Below, one piece after another: positions 1-64,000 of a DNA stretch of 64,000 nucleotides; position 1 is the first letter of the stretch, and each line of letters opens with the position of its first letter. A program made the translations under genes and the position numbers. Source of the stretch: Methylophaga sp. (GTDB lineage Bacteria; Pseudomonadota; Gammaproteobacteria; Nitrosococcales; Methylophagaceae). The DNA lies in assembly GCA_002696735.1 (NCBI GenBank), contig NZSL01000012.1:332091-396090 (forward strand). The letters run 5' to 3'. The notes beneath the pieces were generated by a model. That model searched no databases. It saw nothing but the letters and a program-made list of their open reading frames with translations, and was not told the origin of the DNA.

Positions 1-1
1 G

Positions 2-85
2 TACCTGCAGCAAATTTCAGTGACGTTGGATAACCTGATAAGAAATGCAGTAGATCTTCATCTAAGAAAATTCACTACTGATTGA
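2..85 (+). CDS. possible 3' end of a gene entering from the left edge
   Basis: An open frame runs from the left edge of the window and stops at TGA 83-85, giving 27 residues beginning YLQQISVTLDNL and ending RKFTTD. The composition (amphipathic, no low complexity) is compatible with the C-terminus of a real protein, but the stretch is far too short to assign a family. It could equally be a chance open frame. Confidence 0.25.
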   Translation, partial: YLQQISVTLDNLIRNAVDLHLRKFTTD

Positions 86-672
86 TCAGTACTATGAGAT
101 CTAAGACAACTTTGGAAACTCGAGGATTAAATTATGGCAAAAGCTTTCGAACGGTATCGTTACAATCGAAATACCCCGGACATTCCCTGTTAGAGTCATC
201 TATAATCATCAGGCAGACATTGCCCAAAATCTTGATCAGTGCGTCCACAATAATAAATAACTGGTTATTAGGTTAGGTTTGGTCTGTTCGTCAGAATAAC
301 CTTATGCTCAACCGGGACACTTCCGACATGTGTATTTACGAATAGCTAGTATAGCTTTGCCGATAAGTTTCCTTTTAAGTCAAATCGTCTCCTTATCGGC
401 GTAATAAATGATGAACACCCGGTATTTTGATATTCATGTACTTCCTTCAAAGGTGTTTTTTAATAAGCTAAATTCCTTTCCAGTAAAGACATTATTAGCT
501 TATCTCTAGAATGAAAGGTGAGAAATAGATTAATAAGTGCATTAAATATATTGTTAATTTTTTATTTTGGTAGCATACATTATCTATGATCTGTTCAGTA
601 TATATAATATCGTATTAAAAATATCATAAATTTGTTATAAATATTTATTTGATTGTTATTAGTATATAAATA
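86..672. other. A+T-rich gap with one inverted repeat
   Basis: No convincing gene is visible here. A 64-codon open frame in this stretch has no recognisable motif and no good ribosome binding site. The one clear structure is an inverted repeat, GCCGATAAG at 359-367 and CTTATCGGC at 392-400, with a 24-nt loop and no U-run after it. It may be a terminator remnant or an RNA hairpin. The stretch 520-672 is almost pure A/T. Confidence 0.4.
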
Positions 673-1597
673 TTAAAATACAGATAGATTATTTAATTTC
701 CATGGTTTATCACGCACTAAAAAGATAATATAACCTGGATCTACTTTGCTAAGTCTGAGCAAGTAATAAAAAAACTTTAAGACTGATAATGGATCAAGCT
801 TAAGATGATGGGATAGAACATTTCTCCACCACCTTAGACGATGCTTCATCAATCTTTTTTCAATCAATTTCTTAATATATGGATCACCTTTAACTAAAGG
901 ATATCTCTTCAACTTTTTGATAAGCTTGATAGCATAGAAATGTAACTTAAACGCATTTTTTGTGATGGAGTTAGCAACAGGTCGATAAACTGCGTAACCC
1001 CCTACAGTACGAACAACTTTACCTCCAGATAAAATTATCTTTAACCTCAAACTTGAGTCTGCGAAAGCACGCATATCTTCATCATAACCATTATGTTTTT
1101 TTATTGTTTGAGCTCGATACATTTCACAAGCAGGAAATGGAGGGGGGGGTAAGAAGAAATAATTCTAGAGGTGTATCTGGAGATTCAGGCCAATTACTTT
1201 TATTGATAGGATTTAATTCACCTTTACTATTAACAGTCGTGGAATCAGTACAGTAAATATCGGCTTCAGGATATTTATGTGCTGTAAGAATATGCTTTTC
1301 TACAATATCTTCAGAAAGCCAGTCATCAGAATCCAGAAATATAATGAATTCTCCACGTGCAGACGAAAATCCTGTGTTTCGCGCTGCACTCACTCCCTTG
1401 TTTGATTGGGTGATTAGCTTAACCCGCTCACCATATCTTTCTATGACTTTGATAGAACTATCTGTTGAGCCATCATCAACAACAATAATTTCAATGTCAG
1501 CATATGTTTGTGATAATGCACTATTTATTGCCTGCTCAATATACTCTTGACGATTAAAACAAGGTATTACTACGCTAACTAATGAGTTTTTAGACAT
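673..1597 (-). pseudogene. family 2 glycosyltransferase, frameshifted at a G8/C8 run
   Basis: Two abutting minus-strand frames together make one GT-A fold glycosyltransferase of about 308 residues. The first part (1597 down to 1124) starts MSKNSLVSVVIPCFNRQEYI and carries the nucleotide-binding motif IIVVDDGSTD and the metal-binding FLDSDDW. It stops after a run of eight C on the coding strand (plus-strand G8 at 1142-1149). Removing one C joins LLTPP to PFPACEMYRAQTIKKHNGYDED, exactly the acceptor-side sequence expected of the family, and the second frame then runs to 673. The gene is therefore either off by slippage, a true pseudogene, or a sequencing error. It faces away from the large exopolysaccharide operon that starts at 2070 and probably belongs to the same locus. 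The acceptor sugar cannot be predicted. Confidence 0.8.
1142..1149. repeat. homopolymer G8 tract inside a glycosyltransferase gene
   Basis: Eight consecutive G on the plus strand (C on the coding strand) lie exactly where the glycosyltransferase reading frame breaks. A length of seven restores a continuous frame. Such tracts are classical slipped-strand phase-variation sites in surface-polysaccharide genes, but one sequence cannot separate this from a base-call error. Confidence 0.6.
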
Positions 1598-2069
1598 CTT
1601 AAGACCTGAGTAATGTTGAAAGCTTATTTTAAGGAATTGTCAAAATATTTAAATTAGGTGTTCAAATTATTTTTATGAAAATAAACTATTGTAATAATGA
1701 GCTTAGCAATAACGGTCTAAATGTTCTCCCACAATATATTCTGTCTTCGAGTATTTGAGCATGTTTACTACTTAGGATTGTTAGCTATAATTTCCCTAGA
1801 TAAGGAATAAGCTCACATAAAAAAGCATGCTAGGCACAAAAAATTATCCTATATCATGCTGTATTTCTACAAGAGCTTGTCATTCGTGCTTTTTGGCTCG
1901 TGATAAAAACCGAACAAACTTTATATTCTGGAATCATAGGAATTATCTATGTATTGAAAGTATACTTGAAATGTCATGATGGAGTTACTCAACTCTCATT
2001 CTGTATAAACATAAATTTTTTTAAATATATACAATAAAAATTCTATGATCAAATAAATAAGATTCAACT
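1598..2069. promoter_or_regulatory. intergenic region holding the two divergent exopolysaccharide promoters
   Basis: About 470 A+T-rich bases separate the minus-strand glycosyltransferase from the first gene of the plus-strand operon. Both promoters must lie here by position. I see no confident -35/-10 pair, no sigma-54 site and no recognisable riboswitch, and no open frame with a ribosome binding site. Confidence 0.35.
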
Positions 2070-3215
2070 ATGGAAAGCCTCAAAATATTGACCTATCTAC
2101 CGCACTATATCCATACGTATGGCATCGGTTATGCAGCACATTCTTTGTCTTTGGGTATGAACGACGAAAATGTGGTGTCTGATATGTTTTCGATTCATTC
2201 GGAAATGGCGAATCAATCACCTCACGTCAAACAAGCAATAAATAGCAAAATTACTTATAAGCTAACCGCTAAGTTTATCGGGAACCAATGGGTTACCCGC
2301 TATACTGAAAATAAGTTCAGAAGACTTGTAAAGCAATACGACGTGGCCTACCTATGGCCCGGATGTTCATTGGAGACGTATAGATATCTCAAAGCAATTG
2401 GCAAAAAAATCATTATTGAGAATATAAATTGTCATCAAGGAATATCTAAAAAAATATTAGATACTGAAGCAAAGTCGTTAGGACTACGCAATATTCATTT
2501 GATTACAGATGAAAGTATTGCTGATGAAGATCAAAAGTTAATGCTTGCTGATTATGTATTTAGTCCTAGCCCCCAGGTAACAATGTCTTTGTTGGAGATG
2601 AATGTTCCTAAAAATAAGATTGTTGAGTCTTCTTATGGACTCGATGAGAGTGACTTATTCGAAATAAGCCATAACAATTCTAAGAGTCAAGATTCTTTCA
2701 AAGCTATCTTTGTTGGTAGCGTGATTCCAAGAAAAGGTATTCATTTATTGCTTGATTATTGGACCGCTGCCAAGGTCAAAGGGCAGCTTAAAGTAATTGG
2801 TAAAGTCGATGAATCAGCTCAATCCATTGTAGATTTATACAAAGACGACCCATCGATTGAATTTATTTCGTTTACAAACGATTTAACATCACATTATCGT
2901 TCAGCGGATTTGTTTATGATGCCAAGTCTTGAAGAGGGGAGTCCTCTGGTAACCTATTTGGCGGCTGGAGCTGGTTTACCTTGTTTGGTCTCACCCATGG
3001 CAGGTGATGGTGTGGTAAGAGATAATGTTGATGGTTATGTTGTTCCTCCCCATGATAAAGAGGCTTGGATAGAGGCACTACAAAAATTAGCTCGTAGTAA
3101 TGAGCTAAGATTAGAATTCTCAAAATCAGTTAGAAGTCATGCCGAACATTTCTTGTGGCCAGTAGTGGCTAGGCGTCGGATTGATGAATTACGTAACAGA
3201 TTAGGAATAATGTAA
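2070..3215 (+). CDS. family 4 (GT-B) glycosyltransferase
   Basis: This is a 381-residue GT-B glycosyltransferase predicted to transfer a sugar from a nucleotide-sugar donor onto a growing lipid-linked repeat unit at the cytoplasmic face of the inner membrane. The C-terminal half has the family-4 pattern: a strand reading FVGSVIPRKG at about residues 213-222, then SLEEGSPLVTYLAAGAG around 287-303 with the E-x7-type donor-binding acidic residues and PMAGDGV following. The N-terminal half is less conserved, as usual for the acceptor domain. It is the first gene of a long same-strand run; the next gene starts two bases after its stop. Donor and acceptor are unknown. Confidence 0.85.
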   Translation: MESLKILTYLPHYIHTYGIGYAAHSLSLGMNDENVVSDMFSIHSEMANQSPHVKQAINSKITYKLTAKFIGNQWVTRYTENKFRRLVKQYDVAYLWPGCSLETYRYLKAIGKKIIIENINCHQGISKKILDTEAKSLGLRNIHLITDESIADEDQKLMLADYVFSPSPQVTMSLLEMNVPKNKIVESSYGLDESDLFEISHNNSKSQDSFKAIFVGSVIPRKGIHLLLDYWTAAKVKGQLKVIGKVDESAQSIVDLYKDDPSIEFISFTNDLTSHYRSADLFMMPSLEEGSPLVTYLAAGAGLPCLVSPMAGDGVVRDNVDGYVVPPHDKEAWIEALQKLARSNELRLEFSKSVRSHAEHFLWPVVARRRIDELRNRLGIM

Positions 3216-3216
3216 T

Positions 3217-4128
3217 TTGAAAATATTAGTATTAGGTGGTTCCGGATTTATTGGAGCACATATCGTCGATGGATTACTTGCAGATGGACATCAGTTGCGT
3301 GTATTCGATAGAGCACCATTAATTTATAAATCTGGCGTTGAGAATATTCAGGCGGATCTCGGTGATGTGATGGCATTATCAGAGGCGTTAATTGGGGTGG
3401 ATGTTGTTGTCCATTTAATCAGCACCTCTGTACCAAGTACCTCAAACAAAGATCCGATTAGCGACGTTAATGGAAATTTAATTAATACGCTTAAATTATT
3501 AGATGTTATGCATCAATCCGATGTGAATAAGATAATTTATTTTTCTTCCGGTGGTACAGTTTACGGACATCCCCAGCAAGTCCCTATGACTGAACTGCAT
3601 CCTACCAATCCAATTTGCAGTTATGGGATCGTAAAACTTGCTATCGAAAAGTATTTAAATATGTATTCGGAATTGTATGGATTCACTTCAACAATACTCA
3701 GACCTTCCAATCCGTATGGTCCAGGGCAAAAACATATGGGGGTTCAAGGCTTTATCGGGACGTGTATCAGCAGCGTTTTAAATGATACAAAATTATCCAT
3801 TTGGGGAGATGGCTCTGTTATCAGAGATTATATTTTTATTTCTGATGTTGTTAATGCCACGAGTATGGCCGTCAAAAAATTGCAATCAGGTACGTTTAAT
3901 ATTAGTAGTGGAGAAGGATTCTCATTAAATGAAATTATTTCGTATGTCGAAAAATATACCCAAAAGACTATACAAACAGAATTTAAGAACAAAAGGAATT
4001 TCGATATACCGACCATTATTCTTGATAATCAACTAGCTGGAAAAACGTTTAAATGGAAACCTGAAGTAGATATTGAGAGTGGCATAGGAGCTACAGTCGA
4101 GGCTTTTCTAAAAGCCAGACAGGTATAG
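3217..4128 (+). CDS. NAD-dependent epimerase/dehydratase (extended SDR)
   Basis: This is a 303-residue extended short-chain dehydrogenase of the UDP-sugar 4-epimerase type, expected to make a nucleotide-sugar precursor in the cytoplasm. The Rossmann glycine motif LGGSGFIGAHI is at residues 6-16, the SSGGT strand near 108, and the catalytic tyrosine and lysine in SYGIVK near 135-140; a RPSNPYGPGQ substrate-loop motif follows. The start is TTG, two bases after the preceding stop; this start preserves the very beginning of the first beta strand (MKILVLGGSG). The exact substrate cannot be told; GalE-like UDP-glucose or UDP-GlcNAc epimerase is the nearest guess. Confidence 0.85.
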   Translation: MKILVLGGSGFIGAHIVDGLLADGHQLRVFDRAPLIYKSGVENIQADLGDVMALSEALIGVDVVVHLISTSVPSTSNKDPISDVNGNLINTLKLLDVMHQSDVNKIIYFSSGGTVYGHPQQVPMTELHPTNPICSYGIVKLAIEKYLNMYSELYGFTSTILRPSNPYGPGQKHMGVQGFIGTCISSVLNDTKLSIWGDGSVIRDYIFISDVVNATSMAVKKLQSGTFNISSGEGFSLNEIISYVEKYTQKTIQTEFKNKRNFDIPTIILDNQLAGKTFKWKPEVDIESGIGATVEAFLKARQV

Positions 4129-4132
4129 CGTT

Positions 4133-5536
4133 ATGCCTAACTTAATAGCATATGCAGCTGTAGGGATATGGCCAATTGCCGTTTTTTACATGATTCGGCG
4201 CTATGGGTTTGAATCGGGTGTTTTAATGGGCTTGTTAGGGGCCTATATGTTTTTACCCGCTGGTTTTGACATCGATTTGCCGGGTCTACCGGCATTTGAT
4301 AAATTTTCAATTACTGTCATTACGCTGATTGCGTATTTAGTATTACACAAAAAACCTTTTGGATATCTTGGCTTAAGTAAAGCTATGAGATTGGTTTTTT
4401 TAGCATTCTTAATTTCGCCCTTTTTAACTTCGGTAACCAATACCGAGAGATATTTTTACCTGCCAGGGCTGAGTTTATATGATGGCTTATCTGATTCAAT
4501 TCATAATTTCTTATATATCTTTCCATTTCTTATCGGGGTGAAATACTTCCGAAGCTTTGAGAGTCAGCAGCTTATCTTCAAGTATTTCGTTATTGCTGCA
4601 GCGATTTATGCTGTATTGGCATTATGGGAAATACGAATGAGTCCCCAACTTCACAGTACTTTATACGGTTATTTTCCGCATTCTTGGTTACAGCAATACC
4701 GGGGAGGGGGATTCAGAGCGATAGTTTTCATGGGCCATGGGCTACTGGTCGCTTTCTTTTTGGCCTTAGGTTTGGCGTTTGTCAGTGCAATGAATAAAAC
4801 TCGTACCAAAAGTATGCGAGTGAATAACTTTGCATTGTTGCTTTTTATCATGGCTACACTCATTTTATCAAAAAGTTTGGCTGCTTTAGTATTCGGTCTG
4901 TTCGCTTTTCTAATGATTACCTTTATGGGTAATAAACTGATGCATTTTGCTGCATTGGCAATCGCCGCGATGTTTCTTTCATATCCCATAATGAGCTCAA
5001 TGAACCTGTTTCCACACCGAACAATCATGAACTATGCAAATGCGATTAGTCCAGAACGAGCTGAGTCACTTGGTTATCGTTTTGAGCATGAGGAAAAACT
5101 ACTTAAACATGCAAATAGTAAGTCATTATTCGGTTGGGGGGGGTGGGGCCGAAATAGAGTTCGTGATGAGATGACTGGGCAGGATACGAGTACTACAGAT
5201 GGTAAATGGATCATTACTCTTGGGGTAAGAGGTTGGTTTGGATATATTTCCGAATTTTTATTTATAGTCGTCCCAATATGGTTATCATTTAGAATTCGTT
5301 CCAAGGCTAAGCATATCTCTAAAAAAGAAAGCATTTTTTTAGCTTCACATGTACTTATTGTTTCATTAATTCTTCTGGATCAAATGCCAAATGCCTCTCT
5401 AAATCCACTATATTGGTTGGTAGCTGGAGCATTGCTGGGCCGGGTGTATGATCTGAAGGAACAGGCAATTAATATCGAGCAGGAAGAAAAAGAAGACAAA
5501 GAGTCAGTCAGCAATTCATCTACCTTGCTGACCTGA
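4133..5536 (+). CDS. O-antigen ligase/polymerase-like membrane protein
   Basis: This 467-residue polytopic inner-membrane protein has about ten to twelve hydrophobic segments spread along its length, and a large polar loop around residues 290-360 (HRTIMNYANAIS through GWGRNRVRDEM). This layout, a long periplasmic loop late in the protein, is that of the O-antigen ligase/Wzy polymerase superfamily, which joins repeat units in the periplasm. The C-terminal tail is acidic and charged (EQEEKEDKES). It sits four bases after the epimerase gene. Because the locus also has an exosortase, it may alternatively be an exopolysaccharide polymerase of the exosortase-linked type. Sequence conservation is weak, so the role is inferred from topology and context. 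Confidence 0.65.
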   Translation: MPNLIAYAAVGIWPIAVFYMIRRYGFESGVLMGLLGAYMFLPAGFDIDLPGLPAFDKFSITVITLIAYLVLHKKPFGYLGLSKAMRLVFLAFLISPFLTSVTNTERYFYLPGLSLYDGLSDSIHNFLYIFPFLIGVKYFRSFESQQLIFKYFVIAAAIYAVLALWEIRMSPQLHSTLYGYFPHSWLQQYRGGGFRAIVFMGHGLLVAFFLALGLAFVSAMNKTRTKSMRVNNFALLLFIMATLILSKSLAALVFGLFAFLMITFMGNKLMHFAALAIAAMFLSYPIMSSMNLFPHRTIMNYANAISPERAESLGYRFEHEEKLLKHANSKSLFGWGGWGRNRVRDEMTGQDTSTTDGKWIITLGVRGWFGYISEFLFIVVPIWLSFRIRSKAKHISKKESIFLASHVLIVSLILLDQMPNASLNPLYWLVAGALLGRVYDLKEQAINIEQEEKEDKESVSNSSTLLT

Positions 5537-5583
5537 ATGAGTTGTTCCTATTACGCTTAACATAAACAAATTGTAGAAGCTAA

Positions 5584-6609
5584 ATGTCGAAAATATATTA
5601 TTTGATACCTGATCTATATACGAAAAAGAAATTTTCCTTAAAAACATTCCTCAGAAATATTTTAGATGGGACGGCGACTAAATATATCAAACGTTGTTTC
5701 TTTACGGTTCATAAACCTGTCGGTGGAATAAAGGTGATTTATCAACATTGTCTTTTGTTGCGAGAACTTGGGTTTGATGCTTATCCGGTCCTAATGGGAA
5801 ATTACAAAGGAAATTTTTTTGGCTATAACGTTGAGTACAAAACTTACGCAGAAGTTAGTGCTTCTGTTCAGCCTAATGATATTGTAGTTGCTACTGAATT
5901 TGCACCTTATCAAGGTTTGTTATTTGAAAAGGCTCATAAGGTTTTGTTTTTGCAAAACTGGATAGGATTAAGAGTACGATTAGATGAGGATGACAAACAT
6001 AAATCCTATAGAGATTTAGGATATGACGATGTTATTACCTGTAGTGATTATTGCAGTCGCTATGTAAAAGAACATATGGGGATAGAGGCAAAAACGATTA
6101 CTAATGGGATTGATTTAGAGCAATTTAAACAAATCCCAACTAAGCGCATTAATAATAGAATTTTAGCGATGTCTCGTAAAAACCCAAAAGATTTAGAAAA
6201 AATTATTCAACATCTGCATAACACATCTTATGAGATAAAAGTCGTTGATGGACTCACTCAGGCTGAGTTGATAAATGAGTACCAAAAGGCTGATATTTTT
6301 TTAGCTACGGGATATCCAGAAGGTTTCTCCTTGCCACCTATAGAAGCGATGGCATGTGGATGTGTAGTTGTAGGTTTTACTGGTGGTGGTGGGGATGAAT
6401 TTATGATCCCTGATGAAACTGCTTTGGTAGCAGAGGATGGTGATTGTGAAACTATCATCGAAAAACTCCATTACTTACTTACCAACAGCACAGAAAAAGA
6501 AATACTCAGACAAAATGGCTTTAGAATTTCTCAGTCATATTGTTTAGCAAATACCCAATTATCGTTAAAGCAGTTTTATGAGCCGATTATCCAGTCTAAA
6601 AATCAATAG
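5584..6609 (+). CDS. family 4 glycosyltransferase
   Basis: This 341-residue GT-B glycosyltransferase has a donor-binding region near residues 240-265, GYPEGFSLPPIEAMACG, containing the family's E-x7-E spacing, followed by a glycine-rich VGFTGGGGDEFM. The N-terminal acceptor domain includes KPVGGIKVIYQHCLLLRELG, typical of transferases that start with a G-G-x-x motif. It is expected to act in the cytoplasm on a lipid-linked sugar. The 47-base gap before it holds no visible promoter, so it is probably cotranscribed with its neighbours. Confidence 0.85.
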   Translation: MSKIYYLIPDLYTKKKFSLKTFLRNILDGTATKYIKRCFFTVHKPVGGIKVIYQHCLLLRELGFDAYPVLMGNYKGNFFGYNVEYKTYAEVSASVQPNDIVVATEFAPYQGLLFEKAHKVLFLQNWIGLRVRLDEDDKHKSYRDLGYDDVITCSDYCSRYVKEHMGIEAKTITNGIDLEQFKQIPTKRINNRILAMSRKNPKDLEKIIQHLHNTSYEIKVVDGLTQAELINEYQKADIFLATGYPEGFSLPPIEAMACGCVVVGFTGGGGDEFMIPDETALVAEDGDCETIIEKLHYLLTNSTEKEILRQNGFRISQSYCLANTQLSLKQFYEPIIQSKNQ

Positions 6610-6618
6610 GATTCATCT

Positions 6619-7656
6619 ATGCCCAATCAGAAACAGACTTGGAATTTTTCAGAATATAAAATTGATCGCGATTGGCTTTATGCTCCTCGAACCTATCTAG
6701 TTGATTCATTTGAACCATTTGTGGAAGAGATTTATCTACCAGAGGTAGCAACCAAACCTGGTCGATTACAATTTGAATTACAAGAAAAATCACAAGCTTG
6801 CTTTTTACCAGTACAAACAAAATTAAGAAAAATTAAAAACCTTTTCCTGAAAAATGCCAGTAAGCCACTAAATTTAGAGAAGGTCTTCATTGACCTCAGG
6901 CAGCATTATCCAAGCAATCTTGCGCATGCTATAACGATTCATTTGCCAATAGCACTTTGCGCAAAAGAATATTTACACTCTGAAAATAAAAACGAAATAA
7001 TATTAATTTTTCCTGCAACCTTACCAAAACACATTCGATCTTTATTCGAAACAATAGGGTTTGAGATTGTTTGTACTGACACTGCTATAAAAGGAACTCA
7101 ATGCATTTATGATCTTGAGTCATTAATTTGTATCAGAAGTGCCTTGCCAGAGATTATTAAATCAACACTTTTCCAATCGGATCTCCGGAATAAATTGATT
7201 CAAGCTCATCAGGGGTTACCTAAAAATATTTTTATATCTCGTAGGGATACCAGAAAACTTATCAATGAGCGGGAGGTGGAAGCTTTTTTAGTAAAAAAAG
7301 GCTATGAAAAAATCTATATGGAAGATTATTCCGTATTACAGCAACTGGCTATAGTTTCTTTAGCAGAAAAAATTGTTGCAATACATGGGGCAGCATTAGG
7401 TCCTTTAATTTTTAGGGGAGTGTTTGACATAAAACCTTTAAAATTGGTGGAAATATTCTCACCAGCCCATATGACCAACGTTTACAGGATTGTTATGCAT
7501 CAAATAAATGGAAGTTGGATTGGCGTAAGAGGAAAGGTTTGGCCTAAACTTATCAAGCAAGCGTATGAGTGTGAAGAGACAAAGGTTAGACAGTATTCAT
7601 TAGAAAATTTTGAAATCTGTCTGGAAAGTCTCGAAAAAGCAATTCATGCTCAATAA
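6619..7656 (+). CDS. family 61 glycosyltransferase
   Basis: This 345-residue protein resembles the GT61 (DUF563) glycosyltransferases. The diagnostic C-terminal region is present: PKNIFISRRDTRKLINE around residues 195-211 and then VSLAEKIVAIHGAALGP around 250-266, the 'HGAGL' signature. GT61 members transfer xylose, GlcNAc or other sugars, so the sugar cannot be inferred. It starts nine bases after the preceding stop. The protein is soluble with no signal peptide. Confidence 0.7.
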   Translation: MPNQKQTWNFSEYKIDRDWLYAPRTYLVDSFEPFVEEIYLPEVATKPGRLQFELQEKSQACFLPVQTKLRKIKNLFLKNASKPLNLEKVFIDLRQHYPSNLAHAITIHLPIALCAKEYLHSENKNEIILIFPATLPKHIRSLFETIGFEIVCTDTAIKGTQCIYDLESLICIRSALPEIIKSTLFQSDLRNKLIQAHQGLPKNIFISRRDTRKLINEREVEAFLVKKGYEKIYMEDYSVLQQLAIVSLAEKIVAIHGAALGPLIFRGVFDIKPLKLVEIFSPAHMTNVYRIVMHQINGSWIGVRGKVWPKLIKQAYECEETKVRQYSLENFEICLESLEKAIHAQ

Positions 7657-7694
7657 GTCACTAACTTTATCCTCTCGCTTGTGAAGAGTTTCTT

Positions 7695-8294
7695 ATGTTA
7701 AAAAATATCGTAAAAAAAATCGCATTCAAAACCGGCAGATTTAAAAAGCTTTATTTACGTCTATGCAATCCATCGGGATATGAATTTGCTAGCTTTGAGA
7801 GAAAGTGGGGTAACTATCACGCAATTGGAGAGGATTGTGCTATCTGGCCATACACTAATGTGACAAATCCTGAATACACAAGATTGGGAAATAATGTCAT
7901 GTTAACCAACTGTACCGTCCTTGGCCATGATGGATCGATTGCTGTACTCAATAAGGCATACAACAAAAAACTGGATAGAGTGGGGAAAGTTGATTTTAGA
8001 GACAATGTTTTTGTGGGGCATGGAGCAATAATTTTGCCAAACGTCACCATAGGGCCTAACGCTATTGTAGCCGCTGGAGCGGTGGTTAGTAAAAACGTGC
8101 CAGAAGGAACCATTGTCGCCGGCATACCCGCTCGTGTCATTGGTAGAGTTGATGATTTAGTTGACAAGCTTGAAAGAGAAACAGCTAATCTTCCATGGGC
8201 ATCACTCATAAAACAAAGAGAAGGGAGTTTCGATCCAAAACTCGAGCCAGCATTGAAAGCATTAAGAATCAAAAGTTTTTTCGGTAATGACTAA
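7695..8294 (+). CDS. left-handed beta-helix acyltransferase
   Basis: This 199-residue protein has hexapeptide repeats from about residue 50 to 155, ending in a typical trimeric acetyltransferase motif (NVFVGHGAIILPNVTIGPNAIVAAG followed by GIPARVIG). The family moves acetyl or other acyl groups from a coenzyme-A donor to sugar hydroxyls or amino groups. It probably decorates a nucleotide sugar or repeat unit in this exopolysaccharide pathway. Its 3' end overlaps the next gene by eight bases. The precise acceptor is unknown. Confidence 0.8.
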   Translation: MLKNIVKKIAFKTGRFKKLYLRLCNPSGYEFASFERKWGNYHAIGEDCAIWPYTNVTNPEYTRLGNNVMLTNCTVLGHDGSIAVLNKAYNKKLDRVGKVDFRDNVFVGHGAIILPNVTIGPNAIVAAGAVVSKNVPEGTIVAGIPARVIGRVDDLVDKLERETANLPWASLIKQREGSFDPKLEPALKALRIKSFFGND

Positions 8295-9267
8295 ATACAA
8301 CCTCGCCATAGTCATCATAAATTACAAAACACCTGACTTAGTTGTTGATGTTTTGGAGTCACTAAAAAGGGAAGTCGTTAAGACGTCGATGCAAGTTATC
8401 ATCGTAGACAATGACTCAGGAGATAACTCGTTAATACTTTTAAACAAATGGGTGCAGGAAAACCATGCTGCAACTTGGATAAAACTTATTGATGCAGGCC
8501 ATAATACCGGCTTTTCTGGCGGTAATAATCTTGGGATTCGATCTGTAAAAGCCGATCATTATTTGCTACTGAACAGCGACACTATTGTGCGTCCTGGTGC
8601 AATTCAATCCCTTTTGGATGCAGCGAATCAAAATCCTGATGCAGGTATGATTAGTCCTAGATTGGAATGGGAGGATGCAACACCACAAAAGAGCTGTTTC
8701 CGTTTTCATACGCCAATCAGTGAGTTAATTTCATCGGCGAGTACCAGTGTTGTTACAAAGTTGTTTTCAAAATATGTAGTGGCTCAACCTGTTGTTGAGG
8801 TTGCGGACTTTTATCAATGGACAAGTTTTGCTTGTGTGTTAATCCGGGCAGAAGTTTTAGAGCAAGTCGGATTGTTGGATGACGAGTTTTTCATGTATTT
8901 TGAGGATGTTGAATTCAGTTATCGGACAGTCAGGGCGGGATGGAAAATATTAAATATTCCTTATGCTCACGTGGTTCATCTTCGAGGGGGAAGCTCGCCT
9001 CTAAAGTCTCAAGCCAAGCTTAGAAAGCGTCTACCAAGGTATTTTTATGAGTCGCGCACACGCTATTTTTATTTACTTTATGGTCGAAGTGGATTGTTAG
9101 CCGCGAATATACTTTGGACGATTGGCGCCTTGGTTGCTGCAATCAGAGTGCTTTTTTCAAAACGATATCAATCCAATATCGCTAAAGATCAATGGCGCGA
9201 TATTTGGATTAATTTTTTCACTCCTAATAAACCCTACATTCATCCAGACTTTTATGCCAAAACCTGA
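8287..9267 (+). CDS. family 2 glycosyltransferase (rhamnosyltransferase-like)
   Basis: This 326-residue GT-A glycosyltransferase has the first strand motif AIVIINYKTPDLV, the nucleotide-binding IIVDNDSGDNS, GHNTGFSGGNN, and LLLNSDT (the DxD-like metal site), then DDEFFMYFEDVEFSYR, the ED catalytic-base region. GFSGGNN and FEDVEFSYR are typical of the rhamnosyl/galactofuranosyl transferase-like subgroup, but the sugar is not certain. One or two hydrophobic segments near residues 265-290 may anchor it to the membrane. It overlaps both neighbours, so tight translational coupling is likely. Confidence 0.85.
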   Translation: MTKYNLAIVIINYKTPDLVVDVLESLKREVVKTSMQVIIVDNDSGDNSLILLNKWVQENHAATWIKLIDAGHNTGFSGGNNLGIRSVKADHYLLLNSDTIVRPGAIQSLLDAANQNPDAGMISPRLEWEDATPQKSCFRFHTPISELISSASTSVVTKLFSKYVVAQPVVEVADFYQWTSFACVLIRAEVLEQVGLLDDEFFMYFEDVEFSYRTVRAGWKILNIPYAHVVHLRGGSSPLKSQAKLRKRLPRYFYESRTRYFYLLYGRSGLLAANILWTIGALVAAIRVLFSKRYQSNIAKDQWRDIWINFFTPNKPYIHPDFYAKT

Positions 9268-10144
9268 TTTTATTATTATTGGTGCTATGAAAAGTGCCAC
9301 AAGTACGTTGCATGAACAATTGGCATTACAGCCAGGTTTTTTTATGTCAACGCCCAAAGAACCTAACTTCTTCAGCGATGATGGCATCTACAATCTGGGA
9401 TTTGAATGGTATTCTAATCTTTTTTTAAAAGCCGAGACTGGAGATCTCTGTGGGGAGTCCAGCACACATTACACAAAGCTGCCAGATTATCCACTGACGC
9501 TTAAAAGGATGCAGGCCTACTTACCTTCATTAAAATTGATTTATGTGGTGAGACATCCAATTGATCGCTTGATTTCCCATTACATGCATCAGTGGTCTCA
9601 AAATGTCATTAAAACTGATATCAACCAGGCGATTGATCAATTTGATGAGCTTATCAACTATAGTCGTTATTCGATGCAAATTGCCCCCTTTATTGATCAG
9701 TATGGGGCTGAAAACATTCATATTGTTTTTTCCGAAGCTTTGCGAGTAAGGCCACAATATGAACTTGAAAAAGTGGCTACTTTTTTAGGTTACAACAATC
9801 CTGTCATTTGGTACGACGACTTGCCTGAACAAAATGTGTCAAGTCAGCGTGTTCGTCGATTTAATGGTTACAAACTAATCGTAGACAATCCGATTCTAGC
9901 TTGGATCCGGCGTAAATTTATTCCACAAAGCCTTCGCGATAAAGTCAAAAATCGTCTCACATTAAAAATGCGGCCTGAAATTGATGAGCTCCATAAGCAA
10001 AAGTTGACACGAATTTTTAACGAAGATTTGGCATTATTGGGTCAAATGCTTAACGTAGAGCTCACGCTGCAGAACTACAAAGAAAAAGCTCAAACGCTGG
10101 ATGTTCGTTTAACCTCCAATAAATCGACGATGGGTATGTCTTGA
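9254..10144 (+). CDS. PAPS-dependent sulfotransferase
   Basis: This 296-residue sulfotransferase moves a sulfate group from PAPS to a carbohydrate hydroxyl. The 5'-phosphosulfate loop is at residues 9-17 (GAMKSATSTL region) and the 3'-phosphate loop is VVRHPIDRLISHYMH at about residues 98-112. Both motifs are intact. I chose ATG 9254, which gives MPKPDFIIIGAMKS, the usual beginning of the family, rather than an upstream start that would add 44 residues read in another frame of the preceding gene. It overlaps that gene by 14 bases and the next gene by one (TGATG). The APS-kinase gene cysC lies at the end of the same locus, so local PAPS supply fits a sulfated exopolysaccharide. Confidence 0.85.
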   Translation: MPKPDFIIIGAMKSATSTLHEQLALQPGFFMSTPKEPNFFSDDGIYNLGFEWYSNLFLKAETGDLCGESSTHYTKLPDYPLTLKRMQAYLPSLKLIYVVRHPIDRLISHYMHQWSQNVIKTDINQAIDQFDELINYSRYSMQIAPFIDQYGAENIHIVFSEALRVRPQYELEKVATFLGYNNPVIWYDDLPEQNVSSQRVRRFNGYKLIVDNPILAWIRRKFIPQSLRDKVKNRLTLKMRPEIDELHKQKLTRIFNEDLALLGQMLNVELTLQNYKEKAQTLDVRLTSNKSTMGMS

Positions 10145-10662
10145 TGATTTCATCTGAAATCGCTGATTGGGAGCGTGAACGCATAAAGACCTTTTGGTCG
10201 CCTGCAAGACAGTTGTTAAAGAGTATCCGTCGTTATCAGAAATGCGCAGGTAAAAAAGGCCTACAAGCGAATTTGAATAAAAAGTTAGCCGTAATTTGTT
10301 ACCGTTTTTGGACGGTCATTACGGGGGCGGATATTCCGATTAATGGTTCTATTGGAGGAGGATTGTCTATTCCACATCCAAATGGAATAGTGATACATCC
10401 AAAAGCAAAAATCGGAGTTAATTGTTTAATACACCAGCAAGTGACAATAGGGGTAAGCCGTAAAAGCAATAAAGCACCAATTATCCAAGGACATGTGGAT
10501 ATTGGTGCAGGAGCGAAAATAATTGGCGATATTACGATTGGCGAACATGCTCTTATAGGCGCTAATGCCGTTGTAGTTAAAGATGTTCCTGCATATGCGA
10601 TAGTTGCAGGTATTCCAGCTAAAATTATTGGTACCACCGCCGAGGATGTAGAAATTGTCTGA
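10144..10662 (+). CDS. serine acetyltransferase-like hexapeptide transferase
   Basis: This 172-residue protein of the CysE/WcaB-like family has hexapeptide repeats from about residue 60: SIGGGLSIPHPNGIVIHP, then NCLIHQQVTIG and VDIGAGAKIIGDITIG. In exopolysaccharide loci such proteins acetylate sugars rather than serine, and the N-terminal helical domain of true serine acetyltransferases is short here, so sugar O-acetylation is the more likely job. ATG 10144 is preferred over the TTG one codon upstream; it overlaps the preceding stop as TGATG. The next gene starts inside its last codons. Confidence 0.75.
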   Translation: MISSEIADWERERIKTFWSPARQLLKSIRRYQKCAGKKGLQANLNKKLAVICYRFWTVITGADIPINGSIGGGLSIPHPNGIVIHPKAKIGVNCLIHQQVTIGVSRKSNKAPIIQGHVDIGAGAKIIGDITIGEHALIGANAVVVKDVPAYAIVAGIPAKIIGTTAEDVEIV

Positions 10663-11665
10663 TAAAGTCTTTGATAATCAAAATATTTCTCAACTTGGCG
10701 CCGTAGTAATAGGACGCAATGAGGGAGAGCGCTTGAAACTGTGTCTTAATTCTTTATGCAAAGGTATCAAGCACATCGTATATGTCGATTCTGGTTCGAC
10801 AGATGGCAGTGTCGAATTGGCCCTATCATTAGACGTTGAAGTTGTTTCATTAGATTTATCTCAACCATTCACAGCAGCCCGAGCCCGTAATGCCGGTTTG
10901 GCTAAGTTGGTAGCAAATTATTCTGCAATCAATTATGTGCAGTTTGTTGATGGAGATTGTGAAGTTCAACCTGGTTGGTTAGGAAACGCCATGGATTTTT
11001 TAGAAAATCATCCTGATTTTGCTGCCGTATGTGGACGTCGACGTGAGAGATATCCTGATGCAAGCTTTTATAATCTTTTGTGTGATATTGAGTGGGATAC
11101 ACCTGTAGGTGAGGCAAAAGCCTGCGGTGGTGATGCAGTATTCAGGTTATCAGCATTACATGCTGTGAATGGGTATCGAGAGAGCCTAATTGCTGGTGAA
11201 GAGCCCGAAATGTGTTTTCGGATGCGCCAATTGGGCTGGAAAATTATGCGTTTAAATGTTGAAATGACATTGCACGATGCTGCAATGACGCGAATAGGAC
11301 AGTGGTGGAAACGCAATCAAAGAGCGGGACATGCTTTCGCGGAGGCTTATGCTATACATGGTCAATCTACTGAAAAGTTTCGTAGATCAGAGTGTAAAAG
11401 TATTTTGTTCTGGGCAGCTTTATTGCCGATGTTCATTATAGGTCTAAGCCTCTGGGAGCCTTCGTTATCAGTGCTTTTTCTGGTCTATCCACTACAAATT
11501 GCCAGATTGACCCTTCGATATCAACGTCGATTTCAAAGTTTAAAACAATCCATCTTATATTCGGTGTCAAATATTTTTGGCAAATGGCCACAGTTTATGG
11601 GGATGGTGGAATTTAAGGTAAATAGTTTACGTGGTATTCGCAGTCACCTAATCGAATATAAATAA
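10655..11665 (+). CDS. family 2 glycosyltransferase
   Basis: This 336-residue GT-A glycosyltransferase begins with a TTG codon inside the preceding gene, with GAGGAT eight bases upstream. Motifs are AVVIGRNEGERL, IVYVDSGSTDGS, VQFVDGDCE (DxD) and IAGEEPEMCFRMRQLGW, where the ED/EE acceptor base sits. The C-terminal hundred residues contain two hydrophobic stretches, indicating membrane association. Start motifs GRNEG and DSGSTDGS resemble WaaE-like and ExoO-like transferases. The sugar is unknown. Confidence 0.85.
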   Translation: MSDKVFDNQNISQLGAVVIGRNEGERLKLCLNSLCKGIKHIVYVDSGSTDGSVELALSLDVEVVSLDLSQPFTAARARNAGLAKLVANYSAINYVQFVDGDCEVQPGWLGNAMDFLENHPDFAAVCGRRRERYPDASFYNLLCDIEWDTPVGEAKACGGDAVFRLSALHAVNGYRESLIAGEEPEMCFRMRQLGWKIMRLNVEMTLHDAAMTRIGQWWKRNQRAGHAFAEAYAIHGQSTEKFRRSECKSILFWAALLPMFIIGLSLWEPSLSVLFLVYPLQIARLTLRYQRRFQSLKQSILYSVSNIFGKWPQFMGMVEFKVNSLRGIRSHLIEYK

Positions 11666-11699
11666 AGTCGCCTCACGTTCACTATAAATAGGGATTTGT

Positions 11700-14306
11700 A
11701 TGAGTGATAAACAAGTAGTTGGTGTCGTGGCAAAAAACTCGATTGCATATATTGAGGCCATTTTTGAAAGCTATGCAAATAATCAGACAGTGGTTTTGTT
11801 ACGCGATGCAAACGACAAGCGAATAGAAATTACTGGTGTATCTAAGGTTATCGAGCCAGAAAATCAAACTGGCTGGTATAAAAAACACTATGAGTTCAGA
11901 AATGATAATACGCTAGCGCAAATTGCTTTTACCTCTGGTACTGAAGGTGAACCTAAAGGTGTTTTGTTAACTCACGAAGCCTTGTCAGATGTCACTGAGA
12001 GACTGAATGACATTATGGAGGTTGATAGTTCCATAAGAGAATACGTTGGTATCCCTGCAAACTTTTCATTTGGATTGGGCCGTTTTAGAGCTGTCTCTGC
12101 CGCCGGTGGAGAGGCATTTCTGCCTGAGCAAGGTTTTGATCCACTTGAGATACGCGATATGTTGGCGGCAGATGAGATTAATGCGGTGTCTGCCGTGCCA
12201 AGTCTATGGCGAGTTCTTTTAAAAAATAAGCAAATTTTTGGTAAAGAAGCTCAAAAATTAAAATGGATTGAGATCGGTAGTCAATATATGAGCCGATTAG
12301 AAAAAGAAGAATTAAAAGGGTTATTTACCAATGCCAAAATCGCTCAACATTATGGTTTGACTGAGGCATCAAGAAGTAGTTTTTTGAGGATTGATCAAAC
12401 TGAAGGCGATCACCTCGAATCAGTTGGTAAAGCGTATGGGAAAACAGAGTTTAAAATTTCAGATATAGGTCGTATTTGTATACGCGGTCCCCATGTTGCT
12501 ACTACCTTATTAAAGAGTGGTGAATATGTTAGTAACGTGGATGATGCTGGATGGTTTCATACTAGTGACTTAGGTCGATTGGAATCAGATTTTCTTTATT
12601 ATCTTGGTCGTGCTGATGATTTGATTAACTGTGGGGGTACAAAATTATCCCCAGATGCTTTAGAGCGTGAGTTACGGCAAGCTTTAGGTATTAAAGAAGG
12701 GATAGCGGTTGCAGCAGTTGATGATGAATTAACTGGGCATGCTGTTCTGGTGGGATTTTTGAAAGATGCTTCGTTAGATGAGTCGCTTTTAACAAAAGCT
12801 GCACAGGATGTGGTTGCATCATTTGGATTGAATAATCGACGTGCTATTAAGTTGTTTGCAGTTGATACATTTCCTGTCACTTCAACGAATAAAGTAAAAA
12901 GAAAGGAATTAGCAGCGTTGTACCAAGAGTATCTTGAAACGGTGGAAGCACAACCTTTAAGTCAATCATCTGAAGCAACAAAACAGCCTGTCACTGAAGA
13001 AGAAAGCAATATTGCTGCTATATGGTGTGATGTACTTAAGCTCGAGAATATAGATGTAAACTCAAGTTTTTATGATCTTGGAGGCGATTCTCTCTCAGCC
13101 ATTGGTGCATTGATTGCCATGGAAAGCAAAGGTGTGCCAAGCAACATTTCAAAAGGTATGCTTCAAGGTATGACAATCCGGGAGATTGCTGCACGACTCG
13201 AAACCACCTCATCAGTAGTAGAAGTGCATCAAATAAGATCGCCAGTCATTCGAAACAGTATGACAATCAATATTGTTCGAGGATTGATGGTCATAATTGT
13301 TATTTTTGCGCATTGGCATCAAGGTTTTCTTGAGCGGATCCCAGGTTTTAATGCTGAAGGTTTCACTGCCATGATGGGACCAGTTCTTGCTATGGGCACA
13401 CCGGGTTTCGTGTTGATTTATGGTATAGGTGCTGGTTACTCTCTATTTCCTTTAATGGAACGAGACCCTAAACGTTTGAAAAATATATTTCTCAAAACCT
13501 CTGTTTTTCTATTTTTAGGAATATGTCTTCTGGCCGGAGTACAGTTTTGGAAAAAAATAGCTACCCGAGAGGGCGGGGTAAATCTTACAGATTTTACGAA
13601 CTCATTTTTCTCAGTTCTTACTTTTTATTTATTAATCTCTGCCACACTCTTTTTCTGGTTTAAATTATTAAATAAGTCTAAGAATCCGATTGCTTTAGCA
13701 CTATTGTTTGCTGTGCTTTCATATTCATTGCATGTGTTTGTAATTGATAAATTCGGGGTGATGGCAACGACAGGATTGGTAGAGTTCGTCAAACTATTAT
13801 TCACTGCTAAATATGCATATTTTTTATTACTTTCTGGTGCCCTGATAGGTGTAGCAACAGGAATCTGGCTTAATGGCCTAGTTCAGCAGAAAAAAAGTTT
13901 TGCTCTTTTAAGTATTTCAGGTCCAGCAATTATTATCTGTGCGATTATAATTTGGTTTTATAGTGGAATTGATGATAGATGGAATATATGGCCAATTAAG
14001 GAAATATATTTTTGGCGGTGGTTACTATACATAGGCGTTATATTTATCCTTTTAGCAATCTTTGAATTTAGTTTGACTAAATATCAACATATGAACAAAT
14101 TAAGTCGGTTTTTATTGCAGACTCTGTCAGTAATTGGAATGTTGGCATTTCCTTTATTCGTTCTACATGAAATGGTAATGCCAATGAAAGCTATATTAGT
14201 GAGCTATAACGTTTCAGAAATAGTGGCTTTGCTTCTGCCTATGACAGTTTTTTTCATTGTGAGTTATTTAATGTTTAGAAAAATACATGCGGTCAGCTTT
14301 CAATAA
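11700..14306 (+). CDS. adenylation domain + acyl carrier + membrane acyltransferase fusion
   Basis: This 868-residue protein joins three modules. Residues 1-410 are an ANL-superfamily adenylation domain: phosphate loop FTSGTEGEPKG at 78-88, YGLTEASR near 220, the TSD aspartate motif near 283, GRADD near 300 and the catalytic-lysine region TSTNKVKRKE near 400. Residues 430-500 are a phosphopantetheine carrier with DLGGDSL and the attachment serine at 464. Residues 520-868 are a polytopic acyltransferase-3 domain opening with NIVRGLMVIIVIFAHWHQ. The layout suggests that an acid is activated with ATP, loaded on the carrier, and transferred by the membrane domain onto a sugar or lipid acceptor. 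The adenylation domain is short at its N-terminus. The activated acid (amino, hydroxy or fatty acid) cannot be read from sequence here. Confidence 0.85.
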   Translation: MSDKQVVGVVAKNSIAYIEAIFESYANNQTVVLLRDANDKRIEITGVSKVIEPENQTGWYKKHYEFRNDNTLAQIAFTSGTEGEPKGVLLTHEALSDVTERLNDIMEVDSSIREYVGIPANFSFGLGRFRAVSAAGGEAFLPEQGFDPLEIRDMLAADEINAVSAVPSLWRVLLKNKQIFGKEAQKLKWIEIGSQYMSRLEKEELKGLFTNAKIAQHYGLTEASRSSFLRIDQTEGDHLESVGKAYGKTEFKISDIGRICIRGPHVATTLLKSGEYVSNVDDAGWFHTSDLGRLESDFLYYLGRADDLINCGGTKLSPDALERELRQALGIKEGIAVAAVDDELTGHAVLVGFLKDASLDESLLTKAAQDVVASFGLNNRRAIKLFAVDTFPVTSTNKVKRKELAALYQEYLETVEAQPLSQSSEATKQPVTEEESNIAAIWCDVLKLENIDVNSSFYDLGGDSLSAIGALIAMESKGVPSNISKGMLQGMTIREIAARLETTSSVVEVHQIRSPVIRNSMTINIVRGLMVIIVIFAHWHQGFLERIPGFNAEGFTAMMGPVLAMGTPGFVLIYGIGAGYSLFPLMERDPKRLKNIFLKTSVFLFLGICLLAGVQFWKKIATREGGVNLTDFTNSFFSVLTFYLLISATLFFWFKLLNKSKNPIALALLFAVLSYSLHVFVIDKFGVMATTGLVEFVKLLFTAKYAYFLLLSGALIGVATGIWLNGLVQQKKSFALLSISGPAIIICAIIIWFYSGIDDRWNIWPIKEIYFWRWLLYIGVIFILLAIFEFSLTKYQHMNKLSRFLLQTLSVIGMLAFPLFVLHEMVMPMKAILVSYNVSEIVALLLPMTVFFIVSYLMFRKIHAVSFQ

Positions 14307-14322
14307 TTTTTGATGGAATTTT

Positions 14323-15252
14323 ATGAACAATAAATACCTTTTAGTATCACCCTGCCGAAATGAATCAGCTTATATGCGTATTACGCTGGATAGTGTGGTG
14401 AACCAATCGGTGCAGCCAGATTCGTGGGTTATTGTGGATGATGGATCGACCGATGAAACCCCGAAGATTCTGGCTGAATATGCAGAAAAATATCCATTTA
14501 TCAAAATCATCACTCGTGAAAACCGTGGGCATCGTAGTGTAGGGCCTGGTGTGATCGAAGCTTTTTATCATGGCTACGATCAAGTTGATGTTTCTCAATT
14601 TGATTATGTCTGTAAGTTTGATTTGGATCTGGACTTACCCCCTAAATATTTTGAAATTTTAATCGAGCGGATGCAACAGAATCCTCGGATTGGGACTTGC
14701 AGCGGTAAGGCCTATTTTAGAGATAAAAAAACTGGTGAACTGATAAGCGAAAAATGTGGTGATGAAATGTCGGTGGGTATGACCAAGTTTTATCGACGCA
14801 CTTGTTTTGAAGCGATTGGTGGATTTGTACGTCAGGTTATGTGGGATGGCATTGATTGTCATAAATGTAGGCAAATGGGTTGGATTGCAGTAAGTTGGGA
14901 TGAACCCGATTTACGCTTTATTCATTTGCGGCCAATGGGTTCAAGCCAGCAAGGTATTGTGACTGGACGCATGCGTCATGGATTTGGCCAGTATTTTATG
15001 GGAACCGGCCTTACCTACATGACAGCATCATCGATCTTTCGCATGTTACATCCTCCTTATTTCCTTGGCGGTGCTGCCATGTGGTGGGGATATGTGAAAA
15101 GTATGATGCAAGGTAAGCCTCGATTTGATGATAAAGAACTGGTTCGATTTATTAATAAATATCAATGGCAGTGTTTATTAAAAGGTAAAACCAAAGCAAC
15201 TGAAGAGCTAAATGCTCAGCAGGCAAAGGTGTGGGATCAACAATATGCCTGA
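14323..15252 (+). CDS. family 2 glycosyltransferase
   Basis: This 309-residue GT-A glycosyltransferase begins YLLVSPCRNESAYMRITLDS, has VIVDDGSTDETP for nucleotide binding and FKFDLDLDLPP-like acidic residues (KFDLDLDL near 91-98) for the metal. GCGFV-type acceptor motifs are replaced by GGFVRQVMWDGIDCHKCRQMGW. The mid-protein RPMGSSQQGIVTGRMRHGFGQYFMGTG is typical of a GT2 subgroup found beside exosortase systems. Its last eight bases overlap the next gene. Confidence 0.8.
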   Translation: MNNKYLLVSPCRNESAYMRITLDSVVNQSVQPDSWVIVDDGSTDETPKILAEYAEKYPFIKIITRENRGHRSVGPGVIEAFYHGYDQVDVSQFDYVCKFDLDLDLPPKYFEILIERMQQNPRIGTCSGKAYFRDKKTGELISEKCGDEMSVGMTKFYRRTCFEAIGGFVRQVMWDGIDCHKCRQMGWIAVSWDEPDLRFIHLRPMGSSQQGIVTGRMRHGFGQYFMGTGLTYMTASSIFRMLHPPYFLGGAAMWWGYVKSMMQGKPRFDDKELVRFINKYQWQCLLKGKTKATEELNAQQAKVWDQQYA

Positions 15253-16507
15253 TAAGGCCGATTCTTCATTGCGAATAGCTTATCTGGCACCCGAGATTCC
15301 AGCACTATCAGCAACATTTGTTTATAACGAAATATTAGAACTCAATAAACTTGGGGTTGAAGTAAAGCCTTTTTCGGTTCATCGGCCGGGGCATCTAGCC
15401 ACTGAATCATCTCTTAGTCAGTTAAGAAATAACGTTTTTCATTTGTACGAGACAGCTAAGTTTCAGGTTTTATTGGATAACCTGATTATGTTAGTTACTC
15501 GTCCGAGTGGGTATTTTCACGCTGCTGGAAGATTAATAAGTGATGTTTTCAATCAAGGTCTGATTGCCCGTTCTGCCTTGGGTCTTGGTTATCGTTTTTT
15601 TTATGCTGCAACTTTGGCAAAACAGTTAAAACAAGAAAAAATTCAACACTTGCATGTGCATTTTGCTCATATCCCTACGGATATTGCTATGTATGCTGCG
15701 CCGATGGCAGGCATTGGCTTTAGTGTCCAGGCACATGCCAATGATTTATTTGAAAGAGGCTGGTTACTCAAAAAAAAGGTAGCTCGCTCTGCATTTTTTG
15801 CCACCATCTCAGAATTTAATCAACGATTTCTTGAGAATTTAGACGCCGATTTTAAAAAAATTAAAATTATTCGATGTGGTGTTGACCAGGGATGGCAGCC
15901 TCCTGCTAAACCCACCCAAAAGAATGAGATATTCACTATTGGTACAGTCGGCCGATTGGTTGAAAAAAAAGGAATAGACACGCTTATCGATGCTATTTCC
16001 ACACTGGTTAAAAGTGATCGAAAAGTATGTCTGAAAATTGCGGGTAATGGTCCGCTGGAATCTGCCTTAAAAAATCAGGCAGTTTCACTCGGATTAACAG
16101 ACGAGTCAGTCCAGTTTGTCGGCGCCTTACCCCATGATCAGGTGGCTGAGTTTATAAGCGGTTTGGATGTGTTTGTGTTGCCGTGTAAAAAAGACAGTAA
16201 CGGTGATATGGACGGTATCCCCGTGGTGTTAATGGAAGCCATGCTTTGCCAGATACCGGTAATTTCAACTGAGCTTTCAGGTATTCCAGAATTAGTGGTA
16301 AATAATATTTCCGGTCTAACGATATCTCCTGATAATGATATTGAATTAACTAGGGTGATAAGCCAACTTATGGATTCACCTGATACCAGATTACGTTTGA
16401 TTTCAGGAGGCAAGCAACGAGTTGAGGATGAGTTCTTGTTAAATAAAAATGTGGCAAAGCTTATAAAGTTAATTCAGACCTCAATAAATAGCAGAATAAA
16501 AAAATGA
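15245..16507 (+). CDS. family 4 glycosyltransferase, WcaL/AmsK-like
   Basis: This 420-residue GT-B glycosyltransferase has TVGRLVEKKGIDTLIDA near residue 240 and KIAGNGPLE near 272, followed by VLPCKKDSNGDMDGIPVVLMEAMLCQIPVIST, in which the EAM motif and the preceding acidic stretch form the donor site. The DMDGIPVVLMEAM form is characteristic of colanic-acid WcaL-type transferases. I chose ATG 15245, which overlaps the preceding stop by eight bases; a longer upstream start would read through the end of that gene. It overlaps the next gene by four bases (ATGA). Confidence 0.85.
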   Translation: MPDKADSSLRIAYLAPEIPALSATFVYNEILELNKLGVEVKPFSVHRPGHLATESSLSQLRNNVFHLYETAKFQVLLDNLIMLVTRPSGYFHAAGRLISDVFNQGLIARSALGLGYRFFYAATLAKQLKQEKIQHLHVHFAHIPTDIAMYAAPMAGIGFSVQAHANDLFERGWLLKKKVARSAFFATISEFNQRFLENLDADFKKIKIIRCGVDQGWQPPAKPTQKNEIFTIGTVGRLVEKKGIDTLIDAISTLVKSDRKVCLKIAGNGPLESALKNQAVSLGLTDESVQFVGALPHDQVAEFISGLDVFVLPCKKDSNGDMDGIPVVLMEAMLCQIPVISTELSGIPELVVNNISGLTISPDNDIELTRVISQLMDSPDTRLRLISGGKQRVEDEFLLNKNVAKLIKLIQTSINSRIKK

Positions 16508-17643
16508 AATTAACAGCTTCAACACCTCCGTTGAGTTTTGTTAGGAATCAGTATTGTTTATTGGGGCTGCCTTTTGATGCCGTATCACTTAAAGATGCTG
16601 CAGCGATTATCTCAGAATCTATTGAACAACAGACTCCCTGTTTTGTCTCTACGCCTAATCTTAATTTCACCGTCATGGCACAGGATGATCCTGAATTTTA
16701 TAACTCGGTGATTGAAAGTGATCTGGTTGTTGCAGATGGCATGCCTCTTATTTGGGTCGCTAAGCTACTTAACCTACCAATTGAAGAACGAGTTGCCGGA
16801 TCAGATCTGTTTGCTTATTTATCAGATCAACCAAGAGAGCGAAAAATTCGGGTTTTTTTCTTTGGTGGTGAAAGCGGCATTGCTGAAAAAGCGCATCATG
16901 AATTGAATAAAATCAGTCCAGGTATGGATAGTTGTGGATTCTATGATCCGGGGTTTGTTTCGATTGAAGCCATGAGTAAAGAGAGCATTATTGAGCATAT
17001 CAATGCTTGTGCGCCTGATTTTATTGTTGTTGCGCTAGGCGCGAAAAAAGGACAGCGCTGGATTATGCAAAATCGAGACAGCTTAAATGCCCCAGTTATT
17101 AGTCATTTGGGAGCTGTGATTAATTTTGTTGCAGGTAGTGTTCAACGTGCCCCTGAAAAATGGCAACGTTTTGGTATTGAATGGTTATGGCGAATTAAAC
17201 AGGAACCGAAGCTATATAAACGCTACTTTGGTGATGGTTTGCGATTCATACAGATGTTGCTGACACAAACATTGCCTCTATCTATATATAAAAAGAAGCT
17301 TGAACGAAACATAGACCCTAGCAACTCAGAAGTCTTAGCTGATACATTACCGCATCATGAAGATTTCATAGTAAGCCTAAAAGGGAATATCTCTGCTGAA
17401 CAGTTACCCGAATTAGACTCGGCTTTTAAAACCGCCTTGGAAAAAAATAAAAATATTATTATTGATGGGGAAGATATTCAAAACGTATCAATGGATGTCC
17501 TCGCCAGGATAATGATCTATCAAGGCAAACTGAGAAATTGCAATAAACAAATGTTCTTAAAAGATTTTCCTGACAAGATTGTTACACTGCTACGCTTGTC
17601 TGGCGTTTTACCCAGATTCAGGCTAATCTGGACAAATAAATAA
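16504..17643 (+). CDS. WecG/TagA/CpsF-family glycosyltransferase fused to a STAS domain
   Basis: Residues 1-255 form a GT26 glycosyltransferase, usually an N-acetylmannosamine(uronate) or similar transferase acting early on undecaprenyl-linked intermediates: TPNLNFTVMAQDDPEFY with the conserved TPN, the ADGMPLIWVAK motif, FFGGESG, and the C-terminal RAPEKWQRFGIEWLWRIKQEP block are intact. Residues 285-379 are extra and read as a STAS-like domain: FIVSLKGNISAEQLPELDSAF, NIIIDGEDIQNVSMDVLARIM and KQMFLKDFPDKIVTLLRLSGV. STAS domains bind nucleotides or partner proteins, so the tail could regulate or dock the enzyme. The assignment of the tail rests on the pattern of strands and helices that I can see. 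Confidence 0.75.
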   Translation: MKLTASTPPLSFVRNQYCLLGLPFDAVSLKDAAAIISESIEQQTPCFVSTPNLNFTVMAQDDPEFYNSVIESDLVVADGMPLIWVAKLLNLPIEERVAGSDLFAYLSDQPRERKIRVFFFGGESGIAEKAHHELNKISPGMDSCGFYDPGFVSIEAMSKESIIEHINACAPDFIVVALGAKKGQRWIMQNRDSLNAPVISHLGAVINFVAGSVQRAPEKWQRFGIEWLWRIKQEPKLYKRYFGDGLRFIQMLLTQTLPLSIYKKKLERNIDPSNSEVLADTLPHHEDFIVSLKGNISAEQLPELDSAFKTALEKNKNIIIDGEDIQNVSMDVLARIMIYQGKLRNCNKQMFLKDFPDKIVTLLRLSGVLPRFRLIWTNK

Positions 17644-17665
17644 AAATAGGGAAGAGGGGTAGACT

Positions 17666-19192
17666 TTGTTTAATATAAAGACGACAGGGATGTTTATCCT
17701 TGCACTCACAATAGCCATAATAGCCTATTGGGCGGGGCTTGCTGAAGCTGTTTCAAGATGGAGCAACCAGGAAGAATACAGCCATGGTTTTTTAATCCCA
17801 TTAGTTACTCTCTTTATTCTATGGGAAAAACGTAATTTAATTAATGCTGCAAAAGGGCCCCCTCTGTGGTCTGGGGTGTTCGTGATACTGGTTGCCATAA
17901 TTATTTTTATTGTGGGCGAAATCAGCGCGCTGTTTTTACTTATTCAATATTCCTTTGTAATGGTTCTGCTTGGGCTTTCGATGGTAACCGTCGGCAAAGC
18001 AACTAAATATACCTTTGCTCCAATACTGTTACTTTTATTTGCGATTCCCTTACCCTACGTTATAGAAGTCGTTCTTACTGCCAAGCTTCAGTTATTTTCC
18101 TCGTGGTTAGGTGTTCAGGTCATTCGATTATTCCAGATTCCGGTATTCCTGGAAGGCAATATTATTGACCTGGGTGTTTATCAACTTCAGGTAGTTGAGG
18201 CCTGCAGTGGTCTGCGTTATCTCTTTCCATTAATGAGTTTGGGATTTATTGCTGCGTATTTTTATCAAGCGGCTTTCTGGAAGCGTGCCACCGTTTTTCT
18301 GATGACAATTCCAATTACCATTTTGATGAACAGTTTCCGGATCGGTGCTATTGGCGTCATGGTCGATAATTGGGGCATCTCAATGGCAGAAGGCTTTCTG
18401 CATGATTTTGAGGGCTGGATTATCTTTATGGCCTGCGCGGCTTTGCTTTTCTTACTGGTGGTGTTGCTGGAGAAAATTGCACCTAGTCGCAAAACACTGT
18501 CACAGCTTTTTGGTGTAGTGGATCATGCACCTGCGAATAAAATGTTCAGTGGGGATTCGCTTGGGTATTCCTACAAACCATTTATAGTCGTTCTGCTGAT
18601 TTTAATTACAGCTCTGTTTGCTACCAAATTTTTCGATAACCGTGTTGAAGCAGTTCCTGAGCATCAGGAATTTATTAGTTTCCCATTACAGTTTAACGAT
18701 TGGATCGGACAGCACGAAAAGTTAGATGAACGTGTGGTTGATAAGCTGGGGATGACAGATTATCTGTTTGTTAATTTCACGGGAATGGACAGTACTATTG
18801 TTAACCTTTATGTGGCTTACTATGAATCACAACGTAAAGGTCAGTCACCCCATTCGCCGCGAGTATGTATCCCGGGTGGTGGTTGGGAGATTGCAGATTT
18901 TCGCCGAACCGAAGTCATGGGTGAGCCAATTAACCGCGTTATTATCAAAAATGGTGATCAGGAACAGTTGGTTTATTACTGGTTCCAGGGGCGCGGCAGA
19001 CAGATTGCTAATGAATATTTGAATAAGTGGTTTTTATTCAAAGATGCTTTAATGGAAAACAGAACAGATGGCGCACTGGTTCGCTATGTCACGCCTGTGC
19101 TTCCAGGTGAGAGTCATCAGGATGCTGATGCCAGAATCCAGTCGCTTATGAAGAATACTTCACCGGAAATTAAACGTTATCTTGCAGAATAA
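17666..19192 (+). CDS. exosortase fused to EpsI
   Basis: This 508-residue inner-membrane protein has about eight transmembrane segments in residues 1-290, with the exosortase catalytic triad: Cys180 in VVEACSGLRYL, Arg225 in MNSFRIG and His246 in EGFLHDFEG. Exosortases cleave the C-terminal PEP-CTERM-like sorting signal of exported proteins. Residues 320-508 are an EpsI domain (PLQFNDWIGQHEKLDERVVDKLG, RVCIPGGGWEI, VYYWFQGRGR), a periplasmic factor linked to exosortases and exopolysaccharide. The start is TTG with GAGGGG six bases upstream; an in-frame ATG at 17690 is a weaker choice. The single-chain fusion resembles the XrtD type, but the sorting-signal class cannot be fixed because no substrate with a PEP-CTERM or VPLPA-CTERM tail is in the window. 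Confidence 0.85.
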   Translation: MFNIKTTGMFILALTIAIIAYWAGLAEAVSRWSNQEEYSHGFLIPLVTLFILWEKRNLINAAKGPPLWSGVFVILVAIIIFIVGEISALFLLIQYSFVMVLLGLSMVTVGKATKYTFAPILLLLFAIPLPYVIEVVLTAKLQLFSSWLGVQVIRLFQIPVFLEGNIIDLGVYQLQVVEACSGLRYLFPLMSLGFIAAYFYQAAFWKRATVFLMTIPITILMNSFRIGAIGVMVDNWGISMAEGFLHDFEGWIIFMACAALLFLLVVLLEKIAPSRKTLSQLFGVVDHAPANKMFSGDSLGYSYKPFIVVLLILITALFATKFFDNRVEAVPEHQEFISFPLQFNDWIGQHEKLDERVVDKLGMTDYLFVNFTGMDSTIVNLYVAYYESQRKGQSPHSPRVCIPGGGWEIADFRRTEVMGEPINRVIIKNGDQEQLVYYWFQGRGRQIANEYLNKWFLFKDALMENRTDGALVRYVTPVLPGESHQDADARIQSLMKNTSPEIKRYLAE

Positions 19193-19208
19193 GTTTAGGA
19201 ATATGGCT

Positions 19209-21590
19209 ATGAAAAATTTAAAACGTACCGTTCTTACAGCCTTATTGGTTGGTGTTATTTCAGGCTGTGGTTCTGCCGAGGAATCTTCTGAAAAGTTCAT
19301 TGAAAGCGGTAAAGAGCTTATGAATGAGGGGGATTATGACAAAGCCCGGTTAGAGTTCCGCAATGCCTTGCAAATTAATCCGTTAGAAGCCGAAGGCTAT
19401 TACCAACTGGCGTTGATTGATGAAAAGAATCAGAACTGGAAAGGGATGTATGCCAATTTATCCACGGTAGAGTCCCTGGAGCCAAATCATGTCAATGCCA
19501 TTGTTAAACTGGGTCAAATACAATTGCTATCTGGACGGCTTGAAGAAGCAATGGAGCGGGCTGAAAAAGCGCTTTCCCTTGAGCCGGAAAATATCGAAGC
19601 CATATTGCTTCAGGCAACTGTGTATATCAAACAGGAAAAATTTGACGAAGCAGAAAAGCAAATTAATCAGGCTTTATCTATAGATAGTAAGTCTATGGAG
19701 GCGTTGTCAGCCAGAATAATGCTCTACAAAGAAACTGAACAATATGACGCAGCAATCTCTGCTGCTGACGAAGCATTAGCTTCTCATCCAGATTCATTGC
19801 CAGTAAAAATGATTAAGTTGAGTATTTACGAAGCACAAAAAGATTTTAATGCAATGGAGTCATTGCTCGCATCGCTATCAGAAGAAATGCCTGATGAAAG
19901 CTGGATTGCGATTTCTCGTACTAAATTGCTCAATGATGGATTAAACCGTCCTCAGGAAGCACGTAAGGTTATGGAAGATTATATTGCTGCTAATCCTGAT
20001 GATATTGAAACCAAACTGGCTTATGTCGGTTTTTTAAATAATTCTGATGCCGATGCTGCGGTAGCGAAGCTTGATCAATATTTAGCAGAAAACCCTGATA
20101 ATCAGGAATTACGCTTTGCCAAACTGGAAATGTTGCAGAGACAGGGTAAAACCGATGATATGGTGGCTGAATTGGAAGCTATTATTGCTGCTGAACCTGA
20201 TACCGATAGTGGTTTGAGAGCAAAGGCGACATTAGCTGGCCTTGAAGCCAGCAAGCAAAACTTTGACCAGGCTGAAAAAATGGCCGATGAAGTTCTTGCC
20301 ATTGATTCACAAAATGAACAGGCGTTATTGATCAAATCAAAATTACAAATTCGTAATGAGGATTTTGATTCTGCGATAAGTAATCTTCGCACAATAATCC
20401 GTAATAATCCTGAAGCCGATGAGGCGATGGTTTTGCTTGCTCAAGTCTATATGAAAACCGGTTCAGCACAATTAGCTGAGAATAGCTTCAGGCAGGCGTT
20501 ATCTGTCAATCCACGTAATCCTCAGGCTGCCATGTCAGTTGCCAGTAGCCTTATGCGTAGCAATGATCTGGAGCGAACTGAAAATGTATTGATTGGTGCT
20601 TTGGAAGGTAATCCGGATTCTGAAGAGTTATTACAGGCTTTAGCACAAGTCCGAATTCTTAAACGTGACTGGGCTGGCACCCAGAAAACATTGGAGTCTT
20701 TAGGGGATTCTGAGTCGGCTTTGACGCACCTTTTAAGTGCTCAGATGTATCAAGGGCTTGAAGATTATACATTGGCCATATCTGAATATGATCGGGCCTT
20801 ACAGATTGATCCTGGTCTTACTCGTGCCTTGCAGGAGCTGGCCCAAAGCTATGTACGTCTTGAACAGCAAGAAAAGATGATTGAATACCTTAATCAACAC
20901 ATTGCGGATCATCCTCAACAGTTGAATGGGTACTCAGTATTAAGTAATTACTATGTGTCGCAGAACGACTGGGATGCTGCGATAGATGTCACTAAAAAAG
21001 GAATTCAGACGAATCCTCAGTGGGGTGGAGGCTATGGCATGATGGCTGGTATGTATCATCAAAAAGGTGATATGGAACAGGCCGTTTCAACTTATCAGCA
21101 AGGTCTGGAAAAATTACCTGAAGATAACGTTCTTACTTTACAGCTGGCCTCAACATATGAATCTATGGGAGAGTTTCAAAAGGCCCGGGATTTATATGAA
21201 GAAGTTATTTCCCGAGATCCTTCAATTGATGTTGCTGCCAACAATCTCGCCAGTTTGCTGACGGATCAATTTGAATCGCCAGAAAATCTGCAGCGGGCAT
21301 TAACATTGTCCAGCCGTTTTCGGGATTCTGAACAACCTTATTTTGCCGATACCTTTGGCTGGGTAAACTACAAAATGGGTAATTATGAAGATGCCAGACC
21401 TGCATTGGAGACAGCAGCTTCAAGTGATGATGCAATTGCTTTATTCCATTATCATCTTGGCCGTGTTTATGTTGCCTTGAGTATGCCTGAAGAGGCCCGC
21501 CAATCATTTGAGCGCGCTCAACGTATGGCAAATGAAGAGAATGATGAGGCGTTGGTGGCTAAAATTACTGAACAATTAAGTCAGTTGTAA
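19209..21590 (+). CDS. PEP-CTERM-system TPR-repeat lipoprotein
   Basis: This 793-residue protein begins with a lipoprotein signal peptide (MKNLKRTVLTALLVGVIS then the lipidated cysteine in SGC at residue 21). The rest is a long run of tetratricopeptide repeats, for example YDKARLEFRNALQINPLEAEGYYQLA and EEAMERAEKALSLEPENIEAI, with the usual A-x8-hydrophobic-x3-P spacing through the C-terminus. This is the architecture of PrsT, the TPR lipoprotein found beside exosortase A-type systems; it probably scaffolds exopolysaccharide export or protein sorting. I chose ATG 19209 because TTTAGGA lies eight bases upstream, whereas the ATG two codons earlier is too close. Confidence 0.85.
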   Translation: MKNLKRTVLTALLVGVISGCGSAEESSEKFIESGKELMNEGDYDKARLEFRNALQINPLEAEGYYQLALIDEKNQNWKGMYANLSTVESLEPNHVNAIVKLGQIQLLSGRLEEAMERAEKALSLEPENIEAILLQATVYIKQEKFDEAEKQINQALSIDSKSMEALSARIMLYKETEQYDAAISAADEALASHPDSLPVKMIKLSIYEAQKDFNAMESLLASLSEEMPDESWIAISRTKLLNDGLNRPQEARKVMEDYIAANPDDIETKLAYVGFLNNSDADAAVAKLDQYLAENPDNQELRFAKLEMLQRQGKTDDMVAELEAIIAAEPDTDSGLRAKATLAGLEASKQNFDQAEKMADEVLAIDSQNEQALLIKSKLQIRNEDFDSAISNLRTIIRNNPEADEAMVLLAQVYMKTGSAQLAENSFRQALSVNPRNPQAAMSVASSLMRSNDLERTENVLIGALEGNPDSEELLQALAQVRILKRDWAGTQKTLESLGDSESALTHLLSAQMYQGLEDYTLAISEYDRALQIDPGLTRALQELAQSYVRLEQQEKMIEYLNQHIADHPQQLNGYSVLSNYYVSQNDWDAAIDVTKKGIQTNPQWGGGYGMMAGMYHQKGDMEQAVSTYQQGLEKLPEDNVLTLQLASTYESMGEFQKARDLYEEVISRDPSIDVAANNLASLLTDQFESPENLQRALTLSSRFRDSEQPYFADTFGWVNYKMGNYEDARPALETAASSDDAIALFHYHLGRVYVALSMPEEARQSFERAQRMANEENDEALVAKITEQLSQL

Positions 21591-21874
21591 CGTAGTACAT
21601 TTTTGTTAGTAAACTCTATGCATTGATAACGGATTAAAGAGCGTAGTTTTTGTAAAAAAATAAACTGTTAACTTTAATCCGTTTTGCATAGGTTGATTTG
21701 ATTGAGTCCGAGATAAAATAAACGCACTTACTTTTATTTTTGCTTAGCTGTCCTAGTAAATGTGCAGGCAATAGGGTTTTAAAAGCTAACCAACCTGGTG
21801 AGCTGGAATACAGAGTTGTTTTCTTAATAGTCTCATCTAAATCTAATTGAAGCTAAATTTAAGGAGTTTTGCCT
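21591..21874. other. intergenic region with a long imperfect inverted repeat
   Basis: No gene is seen in these 284 bases. ACGGATTAAAG at 21629-21639 pairs with CTTTAATCCGT at 21672-21682, and the outer CTATGCA and TGCATAG continue the stem after small bulges (about 21616-21690), giving roughly 18 base pairs around a 32-nt loop. It probably ends the exopolysaccharide transcript or is a hairpin in the cysC leader; there is no clean U-run. The cysC promoter should lie in 21700-21860. Confidence 0.45.
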
Positions 21875-22483
21875 GTGGAAAGGGAGAATGTTGTCTGGCA
21901 CATGCACAAAGTCAGCAAAGCGGATCGTAGTCAGCAAAAAAAACAGCGCTCTGCTATTTTATGGTTTACCGGCTTAAGTGCTTCAGGCAAATCCACTATT
22001 GCCGGTGCAGTAGAACAGGCTTTATTTGAGTTAGGACATCATACGTATTTGCTGGATGGTGATAATGTCAGACATGGGCTGAATAAAGATCTTGGTTTTT
22101 CTGATGATGACCGAATTGAAAATATTCGCCGTATCGGTGAAATGGCTAAGTTGTTTGCCGATGCTGGATTAATTGTTTTAACCGCTTTTATTTCACCTTT
22201 TCGCTCTGATCGCCGTTTGGTACGTGACTTGGTCGAAGCAGATGAATTTGTCGAAGTCTATATGGATACACCACTTAGTGTGTGTGAGCAGCGAGATCCA
22301 AAAGGTCTTTATCAAAAAGCCCGTCGGGGTGAGATTAAGAACTTTACGGGGATTGATTCCGAATACGAAGCTCCAGAAGCGGCTGAAGTCACTTTGAATA
22401 CGGCCGAATGTGATATTGCCGAGTGCGTGGCACAGGTAATTGAGTATTTACGGACAAACAATATCATCCATAGTAAGGCTTAA
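21875..22483 (+). CDS. cysC: adenylylsulfate kinase
   Basis: This 202-residue APS kinase phosphorylates adenosine 5'-phosphosulfate to PAPS with ATP in the cytoplasm. The P-loop GLSASGKS is at residues 33-40, the APS-binding [16 protein letters not shown] is near 62-77 and [14 protein letters not shown] follows; all diagnostic motifs are intact. I chose GTG 21875, eight bases after AAGGAG; a TTG two codons earlier would be only two bases from it. No cysD, cysN or cysH is nearby, so this copy is not part of an assimilatory sulfate operon; beside a locus with a sulfotransferase it more likely makes PAPS for polysaccharide sulfation. Confidence 0.9.
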
Positions 22484-22484
22484 G

Positions 22485-23444
22485 ATGCGGTTTATTGATG
22501 TATTTAATGGCGATGCCGATGGCATTTGCGCGCTGGTGCAATTGCGACTTGCCGAACCGAGGGACTCCGAGTTAGTTACAGGCATTAAGCGTGATATTAA
22601 CCTGCTTAAGAACGTACTGGCTGATGCAGGTGACAAGCTGACAGTGCTGGATATCTCAATGGAAAAAAATGCCGTTGATTTAATGCGTTTGCTTGATGCA
22701 GGAGCCGATGTGTTTTATGCCGATCATCATCAACCCGGTGATATTCCACAACATGCCGGCTTATCTGCTTATATCGATATGGCCGCAACTACCTGTACCT
22801 CACTCATCGTTGATAACTATCTTGATGGACAATTTCATCAGTGGGCTATTACTGCTGCGTATGGTGATAATCTGACTGCTGTGGCAGATAAACTTGCTGA
22901 CGAAGCCGGAATGAGCGATGCCCAACGTGAAGAGTTATCCTCGCTGGGGATTTATCTTAATTACAACGGCTATGGTGCCAATACGGATGATTTGTTATTC
23001 CATCCGGCCGAGTTATTTAAACAGTGCGTTGCTTACACTTCCCCCTTTGATTTTATTCATGATAATCGTGCGGCTTATGAAAAGCTTTCAACCGGTTATA
23101 ACGAAGATATGCGTTCTGGCTTAACCATTTCCCCAAAGTATCAAACAGACAAGCTAGCCGTTATCTGTTTGCCTGATGAAAAGTGGGCGCGTCGTGTCAG
23201 TGGGGTATTGGGTAATGAATTGGCAAACCAGTTTCCCGACCGAGCACATGCGATTGTTTCAGTAAAAGATGCTGATCACTATCTGGTAAGTCTACGGGCA
23301 CCGAACTCTAACCGGAGTGGCGCTGATGAGATTGCCGGTCAATTTCCAACCGGTGGTGGACGTAAAGCGGCCGCAGGGATTAATGCTCTTCCAATGAATC
23401 AGCTTGATCAGCTTATTGAAGTGATGGAAAAACAATACGCCTAG
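22485..23444 (+). CDS. DHH-family phosphoesterase-like protein
   Basis: This 319-residue protein begins MRFIDVFNGDADGICALVQL, where NGDADG is the first metal-binding motif of the DHH superfamily. YADHHQPG near residue 78 is the defining DHH motif and a DHHA1-like end reads FPTGGGRKAAAGI. The family includes RecJ, nano-RNase, cyclic-di-AMP phosphodiesterases and polyphosphatases; this lineage has not, as far as I know, a defined substrate. I chose ATG 22485, one base after the cysC stop; a longer start would read inside cysC. The one-base spacing suggests cotranscription, so a nucleotide link such as cleaving PAP (the by-product of sulfotransfer) is possible but only an inference. Confidence 0.8.
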   Translation: MRFIDVFNGDADGICALVQLRLAEPRDSELVTGIKRDINLLKNVLADAGDKLTVLDISMEKNAVDLMRLLDAGADVFYADHHQPGDIPQHAGLSAYIDMAATTCTSLIVDNYLDGQFHQWAITAAYGDNLTAVADKLADEAGMSDAQREELSSLGIYLNYNGYGANTDDLLFHPAELFKQCVAYTSPFDFIHDNRAAYEKLSTGYNEDMRSGLTISPKYQTDKLAVICLPDEKWARRVSGVLGNELANQFPDRAHAIVSVKDADHYLVSLRAPNSNRSGADEIAGQFPTGGGRKAAAGINALPMNQLDQLIEVMEKQYA

Positions 23445-23451
23445 AGCGTTA

Positions 23452-23653
23452 GGCTTGTGGCTCTTTCATCTCCGCCTCTGTTGTATGAAATACATCCCTG
23501 TACTTCACCGCTTCGCGGCCAGCTAAGCTGTTCAAATGAGTTCCAGACTCATTTGTCAATCACTTATGTAGGGTGGCTACACTGCGTGCTTTCCGCCTTG
23601 TCGGCCACAAAAAAAGCCGCCAGAAGTGGTAGATATGAAAGATCAACAAGCCC
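23452..23653 (-). repeat. TA-flanked inverted-repeat element, copy A (short form)
   Basis: This 202-bp element is flanked by TA on both sides (23450-23451 and 23654-23655). Its right end, GATCAACAAGCCC, is the inverted form of the left end of the two other copies; its own left end (GGCTTGTGGCTCTTTCAT) has diverged. Read on the minus strand it matches copy B from its start through the ATGTATTTCATACAAC stretch, then skips to AGAGGCGGAGATGAAAG. TA duplication and terminal repeats point to a MITE of the IS630/Tc1-mariner kind. No transposase is encoded. Confidence 0.75.
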
Positions 23654-23664
23654 TAGTGTTAAAT

Positions 23665-23705
23665 TAAAAAAAGCCTTGCAGAACTTAATCTACAGGGCTT
23701 TTTTA
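23665..23705. terminator. bidirectional rho-independent terminator
   Basis: AAAAAAGCCTTGCAG and CTACAGGGCTTTTTT form a stem with an A-run on one side and a T-run on the other. It lies between the convergent DHH gene (plus) and cytochrome b561 gene (minus), so it can end both transcripts. Confidence 0.8.
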
Positions 23706-23714
23706 TGCGAAGTT

Positions 23715-24242
23715 TTAACCTGCCATGCGTTTTAAAACATCGTCTTTTCGGATGAAGTGATGATATAGCGCCCCGGTAATATGGGCGATCACCAGAAAGA
23801 CTAATAAAAATGCAAAAGGAGAGTGCCACTCACCAAGGGAAAGTGCCCACGGAACTTCACCAGCAGGTTTGCCAATCAGTTCAACACCAAACACTTTGAC
23901 CGGATAGCCTTTACCGTAAATATATAAGGCCCCAAGGAAAGGCATAACAAGCATGGATAGATACATCAGACGATGTGCCAGTTTGGCCATAGTGCCGTCC
24001 ATTCCCGGGTTAGTTGGGCGCTGAGGTTTTTGTTTCATCGTCCACAATAGGCGCGCGATTGTGAGAATCAGAATAATGGCACCCATGGAGACATGCCATG
24101 GACCAAAGGTATCACCCAGCCAATGTTCACCTTCATTAATCCGATCAGCAAATTTAAAAAACTGCTGCAACACCAATACGGCGATTACCCAATGAAAAAA
24201 ACGCGTGATGGAGCCATAGCGTTGGTTATCGTCATGTAACAT
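23715..24242 (-). CDS. cytochrome b561 family protein
   Basis: This 175-residue inner-membrane di-heme cytochrome of the bacterial b561 (CybB) type has four hydrophobic segments. Haem-ligand histidines are visible in RFFHWVIAVLVL (about residue 17), FGPWHVSMGAIILI (49), KLAHRLMYL (90) and VIAHITGALYHH (153, 157-161). Such proteins pass electrons from quinol or superoxide; a metabolic partner cannot be inferred. It is transcribed toward the terminator at 23665-23705 and its start lies 57 bases from repeat copy B. Confidence 0.9.
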   Translation of the reverse strand: MLHDDNQRYGSITRFFHWVIAVLVLQQFFKFADRINEGEHWLGDTFGPWHVSMGAIILILTIARLLWTMKQKPQRPTNPGMDGTMAKLAHRLMYLSMLVMPFLGALYIYGKGYPVKVFGVELIGKPAGEVPWALSLGEWHSPFAFLLVFLVIAHITGALYHHFIRKDDVLKRMAG

Positions 24243-24299
24243 TTCTCTCTCCTTTGTTTGCCATCATTTTTTATATTTACGAGAACGTTATCTCGCTTA

Positions 24300-24753
24300 G
24301 GGCTTGTTTTTCTTTCATATCCACCACTGCTGGAGACTATTTTTGTGTCCGACAAGGCGTAAAGCACGCAGTGTAGTCTTCCTACATAAGTGATTGACAA
24401 ATGAGTCTGGAACTCATTTGAACAGCTTAGCTGGCCGCGTAGCGGTGAAATACAGGGATGTATTTCATACAACGCTGGCGGGCGCAAAAATAGTCCCAGC
24501 CCTTTGGGTTGTGACTGAAAAAGCGCCACTTATGTCCACGGACGGACGGTATGCCGGCGCGCCAGGGAGGCGCGCGCCGGTCTGCGTTTCTTGTCGCTTA
24601 TTTAGAACAACTACAAAAACGCCGGGAGCGTTTTTGAGCGTAAGCCCCAATGGGGTGAGATACATGGATGTATCTCACAAAAGGCGCTCCTTGTGCCTTG
24701 ATTGGCGCTTTTTCAGCTCACAACAGAGGCGGAGATGAAAGATAAACAAGCCC
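24300..24753 (+). repeat. TA-flanked inverted-repeat element, copy B (long composite form)
   Basis: This 454-bp element is flanked by TA (24298-24299 and 24754-24755) with ends GGGCTTGTTTTTCTTTCAT and its inverse. The first 175 bases match copy A. A second module then follows, itself bounded by an inverted pair (GTTGTGACTGAAAAAGCGCC around 24508-24527 and its near-inverse around 24703-24724). Within that module are smaller hairpins: GCCGGCGCGCC facing GGCGCGCGCCGG, and TGAGATACATGGATGTATCTCA-type dyads. It looks like a nested MITE. No transposase-like frame is present. Confidence 0.75.
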
Positions 24754-24825
24754 TAGTATATGAGCGGCAAGTTTAAGTGTTTATTAAGAGATTATGATTA
24801 GGCCTTCGTTATCAACTTTGCATTA

Positions 24826-25767
24826 TCAGACCTCTTGAAAATGCGTGTGGATCTGTTCCAGTCGTTCATACACATGATCAATAAAAGACTGGGCTACACG
24901 TGACGGATATTTGCCCATTGGGTGAACCAGACACCATGAACGGCGAATGGGAAAGTCTTGAATTTCCAACATCTTCAATTGTCCGGTTCGTAACTCAGCA
25001 ATCACACTTAACCTTGGCAGGATGGCTACTCCAAGACCGGCAATAACAGCGTGTTTAATGCTTTCATTGGAACTTAATTCCATAGTCGGTTTAATTTGCA
25101 GACGATGTTGCTGACAGTGATGTTCAACGGCAAACCGAGTTCCTGAACCATTTTCTCGTATCAACATGGGCTCGGCAAAAAACTGCTTTGCTGAGACCTG
25201 ATTTTGTTTGTTCAAAGGATGTTGGTTGTTGATTACAGCAATGAGTTCATTATCCAGGAAAGGTAATGTGCTTAATGAGCGTCCTTCAGGGACCATTGCC
25301 ATAATGACCACATCATCAATATTCAGTTTTAATCTTTCCAAGGCCTGGGTACGGTTTACAACGTCGATATGAACATTTACCGCTGGGAATTCTTTCAGAA
25401 AGCTGCTTAGTAAATAGGGCACGACAGTTTGCGATGAACTGACAATACTTAAGCGTAAATCGCCTGAGAGCGCTTCCCGCAATAAATTCAATTCGCTTTG
25501 TAGTTCACTCATTTGACCAAATAAACGTTCTATAAACACTGCCACCCGTTCACCTGCTTCGGTGCAATACAGTTGGCGTCCGATATATTCAAACAGTGGC
25601 TGCTCAAGTGCATTTTCCAGATGCCGCATTTGTGAGCTGACCGCAGGTTGGGTAAGACCCAGATATTCCGCTGCTTTGCGATAACCTTTATGTTGGTAGA
25701 CCGCCTGAAAAACCTGCATTTGTCTGAATGACAAACGGGATACTAATTGTTGAAGACTGAGCGCCAT
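24826..25767 (-). CDS. pycR: LysR-family regulator of pyruvate carboxylase
   Basis: This 313-residue LysR-type transcriptional regulator has an N-terminal winged helix-turn-helix: FRQMQVFQAVYQHKGYRKAAEYLGLTQPAVSSQMRHLENAL at about residues 15-55, then a substrate-binding domain to the C-terminus. It is divergent from pycA with a 119-base shared region containing a perfect LysR-type dyad. The same LysR-pycA-pycB arrangement is known in Pseudomonas, where the regulator is called PycR; the symbol rests on that context. The ligand is unknown. Confidence 0.8.
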   Translation of the reverse strand: MALSLQQLVSRLSFRQMQVFQAVYQHKGYRKAAEYLGLTQPAVSSQMRHLENALEQPLFEYIGRQLYCTEAGERVAVFIERLFGQMSELQSELNLLREALSGDLRLSIVSSSQTVVPYLLSSFLKEFPAVNVHIDVVNRTQALERLKLNIDDVVIMAMVPEGRSLSTLPFLDNELIAVINNQHPLNKQNQVSAKQFFAEPMLIRENGSGTRFAVEHHCQQHRLQIKPTMELSSNESIKHAVIAGLGVAILPRLSVIAELRTGQLKMLEIQDFPIRRSWCLVHPMGKYPSRVAQSFIDHVYERLEQIHTHFQEV

Positions 25768-25789
25768 TTACTGCACCTGTATATTGAGT

Positions 25790-25807
25790 GATAAGTTTTT
25801 ACTTATC
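25790..25807. promoter_or_regulatory. LysR-type operator between pycR and pycA
   Basis: GATAAGT-TTTT-ACTTATC is a perfect seven-base dyad with the T-N11-A pattern of LysR sites. It lies 23 bases upstream of the regulator start and about 80 bases upstream of pycA. A second weaker dyad (TGAT-N8-ATCA) lies at about 25825-25840 closer to pycA, as expected for an activation site. Confidence 0.65.
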
Positions 25808-25886
25808 GGTGAATTATATTTAATTGATTTTTGTTTATCAGTAATTTGTTTTACGCTTTGCCAACAAATCTGGCCGAGGCTGAGCT

Positions 25887-27302
25887 ATGTTGAAAAAAAT
25901 CCTGATCGCCAATCGCGGCGAAATTGCTGTTCGAATTGTCCGGGCCTGCTCGGAAATGGGGATTCGTTCAGTGGCAATTTATACTGAACCGGATCGTTAT
26001 GCCTTACACGTGAAACGCGCTGATGAATCCTATTCACTTGGCGACGACCCGCTGGAAGGTTATCTGGACCCGGTCCGGCTGGTAAATCTGGCCGTCGAAA
26101 CCGGCTGTGATGCGATTCATCCTGGTTATGGTTTCTTGTCTGAAAATGCTCGTTTCGCCCGCTTGTGCGAACAAAACGGCATTATCTTTATTGGCCCTAA
26201 AGCCTCAGTCATTGAAAAGATGGGCGATAAAACTGCCGCTCGCGATAGCATGCGTAAAGCCGGTGTTCCTATTACGCCAGGCTCTGACGGTAACCTTGAA
26301 AATATTGAAGAAGCATTAACGGTTGCTGACGAGATTGGTTACCCCATCATGATCAAAGCCACTTCCGGTGGTGGTGGTCGAGGTATTCGCCGTTGTGATA
26401 CACCGGCTGAACTGAAACAACAGTTTCCGCGGGTTATTTCTGAAGCGACCAAAGCCTTTGGCTCAGCTGAAGTGTTTATGGAAAAGTGCATCGTTAACCC
26501 ACGGCATATTGAAGTACAGGTGTTGGCAGACAGTCATGGCAATGTGGTGCATTTATACGAACGTGATTGTTCCATCCAACGCCGAAACCAAAAATTGATT
26601 GAAATTGCTCCAAGTCCTCAGTTAACACCAGAACAACGTAACTATATTGGTGGGTTGGCGGTGAAAGCCACTGAAGCCGTTGGTTATGAAAATGCCGGAA
26701 CCGTTGAATTTTTGCTGACCGGAAATCAGGTGTATTTCATGGAGATGAATACCCGGATCCAGGTCGAACACACCATTACCGAACAGATCACCGGTATTGA
26801 TATTGTTCGCGAACAATTGCGCATCGCCGCCGGTGAAACCTTGCGATATCGTCAGGAAGATATTCATTACCGGGGTTTTGCCCTGCAGTTCCGGATCAAT
26901 GCTGAAGATCCGAAAAATGATTTCCTGCCCAGTTTCGGTCGCATCACACATTACTATGCACCGGGTGGCCCGGGTGTTCGTGTCGATACCGCGATTTATA
27001 CCGGCTATGAAATCCCGCCTTATTTTGACTCGATGTGTTTGAAGCTGGTGGTATGGGCACTGGATTGGGAAGATGCAGTCGATCGCGGTCGTCGTGCTCT
27101 GGATGATATGCGTTTGCATGGCATTAAAACCACGGCCAGTTACTATCAACAGATCCTCAAACATCCCGATTTCAGAGCAGGAAAATTTGATACCAGCTTT
27201 GTAGCTGCTCATCCCGAATTACTGACCTATTCAGATAAACGTCATCCCACCGCATTGGCACTGGTATTGGCTACGGCCATCGCCGCGCATGCAGGCTGGT
27301 AA
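25887..27302 (+). CDS. pycA: pyruvate carboxylase subunit A (biotin carboxylase)
   Basis: This 471-residue biotin carboxylase carboxylates the biotin of PycB using ATP and bicarbonate. It opens MLKKILIANRGEIAVRIVRA, the universal start of the family, and carries the ATP-grasp glycine loop IKATSGGGGRGIRR near residue 160, and MEMNTRIQVEHTITE with the catalytic Glu/Asn/Arg residues near 290. It might be confused with AccC, but the downstream partner is a carboxyltransferase-biotin protein and not AccB, so the two-subunit pyruvate carboxylase is the better call. It serves anaplerosis (pyruvate to oxaloacetate). Confidence 0.9.
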   Translation: MLKKILIANRGEIAVRIVRACSEMGIRSVAIYTEPDRYALHVKRADESYSLGDDPLEGYLDPVRLVNLAVETGCDAIHPGYGFLSENARFARLCEQNGIIFIGPKASVIEKMGDKTAARDSMRKAGVPITPGSDGNLENIEEALTVADEIGYPIMIKATSGGGGRGIRRCDTPAELKQQFPRVISEATKAFGSAEVFMEKCIVNPRHIEVQVLADSHGNVVHLYERDCSIQRRNQKLIEIAPSPQLTPEQRNYIGGLAVKATEAVGYENAGTVEFLLTGNQVYFMEMNTRIQVEHTITEQITGIDIVREQLRIAAGETLRYRQEDIHYRGFALQFRINAEDPKNDFLPSFGRITHYYAPGGPGVRVDTAIYTGYEIPPYFDSMCLKLVVWALDWEDAVDRGRRALDDMRLHGIKTTASYYQQILKHPDFRAGKFDTSFVAAHPELLTYSDKRHPTALALVLATAIAAHAGW

Positions 27303-27325
27303 AACAAGTTAGCCGGAGAATTGTA

Positions 27326-29116
27326 ATGAAACAAATTCAAGTTACTGATGTGACGCTGCGTGATGCACATCAATCATTGATTGCCACCCGCATGCGTACT
27401 GATGACATGTTACCGATCTGCGAAAAGCTGGATCGGGTGGGTTACTGGTCGTTGGAAGTATGGGGCGGGGCGACTTTTGATGCCTGCGTGCGTTACCTGA
27501 AAGAAGATCCATGGCAACGGTTGCGGTTGTTACGTGGCATGTTACCCAACACACGATTGCAAATGCTGTTACGTGGTCAGAATCTTTTGGGATATCGTCA
27601 CTATGCGGATGATGTGGTGCAGGCTTTTGTGGCCAAAGCCGCTGAGAATGGCATTGATGTGTTCCGGATTTTTGATGCGTTGAATGATATGCGTAATCTG
27701 GAAACCGCAATAAAAGCGGTGAAGGATGCCGGTAAACATGCTCAAGGCACTATCGCTTATACCACCAGTCCGGTACACACACCTGAATTGTTTGTTGAAC
27801 AGGCTAAAACGCTGCGTGATATGGGCGCGGATTCCATTGCGATAAAAGATATGGCCGGTCTGCTGGCTCCGTATCCCACTTATGAGCTGGTCAAAGCCAT
27901 TAAATCCGCTGTGGATTTACCATTAGTGATTCATAGTCATTCCACCTCTGGTTTGGCACCGTTGTGTCAGTTGAAAGCCATTGAGGCGGGCGTTGACCGG
28001 ATTGATACCGCCATATCAGCCTTTGCTGGCGGCACCAGTCATCCTGCCACGGAAAGCCAGGTGGCGGCGTTAAATGGAACCGAATGGGATACCGGTCTGG
28101 ATTTGAATTTATTGTCGGAAATTGCCGATTATTTCCGTGAAGTGCGTAAAAAATACCATCAGTTCGAAAGCGAATTCACGTGTGAAGATGTTTCGGTTCA
28201 AATCAATCAGGTGCCCGGTGGCATGATGTCCAATCTGGCCAATCAGCTGAAAGAGCAGAATGCTTTGGATCGTATCCGTGAAGTATTTGCCGAGATCCCA
28301 AGAGTCCGTGAAGATCTGGGCTTTCCACCATTGGTCACGCCAACCTCACAGATTGTCGGTACTCAGGCGGTTTATAACGTATTAAGTGGTGAGCGTTATA
28401 AAACCATCACTAATGAAGTGAAACGTTATTTACTGGGTGGCTATGGCCAGCCACCGGCACCGATTAATGCCGAATTACAACGCAAAGCCATTGGCAATGA
28501 AACCGTGATGGAATCACGTCCAGCCGATTCCATTGCCCCTGAAATGGATAAATTACGTGCCAAGGTAGGGGATTTGGCAACCTGCGAAGAAGATGTATTA
28601 ACGTTTGCCATGTTCCCCGATATCGGCCGTGAATTCCTGCAGCAACGCCTGGATGGAACCTTGCAACCAGAGCCTTTGATTCCTGAGAGTAAAGGTAAAG
28701 CACCAGGCACGGTATCAACCGAGTTTAAAGTCGATGTGCATGGTGAAACATATGATGTTGCCATTACCGGTGTCGGCGACGTTGGTGGCGGCAAACGCAA
28801 AATGTATGTGTCAGTCGATGGTATGCCCGAAGAAGTCGTATTTGAAACCATCAGCGAATTTGTTTCTGGTGGTGCTCAGCAAGGCCGCAAAAAAGCCAGC
28901 GATCCTGGTCATGTCACCACACCATTACCAGGTAATGTGGTTGAAGTCCTTGTCAATGTTGGCGACAAAGTGAACTCCGGACAATCGACGATGATTATCG
29001 AAGCCATGAAAATGGAATCCGAGTTGCTGGCTAATATCGATGGGGAAGTCAAAGCGATCCATGTCACTAAAGGGGATCGGGTGACACCTGGAGAGGTGCT
29101 GATCGAAATTGGTTAA
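27326..29116 (+). CDS. pycB: pyruvate carboxylase subunit B (carboxyltransferase + biotin carrier)
   Basis: This 596-residue protein starts with the carboxyltransferase TIM barrel, VTDVTLRDAHQSLIATRMRT at about residues 6-25, with the metal-binding Asp and later HSHSTSGLAP near 205. It ends in a biotinyl domain with the EAMKMES motif and biotin-lysine 562. It follows pycA by 23 bases with GGAG before its ATG. The same fold occurs in oxaloacetate decarboxylase alpha subunits, but no OadB/OadG membrane subunit is here and the pycA neighbour indicates the carboxylase direction. Confidence 0.9.
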   Translation: MKQIQVTDVTLRDAHQSLIATRMRTDDMLPICEKLDRVGYWSLEVWGGATFDACVRYLKEDPWQRLRLLRGMLPNTRLQMLLRGQNLLGYRHYADDVVQAFVAKAAENGIDVFRIFDALNDMRNLETAIKAVKDAGKHAQGTIAYTTSPVHTPELFVEQAKTLRDMGADSIAIKDMAGLLAPYPTYELVKAIKSAVDLPLVIHSHSTSGLAPLCQLKAIEAGVDRIDTAISAFAGGTSHPATESQVAALNGTEWDTGLDLNLLSEIADYFREVRKKYHQFESEFTCEDVSVQINQVPGGMMSNLANQLKEQNALDRIREVFAEIPRVREDLGFPPLVTPTSQIVGTQAVYNVLSGERYKTITNEVKRYLLGGYGQPPAPINAELQRKAIGNETVMESRPADSIAPEMDKLRAKVGDLATCEEDVLTFAMFPDIGREFLQQRLDGTLQPEPLIPESKGKAPGTVSTEFKVDVHGETYDVAITGVGDVGGGKRKMYVSVDGMPEEVVFETISEFVSGGAQQGRKKASDPGHVTTPLPGNVVEVLVNVGDKVNSGQSTMIIEAMKMESELLANIDGEVKAIHVTKGDRVTPGEVLIEIG

Positions 29117-29175
29117 CACTTTTTTTTTGGCTGGCTTAAAGCCTGGTTTAATCCTTAGCGATTGTGACGGCGTAT

Positions 29176-29191
29176 TACTATCTAAGTAGTA
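29176..29191. promoter_or_regulatory. weak TAC-N10-GTA dyad upstream of the globin gene
   Basis: TACTA-TCTAAG-TAGTA is a perfect dyad 78 bases upstream of the truncated haemoglobin ATG. It has the TAC...GTA frame of the methylated-amine motif but lacks its internal GG, so I treat it as a possible member only. Confidence 0.3.
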
Positions 29192-29268
29192 CTTAGTCCT
29201 GTGTATTAACTTATTAGATGTTCTGGCGCTAGACTCGATGATACAGATAAGTATTGTGGAGTCGCATA

Positions 29269-29673
29269 ATGACACTGACGGCTGAGCGTAGAAAACCCTC
29301 AATATACGATAATTTGGGGGGAGCTGAGGGTATTCGAAAGCTGGTTAATACCTTTTGTGATGTATTGGAAACAACAGAAGTCGGACGGCCGATTCATCTG
29401 CTGCATTTACGCGGTCATGGTATGGCACACGCCCGTATGGAACAGTTCAATTTTTTCTCGGGTATGTTTGGCGGGCCGAAGCTTTATGCTGAGAAGTGGG
29501 GGCATTCCAATGTGCGACAAATCCATGAGCATGTTGAAATCACCGAAGCACACAAGGATGCCTGGTTAGCTTCCATGCAACTGGCCATCGAAAAACTGAA
29601 TTACGACCCCGAGATGAAACAACTTCTAATGGAAAACTTTGAGCGCATGGCCGGTTTATTGGTCAAGCACTAG
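29269..29673 (+). CDS. glbO: group II truncated haemoglobin
   Basis: This 134-residue 2-on-2 globin has SIYDNLGGAEGIRKLVNTFCDVL at residues 11-33, and FFSGMFGGPKLYAEKWG near 61-77, the group II signature with the W in the G-helix region; the proximal histidine is in RQIHEHVEITEAH. Group II globins bind O2, NO or handle oxidative stress. I chose ATG 29269, preceded by GGAG seven bases away, rather than a TTG 15 bases upstream. It stands alone between pycB and a terminator. Confidence 0.85.
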   Translation: MTLTAERRKPSIYDNLGGAEGIRKLVNTFCDVLETTEVGRPIHLLHLRGHGMAHARMEQFNFFSGMFGGPKLYAEKWGHSNVRQIHEHVEITEAHKDAWLASMQLAIEKLNYDPEMKQLLMENFERMAGLLVKH

Positions 29674-29689
29674 GTGAGACTAAACAACT

Positions 29690-29704
29690 AGGGGCTGTTG
29701 CCCC
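29690..29704. terminator. bidirectional hairpin between glbO and the XRE-cupin gene
   Basis: GGGGC-TGTT-GCCCC at 29691-29704 is a tight five-base stem followed by TTAAAT, placed 16 bases after glbO and 11 bases before the end of the convergent XRE-cupin gene. The U-run is short, so it may be weak. Confidence 0.6.
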
Positions 29705-29714
29705 TTAAATCTGG

Positions 29715-30350
29715 TTAATCCTGCTCATGCTCCATAGCATCCAAACTGTCGTAATAAATGATCGCCAGATAGCGGATAGGCATTTTTAACTTGGCTTCAG
29801 GACGATGTGGTTGTTCAGCATTGAATGTCAGTGAATCGCCTGGATTCAGAATATAGCGTTCATCACCGACAGTGTATTCAAGCCTTCCTTCCAGCATGAA
29901 GATAAATTCGACTCCAGAGTGTTCAAATGGGGCAAATACTTCGCTTTCTTCTTCCAGCGAAATTAAAAAAGGCTCAAATAACTTTTTTGGCCCCTGATCG
30001 TAGGCGAGCAAATGATAGGTGTGGCCGGATTTTGTGCCACGTCTGACCACTTCCATCCCTTCACCATTTTTAACATATTGCGCACCACCTCTGGGGGTAT
30101 CGTAATCATGAAACAGTTTGGACAGGGTAACGCCTAGCGCATTCGCTAAATGTTCCAGTTTTTCCAGGCTCGGTGACGTTAAGCCATTTTCAATTTTACT
30201 AAGCATCCCCCGACTCAGGCTGGCCCGTTTGGCAACTTCGGCAATAGTCAGTCCGTTATCAAGACGAATATGGCGCAGCGTGTTGCCAAGGTGCTTGTCC
30301 AGCGATTTTATAGTGCTTTCGATTCCATTCATGTCTAGTTTATCGTTCAC
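29715..30350 (-). CDS. XRE-family regulator with C-terminal cupin
   Basis: This 211-residue transcription factor has a helix-turn-helix at about residues 22-75 (LGNTLRHIRLDNGLTIAEVAKRASLSRGMLSKIENGLTSPS region) and a double-stranded beta-helix cupin at 110-205 ending FNAEQPHRPEAK and YLAIIYYDSL. This architecture binds small ligands such as amines, amino acids or choline derivatives (PuuR-like). It is divergent from mgdA across a 246-base region with several operator-like dyads, so control of the N-methylglutamate genes is likely but inferred. The start is GTG 30350; an internal ATG at 30332 is possible. Confidence 0.85.
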   Translation of the reverse strand: MNDKLDMNGIESTIKSLDKHLGNTLRHIRLDNGLTIAEVAKRASLSRGMLSKIENGLTSPSLEKLEHLANALGVTLSKLFHDYDTPRGGAQYVKNGEGMEVVRRGTKSGHTYHLLAYDQGPKKLFEPFLISLEEESEVFAPFEHSGVEFIFMLEGRLEYTVGDERYILNPGDSLTFNAEQPHRPEAKLKMPIRYLAIIYYDSLDAMEHEQD

Positions 30351-30596
30351 GCCGTTTAAATCTCCCTGCCTTTTCCCTTAATAGAACCTTGATCATACAC
30401 GAATTTTTTTTGTGGAAGGTCACGAAAGATTCATATGATGAAAAAAAGTTTCTTTGAGGTGTTGACATCCGATTTCTCACGTGAGTAAATGAACCCATGG
30501 TTTCATCATGTGAAACAAAGTTTACCTAAAAGGTGGTAGTTCTCTATACCTATTAGGTAGTAGATGGAATGGCAAACATATTAATGAGGGGCAAAA
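30351..30596. promoter_or_regulatory. divergent control region of the XRE-cupin gene and the mgd-gmaS-mgs operon
   Basis: The region contains a perfect -35-like TTGACA at 30462-30467 with a weak GTAAAT 17 bases later at 30485-30490, and a dyad GTTTCA-TCATG-TGAAAC at 30500-30516 that could be the XRE operator. Two adjacent TAC-N10-GTA dyads follow: TACCTAAAAGGTGGTA (30523-30538) and TACCTATTAGGTAGTA (30547-30562), centred 24 bases apart. The mgdA ribosome binding site GAGGGG lies just before its ATG. I cannot tell which start point is used. Confidence 0.6.
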
Positions 30597-31838
30597 ATGC
30601 CATTAAGACTTTTGAAATATGCAGTCAGTCGAGAACATCCGGCTCCCCGTTTTTTCCGGGACTGTACTGAACCGAAAAAAACCTATGATGCGGTCATTAT
30701 TGGCGGCGGCGGGCATGGTCTGGCTGCAGCCTATTATCTGGCTAAAGATCACGGCATCACTAATGTTGCAGTGCTGGAAAAAGGTTATATCGGTGGCGGT
30801 AATACCGGACGCAATACCACTATTGTTCGTTCCAACTACCTGACTCCGGAAGGTGTCAATTTTTACAATGCCAGTGTCAAGTTGTTTGAAGATCTCTCAG
30901 AAGAGCTCGATCTCAACCTGTTTTATTCTAACCGTGGCCATTTCACTTTGGCGCATACCGATTCTGCCATGCGTACCATGCGCTGGCGTGCAGAAGTCAA
31001 CAAACATGTAGGCGTTGAAAGCTATGTGGTTGGCCCTGATGAGATTTCAAAAGCATGCCCACAACTGGATATTTCCTGCAGTGGTCAGGCACCTATTCTT
31101 GGCGCGTTATATCACGCACCAGGTTCAGTTGCCCGTCACGATGCTGTTGCCTGGGGCTATGCAAAGGAAGCTGATCGCATGGGCGTGGAAATATTCCAGA
31201 GCACTGAAGTAACCAGTATTGATGTGAAAAGCGGCAAGGTCGTTGGTGTGCAGACTAACAAGGGTTATATCAGTACCAACCGCGTGTTATCAGCAGTCGC
31301 TGGTTTTACGCCACGCATTTGCGAAATGGTCGATATTGAAACACCCATTGTGATCCATCCGCTGCAGGCATGTGTGACTGAGCCAATGAAACCCTGGTTA
31401 GACACTATCCTGGTTTCCGGCAGCTTGCATGTTTATGTCAGCCAGTCCTCTCGCGGTGAATTGGTTATGGGGTCATCACTGGATCCTTACGAAATTCATT
31501 CAACCCGTTCATCACTGGATTTTGTTGAAGGCCTGACGTCGCATATCACTGATATGTTTCCATTCCTCGGTAATGTGAAAGTCGTACGGCAATGGGCAGG
31601 GATGGCTGATTTGACGCCGGACTTTGCTCCGATCATGGGCAAAACTGAAGTCGAAGGATTTTACATTGATGCCGGTTGGGGTACCTGGGGCTTTAAAGCC
31701 ACTCCCATTAGCGGCAAGACAATGGCTGAAACCATCGCCCGAGATATGGCCCCGGATATGATCAAATCATTCCGTCTATCACGATTTGAAGATTATGAGC
31801 TGACCGGTGAAAAAGGCGCAGCCTCGGTCGGCCACTAA
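30597..31838 (+). CDS. mgdA: N-methylglutamate dehydrogenase subunit A (SoxB-like)
   Basis: This 413-residue FAD-dependent oxidoreductase is homologous to sarcosine oxidase beta. The dinucleotide motif AVIIGGGGHGLAAAYYLA is at about residues 33-50, GGGNTGRNTTIVRSNYL near 66-82 matches the family's flavin-attachment region, and the C-terminal GFYIDAGWGTWGFKATP block binds FAD. As part of the N-methylglutamate dehydrogenase complex it oxidises N-methylglutamate to glutamate plus a C1 unit (formaldehyde or methylene-H4F). It heads a run of eight genes for the NMG pathway. Confidence 0.92.
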   Translation: MPLRLLKYAVSREHPAPRFFRDCTEPKKTYDAVIIGGGGHGLAAAYYLAKDHGITNVAVLEKGYIGGGNTGRNTTIVRSNYLTPEGVNFYNASVKLFEDLSEELDLNLFYSNRGHFTLAHTDSAMRTMRWRAEVNKHVGVESYVVGPDEISKACPQLDISCSGQAPILGALYHAPGSVARHDAVAWGYAKEADRMGVEIFQSTEVTSIDVKSGKVVGVQTNKGYISTNRVLSAVAGFTPRICEMVDIETPIVIHPLQACVTEPMKPWLDTILVSGSLHVYVSQSSRGELVMGSSLDPYEIHSTRSSLDFVEGLTSHITDMFPFLGNVKVVRQWAGMADLTPDFAPIMGKTEVEGFYIDAGWGTWGFKATPISGKTMAETIARDMAPDMIKSFRLSRFEDYELTGEKGAASVGH

Positions 31839-31853
31839 TTTAGGGATAGCAAG

Positions 31854-32117
31854 ATGAAATTACTTCAATGCCCCGTTAACGGCATCCGCCCGGTGAGTGA
31901 ATTTACCTACGGTGGGGAATACAGAGAGATGCCCGACCCAGATACCTGCAGTGATAAAGAGTGGGCTGGTTATGTGCATTACCGGCATGGGGCGCCGGGT
32001 TTGAAAAAAGAGTGGTGGTACCACGGTCCGAGCGGCACCTGGTTTATCGCAGAAAGAAACACGCTGACAGATAAAGTCAGCCGGACCTATCTTTACGGTC
32101 AGGAGAATAAGGCATGA
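31854..32117 (+). CDS. mgdB: N-methylglutamate dehydrogenase subunit B (SoxD-like)
   Basis: This 87-residue small subunit is like sarcosine oxidase delta. It begins MKLLQCPVNGIRPVSEFTYGGE, where the Cys/His residues (also HYRHG and WYHG later) can bind zinc, and ends with WWYHGPSGTWFIAERNT. It overlaps mgdC as ATGA. The subunit has a structural role in the heterotetramer. Confidence 0.92.
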   Translation: MKLLQCPVNGIRPVSEFTYGGEYREMPDPDTCSDKEWAGYVHYRHGAPGLKKEWWYHGPSGTWFIAERNTLTDKVSRTYLYGQENKA

Positions 32118-35014
32118 CATTGCGTATCGCTGAACAAGAGAATGAATGGATCAACCGTGATATGCCTTTGACCTTCGAATATGAAGGCCAACAAATCGAA
32201 GCATATGAAGGCGATACCATTAGTAGTGCACTCTGGGCTGCGGACATTAAGGTTTTGGGTCGTAGTTTCAAATATCACCGTGCGCGTGGTTTATTGAGTT
32301 TTGCCAATCATGATGTCAATGCGTTGATGACGGATGGTGTTGACACCAATATCCGTGCTGATGTGATCCCGGTTACTCATAATATGCAGCTGACAGCAGT
32401 CAATACCGATGGTGGTGTAATAAAAGATAAAGGTCGTTATATCGATAAGATATCGGCGTTTCTGCCGGTGGGCTTTTATTACAAAACTTTCCATAAACCT
32501 AAATGGATGTTTCCCTTCTGGGAAGACAAGATCCGTAAGGCGGCCGGCTTGGGTGAAGTCAATTTCAACTATCCACGAATCACCCGTGCCAAACGCTATG
32601 CACATTGTGATGTGCTGGTTGTCGGGGCGGGTGCGTCAGGACTTTCTGCAGCACTCGAAGCAGCCGAAGCTGGCAGCCAGGTCATTCTGGTGGATGAAAA
32701 TCGCAAAATTGGCGGTAGTCTGACCTATGACATGGCCACTGATGTGAATACCGGTTCTTTGCTGAAACAGCTAACAGAAAATGTACTCAATCACGCCAAT
32801 ATTCAGGTGATTGCTGATGCCTATGCCGGTGGTTATTACACTGATCATCTGGTGCCAATTGTTGAAAAACGTGGCATTACTAAAGTTCGTGCGGGTACAG
32901 TAATTGTTGCCAGCGGTGCTTTTGAACAACCTCCAGTATTTCGTTATAACGATTTACCAGGAGTGATGCTGAGCTCAGCTGCACAACGTCTGGTGAATCG
33001 TTACTCGGTTAAACCCTTTACAAAAGGTGTATTGGTCACTGCGAATGATTATGGCTATCGGGCGGCACTGGATCTGGCTGCAGCCAAAGTCGAAATAGTT
33101 GCCGTCATTGATATGCGTCAAACTGGTGCCGAAGGTGATTTGACTGAAAAGGTTAAACAGGCTGGTATCGCCGTTCATCTGGGCAGCTGTATTTATGAAG
33201 TAGTGCCTTCATCCGACAAACTGGGTGTCAGTGCCGTTATTGTATGTCCTTATAATGAGGCTACTGCCGAGGCTGACCTGCATCAGCAAGTCGTATTGAA
33301 TTGTGATGGTGTTGCGATGAGCGCTGGCTGGGCCCCGGCTGCAGCTTTGCTTTATCAGGCTGGTACTCAGATGCGCTATGACCAGGCGGTTCAGCAGTTT
33401 GTGCCGAATCAGCTGCCAGAAGGGGTATTTGCTGCCGGTAAAGTCAATGGCATCTTTGAACTTGAGCAACGGTTGCTGGACGGAAAACGGGCCGGTGCTG
33501 AAGCTGCACGCTATCTTGGCAAGAGTACTGCTGATCCCGTTGCTGTTATGGCACATCGTGGTAACTCGCCCAGTCATCCTTACCCAATTGTGAATCATCC
33601 AAAAGGCAAAAACTTTGTCGATTTTGATGAAGATATTCAGGTAAAAGATTTTATCAATGCTGCCAAGGAAGGTTTTGACAACATTGAGTTAATGAAACGC
33701 TTTACCACTGTTGGTATGGGACCAAGCCAGGGTAAGCATTCCAATATGAATGCTATTCGTATTCTGGCTCGCATACGGGATTTACCAGTTGAAAAAATTG
33801 GCTCCACTACAGCAAGACCGTTTTTTCATCCAACTCCGATCGGTCATTTAGGCGGACGCGGTTTTCATCCACATCGTCATACAGCGATGCATGAATGGCA
33901 TGTGAAAGAAGGCGGGGTGATGATGGAAGCTGGTGTGTGGTTGCGACCTGCTTATTACCTGCCACTGGGTATTAATTTAACCAGTCAGCAGGCAGTGCAA
34001 CAGGAAGCGATGGCTGTTCGTAAATCTGCTGGCATGATTGATGGCAGTACGTTGGGCAAAATCGAAGTCTTTGGCAAAGATGCTGCTGCGTTTCTGGAAC
34101 GTTTCTATACCGGTAAATTTGCCAGTCAGAAAGTCGGCAATAGCCGTATCGCCATGTTACTTGATGAAGCCGGCGTAATTGTTGATGACGGCGTAGCAGT
34201 CCGTCTGGATCAAGACAAGTTTTACGTGTCGACCAATTCCTCCAATGCAGCCACGGTATATCGTGAAATGCAACGTAATCTGCAGCTTTGGGGCATGCAG
34301 GTCACTCTGGTGAATCTGACTGGTGTGATGTCTGCCATGACATTGGCTGGTCCTTCATCCCGTTCAATACTCAGTGAACTGACTGATCTGGACCTTTTGG
34401 AAGAAGCTTTTCCACAAGGGGCATATCGCGAGGCTTTAGTGGCCGGTGTCAAAGCCAGAGTGATGCGAGTGGCATTTGTTTCGGATCTGGCTTTTGAAAT
34501 TCATGTTCCATCGAGTGCCGGTCTGCATGTATGGCAGAAAATTATGGAAGCAGGCAAAACCTATGGACTACGGCCTTTTGGTACTGATGCCCAGCGTCTG
34601 CTGCGTTTGGAAATGGGACATCATCTGATTAGTCACGATACTGATGGTTTAACGAATCCGTTTGAAGCACATGCTGAATCACTGGTGGCAATGGATAAAG
34701 CCTTTTTCATTGGTCAACGCAGCCTGAAAATCCTGCAGAAGAAACCTGTTAAGAAAAAACTGGTTACCTTTGTATTGGATGCGGATTTTGGTGAACTGCC
34801 CAAGGAATGCAATCTGGTAATAGAAAAGGGTGAGATTGCCGGTCGGGTGACCAGTATTTCTTTCAGTGAATATGTAAATCGGGTCATTGGCTTTGCCTTT
34901 GTCCTGCCAGAACAAGCCAAGGCTGGTCATCGCTTTGCGATTCGCACGGATAGTGGACGGATCGAAATGGCTGAAGTAGTTGAGCACTCTTTTCTAAGTT
35001 TGAATCAGGGCTAA
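32114..35014 (+). CDS. mgdC: N-methylglutamate dehydrogenase subunit C (SoxA-like)
   Basis: This 966-residue large subunit is homologous to sarcosine oxidase alpha. An N-terminal ferredoxin-like region (FEYEGQQIEAYEGDTISSALWA) is followed by an NAD/FAD-binding domain with VLVVGAGASGLSAALEAAEAG near residue 172, and a C-terminal GcvT-like domain (from about residue 580) that binds tetrahydrofolate and captures the methyl carbon. Length is normal for the family. The H4F-binding module makes folate supply (folE2 downstream) relevant to this enzyme. Confidence 0.92.
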   Translation: MTLRIAEQENEWINRDMPLTFEYEGQQIEAYEGDTISSALWAADIKVLGRSFKYHRARGLLSFANHDVNALMTDGVDTNIRADVIPVTHNMQLTAVNTDGGVIKDKGRYIDKISAFLPVGFYYKTFHKPKWMFPFWEDKIRKAAGLGEVNFNYPRITRAKRYAHCDVLVVGAGASGLSAALEAAEAGSQVILVDENRKIGGSLTYDMATDVNTGSLLKQLTENVLNHANIQVIADAYAGGYYTDHLVPIVEKRGITKVRAGTVIVASGAFEQPPVFRYNDLPGVMLSSAAQRLVNRYSVKPFTKGVLVTANDYGYRAALDLAAAKVEIVAVIDMRQTGAEGDLTEKVKQAGIAVHLGSCIYEVVPSSDKLGVSAVIVCPYNEATAEADLHQQVVLNCDGVAMSAGWAPAAALLYQAGTQMRYDQAVQQFVPNQLPEGVFAAGKVNGIFELEQRLLDGKRAGAEAARYLGKSTADPVAVMAHRGNSPSHPYPIVNHPKGKNFVDFDEDIQVKDFINAAKEGFDNIELMKRFTTVGMGPSQGKHSNMNAIRILARIRDLPVEKIGSTTARPFFHPTPIGHLGGRGFHPHRHTAMHEWHVKEGGVMMEAGVWLRPAYYLPLGINLTSQQAVQQEAMAVRKSAGMIDGSTLGKIEVFGKDAAAFLERFYTGKFASQKVGNSRIAMLLDEAGVIVDDGVAVRLDQDKFYVSTNSSNAATVYREMQRNLQLWGMQVTLVNLTGVMSAMTLAGPSSRSILSELTDLDLLEEAFPQGAYREALVAGVKARVMRVAFVSDLAFEIHVPSSAGLHVWQKIMEAGKTYGLRPFGTDAQRLLRLEMGHHLISHDTDGLTNPFEAHAESLVAMDKAFFIGQRSLKILQKKPVKKKLVTFVLDADFGELPKECNLVIEKGEIAGRVTSISFSEYVNRVIGFAFVLPEQAKAGHRFAIRTDSGRIEMAEVVEHSFLSLNQG

Positions 35015-35025
35015 GGAGCCAGCAT

Positions 35026-35691
35026 ATGCAAAATGTTGTATTACAAAGTCCAGTTGCGTTTGCCCAGACGTCTCTGAAACCGGAAATGGGTTTTATTAAC
35101 GGCATGGCGATTGTTAATCGCTATTCCGATCCGGATGTGGAAAGTCGTCATGCTGCAACACTGGCCATTTGCGATGTCAGTTGCCTGACACGTTTCGCTA
35201 TCAAAGGCCCTGCAGCAACTGATTCTTTAAAAGCAAAAGGGATTGAATTACCCGGTTCAGCAAACAGCTGGAGTCGTCATGATGCAACGCTGGTCATGCG
35301 TCTTGGAAATAGTGAATTTCTGCTGGAAGACCCGATTGGCGTACAGCAGTGCAAAGAATTAACTGAACAGTTGCAAAGTGGTGACGGTGTTCATGTCGTG
35401 CTGCGTAATGATGCGTCTTTTATTTTAAGTGGCGAGTTGCTTGAAGAGTTACTGGCCCAGGTATGTGCAATTAATCTGAGCGGGCCAATGTTGGCAGACA
35501 ATCAACTGGCGATGACCTCAATTGCAGGTGTCTCTGTGGTTGTTCTCAGACAGGAAGTGGCAGGTCAATCTCTATTGCGTCTCTGGTGCGATGGCACTTT
35601 TGGCGTTTATTTGTGGGAGACCCTGTTGAATATTATTAAAGAGCTAGGCGGCGGACCGGTTGGTATCAACCAGTTTTTCAATAGTAATTAA
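35026..35691 (+). CDS. mgdD: N-methylglutamate dehydrogenase subunit D (SoxG-like)
   Basis: This 221-residue gamma-like subunit has a GcvT-like fold: ATLAICDVSCLTRFAIKGPAA at about residues 44-64 and SRHDATLVMRLGNSEFLLED near 86-105. It sits 11 bases after mgdC. It completes the four-gene complex. Confidence 0.88.
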   Translation: MQNVVLQSPVAFAQTSLKPEMGFINGMAIVNRYSDPDVESRHAATLAICDVSCLTRFAIKGPAATDSLKAKGIELPGSANSWSRHDATLVMRLGNSEFLLEDPIGVQQCKELTEQLQSGDGVHVVLRNDASFILSGELLEELLAQVCAINLSGPMLADNQLAMTSIAGVSVVVLRQEVAGQSLLRLWCDGTFGVYLWETLLNIIKELGGGPVGINQFFNSN

Positions 35692-35730
35692 GCCATCCGG
35701 CGCTGAATAAATTAATCCATAGGTCAGGCA

Positions 35731-35793
35731 ATGAAATTTGAGCCAGAAACAAACCTAAGTGAGCCTATCACCGATAACCAGGAGCAAAAGTGA
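35731..35793 (+). CDS. 20-codon small ORF coupled to gmaS
   Basis: ATG 35731 is preceded by AGGTCAGG and opens a frame [20 protein letters not shown] that stops at TGA 35791-35793, overlapping the ATG of gmaS by one base (TGATG). The product is acidic and lacks a membrane segment. The stop-start overlap is typical of translational coupling. It may be a leader peptide that tunes gmaS translation. I know of no named family. Confidence 0.4.
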
Positions 35794-37127
35794 TGAAAAC
35801 TTTAGAACAGGCAGAACAATTTATTAAAGACAACAACGTCAAATATGTTTTAGCACAGTTTGTCGATATTCATGGTGTGGCCAAGGTTAAATCGGTCCCT
35901 TCTGCACATCTTAAAGACATCATTAAAACCGGTGCCGGTTTTGCTGGTGGTGCTATCTGTGGCATGGGCATTCAGCCAAACGGCCCTGATTACATGGCGA
36001 TGGGCGATTTGTCGACATTGTCACTGATCCCATGGCAACCTGGTTATGCAAGAATTATCTGTAACGGACATGTCAACGGCGAACCCTATAACTTCGATTC
36101 TCGTGTTGTATTGAAAAACCAGATAAAGCGTCTTGAAGAAAAGGGCTGGACCATGTTTACCGGCCTTGAGCCTGAATTTTCGCTGCTCAAAAAAGATGAA
36201 TATGGTCATATTCATCCGTTTGAAGATAGCGATACATTACAAAAACCTTGCTACGACTATAAAGGGATTACGCGTCAGAGTGTCTTCCTGGAAAAATTAA
36301 CGGAATCGCTGATTGAAGTCGGTCTGGATGTTTATCAAATTGACCACGAAGACGCTAATGGCCAGTTCGAGATTAACTATACCTACGCAGACTGCCTGAA
36401 AAGTGCCGATGATTTCATTATGTTCAAGATGGCGGCCAGCGAGATCGCCAATGAATTAGGCATGATTTGTACTTATATGCCTAAACCGTTCAGTAACCGT
36501 CCCGGCAATGGCATGCATTTGCATATTTCGATCGGTGATGGCGAAAAATGCCTGTTCCATGATGACAGTGATCCGGCAGGGCATGGCCTGAGCAAGTTGG
36601 CTTATCACTTTATGGCCGGTCTGCTGGCACATGCTCCGGCATTGTGCGCTTTGGCAGCACCTACCGTTAACTCATACAAACGTCTGGTAGTGGGTCGTTC
36701 TTTATCTGGAGCTACCTGGGCACCTGCGTACATCACTTATGGCGATAACAATCGCTCAACTATGGTTCGCATTCCTTACGGACGTATTGAAATGCGACTC
36801 CCGGACGGTTCATGCAATCCTTACCTGACCACTGCGGCGATTATCGCTGCAGGCCTTGATGGTGTTGAAAGAGAGCTCGATCCCGGCGAGGGTCATAACA
36901 CCAACCTTTATGACCTCAGCCCGATGGAGTTGAGAGAAAAGGGTATCAATATCTTACCTCAGAACCTGCATGAAGCATTGCTGGCACTTGAAAAAGACAC
37001 TGTTGTAAAAGGCGCTTTAGGCGATGGTCTGGCAAATGAGTTTTTGGAACTGAAACACATGGAATGGGTGGAATACATGCGGCACGTCTCTGACTGGGAA
37101 ATTGATCGTTACGCTGAATTTTATTAA
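35793..37127 (+). CDS. gmaS: gamma-glutamylmethylamide synthetase
   Basis: This 444-residue glutamine-synthetase homologue (type III-like) condenses methylamine with glutamate using ATP to give gamma-glutamylmethylamide, the entry of methylamine into the NMG pathway. Metal- and ATP-binding motifs are visible: GLEPEFSLL near residue 125, [14 protein letters not shown] near 188, [12 protein letters not shown] near 237 and [18 protein letters not shown] near 327. I chose ATG 35793 with AGGAG eight bases upstream; a GTG one codon earlier is closer to the Shine-Dalgarno sequence. Confidence 0.92.
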
Positions 37128-37131
37128 GCAG

Positions 37132-37143
37132 CCGACTAGTCGG
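37132..37143. other. perfect palindrome between gmaS and mgsA
   Basis: CCGACTAGTCGG is a perfect 12-base dyad four bases after the gmaS stop and followed by AATTTTTAGG. It may be a short hairpin or a protein site inside the operon. With a short T-run it could attenuate downstream mgs expression weakly. Confidence 0.35.
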
Positions 37144-37162
37144 AATTTTTAGGAGAAATCTA

Positions 37163-38065
37163 ATGTGTGGAATTGTTGGTCTTTATTTAAAAAATGATAA
37201 GTATCAAAGTCGTTTGGGTGAACTGTTTTCCCCAATGATGATTGCGATGACAGAACGTGGGCCTGATAGTGCCGGCTTTGCCATCTATGGCGATGCCGTC
37301 GATAGCGGTATCAAATTTACCCTGCGTCATGAAGATGAAAATTATGACTGGGAAAAATTGGCAAAAGATATTGAAGAAGCACTGGTTACCAAGGTCGATT
37401 GGTTTAAAAACAGCAAGGTAGCCATTTTTAAAGTTAAAACTGATGCTGACTTTGTCGAAAACTATTTGCATGAAAATCATCCTGATGTGTTGATCATGAG
37501 TGCCGGTACTTCGATTGAGATCCTCAAGGAAGTTGGCCTGCCAGAACGTATCGTGAATATGTTCAACCTGGACAAAATGCAGGGAACTCACATCATTGGC
37601 CATACCCGTATGGCGACTGAATCTGCGGTGACTATGGCGGGTAGTCATCCATTCTCAACCGGAATGGATCTGTGTCTGGTACATAACGGTTCTCTATCGA
37701 ATCACAACCGTATGCGTCAGGAATTGAAACGTAATGGTATTCACTTTGATACCGATAATGACACTGAAGTAGCGGCGGGTTTTCTGACCTATCGCTTGCA
37801 GCAAGGTGATTCTTTGCATCAAGCCCTGGAACACGCTTTAAAAGAGTTAGATGGTTTTTACACCTTTACTATTGGCACCAAAGATGGTTTTGCAGTAGTT
37901 CGTGATCCGATCGCCTGCAAACCGGCTGTTATTGCAGAAACCGATGATTATGTGGCGATGGCCTCTGAATATCAGGCATTAACCACTTTGCCAGGAATCG
38001 AAAATGCCAAGGTTTGGGAACCTGAACCGTCAACTATCTATGCCTGGGAACGTGGCAGTAACTGA
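37163..38065 (+). CDS. mgsA: N-methylglutamate synthase subunit A (class II glutamine amidotransferase)
   Basis: This 300-residue protein begins MCGIVGLYL with the catalytic N-terminal nucleophile Cys2 and has the TRMATESAVTMAGSHPF and CLVHNGSLSNHN motifs of class II amidotransferases. In N-methylglutamate synthase it releases methylamine from gamma-glutamylmethylamide for transfer. AGGAGAAA precedes the ATG by six bases. Confidence 0.9.
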   Translation: MCGIVGLYLKNDKYQSRLGELFSPMMIAMTERGPDSAGFAIYGDAVDSGIKFTLRHEDENYDWEKLAKDIEEALVTKVDWFKNSKVAIFKVKTDADFVENYLHENHPDVLIMSAGTSIEILKEVGLPERIVNMFNLDKMQGTHIIGHTRMATESAVTMAGSHPFSTGMDLCLVHNGSLSNHNRMRQELKRNGIHFDTDNDTEVAAGFLTYRLQQGDSLHQALEHALKELDGFYTFTIGTKDGFAVVRDPIACKPAVIAETDDYVAMASEYQALTTLPGIENAKVWEPEPSTIYAWERGSN

Positions 38066-38089
38066 CCAGAAGTGCTTAAGGGGAACACA

Positions 38090-38773
38090 ATGAAAACTAT
38101 TGATTTAGCAAAACAAACAGTGCGTGATTTAAATCAGGCGTTACATGACCAGGCTGCTGCATGTACTGAAACAGAGTGGGAAGTGCTTAATCCAAAAGGA
38201 CAGCACAACCTGGCCGTAGGTCTTGATCAGAAACTCAGAGTCGATATCAAGGGACATGCCGGTTATTACTGTGGGGGCATGAACAAAGAAGCCGATATCG
38301 TGGTTCACGGTAGTGCGGGTCAAGGCGTAGCAGAGAACATGATGTCTGGCAGTGTCCGCGTTAAAGGTAATGCTTCATCTTCTGCAGGCGCTACCTCTAT
38401 CGGTGGGCTGTTGGTTATAGAAGGTGACGCTGGTTCACGCTGTGGCATTTCAATGAAAGGCTCGGACATAGTCGTAACAGGCAATGTTGGCCATATGAGC
38501 TGCTTTATGGGACAGGCCGGTACCCTCGTGGTTTGTGGTGACGCCGGAGATGCGTTGGGTGATTCACTGTATGAAGTTCACATTTACGTCAAAGGCGAAG
38601 TGAAATCATTGGGTGCGGATTGCATTGCCAAAGAAATGCGTGATGAACACATCCAGGAACTGAGTCATTTACTCAAGCGTGCCGGGGTGGATGAAGATCC
38701 CCATGCCTTCAAACGTTATGGTTCAGCCCGTCAACTATACAATTTCAAAGTCGATAACGCTTCTGCGTATTAA
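38090..38773 (+). CDS. mgsB: N-methylglutamate synthase subunit B (GXGXG domain)
   Basis: This 227-residue protein is homologous to the C-terminal GXGXG beta-helix of glutamate synthase. The repeated glycine turns are visible in VKGNASSSAGATSIGGLLVIEGDAG and VTGNVGHMSCFMGQAGTLVVCGDAGDALG. It likely bridges the amidotransferase and FMN subunits. I chose ATG 38090, preceded by AAGGGGAA, over an upstream start that lacks this site. Confidence 0.9.
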   Translation: MKTIDLAKQTVRDLNQALHDQAAACTETEWEVLNPKGQHNLAVGLDQKLRVDIKGHAGYYCGGMNKEADIVVHGSAGQGVAENMMSGSVRVKGNASSSAGATSIGGLLVIEGDAGSRCGISMKGSDIVVTGNVGHMSCFMGQAGTLVVCGDAGDALGDSLYEVHIYVKGEVKSLGADCIAKEMRDEHIQELSHLLKRAGVDEDPHAFKRYGSARQLYNFKVDNASAY

Positions 38774-38797
38774 TGCTGATTTTACGAGGAATCTATT

Positions 38798-40129
38798 ATG
38801 AGTGAAAAAAAGAAATACATTACCGAGCTCCGTGAGTCAGCGACATTTGATCGGTCGACCATGTCCGAAATTCGTCGGGCAGCGGAAACTGGTATCTATG
38901 ATATCCGTGGCTGGGGTGCCAAGCGTAAGTTGCCACATTTTGATGACTTGTTATTTCTGGGTGCGAGTATGTCTCGTTATCCGTTGGAAGGTTATCGTGA
39001 AAAATGTAATACCCAAGTGACATTGGGCACCCGTTTTGCCAAAAAACCGATCGTTATCGAAACACCGGTAACCATAGCCGGTATGAGTTTTGGTGCCTTA
39101 TCGGCCAATGCAAAAGAAGCTCTGGGCCGTGGTGCGTCTGCAGTAGGCACTTCAACCACAACCGGTGACGGTGGTATGACGCCTGAAGAACGTGGTCAAT
39201 CAACCAAACTGGTCTATCAATACCTGCCATCGCGTTATGGGATGAATCCGGATGATCTGCGTAAGGCAGATGCTATCGAAGTGGTGTTGGGACAAGGTGC
39301 TAAACCAGGTGGTGGTGGCATGTTGTTGGGCCAGAAAATTACTGAGCGGGTCGCCAAAATGCGTACCTTGCCGATGGGCGTTGATCAACGCAGTGCCTGC
39401 CGTCATCCAGACTGGACGGGTCCGGATGATCTGGCAATCAAGATCCTTGAATTGCGTGAAATTACAGACTGGCAGGTGCCTATCTATATCAAAGTCGGTG
39501 CCACACGTACTTACTACGATGTGAAGCTTGCGGTTAAAGCCGGTGCTGATGTCATCGTTGTTGATGGTATGCAGGGCGGTACGGCGGCAACCCAGGAAGT
39601 CTTTATCGAACATGTTGGTATTCCAACTATGGCCGCTATTCCACAGGCCGTTCAGGCGCTGCAGGAAATGGGCATGCATCGTAAAGTACAGCTGATCGTT
39701 TCCGGTGGTATTCGTAACGGCGCTGACGTAGCTAAATGTATGGCATTGGGTGCTGATGCAGTTGCCATCGGTACAGCAGCCTTGATCGCATTGGGATGTA
39801 ACGATCCTAAATATGATGAAGAGTTCAAAGCGATTGGTTCAGCTGCCGGTTTTTATGATGATTATCATGAAGGTCGTGATCCGGCAGGTATTTCAACCCA
39901 GGATCCGGAGCTCAGCAAACGGCTGGATCCAGTTGAAGGTGGACGTCGTCTGGCCAATTATCTTCGTGTGCTGACACTGGAAGCACAGACACTGGCACGT
40001 GCCTGTGGCAAAAATGATATGCGTAACCTTGAACCTGAAGATTTGGTGGCCTTAACAGTGGAATCCGCTGCAATGGCCAGAGTACCACTCGCTGGTACTA
40101 ACTGGATACCAGGCCAACAGCAGTTCTGA
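38798..40129 (+). CDS. mgsC: N-methylglutamate synthase subunit C (FMN-binding)
   Basis: This 443-residue subunit is like the FMN-binding (GltB) central region of glutamate synthase. It forms N-methylglutamate from the amine and 2-oxoglutarate. Visible motifs: MSFGALSANAKEALGRGASAVGTSTTTGDGGM near 95-125, the glycine-rich GQGAKPGGGGMLLG near 165, and a phosphate-binding VSGGIRNGADVAKCMALGADAVAIGTA near 305. It closes the mgd-gmaS-mgs gene run. Confidence 0.92.
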   Translation: MSEKKKYITELRESATFDRSTMSEIRRAAETGIYDIRGWGAKRKLPHFDDLLFLGASMSRYPLEGYREKCNTQVTLGTRFAKKPIVIETPVTIAGMSFGALSANAKEALGRGASAVGTSTTTGDGGMTPEERGQSTKLVYQYLPSRYGMNPDDLRKADAIEVVLGQGAKPGGGGMLLGQKITERVAKMRTLPMGVDQRSACRHPDWTGPDDLAIKILELREITDWQVPIYIKVGATRTYYDVKLAVKAGADVIVVDGMQGGTAATQEVFIEHVGIPTMAAIPQAVQALQEMGMHRKVQLIVSGGIRNGADVAKCMALGADAVAIGTAALIALGCNDPKYDEEFKAIGSAAGFYDDYHEGRDPAGISTQDPELSKRLDPVEGGRRLANYLRVLTLEAQTLARACGKNDMRNLEPEDLVALTVESAAMARVPLAGTNWIPGQQQF

Positions 40130-40158
40130 TAACGCATTACTAAGAGTAATCGAGACAA

Positions 40159-40252
40159 GGGCTGATGCTGTTTTGATTAAACCTACTTAAAGAGATCCTT
40201 ACCCCGTCAATTTAAGTCAGTTTATTCATGATGGCATCAGCCCTTTTTTTTT
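40159..40252 (+). terminator. rho-independent terminator of the NMG operon
   Basis: GGGCTGATGC at 40159-40168 and GCATCAGCCC at 40234-40243, followed by nine T, form a perfect ten-base stem with an unusually long (65-nt) loop. The T-run is on the plus strand, 30 bases after mgsC. The long loop might contain extra structure. Confidence 0.7.
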
Positions 40253-40315
40253 CATTTCACAGAGGAGGCAAAAGTGTAGTCATTAACTATCTTTAAATCA
40301 GAGAGAGACATAACT

Positions 40316-40639
40316 ATGAATAATAATTTAAAAAAACGTATAGAAAGTATGTACAAAAGGGACTGTGTTATGGCCTGGTCAGATATCGTTTTACTCTGGC
40401 TGGCAATAGGCTTTGTCCTCATTAGTATCTTGAGCATTGTGGAAGATCCCTTCATCCGAGTGGTGTTGATAATTTCCAGTGCATTGTTAGTGATTTTCAA
40501 TACGGCGTCAGTGGCAGCAATGACCAAACACTACGCTGAAGATAAGAATTTCATTTACGAATTAGACATTAAGCATCTTGATGAAAATCGAGAAGCGAAA
40601 AAATTAATGCAAGAGTCTACTAATGAGGAAAGGCTATGA
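40316..40639 (+). CDS. small membrane protein, two predicted helices
   Basis: This 107-residue protein has two hydrophobic helices (about residues 20-42 and 48-68), a basic N-terminus and a charged, mostly acidic C-terminal tail (YAEDKNFIYELDIKHLDENREAKK). I do not recognise a family. It is the first of three small membrane-protein genes joined by four-base ATGA-type overlaps to the APC permease at 41225, so it may be an accessory subunit of that transporter. GAGAGA lies before the ATG. Confidence 0.7.
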   Translation: MNNNLKKRIESMYKRDCVMAWSDIVLLWLAIGFVLISILSIVEDPFIRVVLIISSALLVIFNTASVAAMTKHYAEDKNFIYELDIKHLDENREAKKLMQESTNEERL

Positions 40640-41052
40640 CTAACTATATCCCCAAAACTCAGCATAAACGCGGTCAACTATTTGACAGTTTATTTATTCT
40701 ATTTTTAGTTTACGTAAGTCTTTATATCCCTTTGTTTCTGGAGTCTGATACCAAATCAGCCGATGAAACAACGTCTGCCCAGGTAATCACCTGGGAGTCT
40801 CTTGATGTCTCACCCGTGGAACAGGAACAGTGGCAAAAGCTAGGCTTTGATGAGGTAGCTGCTGCTGAGATCATTAACGACCGATTTGATTACACCATCG
40901 ACCCGGTCATGCTGATTATCACGGCGTTAGTCATTATCGGTTACTTCTTTTTTGTTCTCCGAGTTTCAGACAGGCAATACCGCGAGGTGATTGCGGAAAA
41001 ATTCGGTACTGCTGGTAGCCAGGCAAATAACGAACAGGGGGACGCGAGATGA
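40636..41052 (+). CDS. small membrane protein, two predicted helices with a periplasmic loop
   Basis: This 138-residue protein has two hydrophobic segments at about residues 15-36 and 91-113, flanking a polar, acidic loop of about 50 residues (ESDTKSADETTSAQVITWE). I do not recognise a family. ATGA overlaps tie it to both neighbours. The order small protein, small protein, tiny protein, permease suggests one membrane assembly. Confidence 0.7.
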   Translation: MTNYIPKTQHKRGQLFDSLFILFLVYVSLYIPLFLESDTKSADETTSAQVITWESLDVSPVEQEQWQKLGFDEVAAAEIINDRFDYTIDPVMLIITALVIIGYFFFVLRVSDRQYREVIAEKFGTAGSQANNEQGDAR

Positions 41053-41228
41053 TTTATTGGGATTTATTGAGCTATGCCGCCTGGATCATTTCTGCCGGGC
41101 TGCTGTTATGGATTGTAGTCGATGCCGTGAGCGTCTCTCGTCAGTTTGATGAGGAGCTACTGGTCAGTTCTCGAGAAGGCTCTGATGAATTATTGGAGCA
41201 AATCAAACACGAGGGAGAAGACAAATGA
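41049..41228 (+). CDS. 59-residue membrane protein upstream of the permease
   Basis: ATG 41049 opens a frame of 59 codons ending TGA 41226-41228; it overlaps the preceding and following genes by four bases each (ATGA). The product begins MIYWDLLSYAAWIISAGLLLW, one clear transmembrane helix, then a hydrophilic acidic tail (SRQFDEELLVSSREGSDELLEQI). No family is recognised. Because both junctions are exact coupling overlaps, I regard it as a real gene. Confidence 0.65.
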   Translation: MIYWDLLSYAAWIISAGLLLWIVVDAVSVSRQFDEELLVSSREGSDELLEQIKHEGEDK

Positions 41229-42619
41229 GCCAATCTACTTCTACTGGTGGAGATCAAAAACGTATTTCAATGCTGAAAGTGTTGAATCCATTTCATGTCT
41301 GGGCACTTGGCGTCGGTATCGTACTGGTCGGTGAGTTTATGGGCTGGAACTTTTCAGTTGCCAAAGGTGGTGCATATGGTGCTTTGATTGCATGCTGGGT
41401 AATTGGGTTGTTATACAGTTGCGTGGCGATGATCGACTCTGAAGTGACATCAACTGTGGCAGCAGCGGGTGGGCAGTATACTCAGGCCAAACACATTATT
41501 GGGCCGCTTATGGCCTTTAATGTGGGTCTGTATCTGGTCATGGCTTATACCATGCTGGAAGCTGCCGATGCACTGATTGTTGGAGATTTGATGGCTGCGG
41601 TGGCTTCAGCCACAGGTTATGCCGATCTGAATCCCCAGCCGTTTGTGGTGTTGACCATCGCTTTTCTGGCCTGGCTGAATTACCGGGGGGTGTTTATGAC
41701 CCTGACGGTAAATTTTGTCATTACGCTGTTTGCTTTTCTGGCCATTATTGCTTTGTTTATTGGCAGTGATCCACTGAATCCTGGCAATATTCTCAAGCAT
41801 AGTGATTTATTAACTGAGTTACCCTATGGCTGGATTGGGGTGGTTGCGGCATTGCAGTTCGGCATGTGGTATTACCTGGGGATTGAAGGAACCTGTCAGG
41901 CTGCAGAAGAGGTACGTAGTGCTGGAAGAGCTATTCCATTAGGTACTATTGGTGGAATTCTAACCCTGCTGGTGGCTGCGACTTTAACCTGGTATGTTTC
42001 CACGGGTCTGATGCCATGGCAATATCTGGGACAGGCAACTACTCCTTTGTATGATGCGGCATCCATTATTGGTAATCCATCGCTGCAGATAGTGTTGTTT
42101 ATCGGCACCATGTTTGCGGCGATTGCTTCTGCTAACGGATGTATCAATGATGCGGCAAGAGCCTGGTTTTCAATGGGGCGTGACCGTTATATGCCAACCT
42201 GGTTCGGAGCCATTCATCCTCATTACCGAACGCCATTCCGGGCCATCATCTTCCTGATCCCAATAGCTGTTTCATTTGCATTCACCGGTCTGTTGGATCA
42301 GGTCATTACATTCTCGATTCTGTCAGGTTTGTTGGGCTATACCTTTATGTCCTTCAATATGATGCGATTCAGAAAAATGTGGCCTTTGGATGTGATTAAG
42401 CGTGGCTACATTCATCCGTTTCATCCTATTCCGGCATTTACACTGCTAGCGCTTTGTTCGGTGGTTTATTTTGCTACTTTCCTCGGTTACGGCGCTTCAT
42501 TGCTGTCAATTATGGCGTTCTACATTGTTGCTTCAGTGTGGTTTGTAAAACGTCGTTATCAGTTTGTGAAACGCGGTGATCAGTTCACCATGCCTTGGCC
42601 ACGGCCGAAAGGTTATTAA
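41225..42619 (+). CDS. APC-family permease, ethanolamine-permease-like
   Basis: This 464-residue amino-acid/polyamine/organocation transporter has about twelve hydrophobic helices. The first helix motif GVGIVLVGEFMGWNFSVAKGG and later GIEGTCQAAEEVRSAGRAIPLG resemble ethanolamine permease Eat. Directly downstream of the N-methylglutamate genes, it may carry methylamine or a related small amine, but substrate assignment is inferred. Its 3' end is followed by a UspA gene with GGAGGAGG as ribosome binding site. Confidence 0.8.
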   Translation: MSQSTSTGGDQKRISMLKVLNPFHVWALGVGIVLVGEFMGWNFSVAKGGAYGALIACWVIGLLYSCVAMIDSEVTSTVAAAGGQYTQAKHIIGPLMAFNVGLYLVMAYTMLEAADALIVGDLMAAVASATGYADLNPQPFVVLTIAFLAWLNYRGVFMTLTVNFVITLFAFLAIIALFIGSDPLNPGNILKHSDLLTELPYGWIGVVAALQFGMWYYLGIEGTCQAAEEVRSAGRAIPLGTIGGILTLLVAATLTWYVSTGLMPWQYLGQATTPLYDAASIIGNPSLQIVLFIGTMFAAIASANGCINDAARAWFSMGRDRYMPTWFGAIHPHYRTPFRAIIFLIPIAVSFAFTGLLDQVITFSILSGLLGYTFMSFNMMRFRKMWPLDVIKRGYIHPFHPIPAFTLLALCSVVYFATFLGYGASLLSIMAFYIVASVWFVKRRYQFVKRGDQFTMPWPRPKGY

Positions 42620-42633
42620 AGGAGGAGGCGGAA

Positions 42634-43062
42634 ATGAAAAAAATACTATGTGCAACAGATGGTTCTCACAGTGCTGAAAAAGCCGTTGAGTTTGCCGTTG
42701 AAATGGCACTTCTGGCGAAGGCTGAACTGACATTTATTCATGTGATCAGGCCGACTGGAGAAGATGTTACTAAAACCTACTTCTGGGACTCTACTATGCT
42801 CAGAGCAGCTGATGAGCAGATACAGAGGGAGTTGCAGCAAGCTTTTGATAAGGCCCAACAGAAGGGGCTCGGATCGGTGTCCTGCACCACGGTACAGGGA
42901 CATAATGTGGCAGCAGCAATTATCCATTTTGCTGATGTAAATCATTATGACCATGTGATAACCGGGTCTGTGGGCCGCACCGGTGTCTCTAAGGTACTGC
43001 TTGGTTCTATTGCCGAGCAGGTTATCAGTAAGGCGCATTGCCCGGTAACGGTGGTGCGTTAA
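42634..43062 (+). CDS. universal stress protein A family
   Basis: This 142-residue UspA domain begins MKKILCATDGSHSAEKAVEFA, and ends with GSVGRTGVSKVLLGSIAEQVISKAHCPVTVVR, which carries the ATP-binding G-x2-G-x9-G-(S) pattern. UspA proteins downstream of permeases often gate them by binding ATP. I chose ATG 42634; an upstream start would extend into the permease gene. GGAGGAGG precedes it. Confidence 0.88.
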   Translation: MKKILCATDGSHSAEKAVEFAVEMALLAKAELTFIHVIRPTGEDVTKTYFWDSTMLRAADEQIQRELQQAFDKAQQKGLGSVSCTTVQGHNVAAAIIHFADVNHYDHVITGSVGRTGVSKVLLGSIAEQVISKAHCPVTVVR

Positions 43063-43067
43063 TCGTT

Positions 43068-43108
43068 GACCCCGCAGTGAGTGAAAAGCTGACTGCGGGG
43101 TCTTTTTT
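43068..43108 (+). terminator. strong rho-independent terminator
   Basis: GACCCCGCAGT (43068-43078) and ACTGCGGGGTC (43092-43102) form a perfect 11-base stem with a 13-nt loop, followed by six T. It ends the permease-UspA operon. Confidence 0.9.
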
Positions 43109-43142
43109 CACGATTTTTTACTGTTTTGCAGAGGATTTCTCA

Positions 43143-43459
43143 ATGTTCAGTCAATTATTTTTTGTATTAGGGCTTGTTGATCTTTCATATCCACCACTGC
43201 TGGCGGCTATTTTTGTGTCCAACAAGGCGGAAAGCACGCCGTGTAGCTGCCTACACAAGTGATTGACAACGCAGGTGGTCGCAAAAATAGTCCCAGCCCT
43301 TCGGGTTGTGACTGAAAAAGCGCCACTCTGCGTTGCTCGTCGCTTATTTAGAATAACTAAAAGGCGCTCCTCGTGCCTTGATTGACGCTTTTTCAGCTCA
43401 CAACAGAGGTGTATATGAAAGATCAACAAGCCCTAGGGTGGGGAGGATATTATGTCTGA
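43143..43459 (+). pseudogene. possible 16-codon leader ORF split by repeat copy C
   Basis: AGAGGA stands eight bases before ATG 43143, which reads MFSQLFFVL up to the TA at 43168-43169 where repeat copy C begins. If the element and one TA are removed, the frame continues GWGGYYV and stops at TGA 43457-43459, overlapping the ATG of the next gene at 43452. Such a 16-residue hydrophobic peptide coupled to the next gene would be a leader or a tiny membrane protein. With the element present the frame runs into it and is changed. This is an inference from an in silico excision. Confidence 0.35.
43170..43433 (+). repeat. TA-flanked inverted-repeat element, copy C
   Basis: This 264-bp element is flanked by TA (43168-43169 and 43434-43435). 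Its left end GGGCTTGTTGATCTTTCAT and right end are inverted repeats of about 26 bases with one mismatch. It shares the beginning with copies A and B (about 95 bases), lacks the TCATTTGAACAGCTTAGCTG part of A/B, and contains the second internal inverted pair around GTGACTGAAAAAGCGCC found in B. No coding capacity. Confidence 0.8.
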
Positions 43460-44117
43460 GCTCGGTGTTTTTACGCTGGTCATTGTGTTTAGTTTTTCCC
43501 TGTGGTGGCTATATAAACAACATCATCGACAGGTGATTCAATCGCGTGCGAATTTGCTTAATGGTTTCGCAAAGGTCATGAATGTAAGTGAAACTCACTT
43601 TAATACTGCCGGTTATGCCTCATTAAAAGGTGTTTTTAATCAGACACCGCTGAGTTTAAGGGTTGAGGTGGATAACCTTACTGCCCGTAAGATTCCGGTG
43701 ATGTGGTTGCATATTCAACTGCCTAACACTCCTGCCATAAACGGCAGTCTCGATATTCTGGTACGACCACAGAATACCGAGTTTTACAGTCCGTCATGGC
43801 AATGGTCTCAACCGATTAAGCCATTGTCTGGCTGGCCGGAACATGCCCGTTATATGAGTCGGGGTGTGACGCCAGAACTACAGGCAATTGACGCTGATGT
43901 CAGGACGATATTTGCCGATCAAAAAGTCAAAGAACTTCTTATAACCCCCGATGCAGTTCGACTGACATATCTGATTCGTCAGGCTGACAGGGGTAATTAT
44001 TTACTTTTGCGATCGGTGCAATTTGATGACGAACCGATCGATTCTGATCAGATAGCAGCATTGACGCGTCAACTACAGCGTTTACAACAGCATTTAACTG
44101 GAGGCAAAAACGCATGA
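43452..44117 (+). CDS. membrane-anchored protein of unknown function
   Basis: This 221-residue protein has one hydrophobic helix at residues 5-22 (VFTLVIVFSFSLWWLY), so it is probably inner-membrane anchored with the soluble part on one side. The soluble part is mixed alpha/beta with no motif I recognise. GGGGAGGAT is its ribosome binding site, directly at the right end of repeat copy C. Its stop overlaps the next gene by four bases (ATGA). Confidence 0.7.
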   Translation: MSELGVFTLVIVFSFSLWWLYKQHHRQVIQSRANLLNGFAKVMNVSETHFNTAGYASLKGVFNQTPLSLRVEVDNLTARKIPVMWLHIQLPNTPAINGSLDILVRPQNTEFYSPSWQWSQPIKPLSGWPEHARYMSRGVTPELQAIDADVRTIFADQKVKELLITPDAVRLTYLIRQADRGNYLLLRSVQFDDEPIDSDQIAALTRQLQRLQQHLTGGKNA

Positions 44118-44398
44118 GCGAGACTTTGCGAAAACCATTCCGCCCCGTTCATCCATACCTCGTACTGCTCGTCGCTATTTTATTGCCCGGGGTAGGTCAG
44201 GTACTGAATCATGCACCTATAAGAGGTCTGATGATGGTGTTTTTTATGATGGTTCTGGGGGTCATTACTTTCAATCTGGCTGCGCCGGATATTTCGCTGG
44301 TTGGCAAGTTTGCCGGTGGGGTTTTTATTTATGCCATATCTATCATGGATGCGTATATGTGGGCGCGGTTGCACTGGACTATGGCAAAGCAGAAATAG
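44114..44398 (+). CDS. small multi-helix membrane protein
   Basis: This 94-residue protein has about three hydrophobic segments (residues 14-32, 38-55, 65-82) with a PGVGQVLNHAPIRGL motif after the first, a pattern seen in many small uncharacterised membrane proteins of proteobacteria. It is coupled to the previous gene by an ATGA overlap. Function unknown. Confidence 0.7.
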   Translation: MSETLRKPFRPVHPYLVLLVAILLPGVGQVLNHAPIRGLMMVFFMMVLGVITFNLAAPDISLVGKFAGGVFIYAISIMDAYMWARLHWTMAKQK

Positions 44399-44460
44399 TT
44401 TATAGAGCGATGGAGCTGGACATTTTTCTTAATAGTTTGCATTGCATATCGGCTGACAGG

Positions 44461-44476
44461 TACACCTAAAGGAGTA
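44461..44476. promoter_or_regulatory. TAC-N10-GTA dyad upstream of an APC permease
   Basis: TACACCTAAAGGAGTA lies 157 bases upstream of the permease ATG in an otherwise gene-free stretch (44399-44632). Extended to GTACACC-TAAA-GGAGTAC it is a near-perfect dyad. It shares the TAC, GG and GTA positions with seven other sites in the window. Confidence 0.6.
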
Positions 44477-44632
44477 CTTATTGAGGAGAATTATCAATCC
44501 CTCATTATTAAGCTAAGTTCAAAGCGGGTTTGAAATGAACCTGTATTCAACATGTTAAATGTTTTTTTTAAATTACTTATCAAAATAATAACTACAAGAA
44601 ATTACACGCTTAATAAGCTGGAGATGATTCTT

Positions 44633-46105
44633 ATGAGAGAAAATAACATGAGCACTACAAGTGCCTCCGTCACAGGAGAGCATTCTAATGACCTTGAACG
44701 CTCCATAGACTGGAAGCAGGGGCTGGCTATTGCGTCCGGCGTACCGTTACTGATTTTACCTTCATTGGGTTACTTTCCCCTCTGGGTCGCCTCTGCAGCA
44801 ATCCTTATCTGGGGTTTATCGGTACTGCAGGGCTTTATGCAAAATCTTGCCTATGCTGAATTGGCCACTACCTTTCCTAAAGCCTCGGGTTTACCTGGTT
44901 TTGCCCAAAATGTATTCAAAACCCAGAATTACGATGGAAATTATGACAAAGGAAAGCTTATCGGTGGTTTCAGTGCCTGGAGTTACTGGTTTGCATGGAA
45001 TCCAGTACTGGCGATTTTTGCCATACTTGTCGGTAGTTATCTGCATGGACTATTTCCGGTGCTGGGAACGATGTTTACCGAATATCAGCTCTCTTTGATA
45101 TCAGGAGGTGTGATTTTTAGTGTACTGCTTATCATCAACAGCTTTGGTCTTAAAGACAGTGCGATTTTAGGTTACATCCTGGCAGCCATTTCGTTGATAC
45201 CACTGGTGGTAATGACTGTTACCCCTTTTGCTACCGGGGCAGTGGAAATCAGTAATATCACAAACAGCTGGTTGCCTGCAGATTGGTCCTGGGATATGCA
45301 CCATATATTGATTTTATTCGGTTTGTTTGCGATTGCCCAGTGGAGTGCCTGTGCATGGGAAACCGCAGCGATTTATGGTCCTGAATATAAAAAACCAGGC
45401 ACGGACGTTCCCAAGGCATTGTTTGTCTGTGGGGCAATCTGTTTATTTTCCTTTGTACTGGTCCAGGCGGCTGTTATCGGCGTTTTAGGAGTTGATGGTG
45501 TTCTTGCTGAACCCTTGTCACCAATGATTCCAGTTGCTGAAGCTGCCTTTGGTAAGGCGGGTGCAATGATTGCCATTATTATGCTGATTGCTGCAATGAT
45601 TCTGATTATTCAAACAGCCTATCTTGGCTCTGCCAGAGCTATGCACTCAATGGCGAGTGAAGGAAATTTACCGAGAGTATTTGGCAAATTGAATTCACGA
45701 GGAACACCCGTTGTGGCAATGGTGGTTATCGGTCTTTTTAACCTGATATTAATTTCGATGGGTACACCGGCGGCCATCTTAGCTGCTTCAGCTATTGGTT
45801 ATACCTGTGCCAATGGCATCAGCCTGTTTGCTTATGTCAAAGCTAAAAATAATCCTAACTTTGCCAATCTGGACAGACCATTCAAAGCGCCAAAAGGTTG
45901 GAAGAACGTTGCTCTGCTATTCGGTTTGTTCAATATTCCGCTTTGCCTGATCGGTGTGGTGTATCTGAACAGTCTTGAAGTGGGTTGGTTTTCTACATGG
46001 GTTGGTTTTATTGTTCTGGGAATGTATCTGCCTATCTGGCTTTACACTCAATATGAAGCACGCTCGCAGCCAGAGATCGTTGTAAATGCTGCAGCGGGAG
46101 ATTAA
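44633..46105 (+). CDS. APC-family amino-acid/amine permease
   Basis: This 490-residue permease has about twelve transmembrane helices. It opens a membrane core with SIDWKQGLAIASGVPLLILPSLGY and has the family's helix-6 WSACAWETAAIYGPEYKKPGTDVPKALF loop. Homologous to the permease at 50100 and more distantly to that at 41225. Start is uncertain: ATG 44633 has GGAG nine bases upstream; ATG 44648 (MSTTSASV) is the alternative. A TAC-N10-GTA dyad upstream ties it to the methylated-amine gene set; the substrate could be a methylated amine or a glutamyl derivative. Confidence 0.8.
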   Translation: MRENNMSTTSASVTGEHSNDLERSIDWKQGLAIASGVPLLILPSLGYFPLWVASAAILIWGLSVLQGFMQNLAYAELATTFPKASGLPGFAQNVFKTQNYDGNYDKGKLIGGFSAWSYWFAWNPVLAIFAILVGSYLHGLFPVLGTMFTEYQLSLISGGVIFSVLLIINSFGLKDSAILGYILAAISLIPLVVMTVTPFATGAVEISNITNSWLPADWSWDMHHILILFGLFAIAQWSACAWETAAIYGPEYKKPGTDVPKALFVCGAICLFSFVLVQAAVIGVLGVDGVLAEPLSPMIPVAEAAFGKAGAMIAIIMLIAAMILIIQTAYLGSARAMHSMASEGNLPRVFGKLNSRGTPVVAMVVIGLFNLILISMGTPAAILAASAIGYTCANGISLFAYVKAKNNPNFANLDRPFKAPKGWKNVALLFGLFNIPLCLIGVVYLNSLEVGWFSTWVGFIVLGMYLPIWLYTQYEARSQPEIVVNAAAGD

Positions 46106-46190
46106 TAAAGTCGTCGGGTCATATAGTAAAAATGGGAACTTTGCAGTTCTAATGAAGTGTAATTTTGATCACAAATTTACAGTGATTTTC

Positions 46191-46206
46191 TAACTACTTG
46201 GGAGTA
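46191..46206. promoter_or_regulatory. TAC-N10-GTA dyad and promoter upstream of folE2
   Basis: TAACTACTTGGGAGTA has the shared GG and GTA positions and one change in the left TAC. Downstream lies a plausible sigma-70 promoter, TTGTTA at 46221-46226 and TAATAATG at 46243-46250. That places the dyad about 57 bases upstream of a predicted start, a usual activator position. Confidence 0.5.
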
Positions 46207-46323
46207 ATCCTTCTTTGGAATTGTTAGTGCCCTTGCTCGACGTAATAATGTAATCGTTGCTGAGTTACAGCTTAAATTCAGCTTCATTTAATTTCCTCGA
46301 TCCGTTCTCTCGTTGAGGCGTTG

Positions 46324-46389
46324 GGTGGATCAGGCCAGATAACAAAATTAGCAGTTTTTTGTTATCAAAGGCTGATCCACCTTTTTTTT
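46324..46389 (+). terminator. nested hairpin with T8 in the folE2 leader
   Basis: GGTGGATCAG (46324-46333) pairs with CTGATCCACC (46372-46381) and is followed by eight T. Inside it GATAACAAAA (46338-46347) pairs with TTTTGTTATC (46357-46366). It stands 53 bases before the folE2 ATG. It either ends the permease transcript or, if the promoter near 46221-46250 is used, acts as an attenuator in the leader. Confidence 0.7.
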
Positions 46390-46441
46390 GAGGAATACAG
46401 CAGGTGATTAACCAGCAATCTAAAAACAGAAGGATAGATCG

Positions 46442-47245
46442 ATGAACCTACCCCTGCATATTCAACTGGAAGATGTTCAGAATACGCCAGATAAACGCTG
46501 CCTAATCATCGATAGAGTTGGTATAAAATCTCTGCGTTATCCCATATTTTTTCAGAGTGATGCTGATGAAGCGCCTATTCGTGTGGTAGCTGACTTCAAT
46601 ATGTATGTGAAGTTGCCCCATGATGTGAAAGGCACGCATATGTCACGCTTCATCGAGCTGCTGGAAACGCCTGATCTGGTGATGTCATCGGATACTATCG
46701 GCGATTTCATGGAAACTATGCTGACTCAGCTTGAAGCAGATAGCGGTCACCTGGAAATGCAGTTTCCTTTTTTTATTCGTAAGCAGGCACCGGTTTCCGG
46801 CGTCAGCAGTATGATGGATTACGATATCACGCTGATTGCCAATATGCAGGAAACGCTCAGTCTTAAACTCAAAGTAGCGATTCCAGTAACCAGTCTATGT
46901 CCCTGCTCGAAAAAAATCTCCGAATATGGTGCTCACAATCAGCGTTCAATGATTACCGTGACTGCGGAATTGGGACAGATTATCAGTCTAAAATCTCTGA
47001 TTGAGAAGATTGAAAAACAGGCTTCCAGTGAGCTTTACGGCTTGCTCAAACGCCCAGATGAAAAGTTCGTCACCGAATATGCATACGATAATCCAAAATT
47101 TGTCGAAGATCTGGTGCGTGATGTGGCTGCCTCGTTAAATAGCTGTGAAGCCATTGTCGATTACATTATTGAATGTGAAAACTTCGAGTCGATACATAAC
47201 CATTCGGCTTATGCCATGTTGCAGAAAAGCAGGGGATCGCTATGA
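46442..47245 (+). CDS. folE2: GTP cyclohydrolase FolE2 (type IB)
   Basis: This 267-residue cyclohydrolase converts GTP to 7,8-dihydroneopterin triphosphate, the first step of folate synthesis. The FolE2 signature SLCPCSKKISEYGAHNQRS near residue 153, with the metal-binding cysteine, is present. It uses metals other than zinc in many bacteria. It overlaps the ribB-type gene by four bases. In this neighbourhood extra folate would serve H4F-dependent capture of methyl carbon (MgdC, the GcvT-like protein). Confidence 0.92.
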   Translation: MNLPLHIQLEDVQNTPDKRCLIIDRVGIKSLRYPIFFQSDADEAPIRVVADFNMYVKLPHDVKGTHMSRFIELLETPDLVMSSDTIGDFMETMLTQLEADSGHLEMQFPFFIRKQAPVSGVSSMMDYDITLIANMQETLSLKLKVAIPVTSLCPCSKKISEYGAHNQRSMITVTAELGQIISLKSLIEKIEKQASSELYGLLKRPDEKFVTEYAYDNPKFVEDLVRDVAASLNSCEAIVDYIIECENFESIHNHSAYAMLQKSRGSL

Positions 47246-48426
47246 ACTATCCATTACAGCCACCCAGTTTTCCGCTTTCTGAATCGACAGTAATCTCTCC
47301 GGTAGAAGAAATCATTGATGAAATACGCCAGGGCAGAATGGTTATTCTGATTGATGATGAGGATCGGGAAAATGAGGGGGATATCGTGATAGCAGCCGAT
47401 GCCGTCACAGCAGAACATATCAACTTCATGGCCCGTTATGCCCGGGGACTGATTTGTCTGACATTGACCGAAGCACGTTGTCGTCAGTTGGAACTGCCCT
47501 TGATGGTCAAACATAATCGAGCGCAGTTAAGCACCAACTTTACGGTATCCATTGAAGCCGCAGAAGGCGTGACCACTGGTATTTCTGCTGCAGACCGTGC
47601 TCGAACTGTTCAGGCTGCAGTGGCAGCGAATGCCACTCCAACCGATATTGTTCGGCCAGGGCATATTTTTCCGTTAATGGCACAACCTGGCGGTGTGCTG
47701 GCACGGGCAGGCCATACTGAAGCCGGTTGCGATATTGCAGCAATGGCTGATAGAACCCCGGCCGCAGTGATCTGCGAGATCATGAATGAGGACGGTAGCA
47801 TGGCGAGATTGCCTGATCTGCAGGGATTTGCCCGTGAGCATGGCCTGAAAATCGGCACCATCGCTGATCTGATTGCCTATCGGCATCAGACAGAAACATT
47901 GATTGAACGCAAAAGCAGTCGTCTGATCAATACGGTGTTTGGTGATTTTGAGTTGATCGGTTACCGGGATATTACAACGGATAAAACGCATCTGGTCATG
48001 CTGTATGGAGATCCAACAAAATCTGCCAGCACGTTAGTCAGAGTTCATGAACCGTTATCAGTCATTGAATTACTTGATGCCAAGCAACACTCCCATAGCT
48101 GGAGTATTCATGCTGCAATGCAGAAAATCGCCAGCGAGGGGGCCGGTGTGATTGTGTTGTTACGACGTGATGAGTCCGAACAGGACATTCTCAGGCAAAT
48201 CAGCAGTCCGGATTCTTTGCCTGTCGCCAGTATTGAGTTGAAGGATTATGGCATCGGTGCTCAAATTCTGCTGGATCTCGGAATCAGACGTATGCGTCTG
48301 ATGACACGCCCACGCAAAATCCACAATATGACGGGGTTTGGTCTGGTAGTGGAAGACTATGTATTACCTGAAAAGTCGGAAAAGGGGATGGATGCTGCTC
48401 TTGCAGAACTGATACAGGCGTTGTAG
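47242..48426 (+). CDS. ribBX: 3,4-dihydroxy-2-butanone-4-phosphate synthase with degenerate GTP cyclohydrolase II domain
   Basis: Residues 1-215 are an intact DHBP synthase (RibB), which makes the four-carbon precursor of riboflavin: IDDEDRENEGDIV near residue 36, and a HTEAGCDIAAMADRTPAAVICEIMNEDG block near 155. Residues 220-394 resemble GTP cyclohydrolase II, but the zinc-cysteine motif of active enzymes is missing: the corresponding stretch reads VIELLDAKQHSHSWSIHAAM. This is the RibBX type described in proteobacteria, in which the second domain lost cyclohydrolase activity. It is coupled to folE2 by an ATGA overlap. Confidence 0.88.
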   Translation: MNYPLQPPSFPLSESTVISPVEEIIDEIRQGRMVILIDDEDRENEGDIVIAADAVTAEHINFMARYARGLICLTLTEARCRQLELPLMVKHNRAQLSTNFTVSIEAAEGVTTGISAADRARTVQAAVAANATPTDIVRPGHIFPLMAQPGGVLARAGHTEAGCDIAAMADRTPAAVICEIMNEDGSMARLPDLQGFAREHGLKIGTIADLIAYRHQTETLIERKSSRLINTVFGDFELIGYRDITTDKTHLVMLYGDPTKSASTLVRVHEPLSVIELLDAKQHSHSWSIHAAMQKIASEGAGVIVLLRRDESEQDILRQISSPDSLPVASIELKDYGIGAQILLDLGIRRMRLMTRPRKIHNMTGFGLVVEDYVLPEKSEKGMDAALAELIQAL

Positions 48427-48435
48427 GGAAATTTA

Positions 48436-49485
48436 ATGTCATTATCGTTGGATAAAGCACTGCACAATCATTTCCAACGCAGTCAGCGTTGGGGTTTTAC
48501 CTGGGCTTTATGGACCGCTGTGCTGTGGGGTGCCTGGTATGTACCCGGTACAGCAATGTGGTATGAAGAACCCTTTGTCAGTATTCATAGCGGAGATCAT
48601 GGCATGCGTCTGGCTGCCACGGCTGTGATGACCTGGATCCACGCTGTTGTAGTATTACTGTTTCTAGTTATCTGGAACGGAATGCTGGGCAAGTTACGTG
48701 ATTATGGACGCACTATTGTGCGTTTCAGACGAATCTCTAAATGGTATGCACTCGCTTCTTTGTGTGGTGGTCCGATGGCCATTTTCGGTTCATATATGGC
48801 GATGGGCTATGTCGGCCCTGTGTTTGCAGCGATTACCTCGCTATTTTATCCCGTTGTCGGAGCAATAATTGCGCGACTCTGGTATCACGAAAAAATCTCC
48901 GGCCGTGCTGCACTTGGCATGGCAATTATTATCATGGGCGGCATGGTCATTTATGGTCCAGGATTGTTTGGGGAAATTGATATAAGCGAAAACTATGCCT
49001 GGCTTGGGTATGTGGGTGGCATCATGTCAGCGATTGGTTGGGGGGCTGAGGGGGCAGTAGCGTCGCGTGCAATGGACGTTACTGATCCTGATGTTGGTAT
49101 TCAATGTCGCTTCAGCTTTGAAATTCTGTTTTGGGGCATTCTGGTATTGCCAATGATCTACCTGCTGACAGATTTACCCATTATTACATTACTGGTAGAT
49201 ATGCTGACCAGCCCTATGGTGATGATCTGGATGGTGTTGGCTTCGATTGCTCATGCATATTGTTATACCTCATTTTATAAGAGTTTTTCACTGATTGGTG
49301 TGGGCCGGGGTGAGGCTATCGGTAATTTATACGGGGTGTTTGCTGTCTTGTTTGTTATGGCATTCACGCTGGAACTACCCGAATGGTATTTCGTGTTGGG
49401 CCTGATTCTGACCGTAACCGGCAGCTTTGTTATGTATCGTGAACCGGCTGAGAACATTTCTACTCTTCGTGAGGTGAAATCATGA
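48436..49485 (+). CDS. DMT-superfamily (EamA) permease
   Basis: This 349-residue inner-membrane transporter has about ten helices in two EamA-like halves. The first half has ALWTAVLWGAWYVPGTAMW and the join between helices reads GPVFAAITSLFYPVVGAIIARLWYHEKIS, the typical EamA helix-4/5 pattern. It follows ribBX by nine bases and overlaps the next gene by four. Substrate could be a metabolite of the amine or flavin pathways; there is no direct evidence. Confidence 0.85.
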   Translation: MSLSLDKALHNHFQRSQRWGFTWALWTAVLWGAWYVPGTAMWYEEPFVSIHSGDHGMRLAATAVMTWIHAVVVLLFLVIWNGMLGKLRDYGRTIVRFRRISKWYALASLCGGPMAIFGSYMAMGYVGPVFAAITSLFYPVVGAIIARLWYHEKISGRAALGMAIIIMGGMVIYGPGLFGEIDISENYAWLGYVGGIMSAIGWGAEGAVASRAMDVTDPDVGIQCRFSFEILFWGILVLPMIYLLTDLPIITLLVDMLTSPMVMIWMVLASIAHAYCYTSFYKSFSLIGVGRGEAIGNLYGVFAVLFVMAFTLELPEWYFVLGLILTVTGSFVMYREPAENISTLREVKS

Positions 49486-49787
49486 AACCACCACAAAAGG
49501 GTTTTTTGCTGATCACGTTAAATCAGTCCCCGAGTTTGTGGGATTTTGAACTGATTCAACGGGCAATGGTTGAATATGAGCTGCAGGGCCATTACTGGAT
49601 TAATCATTTTAGTATTGCTTTGGATGAGCTGGCCTCAGCCGGACTCATTAACCGTATCGGGTATCGGCTTGATGATGGTGAAGCGATTGCGAAGGATCGT
49701 TTATTGTTTGAGTTTGCTTTGTCTGACTTTGGTCGACAACGCATGTTGGATACCGGTCTATTAGATGGAGTAACAACCAATGACTGA
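49482..49787 (+). CDS. hypothetical soluble protein
   Basis: This 101-residue protein reads like a small winged-helix-type fold: LWDFELIQRAMVEYELQGHYWINHFSIALDELASAGLINRIGYRLDDGE, with a helix-turn-helix-like order and a 'wing' GYRLDDG. That suggests a DNA- or protein-binding role but I cannot confirm a family. It overlaps the DMT permease by four bases and the 36-residue gene by eight. Confidence 0.6.
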   Translation: MKPPQKGFLLITLNQSPSLWDFELIQRAMVEYELQGHYWINHFSIALDELASAGLINRIGYRLDDGEAIAKDRLLFEFALSDFGRQRMLDTGLLDGVTTND

Positions 49788-49890
49788 ATTCTGGGGATAT
49801 CCTTACGCCGATGTGCTGGCTTTTGTAATTATATTTGGGCTAAGCCTTGTGGCTTTAGTGTGTGCAAGAATATTTGTCAAAACGTATTAA
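49780..49890 (+). CDS. 36-residue single-helix membrane protein
   Basis: ATG 49780 opens a frame of 36 codons: MTEFWGYPYADVLAFVIIFG followed by a hydrophobic stretch to residue 31 and the basic end RIFVKTY. It overlaps the upstream gene by eight bases and has a short gap before the next operator. One transmembrane helix, N-terminus probably periplasmic. It may be a small partner of the DMT permease or the following APC permease. Confidence 0.5.
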   Translation: MTEFWGYPYADVLAFVIIFGLSLVALVCARIFVKTY

Positions 49891-49919
49891 GTCTCTATAA
49901 CTCACGTCAGCTATTCATC

Positions 49920-49949
49920 TACCACCTTGGAAGTACGCCTAAAGGTGTG
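49920..49949. promoter_or_regulatory. two overlapping TAC-N10-GTA dyads upstream of an APC permease
   Basis: TACCACCTTGGAAGTA (49920-49935) and TACGCCTAAAGGTGTG (49934-49949) overlap by two bases and are centred 14 bases apart. The reverse complement of the first matches the tmd-upstream site at 51954 in 15 of 16 positions. They lie about 160 bases before the permease start. A GATAATGTAA stretch at about 50038-50047 may be a -10 region. Confidence 0.6.
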
Positions 49950-50099
49950 TTGCCATACCATGTCTATAACAATCATATTGTCAGATACCCAGCTTTGAGC
50001 TGTTTGTGAATTGTATTTTGACCCTCTTCAATGCGTGATAATGTAAGCAATAACAACTAAATAATACGGCCAAAGAGCTGTAACTACAGGGGTAAACGG

Positions 50100-51812
50100 G
50101 TGAGTGAGCCTTCAGTAATTGCCAATGTGGCAGCCGTTGATTTGCTGGCCGAAAATCGGGCAGATCCATCAACTTTGCACCGTAGAATTAACTGGACCGG
50201 AGCCTTCTGGGTAGCAAGTGGCGTACCGGCACTTGTGCTGTTTTCCATGGGGGCGGTAGCAGCAACAGTCGGCCAGCCAGCCTGGCTGATTTGGATCATT
50301 TCTATCAGTTTTGGTTTTCTGCAAGCGTTTACCTATGCTGAAATCGCCGGATTATTTCCACATAAAACAGGCGGAGCATCGGTTTATGGTGCGGTAGCCT
50401 GGATTCGATATATCAAGATTGTTGCGCCGATATCAGTATGGTGCAACTGGATAGCCTGGGGGCCGGTACTCGCTATCGGATCGGGGTTGGCAGCAGGGTA
50501 TATTCTCTCCGCCCTGTTTGCCCCTGATGCCGTCATCAATAGTTGGCAAATCACGCTGGTCGATCTGTCCTACCTGAAAGACGGTTTGAGTTTGCGAATC
50601 AACGCGACATTTATCATCGGTAGTGCCCTGATGCTGGTGGTGTTTGCTATACAGAATGGCGGCATACTTCGATCGGCACGTGCCACCATGATCTTTGGTT
50701 TGACCGGTTTGTTGCCATTAATATTGGTCGGCCTGGTGCCACTGATTACCGGGGATTTACCATTATCCAATATTACCCCTCTGACACCTCTGGCCTATGA
50801 TTCAATCGGTCAGGTGATCGATGGTGAATGGAACCTTGAAGGCTGGAAACTGATGGCCGGAGGGCTGTTTATCGCAGCCTGGTCAACTTATGGATTTGAA
50901 ACGGCGGTTTGTTACACGCGGGAATTCAAAAATCCCAAAAGCGATACTTTCAAGGCCATTTTCTTTTCAGGTTTATTGTGTATTGCAGTGTTTTCACTGG
51001 TACCACTGGCATTTCAGGGTCACCTGGGACTTGGACAGCTTGTAGAGCGGGAAACGCTCAATAGTGCCGGTCAGGTTGTGGCGCCGGCAGTTTATGATGG
51101 AATGTTATCGGCAGAAATCTACAGTGGTATGGGGGTGGCGAATGTGCTGGCCGGTATTCTGGGTGGGGATAGTATGTTTGCCAATGTGTTTGTGGTGATG
51201 CTGGTGCTGGCGTTGCTGTTGTCAGTGATGACCACTATGGCCGGTTCATCACGCACTCTTTATCAGGGATCTATTGACGGTATGTTGCCCGGTTATCTAT
51301 CCAAGGTAAATGAACAGGGAGCGCCGACTGCAGCAATGTGGACCAACCTGATTGTCAATCTGGTGCTGCTTAGCATGTCTGATTATGTATTCCTGCTTGC
51401 TGCTTCCAATGTGGGATATATCATTTTTAATTTTCTCAATCTCAATGCTGGTTGGATTCATCGACTGGATCGACCAAATTGGGAACGACCATACCGTGCG
51501 CCAACAGTGCTGATTGCTATTGGTACGCTATTGTCATACGTAAATATGGTGCTGATGGGCATGGGGGCGAATGTCTGGGGAAAGGGAACATTGATGAGTG
51601 GCATTCTGCTGGCATTGCTGGTGATTCCGATTTTTATCTGGCGACATTACCTGGTAGATAAAGGCGTATTTCCCAAAGCCATGCGTGAAGACATGTCACT
51701 GGATGAAAATGGAGGCGATATTATTTGCCGTGCCGGTATTCTGCCTTATCTGGTCGTGCTGACGGGCATTCTTATTGTCTTTTACAGCAGTTTGCTGGTG
51801 GCTGATCTGTAG
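50100..51812 (+). CDS. APC-family permease
   Basis: This 570-residue permease has twelve or more helices and is related to that at 44633 (INWTGAFWVASGVPALVLFSMG versus IDWKQGLAIASGVPLLILPSLG). The substrate-helix loop reads AWSTYGFETAVCYTREFKNPKSDTFKA. The start is GTG 50100, preceded by a G-rich site at 50088-50092. It precedes the trimethylamine dehydrogenase gene and carries two upstream dyads, so uptake of tri- or dimethylamine is a reasonable guess. Confidence 0.8.
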   Translation: MSEPSVIANVAAVDLLAENRADPSTLHRRINWTGAFWVASGVPALVLFSMGAVAATVGQPAWLIWIISISFGFLQAFTYAEIAGLFPHKTGGASVYGAVAWIRYIKIVAPISVWCNWIAWGPVLAIGSGLAAGYILSALFAPDAVINSWQITLVDLSYLKDGLSLRINATFIIGSALMLVVFAIQNGGILRSARATMIFGLTGLLPLILVGLVPLITGDLPLSNITPLTPLAYDSIGQVIDGEWNLEGWKLMAGGLFIAAWSTYGFETAVCYTREFKNPKSDTFKAIFFSGLLCIAVFSLVPLAFQGHLGLGQLVERETLNSAGQVVAPAVYDGMLSAEIYSGMGVANVLAGILGGDSMFANVFVVMLVLALLLSVMTTMAGSSRTLYQGSIDGMLPGYLSKVNEQGAPTAAMWTNLIVNLVLLSMSDYVFLLAASNVGYIIFNFLNLNAGWIHRLDRPNWERPYRAPTVLIAIGTLLSYVNMVLMGMGANVWGKGTLMSGILLALLVIPIFIWRHYLVDKGVFPKAMREDMSLDENGGDIICRAGILPYLVVLTGILIVFYSSLLVADL

Positions 51813-51953
51813 TGCCAACTCCCAGCATTTTTTCTTTCAAAATTCATGTATTCGAATCAATTTCAACGCATGGCGGAATTTGTGCTCATTAAGTCATATC
51901 TGACAGCCCATATACTCTCTCCGACATAGTAACCACTTCGCTCAAGCCTCACG

Positions 51954-51969
51954 TACTTCCTAGGTGGTA
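51954..51969. promoter_or_regulatory. TAC-N10-GTA dyad upstream of tmd
   Basis: TACTTCCTAGGTGGTA lies 80 bases before the tmd ATG. It has CC-TAGG at its centre and both outer TAC/GTA triplets. The gap 51813-52048 has no gene. Confidence 0.65.
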
Positions 51970-51970
51970 A

Positions 51971-54241
<2,271 letters not shown>

Positions 54242-54257
54242 ATAGCAGGAACCGGTT

Positions 54258-54283
54258 GTGTGCTGTCAATTGTGGCAGCACAC
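54258..54283 (+). other. intergenic hairpin after tmd
   Basis: GTGTGCTG (54258-54265) and CAGCACAC (54276-54283) form a perfect eight-base stem around a ten-base loop containing CAATTG. No T-run follows. It may protect the tmd mRNA 3' end or lower expression of the following gene. Confidence 0.55.
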
Positions 54284-54331
54284 CTACCGTTTGCTCAATC
54301 ATTATGAATTTCCCAGGAAAGTAGGTGTGTC

Positions 54332-56467
54332 ATGAATGAAGCACATGAAATTACTCGAATTCTGTTTGAAGGCTTTTCAAACTGGTCAATTTATCTTTTC
54401 TACGTAATTGGCTATACCGCTATCGGTATATTTCTTTACGGTGTTTATGTGCAGATCCGCAAGTATCGTCGCGGCAAGCCTGATGCTTCTTGGGGTGAGT
54501 TTTTTGCACGCTTTAAAGACATGTGCAAGACCATGGCTACGCATCGCACCCTTAAACGGCGTGATAAGTCAGCTGGTCGTGCCCATGCACTGATATTTTT
54601 TGGCTTTGTGCTGCTGTTTATCGGCACAGCCACGATTACCCTCGAATACGACATTCTGGAACCCCTGTTTGGTATCACGTTCTGGTATGGCGATTTTTAT
54701 CTGTGGTTCTCCTTGGTCCTGGATTTGGCTGGTGTCGGCCTGATTGGGGGACTGCTTTATATGATGTACCGCAGAAAATGGTTAAAGCTGCCCAAACTTG
54801 ACTATGCTCGCCCGGATCGTGAGCCCGGCGACCCCGATTATGATCGCAGTGGTTACCGCCGCGAAGACTGGGCTTTTTTATGGGCGCTTATCCTGATTGG
54901 CTTCACAGGCTTTTTACTGGAAGCCGCACGTCTGGTCTGGTTAAGTGAAACTGCAACTGTCTGGGATTATCGCTGGTGGTCACCCATCGGAGCACTGATG
55001 GCACATGTAATGGCTGGCCTGGGCATGGGGGCAGAAGCAGCAGGCAATTTCCGCACTGGACTGTGGTGGTTCCATGGTGTGTTGGCTTTGGCCTTTGTCG
55101 CACTGATTCCATACACCAAAGTAAAACATATCTTCACCGCATCAGCGTCTTTGATGTTCCGTGATCCGATGGCCGGTAAGCGGTTGCCGAGTGTGCCGGA
55201 AGATCAGGAAGATATTGGTATCAAAACCATTACTGACCTTACCTGGAAACAGTTGCTGCATCTGGATTCCTGTACCAAGTGTGGCCGTTGCCATGAAGCT
55301 TGTCCGGCAACTGCTGTAGGTGCACCGTTATCACCGCGTGATGTGATCCTGTCATTACGTGAATTTGCCAATAAATCATTGCAATCCAAGGAGCTGCCAG
55401 AACAGGCCGAGCTGGATGTTCATGGCAAGGATGTCGGTCAGGTATTCATGGAAACACTTTGGTCATGTCGAACTTGTATGGCCTGTGTGGAGATTTGTCC
55501 GGTAGCGATCGAGCATGTTCCGATCATTGTGCAGATGCGTCGCAAGCTGGTAGATGAAGGCAATATGGAACCGATTCTGCAGAAAACCATGCAGTCAATC
55601 CATAAAAACGGCAACTCGATGAATGAATCGAAGCGTAAACGTCCACGTTGGACCAAAGAATTACCGTTCACCATTAAAGATGCACGTAAAGAACCGGTTG
55701 ATGTGATGTGGTTTGTCGGCGACTACGCTTCTTTTGATCCCCGAAACCAGGTAGTGACCCGCTCTTTTGCCAAGTTGATGAAACAGGCAGGCGTTGATTT
55801 CGGCTTGCTTTACGAAGCAGAAATGAATGCCGGTAATGATGTGCGTCGAGTCGGTGAGGAAGGGCTCTACGAGTTCCTGGCGAATGCCAACATTAGCACC
55901 CTTGAAAAATGTGATTTCAATTCGATTGTAACCACCGACCCTCACTCATTCAACACGATTCGTAATGAGTATCCGGATTTCGGTGGTGAATTTGAAATTC
56001 AGCATTACACCACCTTGCTCAAGCAGTTATTTGAAGAGGGCAAACTCAAGCTCAACAAAAAACTCGATTACCGCGTGACATTCCATGACCCATGTCATCT
56101 TGGACGCTATAACAAAGGCTATGACGCACCTCGTGAACTGATCAAGTTGCTGGGATGTGAACTGATCGAAATGGATCGTAATCGTGACAACTCCTTCTGC
56201 TGTGGTGCCGGTGGTGGTCGTATCTGGATTCCGGATCCGGTCGGTATTGAAAAACCGTCTGAGAACCGGATGCGTGAGGCAGCAGAAATTGAAGAGCTTG
56301 ATGTCTTTATCGTGTCATGCCCGAAAGATCTGACCATGTTTGAAGATGCACTCAAAACCGCTGGATATGAAGGCAAATTCGTCGTGAAAGAGTTAATTGA
56401 GCTGGTCAATGAATGTGTCGAGTTTGATGAAGTTGAGGTCATCGATGCCGATGTTGTTTCCGCCTGA
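54332..56467 (+). CDS. DgcB-like membrane iron-sulfur oxidoreductase
   Basis: This 711-residue protein has an N-terminal membrane part like the nitrate-reductase gamma family (about five helices in residues 15-270 with candidate haem histidines such as RAHALIFFGFVLLF and VLALAFVALIPYTKVKH). Two 4Fe-4S motifs follow, CTKCGRCHEACPATA near residue 311 and CRTCMACVEICPVAI near 380, and a cysteine-rich CCG domain ends with FHDPCHLGRYNKG and FCCGAGGGRIW near residue 620. This is the design of DgcB of Pseudomonas dimethylglycine catabolism and of heterodisulfide-reductase-like proteins. Located between tmd and etfBA, it probably takes electrons from reduced ETF to the quinone pool. Confidence 0.85.
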   Translation: MNEAHEITRILFEGFSNWSIYLFYVIGYTAIGIFLYGVYVQIRKYRRGKPDASWGEFFARFKDMCKTMATHRTLKRRDKSAGRAHALIFFGFVLLFIGTATITLEYDILEPLFGITFWYGDFYLWFSLVLDLAGVGLIGGLLYMMYRRKWLKLPKLDYARPDREPGDPDYDRSGYRREDWAFLWALILIGFTGFLLEAARLVWLSETATVWDYRWWSPIGALMAHVMAGLGMGAEAAGNFRTGLWWFHGVLALAFVALIPYTKVKHIFTASASLMFRDPMAGKRLPSVPEDQEDIGIKTITDLTWKQLLHLDSCTKCGRCHEACPATAVGAPLSPRDVILSLREFANKSLQSKELPEQAELDVHGKDVGQVFMETLWSCRTCMACVEICPVAIEHVPIIVQMRRKLVDEGNMEPILQKTMQSIHKNGNSMNESKRKRPRWTKELPFTIKDARKEPVDVMWFVGDYASFDPRNQVVTRSFAKLMKQAGVDFGLLYEAEMNAGNDVRRVGEEGLYEFLANANISTLEKCDFNSIVTTDPHSFNTIRNEYPDFGGEFEIQHYTTLLKQLFEEGKLKLNKKLDYRVTFHDPCHLGRYNKGYDAPRELIKLLGCELIEMDRNRDNSFCCGAGGGRIWIPDPVGIEKPSENRMREAAEIEELDVFIVSCPKDLTMFEDALKTAGYEGKFVVKELIELVNECVEFDEVEVIDADVVSA

Positions 56468-57839
56468 TATCTGCCTGCCGGAGACTGCCGATGCACTGAT
56501 TAACTGTGCGATAAGCAGTGGCGATCTGCATAGTGCAGCAGCAGTGTATGAACTGGCTGAGGGTGAGCAAAAACAGCAGTTGAGCGACATACTTTGTAAG
56601 GAGCGTCGCAACACACTTCTGTTGGCTCGCTGGGAGCATACACCTGCAGCAGTGCTGCAAATGCTGGCGGAAATCGAGGATGAAACAATCCGGTTAAGAT
56701 TGGATAAAAATCCATCCAGTCGTGCCGGCACATTGAACACTATCTATAAAAAAGGTGGTCATGATCGGCAGTTGATCAGCCTGCTGACTCAGCATGCACA
56801 CAGCTCATCGACATTACTGAACAGTCTGGCTATGAGCGAGGATGACATTCCAATTCTCAAATCCATTGCTGCGCATCCAAATACCGATGCAAATACATTG
56901 AATCGCCTTGAACAACGTTATCCCGATATGTTTGATAACGAACTGGCTGTCCATGCTGAAACACCCCCTGAATTACTGGAAAAGCTCTATCAGCGAGGTA
57001 ACTGTTTTATCCGATCCGCTGTGGTGACTCATATCCGATGTCCACAGTTTTTGCTGGATTTGGCATTTAATGAAACAGACATAAACATTCTAAGACATCT
57101 GGCGGCAAATCCCCGGTTATCCCCGGAAAAATTAGCCATTCTGGCGCAACATGATGACGTCAGCGTGCTTCGTACTCTGGCAGGTAATCCATCTCTGAGC
57201 AAAGAGCTCGCAAACCAGATGATCCATAACAGTACCAATATTGTGCGTCGGGCTTTGGCGAGTCGAACTGACCTGACAGATGAAAATTTGCAGCAGCTGG
57301 CTAATGATGAAGATCACTGGGTTAGACAGAGAGTAGCCCGTCATCCCCAATTAGATGAAATGCTGCTTAATAAACTGGCCCAGGACCAGAATGATGAAGT
57401 TCGTCGTGCAGTAACGCGAAACCCACTGACATCTATCGATATTCTCAGACGGCTTTCTGTAGATAACAGCGTCTGGGTCAGAGCCGGTGTGGCGTATCAA
57501 AAGAACACCCCTGCAGATGTGCTCGGCATGCTGTCTGCTGAAGATGATGTCGACGTGCTGAGCGGAGTGGCCAGCAACGCTAATACCCCGCAAGCCATTT
57601 TGATAAGACTGTCGGGTTCTCAACAGACTGATATACGTCGTGGCGTAATTATTAATCCAAAGGCCGAGCGAGACACTCTGCTGCCTCTGCTGGAAGACCC
57701 GTATTACTTGCATCGGTTAATGCTGGTATCCAACCCTTCACTGAATGATCACGACCGCTGGAGCCTGCATGACGATCCTGATCTATCCGTCCGTTTTATG
57801 GTGTTCAAATGGTTTACACAAAAATATTTGCAGCCTTAG
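56445..57839 (+). CDS. leucine-rich-repeat-variant (LRV) protein
   Basis: This 464-residue protein begins MPMLFPPDICLPETADALIN and is made of about 24-residue units with the pattern LxxLAxxxxxxVRxxVAxNPxxPxxxL, for example ILRHLAANPRLSPEKLAILAQHDDVSV and VRQRVARHPQLDEMLLNKLAQDQNDEVR. This is the LRV superhelix, first seen in an iron-sulfur protein of Azotobacter. The N-terminal 100 residues lack the repeat and have no Fe-S cysteine cluster. I chose ATG 56445, with GAGG seven bases upstream; it overlaps the DgcB-like gene by 23 bases. The function is not known; a chaperone or maturation role for the neighbouring iron-sulfur proteins is an inference. Confidence 0.75.
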   Translation: MPMLFPPDICLPETADALINCAISSGDLHSAAAVYELAEGEQKQQLSDILCKERRNTLLLARWEHTPAAVLQMLAEIEDETIRLRLDKNPSSRAGTLNTIYKKGGHDRQLISLLTQHAHSSSTLLNSLAMSEDDIPILKSIAAHPNTDANTLNRLEQRYPDMFDNELAVHAETPPELLEKLYQRGNCFIRSAVVTHIRCPQFLLDLAFNETDINILRHLAANPRLSPEKLAILAQHDDVSVLRTLAGNPSLSKELANQMIHNSTNIVRRALASRTDLTDENLQQLANDEDHWVRQRVARHPQLDEMLLNKLAQDQNDEVRRAVTRNPLTSIDILRRLSVDNSVWVRAGVAYQKNTPADVLGMLSAEDDVDVLSGVASNANTPQAILIRLSGSQQTDIRRGVIINPKAERDTLLPLLEDPYYLHRLMLVSNPSLNDHDRWSLHDDPDLSVRFMVFKWFTQKYLQP

Positions 57840-57886
57840 CTGCATTAGAAATGCTGTTTTATACAGTCAACTAGGAGATAAATCTG

Positions 57887-58681
57887 ATGAAAATACTGGT
57901 TGCAGTTAAAGAAGTCGCTGCATTAGATGAAGACTTCGAAATTCGTGATGATCAACTTGATGTCGATGAGGATTTTCTGCTTTACGACCTCAACGAGTGG
58001 GATGATTTTTCACTTGAAGAAGCGATGGTTATCAAAGAATCATCTGACACCGAAGTTGAAGTGGTGGTGGTATCGGTCGGACCGGAAAGGGTCGATGACG
58101 TCCTGAGAAAATGCCTGGCTAAAGGTGCTGATCGCGCTATTCGAGTCTGGGATGATGCAATGGAAGGTTCTGATTCTGTCACGATTGGTCGCATCCTGTC
58201 CGCTGTCGTCGAAAAAGAAAAACCGGATATGGTATTTGCTGGTGTGCAGTCATCAGATGAAGCAGCTGGTTCAACCGGTATTTCACTGGCAGCCAGCCTT
58301 AATTGGCCTCATGCGGCAGTGGTTGCAGGACTTGAATATCAGCCTGGCAGTAATAAAGCCAAAATCACCCGGGAACTGGAAGGCGGACTTTCACAGGAAG
58401 TGGAAATTGACTGCCCATCAGTGCTCACCATCCAGCTTGGTATCAATACCCCGCGTTACGCCTCATTACGTGGCATCAAGCAGGCAGCTGCCAAACCTGT
58501 AGATGAAATCAGCCTGAGTGATTTGGGTTTGAGTGAGAGTGATGTTGGTGTTGATGCTGCTTTATCACGTGTACGGCGCATGTATATTCCTGAAAAAGGG
58601 ATGGCCTCAATGATTGAAGGTACACCTGCTGAACAGGCAGCAAAACTGGCTGAAATTATTCGTGAGTTCAAAGGGGAATAA
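57887..58681 (+). CDS. etfB: electron transfer flavoprotein subunit beta
   Basis: This 264-residue ETF beta subunit has MKILVAVKEVAALDED at its start, an adenine-nucleotide-binding fold (VVVVSVGPERVDDVLRKCLAKGADRAIRV near 65-95) and the ETF beta signature DCPSVLTIQLGINTPRYASLRGIKQA near residue 170. Located beside tmd, it is expected to accept electrons from trimethylamine dehydrogenase. It precedes etfA by two bases. AGGAGA is the ribosome binding site. Confidence 0.93.
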   Translation: MKILVAVKEVAALDEDFEIRDDQLDVDEDFLLYDLNEWDDFSLEEAMVIKESSDTEVEVVVVSVGPERVDDVLRKCLAKGADRAIRVWDDAMEGSDSVTIGRILSAVVEKEKPDMVFAGVQSSDEAAGSTGISLAASLNWPHAAVVAGLEYQPGSNKAKITRELEGGLSQEVEIDCPSVLTIQLGINTPRYASLRGIKQAAAKPVDEISLSDLGLSESDVGVDAALSRVRRMYIPEKGMASMIEGTPAEQAAKLAEIIREFKGE

Positions 58682-58683
58682 CC

Positions 58684-59643
58684 ATGAAAACATTCTTATT
58701 AATTGCTGAACACCGTCGTGGCGAACTGCGACCTATCTCACTGGAAGTTATTGCTGCGGCACAGGAACTAAGACAGGCTGATGACAAGGTTGTGGTAGCT
58801 GTGATTGGCGAACAGGCTGAAAATTATGTTGCCGATCTGTCAGTGGCCGGTGTAGATGAAATCATCACGGTAAAAACGGCCACTGTCGAGTTTGATCCGG
58901 ATATCTTTGAAGCTGCAATCACTTCGCTGATGGAAAAGCTGGATCCCGAAGTGGTTCTGCTCCCTCATAGTGTCGATTCTCTAGGCTACGCAGCCACTCT
59001 GGCACGCAAGGGTAATTATGGCTTTGCTACCGATGTATATGGACTGCAATATGATGGCGATGAACTGGTGGCGACACGATCCGGCTATGACCAGAAGGTC
59101 AATGTAGAGCTGGATTTTCCAGGCAAGCAATGTGTGTTGTTGACCATTCGTCCAAGCGTTTTCAAACCGACTGAGGAAAAAGCTTCTCCATCGGTATCGT
59201 CAGAAGATATGACCAATATCGAATCACGCAGTACTAACCTGGAATTTGTTGAGGCTGGTGGGGCAGATGATATTGATATCACCACGGTCGATTTCATTAT
59301 GTCGATAGGCCGGGGTATTGCCGAAGAAGCCAATGTTGAACAGTTCCGTGAGCTGGCTGAGATGGCTGATGCCACTTTGTGTTGCTCAAGACCTATTGCC
59401 GATTCCGGTTGGTTACCAAAATCCCGTCAGGTCGGTCAGTCAGGCAAGGTGGTTGGATCCTGCAAACTGTATGTAGCGATGGGCATTTCCGGTTCGATTC
59501 AGCATATGGCGGGCATGAAACATGTGCCGACTATTGTTGCTGTAAACAGTGATCCAGGCGCTTCGATTTTTACTATCGCCAAATACGGCATTGTCGGCGA
59601 TATTTTCGAAATCGAAGAAGAGTTGCGCAGCCATTTTGAATAG
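58684..59643 (+). CDS. etfA: electron transfer flavoprotein subunit alpha
   Basis: This 319-residue FAD-binding alpha subunit carries the C-terminal ETF signature LYVAMGISGSIQHMAGMKHVPTIVAVNSDPGASIFTIAKYGIVGD near residues 260-304, including the SGS-x-QHxxGM FAD motif. Residues 1-180 form the ETF fold. It completes the heterodimer with EtfB. No electron-transfer-flavoprotein:quinone oxidoreductase gene is seen in this window; the DgcB-like protein may do that job. Confidence 0.93.
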   Translation: MKTFLLIAEHRRGELRPISLEVIAAAQELRQADDKVVVAVIGEQAENYVADLSVAGVDEIITVKTATVEFDPDIFEAAITSLMEKLDPEVVLLPHSVDSLGYAATLARKGNYGFATDVYGLQYDGDELVATRSGYDQKVNVELDFPGKQCVLLTIRPSVFKPTEEKASPSVSSEDMTNIESRSTNLEFVEAGGADDIDITTVDFIMSIGRGIAEEANVEQFRELAEMADATLCCSRPIADSGWLPKSRQVGQSGKVVGSCKLYVAMGISGSIQHMAGMKHVPTIVAVNSDPGASIFTIAKYGIVGDIFEIEEELRSHFE

Positions 59644-59730
59644 GCTGGATTTATAGGGATTGTTGTTCTCTCAGAACATTCAACAATTAGTGATGGAATA
59701 ACAATTGACCCTCCTAAATTCGTGGGCTGG

Positions 59731-59769
59731 CGGGGTTACTGGCAGTGTCTGCCTTGGCAGACATCCCCG
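59731..59769 (+). other. structured leader of ribH
   Basis: TGTCTGCC-TT-GGCAGACA (59746-59763) is a perfect 18-base dyad, enclosed by CGGGG (59731-59735) and CCCCG (59765-59769). It lies 34 bases upstream of the ribH ATG, with an upstream hairpin near 59658-59690. It has no T-run and does not match the FMN riboswitch consensus. It could be an operator or RNA hairpin that affects ribH translation. Confidence 0.5.
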
Positions 59770-59802
59770 TTGGTTTCGCGATCTATATGAAGGAAAATCG
59801 GT

Positions 59803-60297
59803 ATGACAGATGATCTAAAAGTGTCAGCAACGAAAGCTGGTTTGAATGGCAAAGGTCTACGGATCGGTATCGTTCAGTCCCGCTTTAATCCGGCCATTGG
59901 CAGCGCCTTGGTCAGCGGCTGTATCGATGAACTTAATCGAGCGGCGGTAGCCAGCAACGATATTGTGCTGTTTACCGTACCAGGCGCACTAGAAATATCA
60001 TTGGTTTTATCAGAACTGTCGGAGAGCGGAAAATTTGATGGTCTGATAGCGTTAGGCTGTGTGATTCGCGGTGAAACCTACCATTTTGAGGTGGTTTGCA
60101 ATGAATCAGCTCGGGCCATTACGGAAATACAGCAGCATTACCGTGTCCCTATTGCCAATGCCATTCTGACGACCGAAAACGAAGAACAGGCGAGTACCCG
60201 AGCTCGTGTCAAAGGCAAAGAGTCAGCCCAGGTTGTGCTGGAAATGATTCAAACCCTGCAACGATTACAGCAACTCCCAAAATCTATATCGGCTTAA
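59803..60297 (+). CDS. ribH: 6,7-dimethyl-8-ribityllumazine synthase
   Basis: This 164-residue lumazine synthase makes the last intermediate before riboflavin from the DHBP (RibB product) and a pyrimidine. Motifs RFNPAIGSALVSGCIDEL near residue 27, TVPGALEISL near 61, and GCVIRGETYHFEVVCNES near 88 with the catalytic His are intact. It is a second flavin gene (with ribBX) inside the methylated-amine cluster, where flavoproteins Tmd, MgdA, MgdC, Etf and DmmB are encoded. AAGGA precedes the ATG. Confidence 0.93.
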   Translation: MTDDLKVSATKAGLNGKGLRIGIVQSRFNPAIGSALVSGCIDELNRAAVASNDIVLFTVPGALEISLVLSELSESGKFDGLIALGCVIRGETYHFEVVCNESARAITEIQQHYRVPIANAILTTENEEQASTRARVKGKESAQVVLEMIQTLQRLQQLPKSISA

Positions 60298-60354
60298 TAA
60301 ATATTCTTGATCTTGTAGAAGATCTCAACGAGTTCAAATTCGAGTATGGCTATT

Positions 60355-60370
60355 TACTCCATTGGGAGTA
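60355..60370. promoter_or_regulatory. TAC-N10-GTA dyad upstream of the dmm operon
   Basis: TACTCCATTGGGAGTA is a near-perfect dyad (TACTCC and GGAGTA arms with four bases between) located 82 bases before the dmmD ATG. It is the most symmetric copy of the shared motif. A weak -10-like CATAAA is at about 60424-60429. Confidence 0.65.
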
Positions 60371-60452
60371 CGCCATCTTGGGAATTTTCGAGCATTGCTT
60401 GCTGGGCTATGGTTTGTCTATGCCATAAATTTTAATGACTGTGGAGATCGCA

Positions 60453-61568
60453 ATGCTTAGAAATTCAATCCTGAATGTACGTCATAAGGAACTCGGTTCG
60501 TTATTGAATGGGGACACCTGGAACAATATGCCGATTCCGTGGAGCTATAAATCGGATGCTGATGAAGAGGTGATTGCTGTTCGTACTCGGGCAGGTCTGT
60601 ATGACGTATCTGCTTTGAATATTCTGAATGTGAGCGGTCCTGATGCAACGGCAGTAGTGGACCAACTGGTCACCATTGATGTCACCAAAATGGAACCAGG
60701 TACCTCAAGGCTGGCAGCTGAAGTGGATGAGACTGGTGCGTTATGTGATGACATTATGGTAATTTGCGATGCGCCGAATCAATTCCGCCTGTCACATGGC
60801 AGCGGTGCCACCCCACAGCAGCTGGAGAAGCTCTCTCAGGGTAAAAATGTTCAGATCGCAGCGGACTTGGATGTACATATCCTGTCATTGCAGGGACCAA
60901 AATCCTTGGAAGTGCTGAATCCTCATCTGGACTTTGATTTGGAAACGCTGCCTTATTTCCGTCATGTTGACGCGAAACTGTTTGGCTGTGCTATCAAAAT
61001 TGCCCGTGGCGGCTATTCTGGCGAGCGTGGTTATGAAGTCTACTGCAGTGCCGATGATGCCATTCATATCTGGGACATGATTCTGGAAAAAGGCAAACCA
61101 TTTGGTGTGATTGCCGCCTCCTGGGATTCGCTTGATCTTACCCGTGTAGAAGCAGGTCTGCTGTTTTTCCCCTATGAGATGCCTGAGGGCGATACCACCC
61201 CCTGGGAAGTCAATATGGGCTGGGGTGTCGATCTGGATAAACCTGGCGATTATATCGGCAAAGCAGCTGTATTGGCCTCTAAAGGCAAAGAACGCTTCAA
61301 GCAGGCCGGTATTACCTGTATGACCGCCGAGGCTGTTGAGCCTGGTTCTCGTATTACCCATGACGGTAAAGATATTGGGGTGGTGACCAGTTCCAGTTAC
61401 AGCAATTACCTGATGCAATCTCTGGCGCTGGTGCATTTGCATCCTGATCATCTCGCGATAGGGACTCAAGTGATGGTGGAAGGCAAACAACCGGTCAAAG
61501 CCTATGTTGCCAAAATGCCTTTCTATGATCCGATGCGCCTGCGTACTCATCCGGAACAACAAAAGTAA
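60453..61568 (+). CDS. dmmD: GcvT-like tetrahydrofolate-binding protein of the dmm operon
   Basis: This 371-residue protein has the GcvT (aminomethyltransferase/H4F) fold: VSGPDATAVVDQLVTIDVTKMEPGTSRLA near 60-90, ARGGYSGERGYEVYC near 190 (the GcvT glycine-rich H4F motif), and LDLTRVEAGLLFF near 225. In dimethylamine-degrading bacteria such a gene precedes dmmABC; it probably captures the released methyl carbon on tetrahydrofolate or helps the monooxygenase. I chose ATG 60453, six bases after GGAG; an ATG 18 bases upstream lacks a site. The symbol follows the dmmDABC order reported in marine Rhodobacteraceae. Confidence 0.8.
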   Translation: MLRNSILNVRHKELGSLLNGDTWNNMPIPWSYKSDADEEVIAVRTRAGLYDVSALNILNVSGPDATAVVDQLVTIDVTKMEPGTSRLAAEVDETGALCDDIMVICDAPNQFRLSHGSGATPQQLEKLSQGKNVQIAADLDVHILSLQGPKSLEVLNPHLDFDLETLPYFRHVDAKLFGCAIKIARGGYSGERGYEVYCSADDAIHIWDMILEKGKPFGVIAASWDSLDLTRVEAGLLFFPYEMPEGDTTPWEVNMGWGVDLDKPGDYIGKAAVLASKGKERFKQAGITCMTAEAVEPGSRITHDGKDIGVVTSSSYSNYLMQSLALVHLHPDHLAIGTQVMVEGKQPVKAYVAKMPFYDPMRLRTHPEQQK

Positions 61569-61632
61569 ATAGTCTGCACAGCGCCAGCCAGGAATCTGGT
61601 CGCGCTTAGCCAGATTTAATGAGGAAATCATT

Positions 61633-62235
61633 ATGCAAAGAGGTTACTGGATAAGAAGCAAACCACTGTACGACTCACTGGTATGGCAAACCCCTGCGGT
61701 TGCACATCTGGTGGTAGCCGGGGGCGAGGGTGGTATTGCTGTTCTTAAATTATTTCAGCAGATGTACCCCAAAGAGCCTATTCAGGTGCTTTATGCAGAT
61801 TTACCAACGGCCAAAAAAAATTATTCAGACATCCTGCAGCAAATCGTACTGGAGGAGCTTGATATTTGTGATTCAGAAGAAAGCTTGCTGGCAAATCTGG
61901 AACAACGACTAAAAGACTGCACGATGGGAACCCACTTTTATGTGGCAGGCAGCGAAGCTTTTATGTGGCAAGTTTTGCAGAAAACCCGTGCTGCTGGTGT
62001 TCAAGATGTTGATGTGCAGAAAGAGTTGTGCGGCACATTGGCAAGGCCGGTGTATTGCGTTCATTGCAAAACCATTACACGTGATGTTCATCACAATGTC
62101 TTCCCATGTAGCAATTGTGGTCGACATCTGTTTGTCCGTGACCATTTTTCCCGGCGTCTTGGTGCGTACATGGGGGTGATGGTGGATGCAGAGGAGCCTG
62201 GCAACATTCCACAGATTGAAGAGGTTTATCCATGA
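61633..62235 (+). CDS. dmmA: dimethylamine monooxygenase subunit DmmA-like
   Basis: This 200-residue protein reads like the DmmA family: the N-terminal part, YWIRSKPLYDSLVWQTPAVAHLVVAGGEGG, is an alpha/beta domain, and the C-terminal part from residue 130 is a zinc ribbon, CVHCKTITRDVHHNVFPCSNCGRHLFVRDHFSRRLGAYMG, with four metal-binding cysteines. It is a small subunit of the haem-dependent monooxygenase that oxidatively demethylates dimethylamine to methylamine and formaldehyde. It overlaps dmmB as ATGA. Confidence 0.85.
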   Translation: MQRGYWIRSKPLYDSLVWQTPAVAHLVVAGGEGGIAVLKLFQQMYPKEPIQVLYADLPTAKKNYSDILQQIVLEELDICDSEESLLANLEQRLKDCTMGTHFYVAGSEAFMWQVLQKTRAAGVQDVDVQKELCGTLARPVYCVHCKTITRDVHHNVFPCSNCGRHLFVRDHFSRRLGAYMGVMVDAEEPGNIPQIEEVYP

Positions 62236-63185
62236 GTATCCTGAACGTAAAAGTGGCCGATGTCGAACAGGTCACCGATATGGTGAAACATTTCACGCTG
62301 GTTCAAGAAAATGGCCAGCCGTTACCGAGGTTTTCCGGTGGCAGTCATGTAGTAGTGTCGATGAACATCAATGGTCGAATCCATCGTAATCCTTATTCAC
62401 TGATGGGATCTCCGGAAAATACTGATAGTTATCATATTTCAGTGCGTCGACAGGAAAATTCGCGTGGTGGTTCGGTATTCATGCATGACGGCGTCGAAGT
62501 AGGATCCACGTTGCAGATAACCTATCCCGTCAATCTGTTCAGTCTTTCCAAGTTAGGAAAAAAACACATTCTGGTTGCCGGCGGTATCGGTATTACGCCC
62601 TTTATGTCGCAAATCGCTGATTTAAACCGACTCGGTGATGACTATGAAATGCATTACGCCTTCCGTTCAGCTGAGCATGGTGCTTTTGTAGAACAACTAC
62701 AACAAATGTGTGGTGATCGATTGCATCTGCATATTGAAAGTGAAGGACAGCGAATTAATTTCCATAACCTTCTATCCAACCAACCTCTTGGTACCCATAT
62801 TTATGTGTGTGGTCCAGAGCCGATGGTCAATGCATTATTACTGACAGCCAAAGATTTAGGCTGGCCAAAAACGCATGTTCATAGCGAGCAGTTCCTGGCA
62901 CCACCTATCGGTGATTCGTTTCGAGTGCAACTCGTCAAGTCCAATATGGAAATTGAAGTCCCTGGTGATATGAGCATGCTCGAAGCAATGGAAGAGGCTG
63001 GTCTGGAACCTGATTTTCTCTGCCGTGGCGGTGCATGTGGGCGCTGTGAAGTGGAAGTTCTGGAGTGCGATGGTGCACTGATGCATAACGATCATTATCT
63101 GTCTGATGCCGAGAAAGCGTCTGGCAACAAAATCATGCCCTGCGTCTCCAGGGCCCGCTGTCAGAAATTATTACTCAATATCTGA
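62232..63185 (+). CDS. dmmB: dimethylamine monooxygenase reductase subunit
   Basis: This 317-residue phthalate-dioxygenase-reductase-like protein carries electrons from NAD(P)H to the oxygenase. It has an FMN/FAD-binding barrel (HRNPYSLMGSPEN near 54-66), a NAD-binding domain (HILVAGGIGITPFMSQI near 113-129) and a C-terminal 2Fe-2S ferredoxin whose C-x4-C-x2-C motif is in FLCRGGACGRCEVEV near residue 260, with the fourth cysteine in MPCVSRA. Its start overlaps dmmA (ATGA). The gene ends nine bases before dmmC. Confidence 0.9.
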   Translation: MSILNVKVADVEQVTDMVKHFTLVQENGQPLPRFSGGSHVVVSMNINGRIHRNPYSLMGSPENTDSYHISVRRQENSRGGSVFMHDGVEVGSTLQITYPVNLFSLSKLGKKHILVAGGIGITPFMSQIADLNRLGDDYEMHYAFRSAEHGAFVEQLQQMCGDRLHLHIESEGQRINFHNLLSNQPLGTHIYVCGPEPMVNALLLTAKDLGWPKTHVHSEQFLAPPIGDSFRVQLVKSNMEIEVPGDMSMLEAMEEAGLEPDFLCRGGACGRCEVEVLECDGALMHNDHYLSDAEKASGNKIMPCVSRARCQKLLLNI

Positions 63186-63194
63186 GGACGTCTT

Positions 63195-64000
63195 ATGAAT
63201 ACTCCAGCCTTTAAAAAAGAAACTTTCCGTGACGATTACACTTTCCGTAATTCACCTGAGGCAATACGGCGTTTTCCATTTCCGTTTGCCGAAGATGAAT
63301 ACATGTACAGCGTCAATATCGAGCAGCATGTATCAACCAACCCGGGATCGGTTTTTGAATATGCCATCGATATTGATGAGCATTACATCGCCGAATGTGA
63401 GGATCGACGTCTGACTCTTGAACGCGATCCTACGCGTTATATTGCATTGCCACACATGATGGACGCTCAATGGGACATGGTCGAACTGATCATGGATTCA
63501 TTGTCGACAGATTATCCCCAATGGTTTGAACTGACCAAAAATGGCAATCAATGGCATTGGATTAACAAACCACTGGAAATTGATCAGACCTTTACTTTTG
63601 GTGATACCAGTACATTGCCAATGGAGCCGTTTGAATACATCAGCCGTCAGGTGCAGGGTGACTGGATCATCATGGATCATCGCGACGACGACTTGTTTGC
63701 TGATATGGGTATGGTCACCAGTCAGGCCGACTGGTCAATCGCTTTTGATGCCGGAATGTCTTTCAAAGAGTGGCATGGCCCGGTTCCACAAGCGAATGAA
63801 ATCGGCATTTTTGACCGGGCACTGAAATATTTGCTGCATCTGCAATATGGCAGTCCGGTGCGCCGACTTAACTGGACCATGACGGTGAATCCACGTCTTG
63901 ATACTTCTCCTGAAGAGTTTCCATTATGGGGACCGGATAACGCTTCTGTTACTCCGGAAAATGTCGGAGAGAAAGTGCACCTTCGTGTTGAATTGCAGGC
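63195..64000 (+). CDS. dmmC: haem-dependent oxidative N-demethylase (dimethylamine monooxygenase), partial
   Basis: ATG 63195 opens a frame that reaches the right edge without a stop (about 268 codons visible). The product has family features: RFPFPFAEDEYMYSV near residue 22, a TLERDPTRYIALPHMMDAQWDMVELI segment, and the C-terminal region LNWTMTVNPRLDTSPEEFP near 233-250 that is the hallmark of the DUF3445 haem N-demethylases, whose PAS-like fold binds haem. It would oxidise dimethylamine with O2 using electrons from DmmB. The 3' part is outside the window. Confidence 0.9.
   Translation, partial: MNTPAFKKETFRDDYTFRNSPEAIRRFPFPFAEDEYMYSVNIEQHVSTNPGSVFEYAIDIDEHYIAECEDRRLTLERDPTRYIALPHMMDAQWDMVELIMDSLSTDYPQWFELTKNGNQWHWINKPLEIDQTFTFGDTSTLPMEPFEYISRQVQGDWIIMDHRDDDLFADMGMVTSQADWSIAFDAGMSFKEWHGPVPQANEIGIFDRALKYLLHLQYGSPVRRLNWTMTVNPRLDTSPEEFPLWGPDNASVTPENVGEKVHLRVELQ

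Follow-up and report, generated by a model that had tools for sequence, protein, structure and literature searches.

In a stretch of 64,000 nucleotides from a Methylophaga species (hereafter the window), the promoters of methylated-amine genes carry a conserved composite element built on a 16-bp dyad, placed at a near-fixed distance from a -10 hexamer and linked across genomes to two NarXL-type regulator pairs. We estimate at about 0.82 the probability of the explanation as a whole, namely that the pairs NarX1-NarL1 and NarX2-NarL2 form a NarXL-type circuit acting through these dyads on the methylated-amine genes. The dyad would be the binding site of NarL-type response regulators. NarX1, a NarX-like kinase encoded beside the dmm operon, would pass phosphate to NarL1, and its paralog NarX2, encoded beside tmm and tdm, would do the same for NarL2. 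One regulator dimer is predicted to occupy the dyad and a second the adjacent weaker dyad, and together they may bring RNA polymerase to weak promoters, those of folE2, of the transporter genes and of the genes by which trimethylamine, TMAO and dimethylamine are broken down. We infer the binding, phosphorylation and activation steps and the signal, which is probably a methylated amine or one of its breakdown products rather than nitrate.

All eight 16-mers of the TAC-N10-GTA type listed in the first-pass annotation were found at their coordinates, and all lie outside the open reading frames (ORFs) taken as genes, as had been claimed. The internal GG ascribed to positions 11 and 12 holds in part: G occupies position 11 in all eight dyads, and GG fills positions 11-12 in only four of them (44461, 46191, 49934 and 60355), the others having it at 10-11. 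The dyad at 49934, counted there as an independent site, is instead the second, weaker dyad of a tandem starting at 49920, and the other sites outside mgd also possess a second half comparable to it. The list was moreover incomplete, for it lacked a site at 29176, which forms a tandem with 29190 and precedes a bacterial globin gene (start at 29269). The bare TAC-N10-GTA pattern occurs 16 times in the window, compared to a mean of 7.1 under a first-order Markov model (60 simulations, maximum 15), and 10 of these occurrences fall outside the ORFs taken as genes, in sequence that makes up 9.5% of the window (binomial p 3e-7). A hold-out matrix took its training set from other species alone, and there only from tmd and dmmD; two rows of each (G000 and G009) and every permease and folE2 row were left out. 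Its eight top dyad positions in the whole window are 60355, 51954, 49920, 29176, 44461, 30547, 30523 and 46191; the ninth is 7945, and 49934 scores low. The dyad is genuine and far above chance.

In a 90-kb search with the hold-out matrix, the sites of tdm, folE2, both permeases, Amt and globin ranked third to eighth. The mean of the simulated maxima was 8.6 (20 simulations, highest 21.7), and the tmm score of 5.9 lies below it. Single scores of 10-15 can arise randomly in such simulations, which is what a short pattern recurring by chance would have in its favour; the position, conservation and gene content of the matches across 24 genomes, and their recurrence at the same genes found in relatives, render that explanation negligible. 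In the 7-2-7 arrangement (two inverted heptamers separated by two bases), 25 chosen sites align without gaps, with GTA invariant and TAC in at least 90%. The NarL heptamer consensus is TACYYMT; most of the aligned rows begin with TACY, and position 7 is C, A or T, so that it is not always the T of NarL.

Six promoters of the window, all on the forward strand, are built alike. Each has a 7-2-7 dyad that shares 2 bp with a second, weaker one, and a -10 hexamer some 37 bp past the first. When nine families were weighted equally in a simple score of our own, this 37-bp distance came out first among 63 offsets (z 4.6); the runner-up offsets (z 3.2 and 2.4) fall inside the element. The -10 follows the centre of the second dyad at about 31-32 bp. 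The highest-scoring element is that of dmmD (gene 60435-61568), at 60353-60392 with a -10 TATGGT at 60408-60413, which scores 37 bits with the R1 profile (in training) and 49.8 in the hold-out, and is found in all 16 genomes with dmmD. The tmd element (51952-51991; -10 GAAAAT at 52007-52012; R1 31.8 bits, in training; hold-out 38.2) is present in the eight full-length tmd orthologs (in G003 with AGC instead of TAC) and was not found at a 64%-identical tmd paralog. The tmd gene (52049-54241) most likely starts at ATG 52049 and not at GTG 51989, because ATG 52049 has a GGAG-like leader and eight orthologs align from its first residue. For folE2 (46442-47245), the element at 46189-46228 precedes a -10 TAATAAT (46243-46249) and scores 25.9 bits (in training) and 26.2 in the hold-out, with 14 matches in 13 genomes. 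The permease gene at 44552-46105 has its element at 44459-44498 and its -10 TAAGTT at 44514-44519 (R1 21.2 bits, in training; hold-out 14.9; matches in 8 genomes). That of the permease at 50100-51812 spans 49918-49957, includes the tandem dyads 49920 and 49934, is followed by a poor -10-like TCATAT (49973-49978) and recurs as a match in just 4 of 12 orthologs (R1 23.5 bits, in training; hold-out 12.5). The globin element (29174-29213; dyad TACTATCTAAGTAGTA at 29176-29191 plus a second half) precedes a possible -10 TAGACT at 29230-29235 and a gene (29269-29673) of Pfam family PF01152; it scores 12.5 bits with R1 (E 0.5 genome-wide) and 10.5 in the hold-out, rank 8 in the 90 kb, and matches occupy the corresponding position in 9 genomes. 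These conservation counts exclude the tmd paralog G014:C9 and the mgd paralog G014:C18.

The two mgd dyads, TACCTAAAAGGTGGTA at 30523-30538 and TACCTATTAGGTAGTA at 30547-30562, lie 24 bp apart and are kept as exact TAC-N10-GTA in 13 and 15 of 17 mgd orthologs, respectively. They are situated downstream of an apparent sigma70 core promoter (TTGACA-N17-GTAAAT, 30462-30490, forward strand), the TTGACA-N17/18-GTAAAT form of which occurs in all 17 mgd upstream regions. Because of this position and the 24-25 bp spacing in most of the regions, we ruled out that they represent the same promoter class as the tandem elements. A regulator bound there, past the apparent core promoter and ahead of the start codon, may repress or fine-tune. 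The genome, its relatives and the layout of the promoters support the earlier proposal of a single regulon with 7-2-7 sites of NarL/FixJ type. It is firm where the promoters are of the tandem type and no more than likely at mgd, whose pair is differently positioned. A palindrome, GTGAAACAAAGTTTAC (30510-30525), overlaps the first three bases of the dyad at 30523 and is possibly the operator of the adjacent XRE-cupin regulator; as GTGAAACNNNGTTTAC it is exact in 8 of the 17 mgd upstream regions, with a relaxed form in all 17. The gene of this regulator (29715-30350, reverse strand; Pfam HTH_3 and Cupin_2), divergent from mgd, is a second, different regulator gene of the methylated-amine cluster.

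The complementary half sites, and the location of the mgd dyads downstream of an apparent core promoter, would also suit dyads that function as RNA hairpins in 5' leaders. At the other promoters, the dyad precedes the -10-like hexamer by about 37 bp and would therefore be untranscribed. Rfam at gathering scores returned nothing in the window. An RNA element was dropped on these two grounds and is very improbable; the folE2 leader was likewise rejected as a covarying RNA, since its alignment yielded only five pairs.

The distribution of the element was assessed with the R1 profile. In its own genome, where 150 of 689 first-look candidates were scored, there are at least eight matches at E ≤10, seven in the methylated-amine cluster and one before tdm, the latter outside the training set. 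In 24 genomes of the genus, 69 of 80 matches at E ≤0.5 are located upstream of nine gene families: dmmD, tmd, tdm, folE2, two permeases, Amt, globin and cupin. All ten NarL2 loci contain a site between NarX2 and tdm (tdm itself lies within the stretch in 8), with scores of 13.0-30.9 relative to a threshold of 8.5 picked after the scores were seen. The tmm sites at these loci are weak variants (8.8-18.8, none with GTA), and in G021 none reaches the threshold. NarL1 (at least 71% identity) occurs in 14 of the 63 genomes of the order, all 14 of which have a match at E ≤0.02, as do 10 of the 49 genomes without it. In a second genus, outside training, elements and NarX1-NarL1 are found together in G033 and G029.

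The two tests proposed for refuting the regulon, a genome scan for the motif at unrelated genes and a check of whether relatives have lost the sites, left it standing, with some exceptions. The dmmD element is kept without NarL1 in G005, G022 and G001, where NarL2 is present. In G011, whose assembly is fragmented and whose dmmD contig stops near the place expected for NarL1, it is kept without either regulator. G016 carries a match at its globin promoter and lacks both regulators, G055 has a NarL2-like gene and no profile match, and G061 has a single lone match. In the g3 genomes G027, G028 and G035 the match lies away from known genes, that of G028 upstream of an unrelated 166-aa protein.

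As the first-pass annotation had stated, the window holds no LuxR-type regulator gene: no GerE-domain gene was found there. The NarX1-NarL1 pair lies 2.6-5.1 kb beyond its right end, adjoining the dmm operon, and the NarX2-NarL2 pair is on another contig, between tmm and tdm. NarL1 is composed of a receiver (PF00072) and a GerE domain (PF00196), and its best PDB match is E. coli NarL (1a04; residues 4-211; E 6.8e-63 vs 1.4e-32 for the next). K188, V189 and K192 of the NarL recognition helix, which we take to be the base-contacting residues, are kept in NarL1 and NarL2 only, the other 8 of the ten GerE proteins of the genome being different at these positions. The dmmD dyad of G020, G021 and G022, TACCCATTAAGGAGTA, agrees at 16 of 16 bases with a dyad in the E. 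coli nirB promoter, 101 bp before the start. On sequence grounds NarL1 and NarL2 are the likely binders; they were preferred to a regulator like FlhR, MxaB or AgmR, which the first-pass annotation had suggested, as the only two proteins with the NarL contacts.

A binder from some other family (AraC, LysR, XRE-cupin or an unlinked protein), with the NarXL pairs as coincidental neighbours, is unlikely. Such a binder would have precedent in Ruegeria pomeroyi, where the AraC-type master activator TmaR controls tdm, dmm, mgd and gmaS-mgs together (PMC13390433; system TmaR and TmoR). The window also contains a LysR gene (24826-25767) besides the XRE-cupin gene, and the match in G016 occurs without NarL1 or NarL2. 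The inverted 7-2-7 geometry and the identity with the nirB dyad argue against this, as do the co-occurrence with NarL1 across the 63 genomes and the two separate NarXL pairs adjoining element-bearing genes on two contigs. XRE-cupin was ruled out as the dyad binder by the separate palindrome at mgd, its likelier site; and no AraC helix-turn-helix gene lies beside mgd, the divergent gene being the XRE-cupin one.

The sensor kinases bear on the signal. The NarX1 transmitter (Pfam HisKA_3 and HATPase) is 39% identical to NarX over 246 residues, and profile comparison of the NarX1 sensor region with NarX gave no match, which counts against the preferred circuit. The nitrate motif G-x-x-R (P-box), as described in PMC8199190, is a feature of the helix that follows the first membrane span. 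In NarX1 residues 1-127 it is present in none of 10 sequences (alignment A3, without G008, which has a masked stretch, and G006, which has a short sensor), and all 10 show K/R-x-x-W at residues 54-57 (K/R54, W57). The two motifs were set against each other by eye, because profile alignment of the P-box gave no signal.

The motif content of NarX1 weighs against a true nitrate/nitrite-responsive NarXL system that has co-opted the genes, so that methylated-amine use responds to nitrate, as does the fact that no periplasmic domain was seen in NarX2. A third pair, NarX3-NarL3, carries the nitrate motif in G007 and G014. Where a NarL3-like regulator, 42-45% identical to NarL1, is the only one (six genomes, the kinase being read in G007 alone), none has a match. 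The nitrate-responsive alternative, which we consider quite unlikely, can draw on the NarX1 sensor model (pLDDT 74), which may have the four-helix periplasmic fold of NarX/NarQ sensors and whose best seven PDB matches are all NarQ, just one of them at E <0.001, and on G-x-x-R in a later helix (residues 128-135) in 4 of the 10 sequences. It can also draw on Methylophaga nitratireducenticrescens JAM1, which has a nitrate-type NarXL beside its nar operons, with TAC heptamers predicted upstream of nar genes (PMC4689864). JAM1 NarXL belongs to the same genus and protein family and, unlike NarX1-NarL1 and NarX2-NarL2, adjoins nitrate reductase operons; it perhaps represents the NarX3-NarL3 lineage.

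The preferred NarXL-type circuit resembles E. coli NarX-NarL, whose sites are likewise inverted heptamers starting with TAC and separated by a 2-bp spacer (PMC4549865, PMC9314961 and PMC2718512). In the same papers, an engineered NarL site, TACCCCTAAAGGGGTA, shares all but 2 of its 16 bases with the 44461 dyad, and at ogt1052 one site 32 bp upstream of the -10 suffices, close to the place of the second dyad in the Methylophaga elements. Unlike the E. coli system, the targets here are methylated-amine genes, the sites are tandem dyads overlapping by 2 bp, and the NarX1 sensor lacks the nitrate motif at the usual place. The evidence is evenly poised on a broader proposal, in which a nitrate NarX/NarL lineage was rewired to methylated-amine sensing: K/R-x-x-W, as a possible binding site for a cationic amine, would have replaced the nitrate arginine motif, the DNA code of NarL would have stayed frozen, to letter identity with nirB, and two paralogous kinase-regulator-PAS modules (tmd/dmm dehydrogenase and tmm/tdm oxidation) would share that code.

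In the sea, trimethylamine, TMAO and dimethylamine are important as sources of carbon and nitrogen. In the literature searched (open-licence PMC papers), the sole master regulator of the pathway is the AraC-type TmaR of a roseobacter, and no NarL-type regulator of methylated amines is reported. In Methylophaga, a quite different kind of regulator seems to govern a large part of this pathway, the candidates being two-component and NarL-type. With named genes and sites and a compact regulon, the proposal is directly testable and, if true, would provide a clean case of a sensor switching its ligand while the DNA code of its partner stays.

All eight 16-mers of TAC-N10-GTA type described in the first-pass annotation (window positions 30523, 30547, 44461, 46191, 49920, 49934, 51954 and 60355) were recovered. 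An internal GG at positions 11-12, claimed for all of them, holds in four, the other four having GG at 10-11; the 16-mer at 49934, counted as a separate site, is present, and by gap-free alignment 49920 and 49934 form one tandem element. The bare TAC-N10-GTA pattern occurs 16 times in the window versus 7.1 expected under a first-order Markov model (maximum of 15 in 60 simulations), and 10 of the 16 fall within the 9.5% of the window outside ORFs taken as genes. When 25 chosen sites were aligned without gaps, TAC-N10-GTA was followed by a run near CNCCATCNTGRGAATT, which points to a composite element in which a 7-2-7 dyad is joined by a second, weaker one, with TA common to both. Among 66 distinct sequences from nine families, given equal weights and a simple score of our own, the top-ranking of 63 offsets for a -10-like hexamer (e.g., TATGGT, TAAGTT, GATAAT, TTTAAT, TAAAAT) was 37 bp downstream of the dyad (z 4.6); the position of the hexamer is one off in the folE2 and globin promoters, and the hexamer is poor at the permease gene starting at 50100. 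The second dyad is therefore centred ~31-32 bp upstream of the -10, compared with 32 bp upstream for the E. coli ogt1052 promoter, where a single NarL site is described as enough (PMC9314961).

As the first-pass annotation stated, the window holds no LuxR-type regulator gene: none of the ten GerE-domain genes over the cut-off in this genome lies inside it. Past its right end, next to the dmm operon and 2.6-5.1 kb beyond position 64000, lie the genes of a kinase-regulator pair, NarX1 (C7:398681-400531) and NarL1 (C7:400550-401194), accompanied by a divergent PAS protein. Against E. coli NarL, NarL1 gives a match at E 6.8e-63 that spans residues 4-211. A second pair, NarX2-NarL2, is located with a PAS protein between tmm and tdm; NarX2 has 393 aa and no periplasmic domain was seen in it. 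The PAS protein of this pair is homologous to part of that of the first (30% over 243 residues); the two genes (L088:5267-6670 and L155:1253-2032) perhaps encode accessory sensors. K188, V189 and K192 are the base-contacting residues of NarL, and among the ten GerE proteins only NarL1 and NarL2 keep them. Three relatives (G020, G021 and G022) have the dmmD dyad TACCCATTAAGGAGTA; E. coli K-12 has exactly this dyad 101 bp ahead of the start of nirB, and we infer it to be the nirB 7-2-7 site, nirB being listed among genes with such a site (PMC2718512). An engineered NarL site, TACCCCTAAAGGGGTA (PMC4549865), differs from the 44461 dyad by two bases.

Searching the 3.3-Mb, 19-contig genome, in which the window is C7:332091-396090, with the sequence-only element profile R1 gave eight matches at E up to 10 (150 of 689 candidates scored): five window sites, window position 29175, C7:402229 upstream of an Amt gene, and C2:363555, on another contig and outside the training set, between tdm and the NarX2-NarL2 pair. 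The tdm (TMAO demethylase) call scores 1039 bits with NCBIfam, under the cut-off of 1100, while tmm, on the far side of the pair, scores above its cut-off. A hold-out matrix was built from 15 tmd and dmmD sites, all from other genomes. Over 90 kb of the present genome its top eight were, in order, dmmD, tmd, tdm, folE2, permease 44552, Amt, permease 50100 and globin; tmm came tenth (score 5.9), below the opposite strand of the globin dyad. Maxima in 20 simulated sequences averaged 8.6 and reached 21.7, and hold-out scores below about 20 therefore count through position and recurrence, not alone.

Compared across 24 Methylophaga genomes, as the first-pass annotation had proposed, the motif recurs upstream of tmd, dmmD, mgd, folE2 and the permeases. 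At an E threshold of 0.5, R1 gave 80 matches, 69 of them upstream of nine gene families: dmmD (16), folE2 (14, in 13 genomes), globin (9), tmd (8), permease 44552 (8), tdm (6), permease 50100 (4), an EutQ-like cupin (3) and Amt (1). The training set included most dmmD and tmd sites and some permease and folE2 sites; none of the tdm, globin, cupin or Amt sites was in it, nor were the sites that other genomes have at folE2 and permease 44552. The remaining 11 comprise four of the same palindromes on the opposite strand, one upstream of an Amt-family gene (G009), one 586 bp from dmmD (G001), one of folE2-like sequence close to a contig end with no gene assigned (G011), three at E above 0.3 without an assigned gene, and an apparent relic tmd promoter with its leader (G004:C10:93399-93435, L187) in a genome where no tmd gene was found. 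Of the 80 matches, none falls within the genes that were mapped from the reference proteins, and in four genomes (G002, G007, G010 and G019) R1 gave zero matches at this threshold. Of the 24 genomes, 8 have a full-length tmd (at least 85% identical), and in each of them the dyad stands 93-96 bp before the start (AGC replacing TAC in G003); no dyad was found upstream of the 64% identical paralog of G014. All 16 genomes with dmmD carry the dyad, and 4 of 12 permease 50100 orthologs have a profile match.

The globin element (window 29176-29205), found in nine genomes, belongs to a bacterial globin gene between carboxylase genes and mgd. The predicted fold of the folE2 leader (window 46249-46441) is much more stable than those of shuffled sequences (z -5) and includes a strong terminator-like hairpin, with a T run, ahead of the start codon; similar hairpin-plus-T leaders were seen by eye at 11 of 12 other folE2 loci (the exception being G005), and Rfam gave no family at gathering score for this leader.

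At mgd, an apparent TTGACA-N17/18-GTAAAT core promoter precedes the gene in all 17 genomes with orthologs, and the two dyads, mostly 24-25 bp apart, lie downstream of it (dyad 1 exact in 13 of 17, dyad 2 in 15). NarL is described as repressing frdA from near the start (PMC4549865), and by analogy a NarL-type protein could act as a repressor at mgd. A gene for an XRE-cupin protein (29715-30350), a possible second regulator here, faces mgd; the palindrome GTGAAACNNNGTTTAC (30510-30525; exact in 8 of 17 genomes, relaxed in 17) overlaps the first mgd dyad and is perhaps the site of the XRE-cupin protein.

Of the 63 genomes compared in the order, 14 have NarL1 (called at 71% or more identity), all with an element match at E up to 0.02, versus 10 of the 49 without NarL1 (Fisher p 5e-8, the related genomes not being independent). 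With a NarL1 or NarL2-like gene, 18 of 19 genomes have a match; with neither, 6 of 44. In G033, of a second genus, the cluster extends from folE2 to NarX1-NarL1, and G029 of that genus has it too, except for dmmC, dmmB and dmmA; in both, elements precede permease 50100, tmd and dmmD, with further ones upstream of the cupin gene (G033) and folE2 (G029). All ten NarL2 loci have a site between NarX2 and tdm (scores 13.0-30.9; tdm itself inside the examined stretch in eight), and a weaker tmm variant without GTA (8.8-18.8) occurs in eight of the nine genomes whose stretch reaches tmm. NarL1 and NarL2 may share sites, since G005, G022 and G001, three genomes that keep the dmmD element without NarL1, all have NarL2. 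Element-like matches also occur in three neighbouring-genus genomes without NarL1 (L220 about 9662-9697, L221 and L222); in G028, one of the three, the match precedes a gene for a 166-aa protein that comes directly behind a hybrid-kinase gene.

For an N-terminal model of NarX1 from 10 sequences (pLDDT 74), the best seven PDB matches are NarQ fragments, one at E below 0.001. The conserved nitrate motif G-x-x-R is assigned to the helix that follows the first membrane span (PMC8199190). None of the ten NarX1 sequences has it in residues 1-127; four have it further on, at 128-135, and all ten have K/R-x-x-W at 54-57. The signal may not be periplasmic in every genome, because in G006 the periplasmic part of NarX1 is largely missing.

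In Ruegeria pomeroyi the master activator of the methylated-amine pathway is described as TmaR, of AraC type (PMC13390433), whereas the candidates here are of NarL type; our literature searches met no NarL-type regulator of methylated amines. A nitrate-type NarXL has been described in M. nitratireducenticrescens (PMC4689864). In G007 and G014 the nitrate-type kinase NarX3 contains AINDAGRERMRSYR, and its partner NarL3 has, by eye, K, I and Q in the recognition helix at the three NarL K188/V189/K192 places; none of six genomes with only a NarL3-like regulator (kinase read in G007 only) has an element match. The methylated-amine NarX-NarL pair is therefore a lineage apart from the nitrate-type pair.
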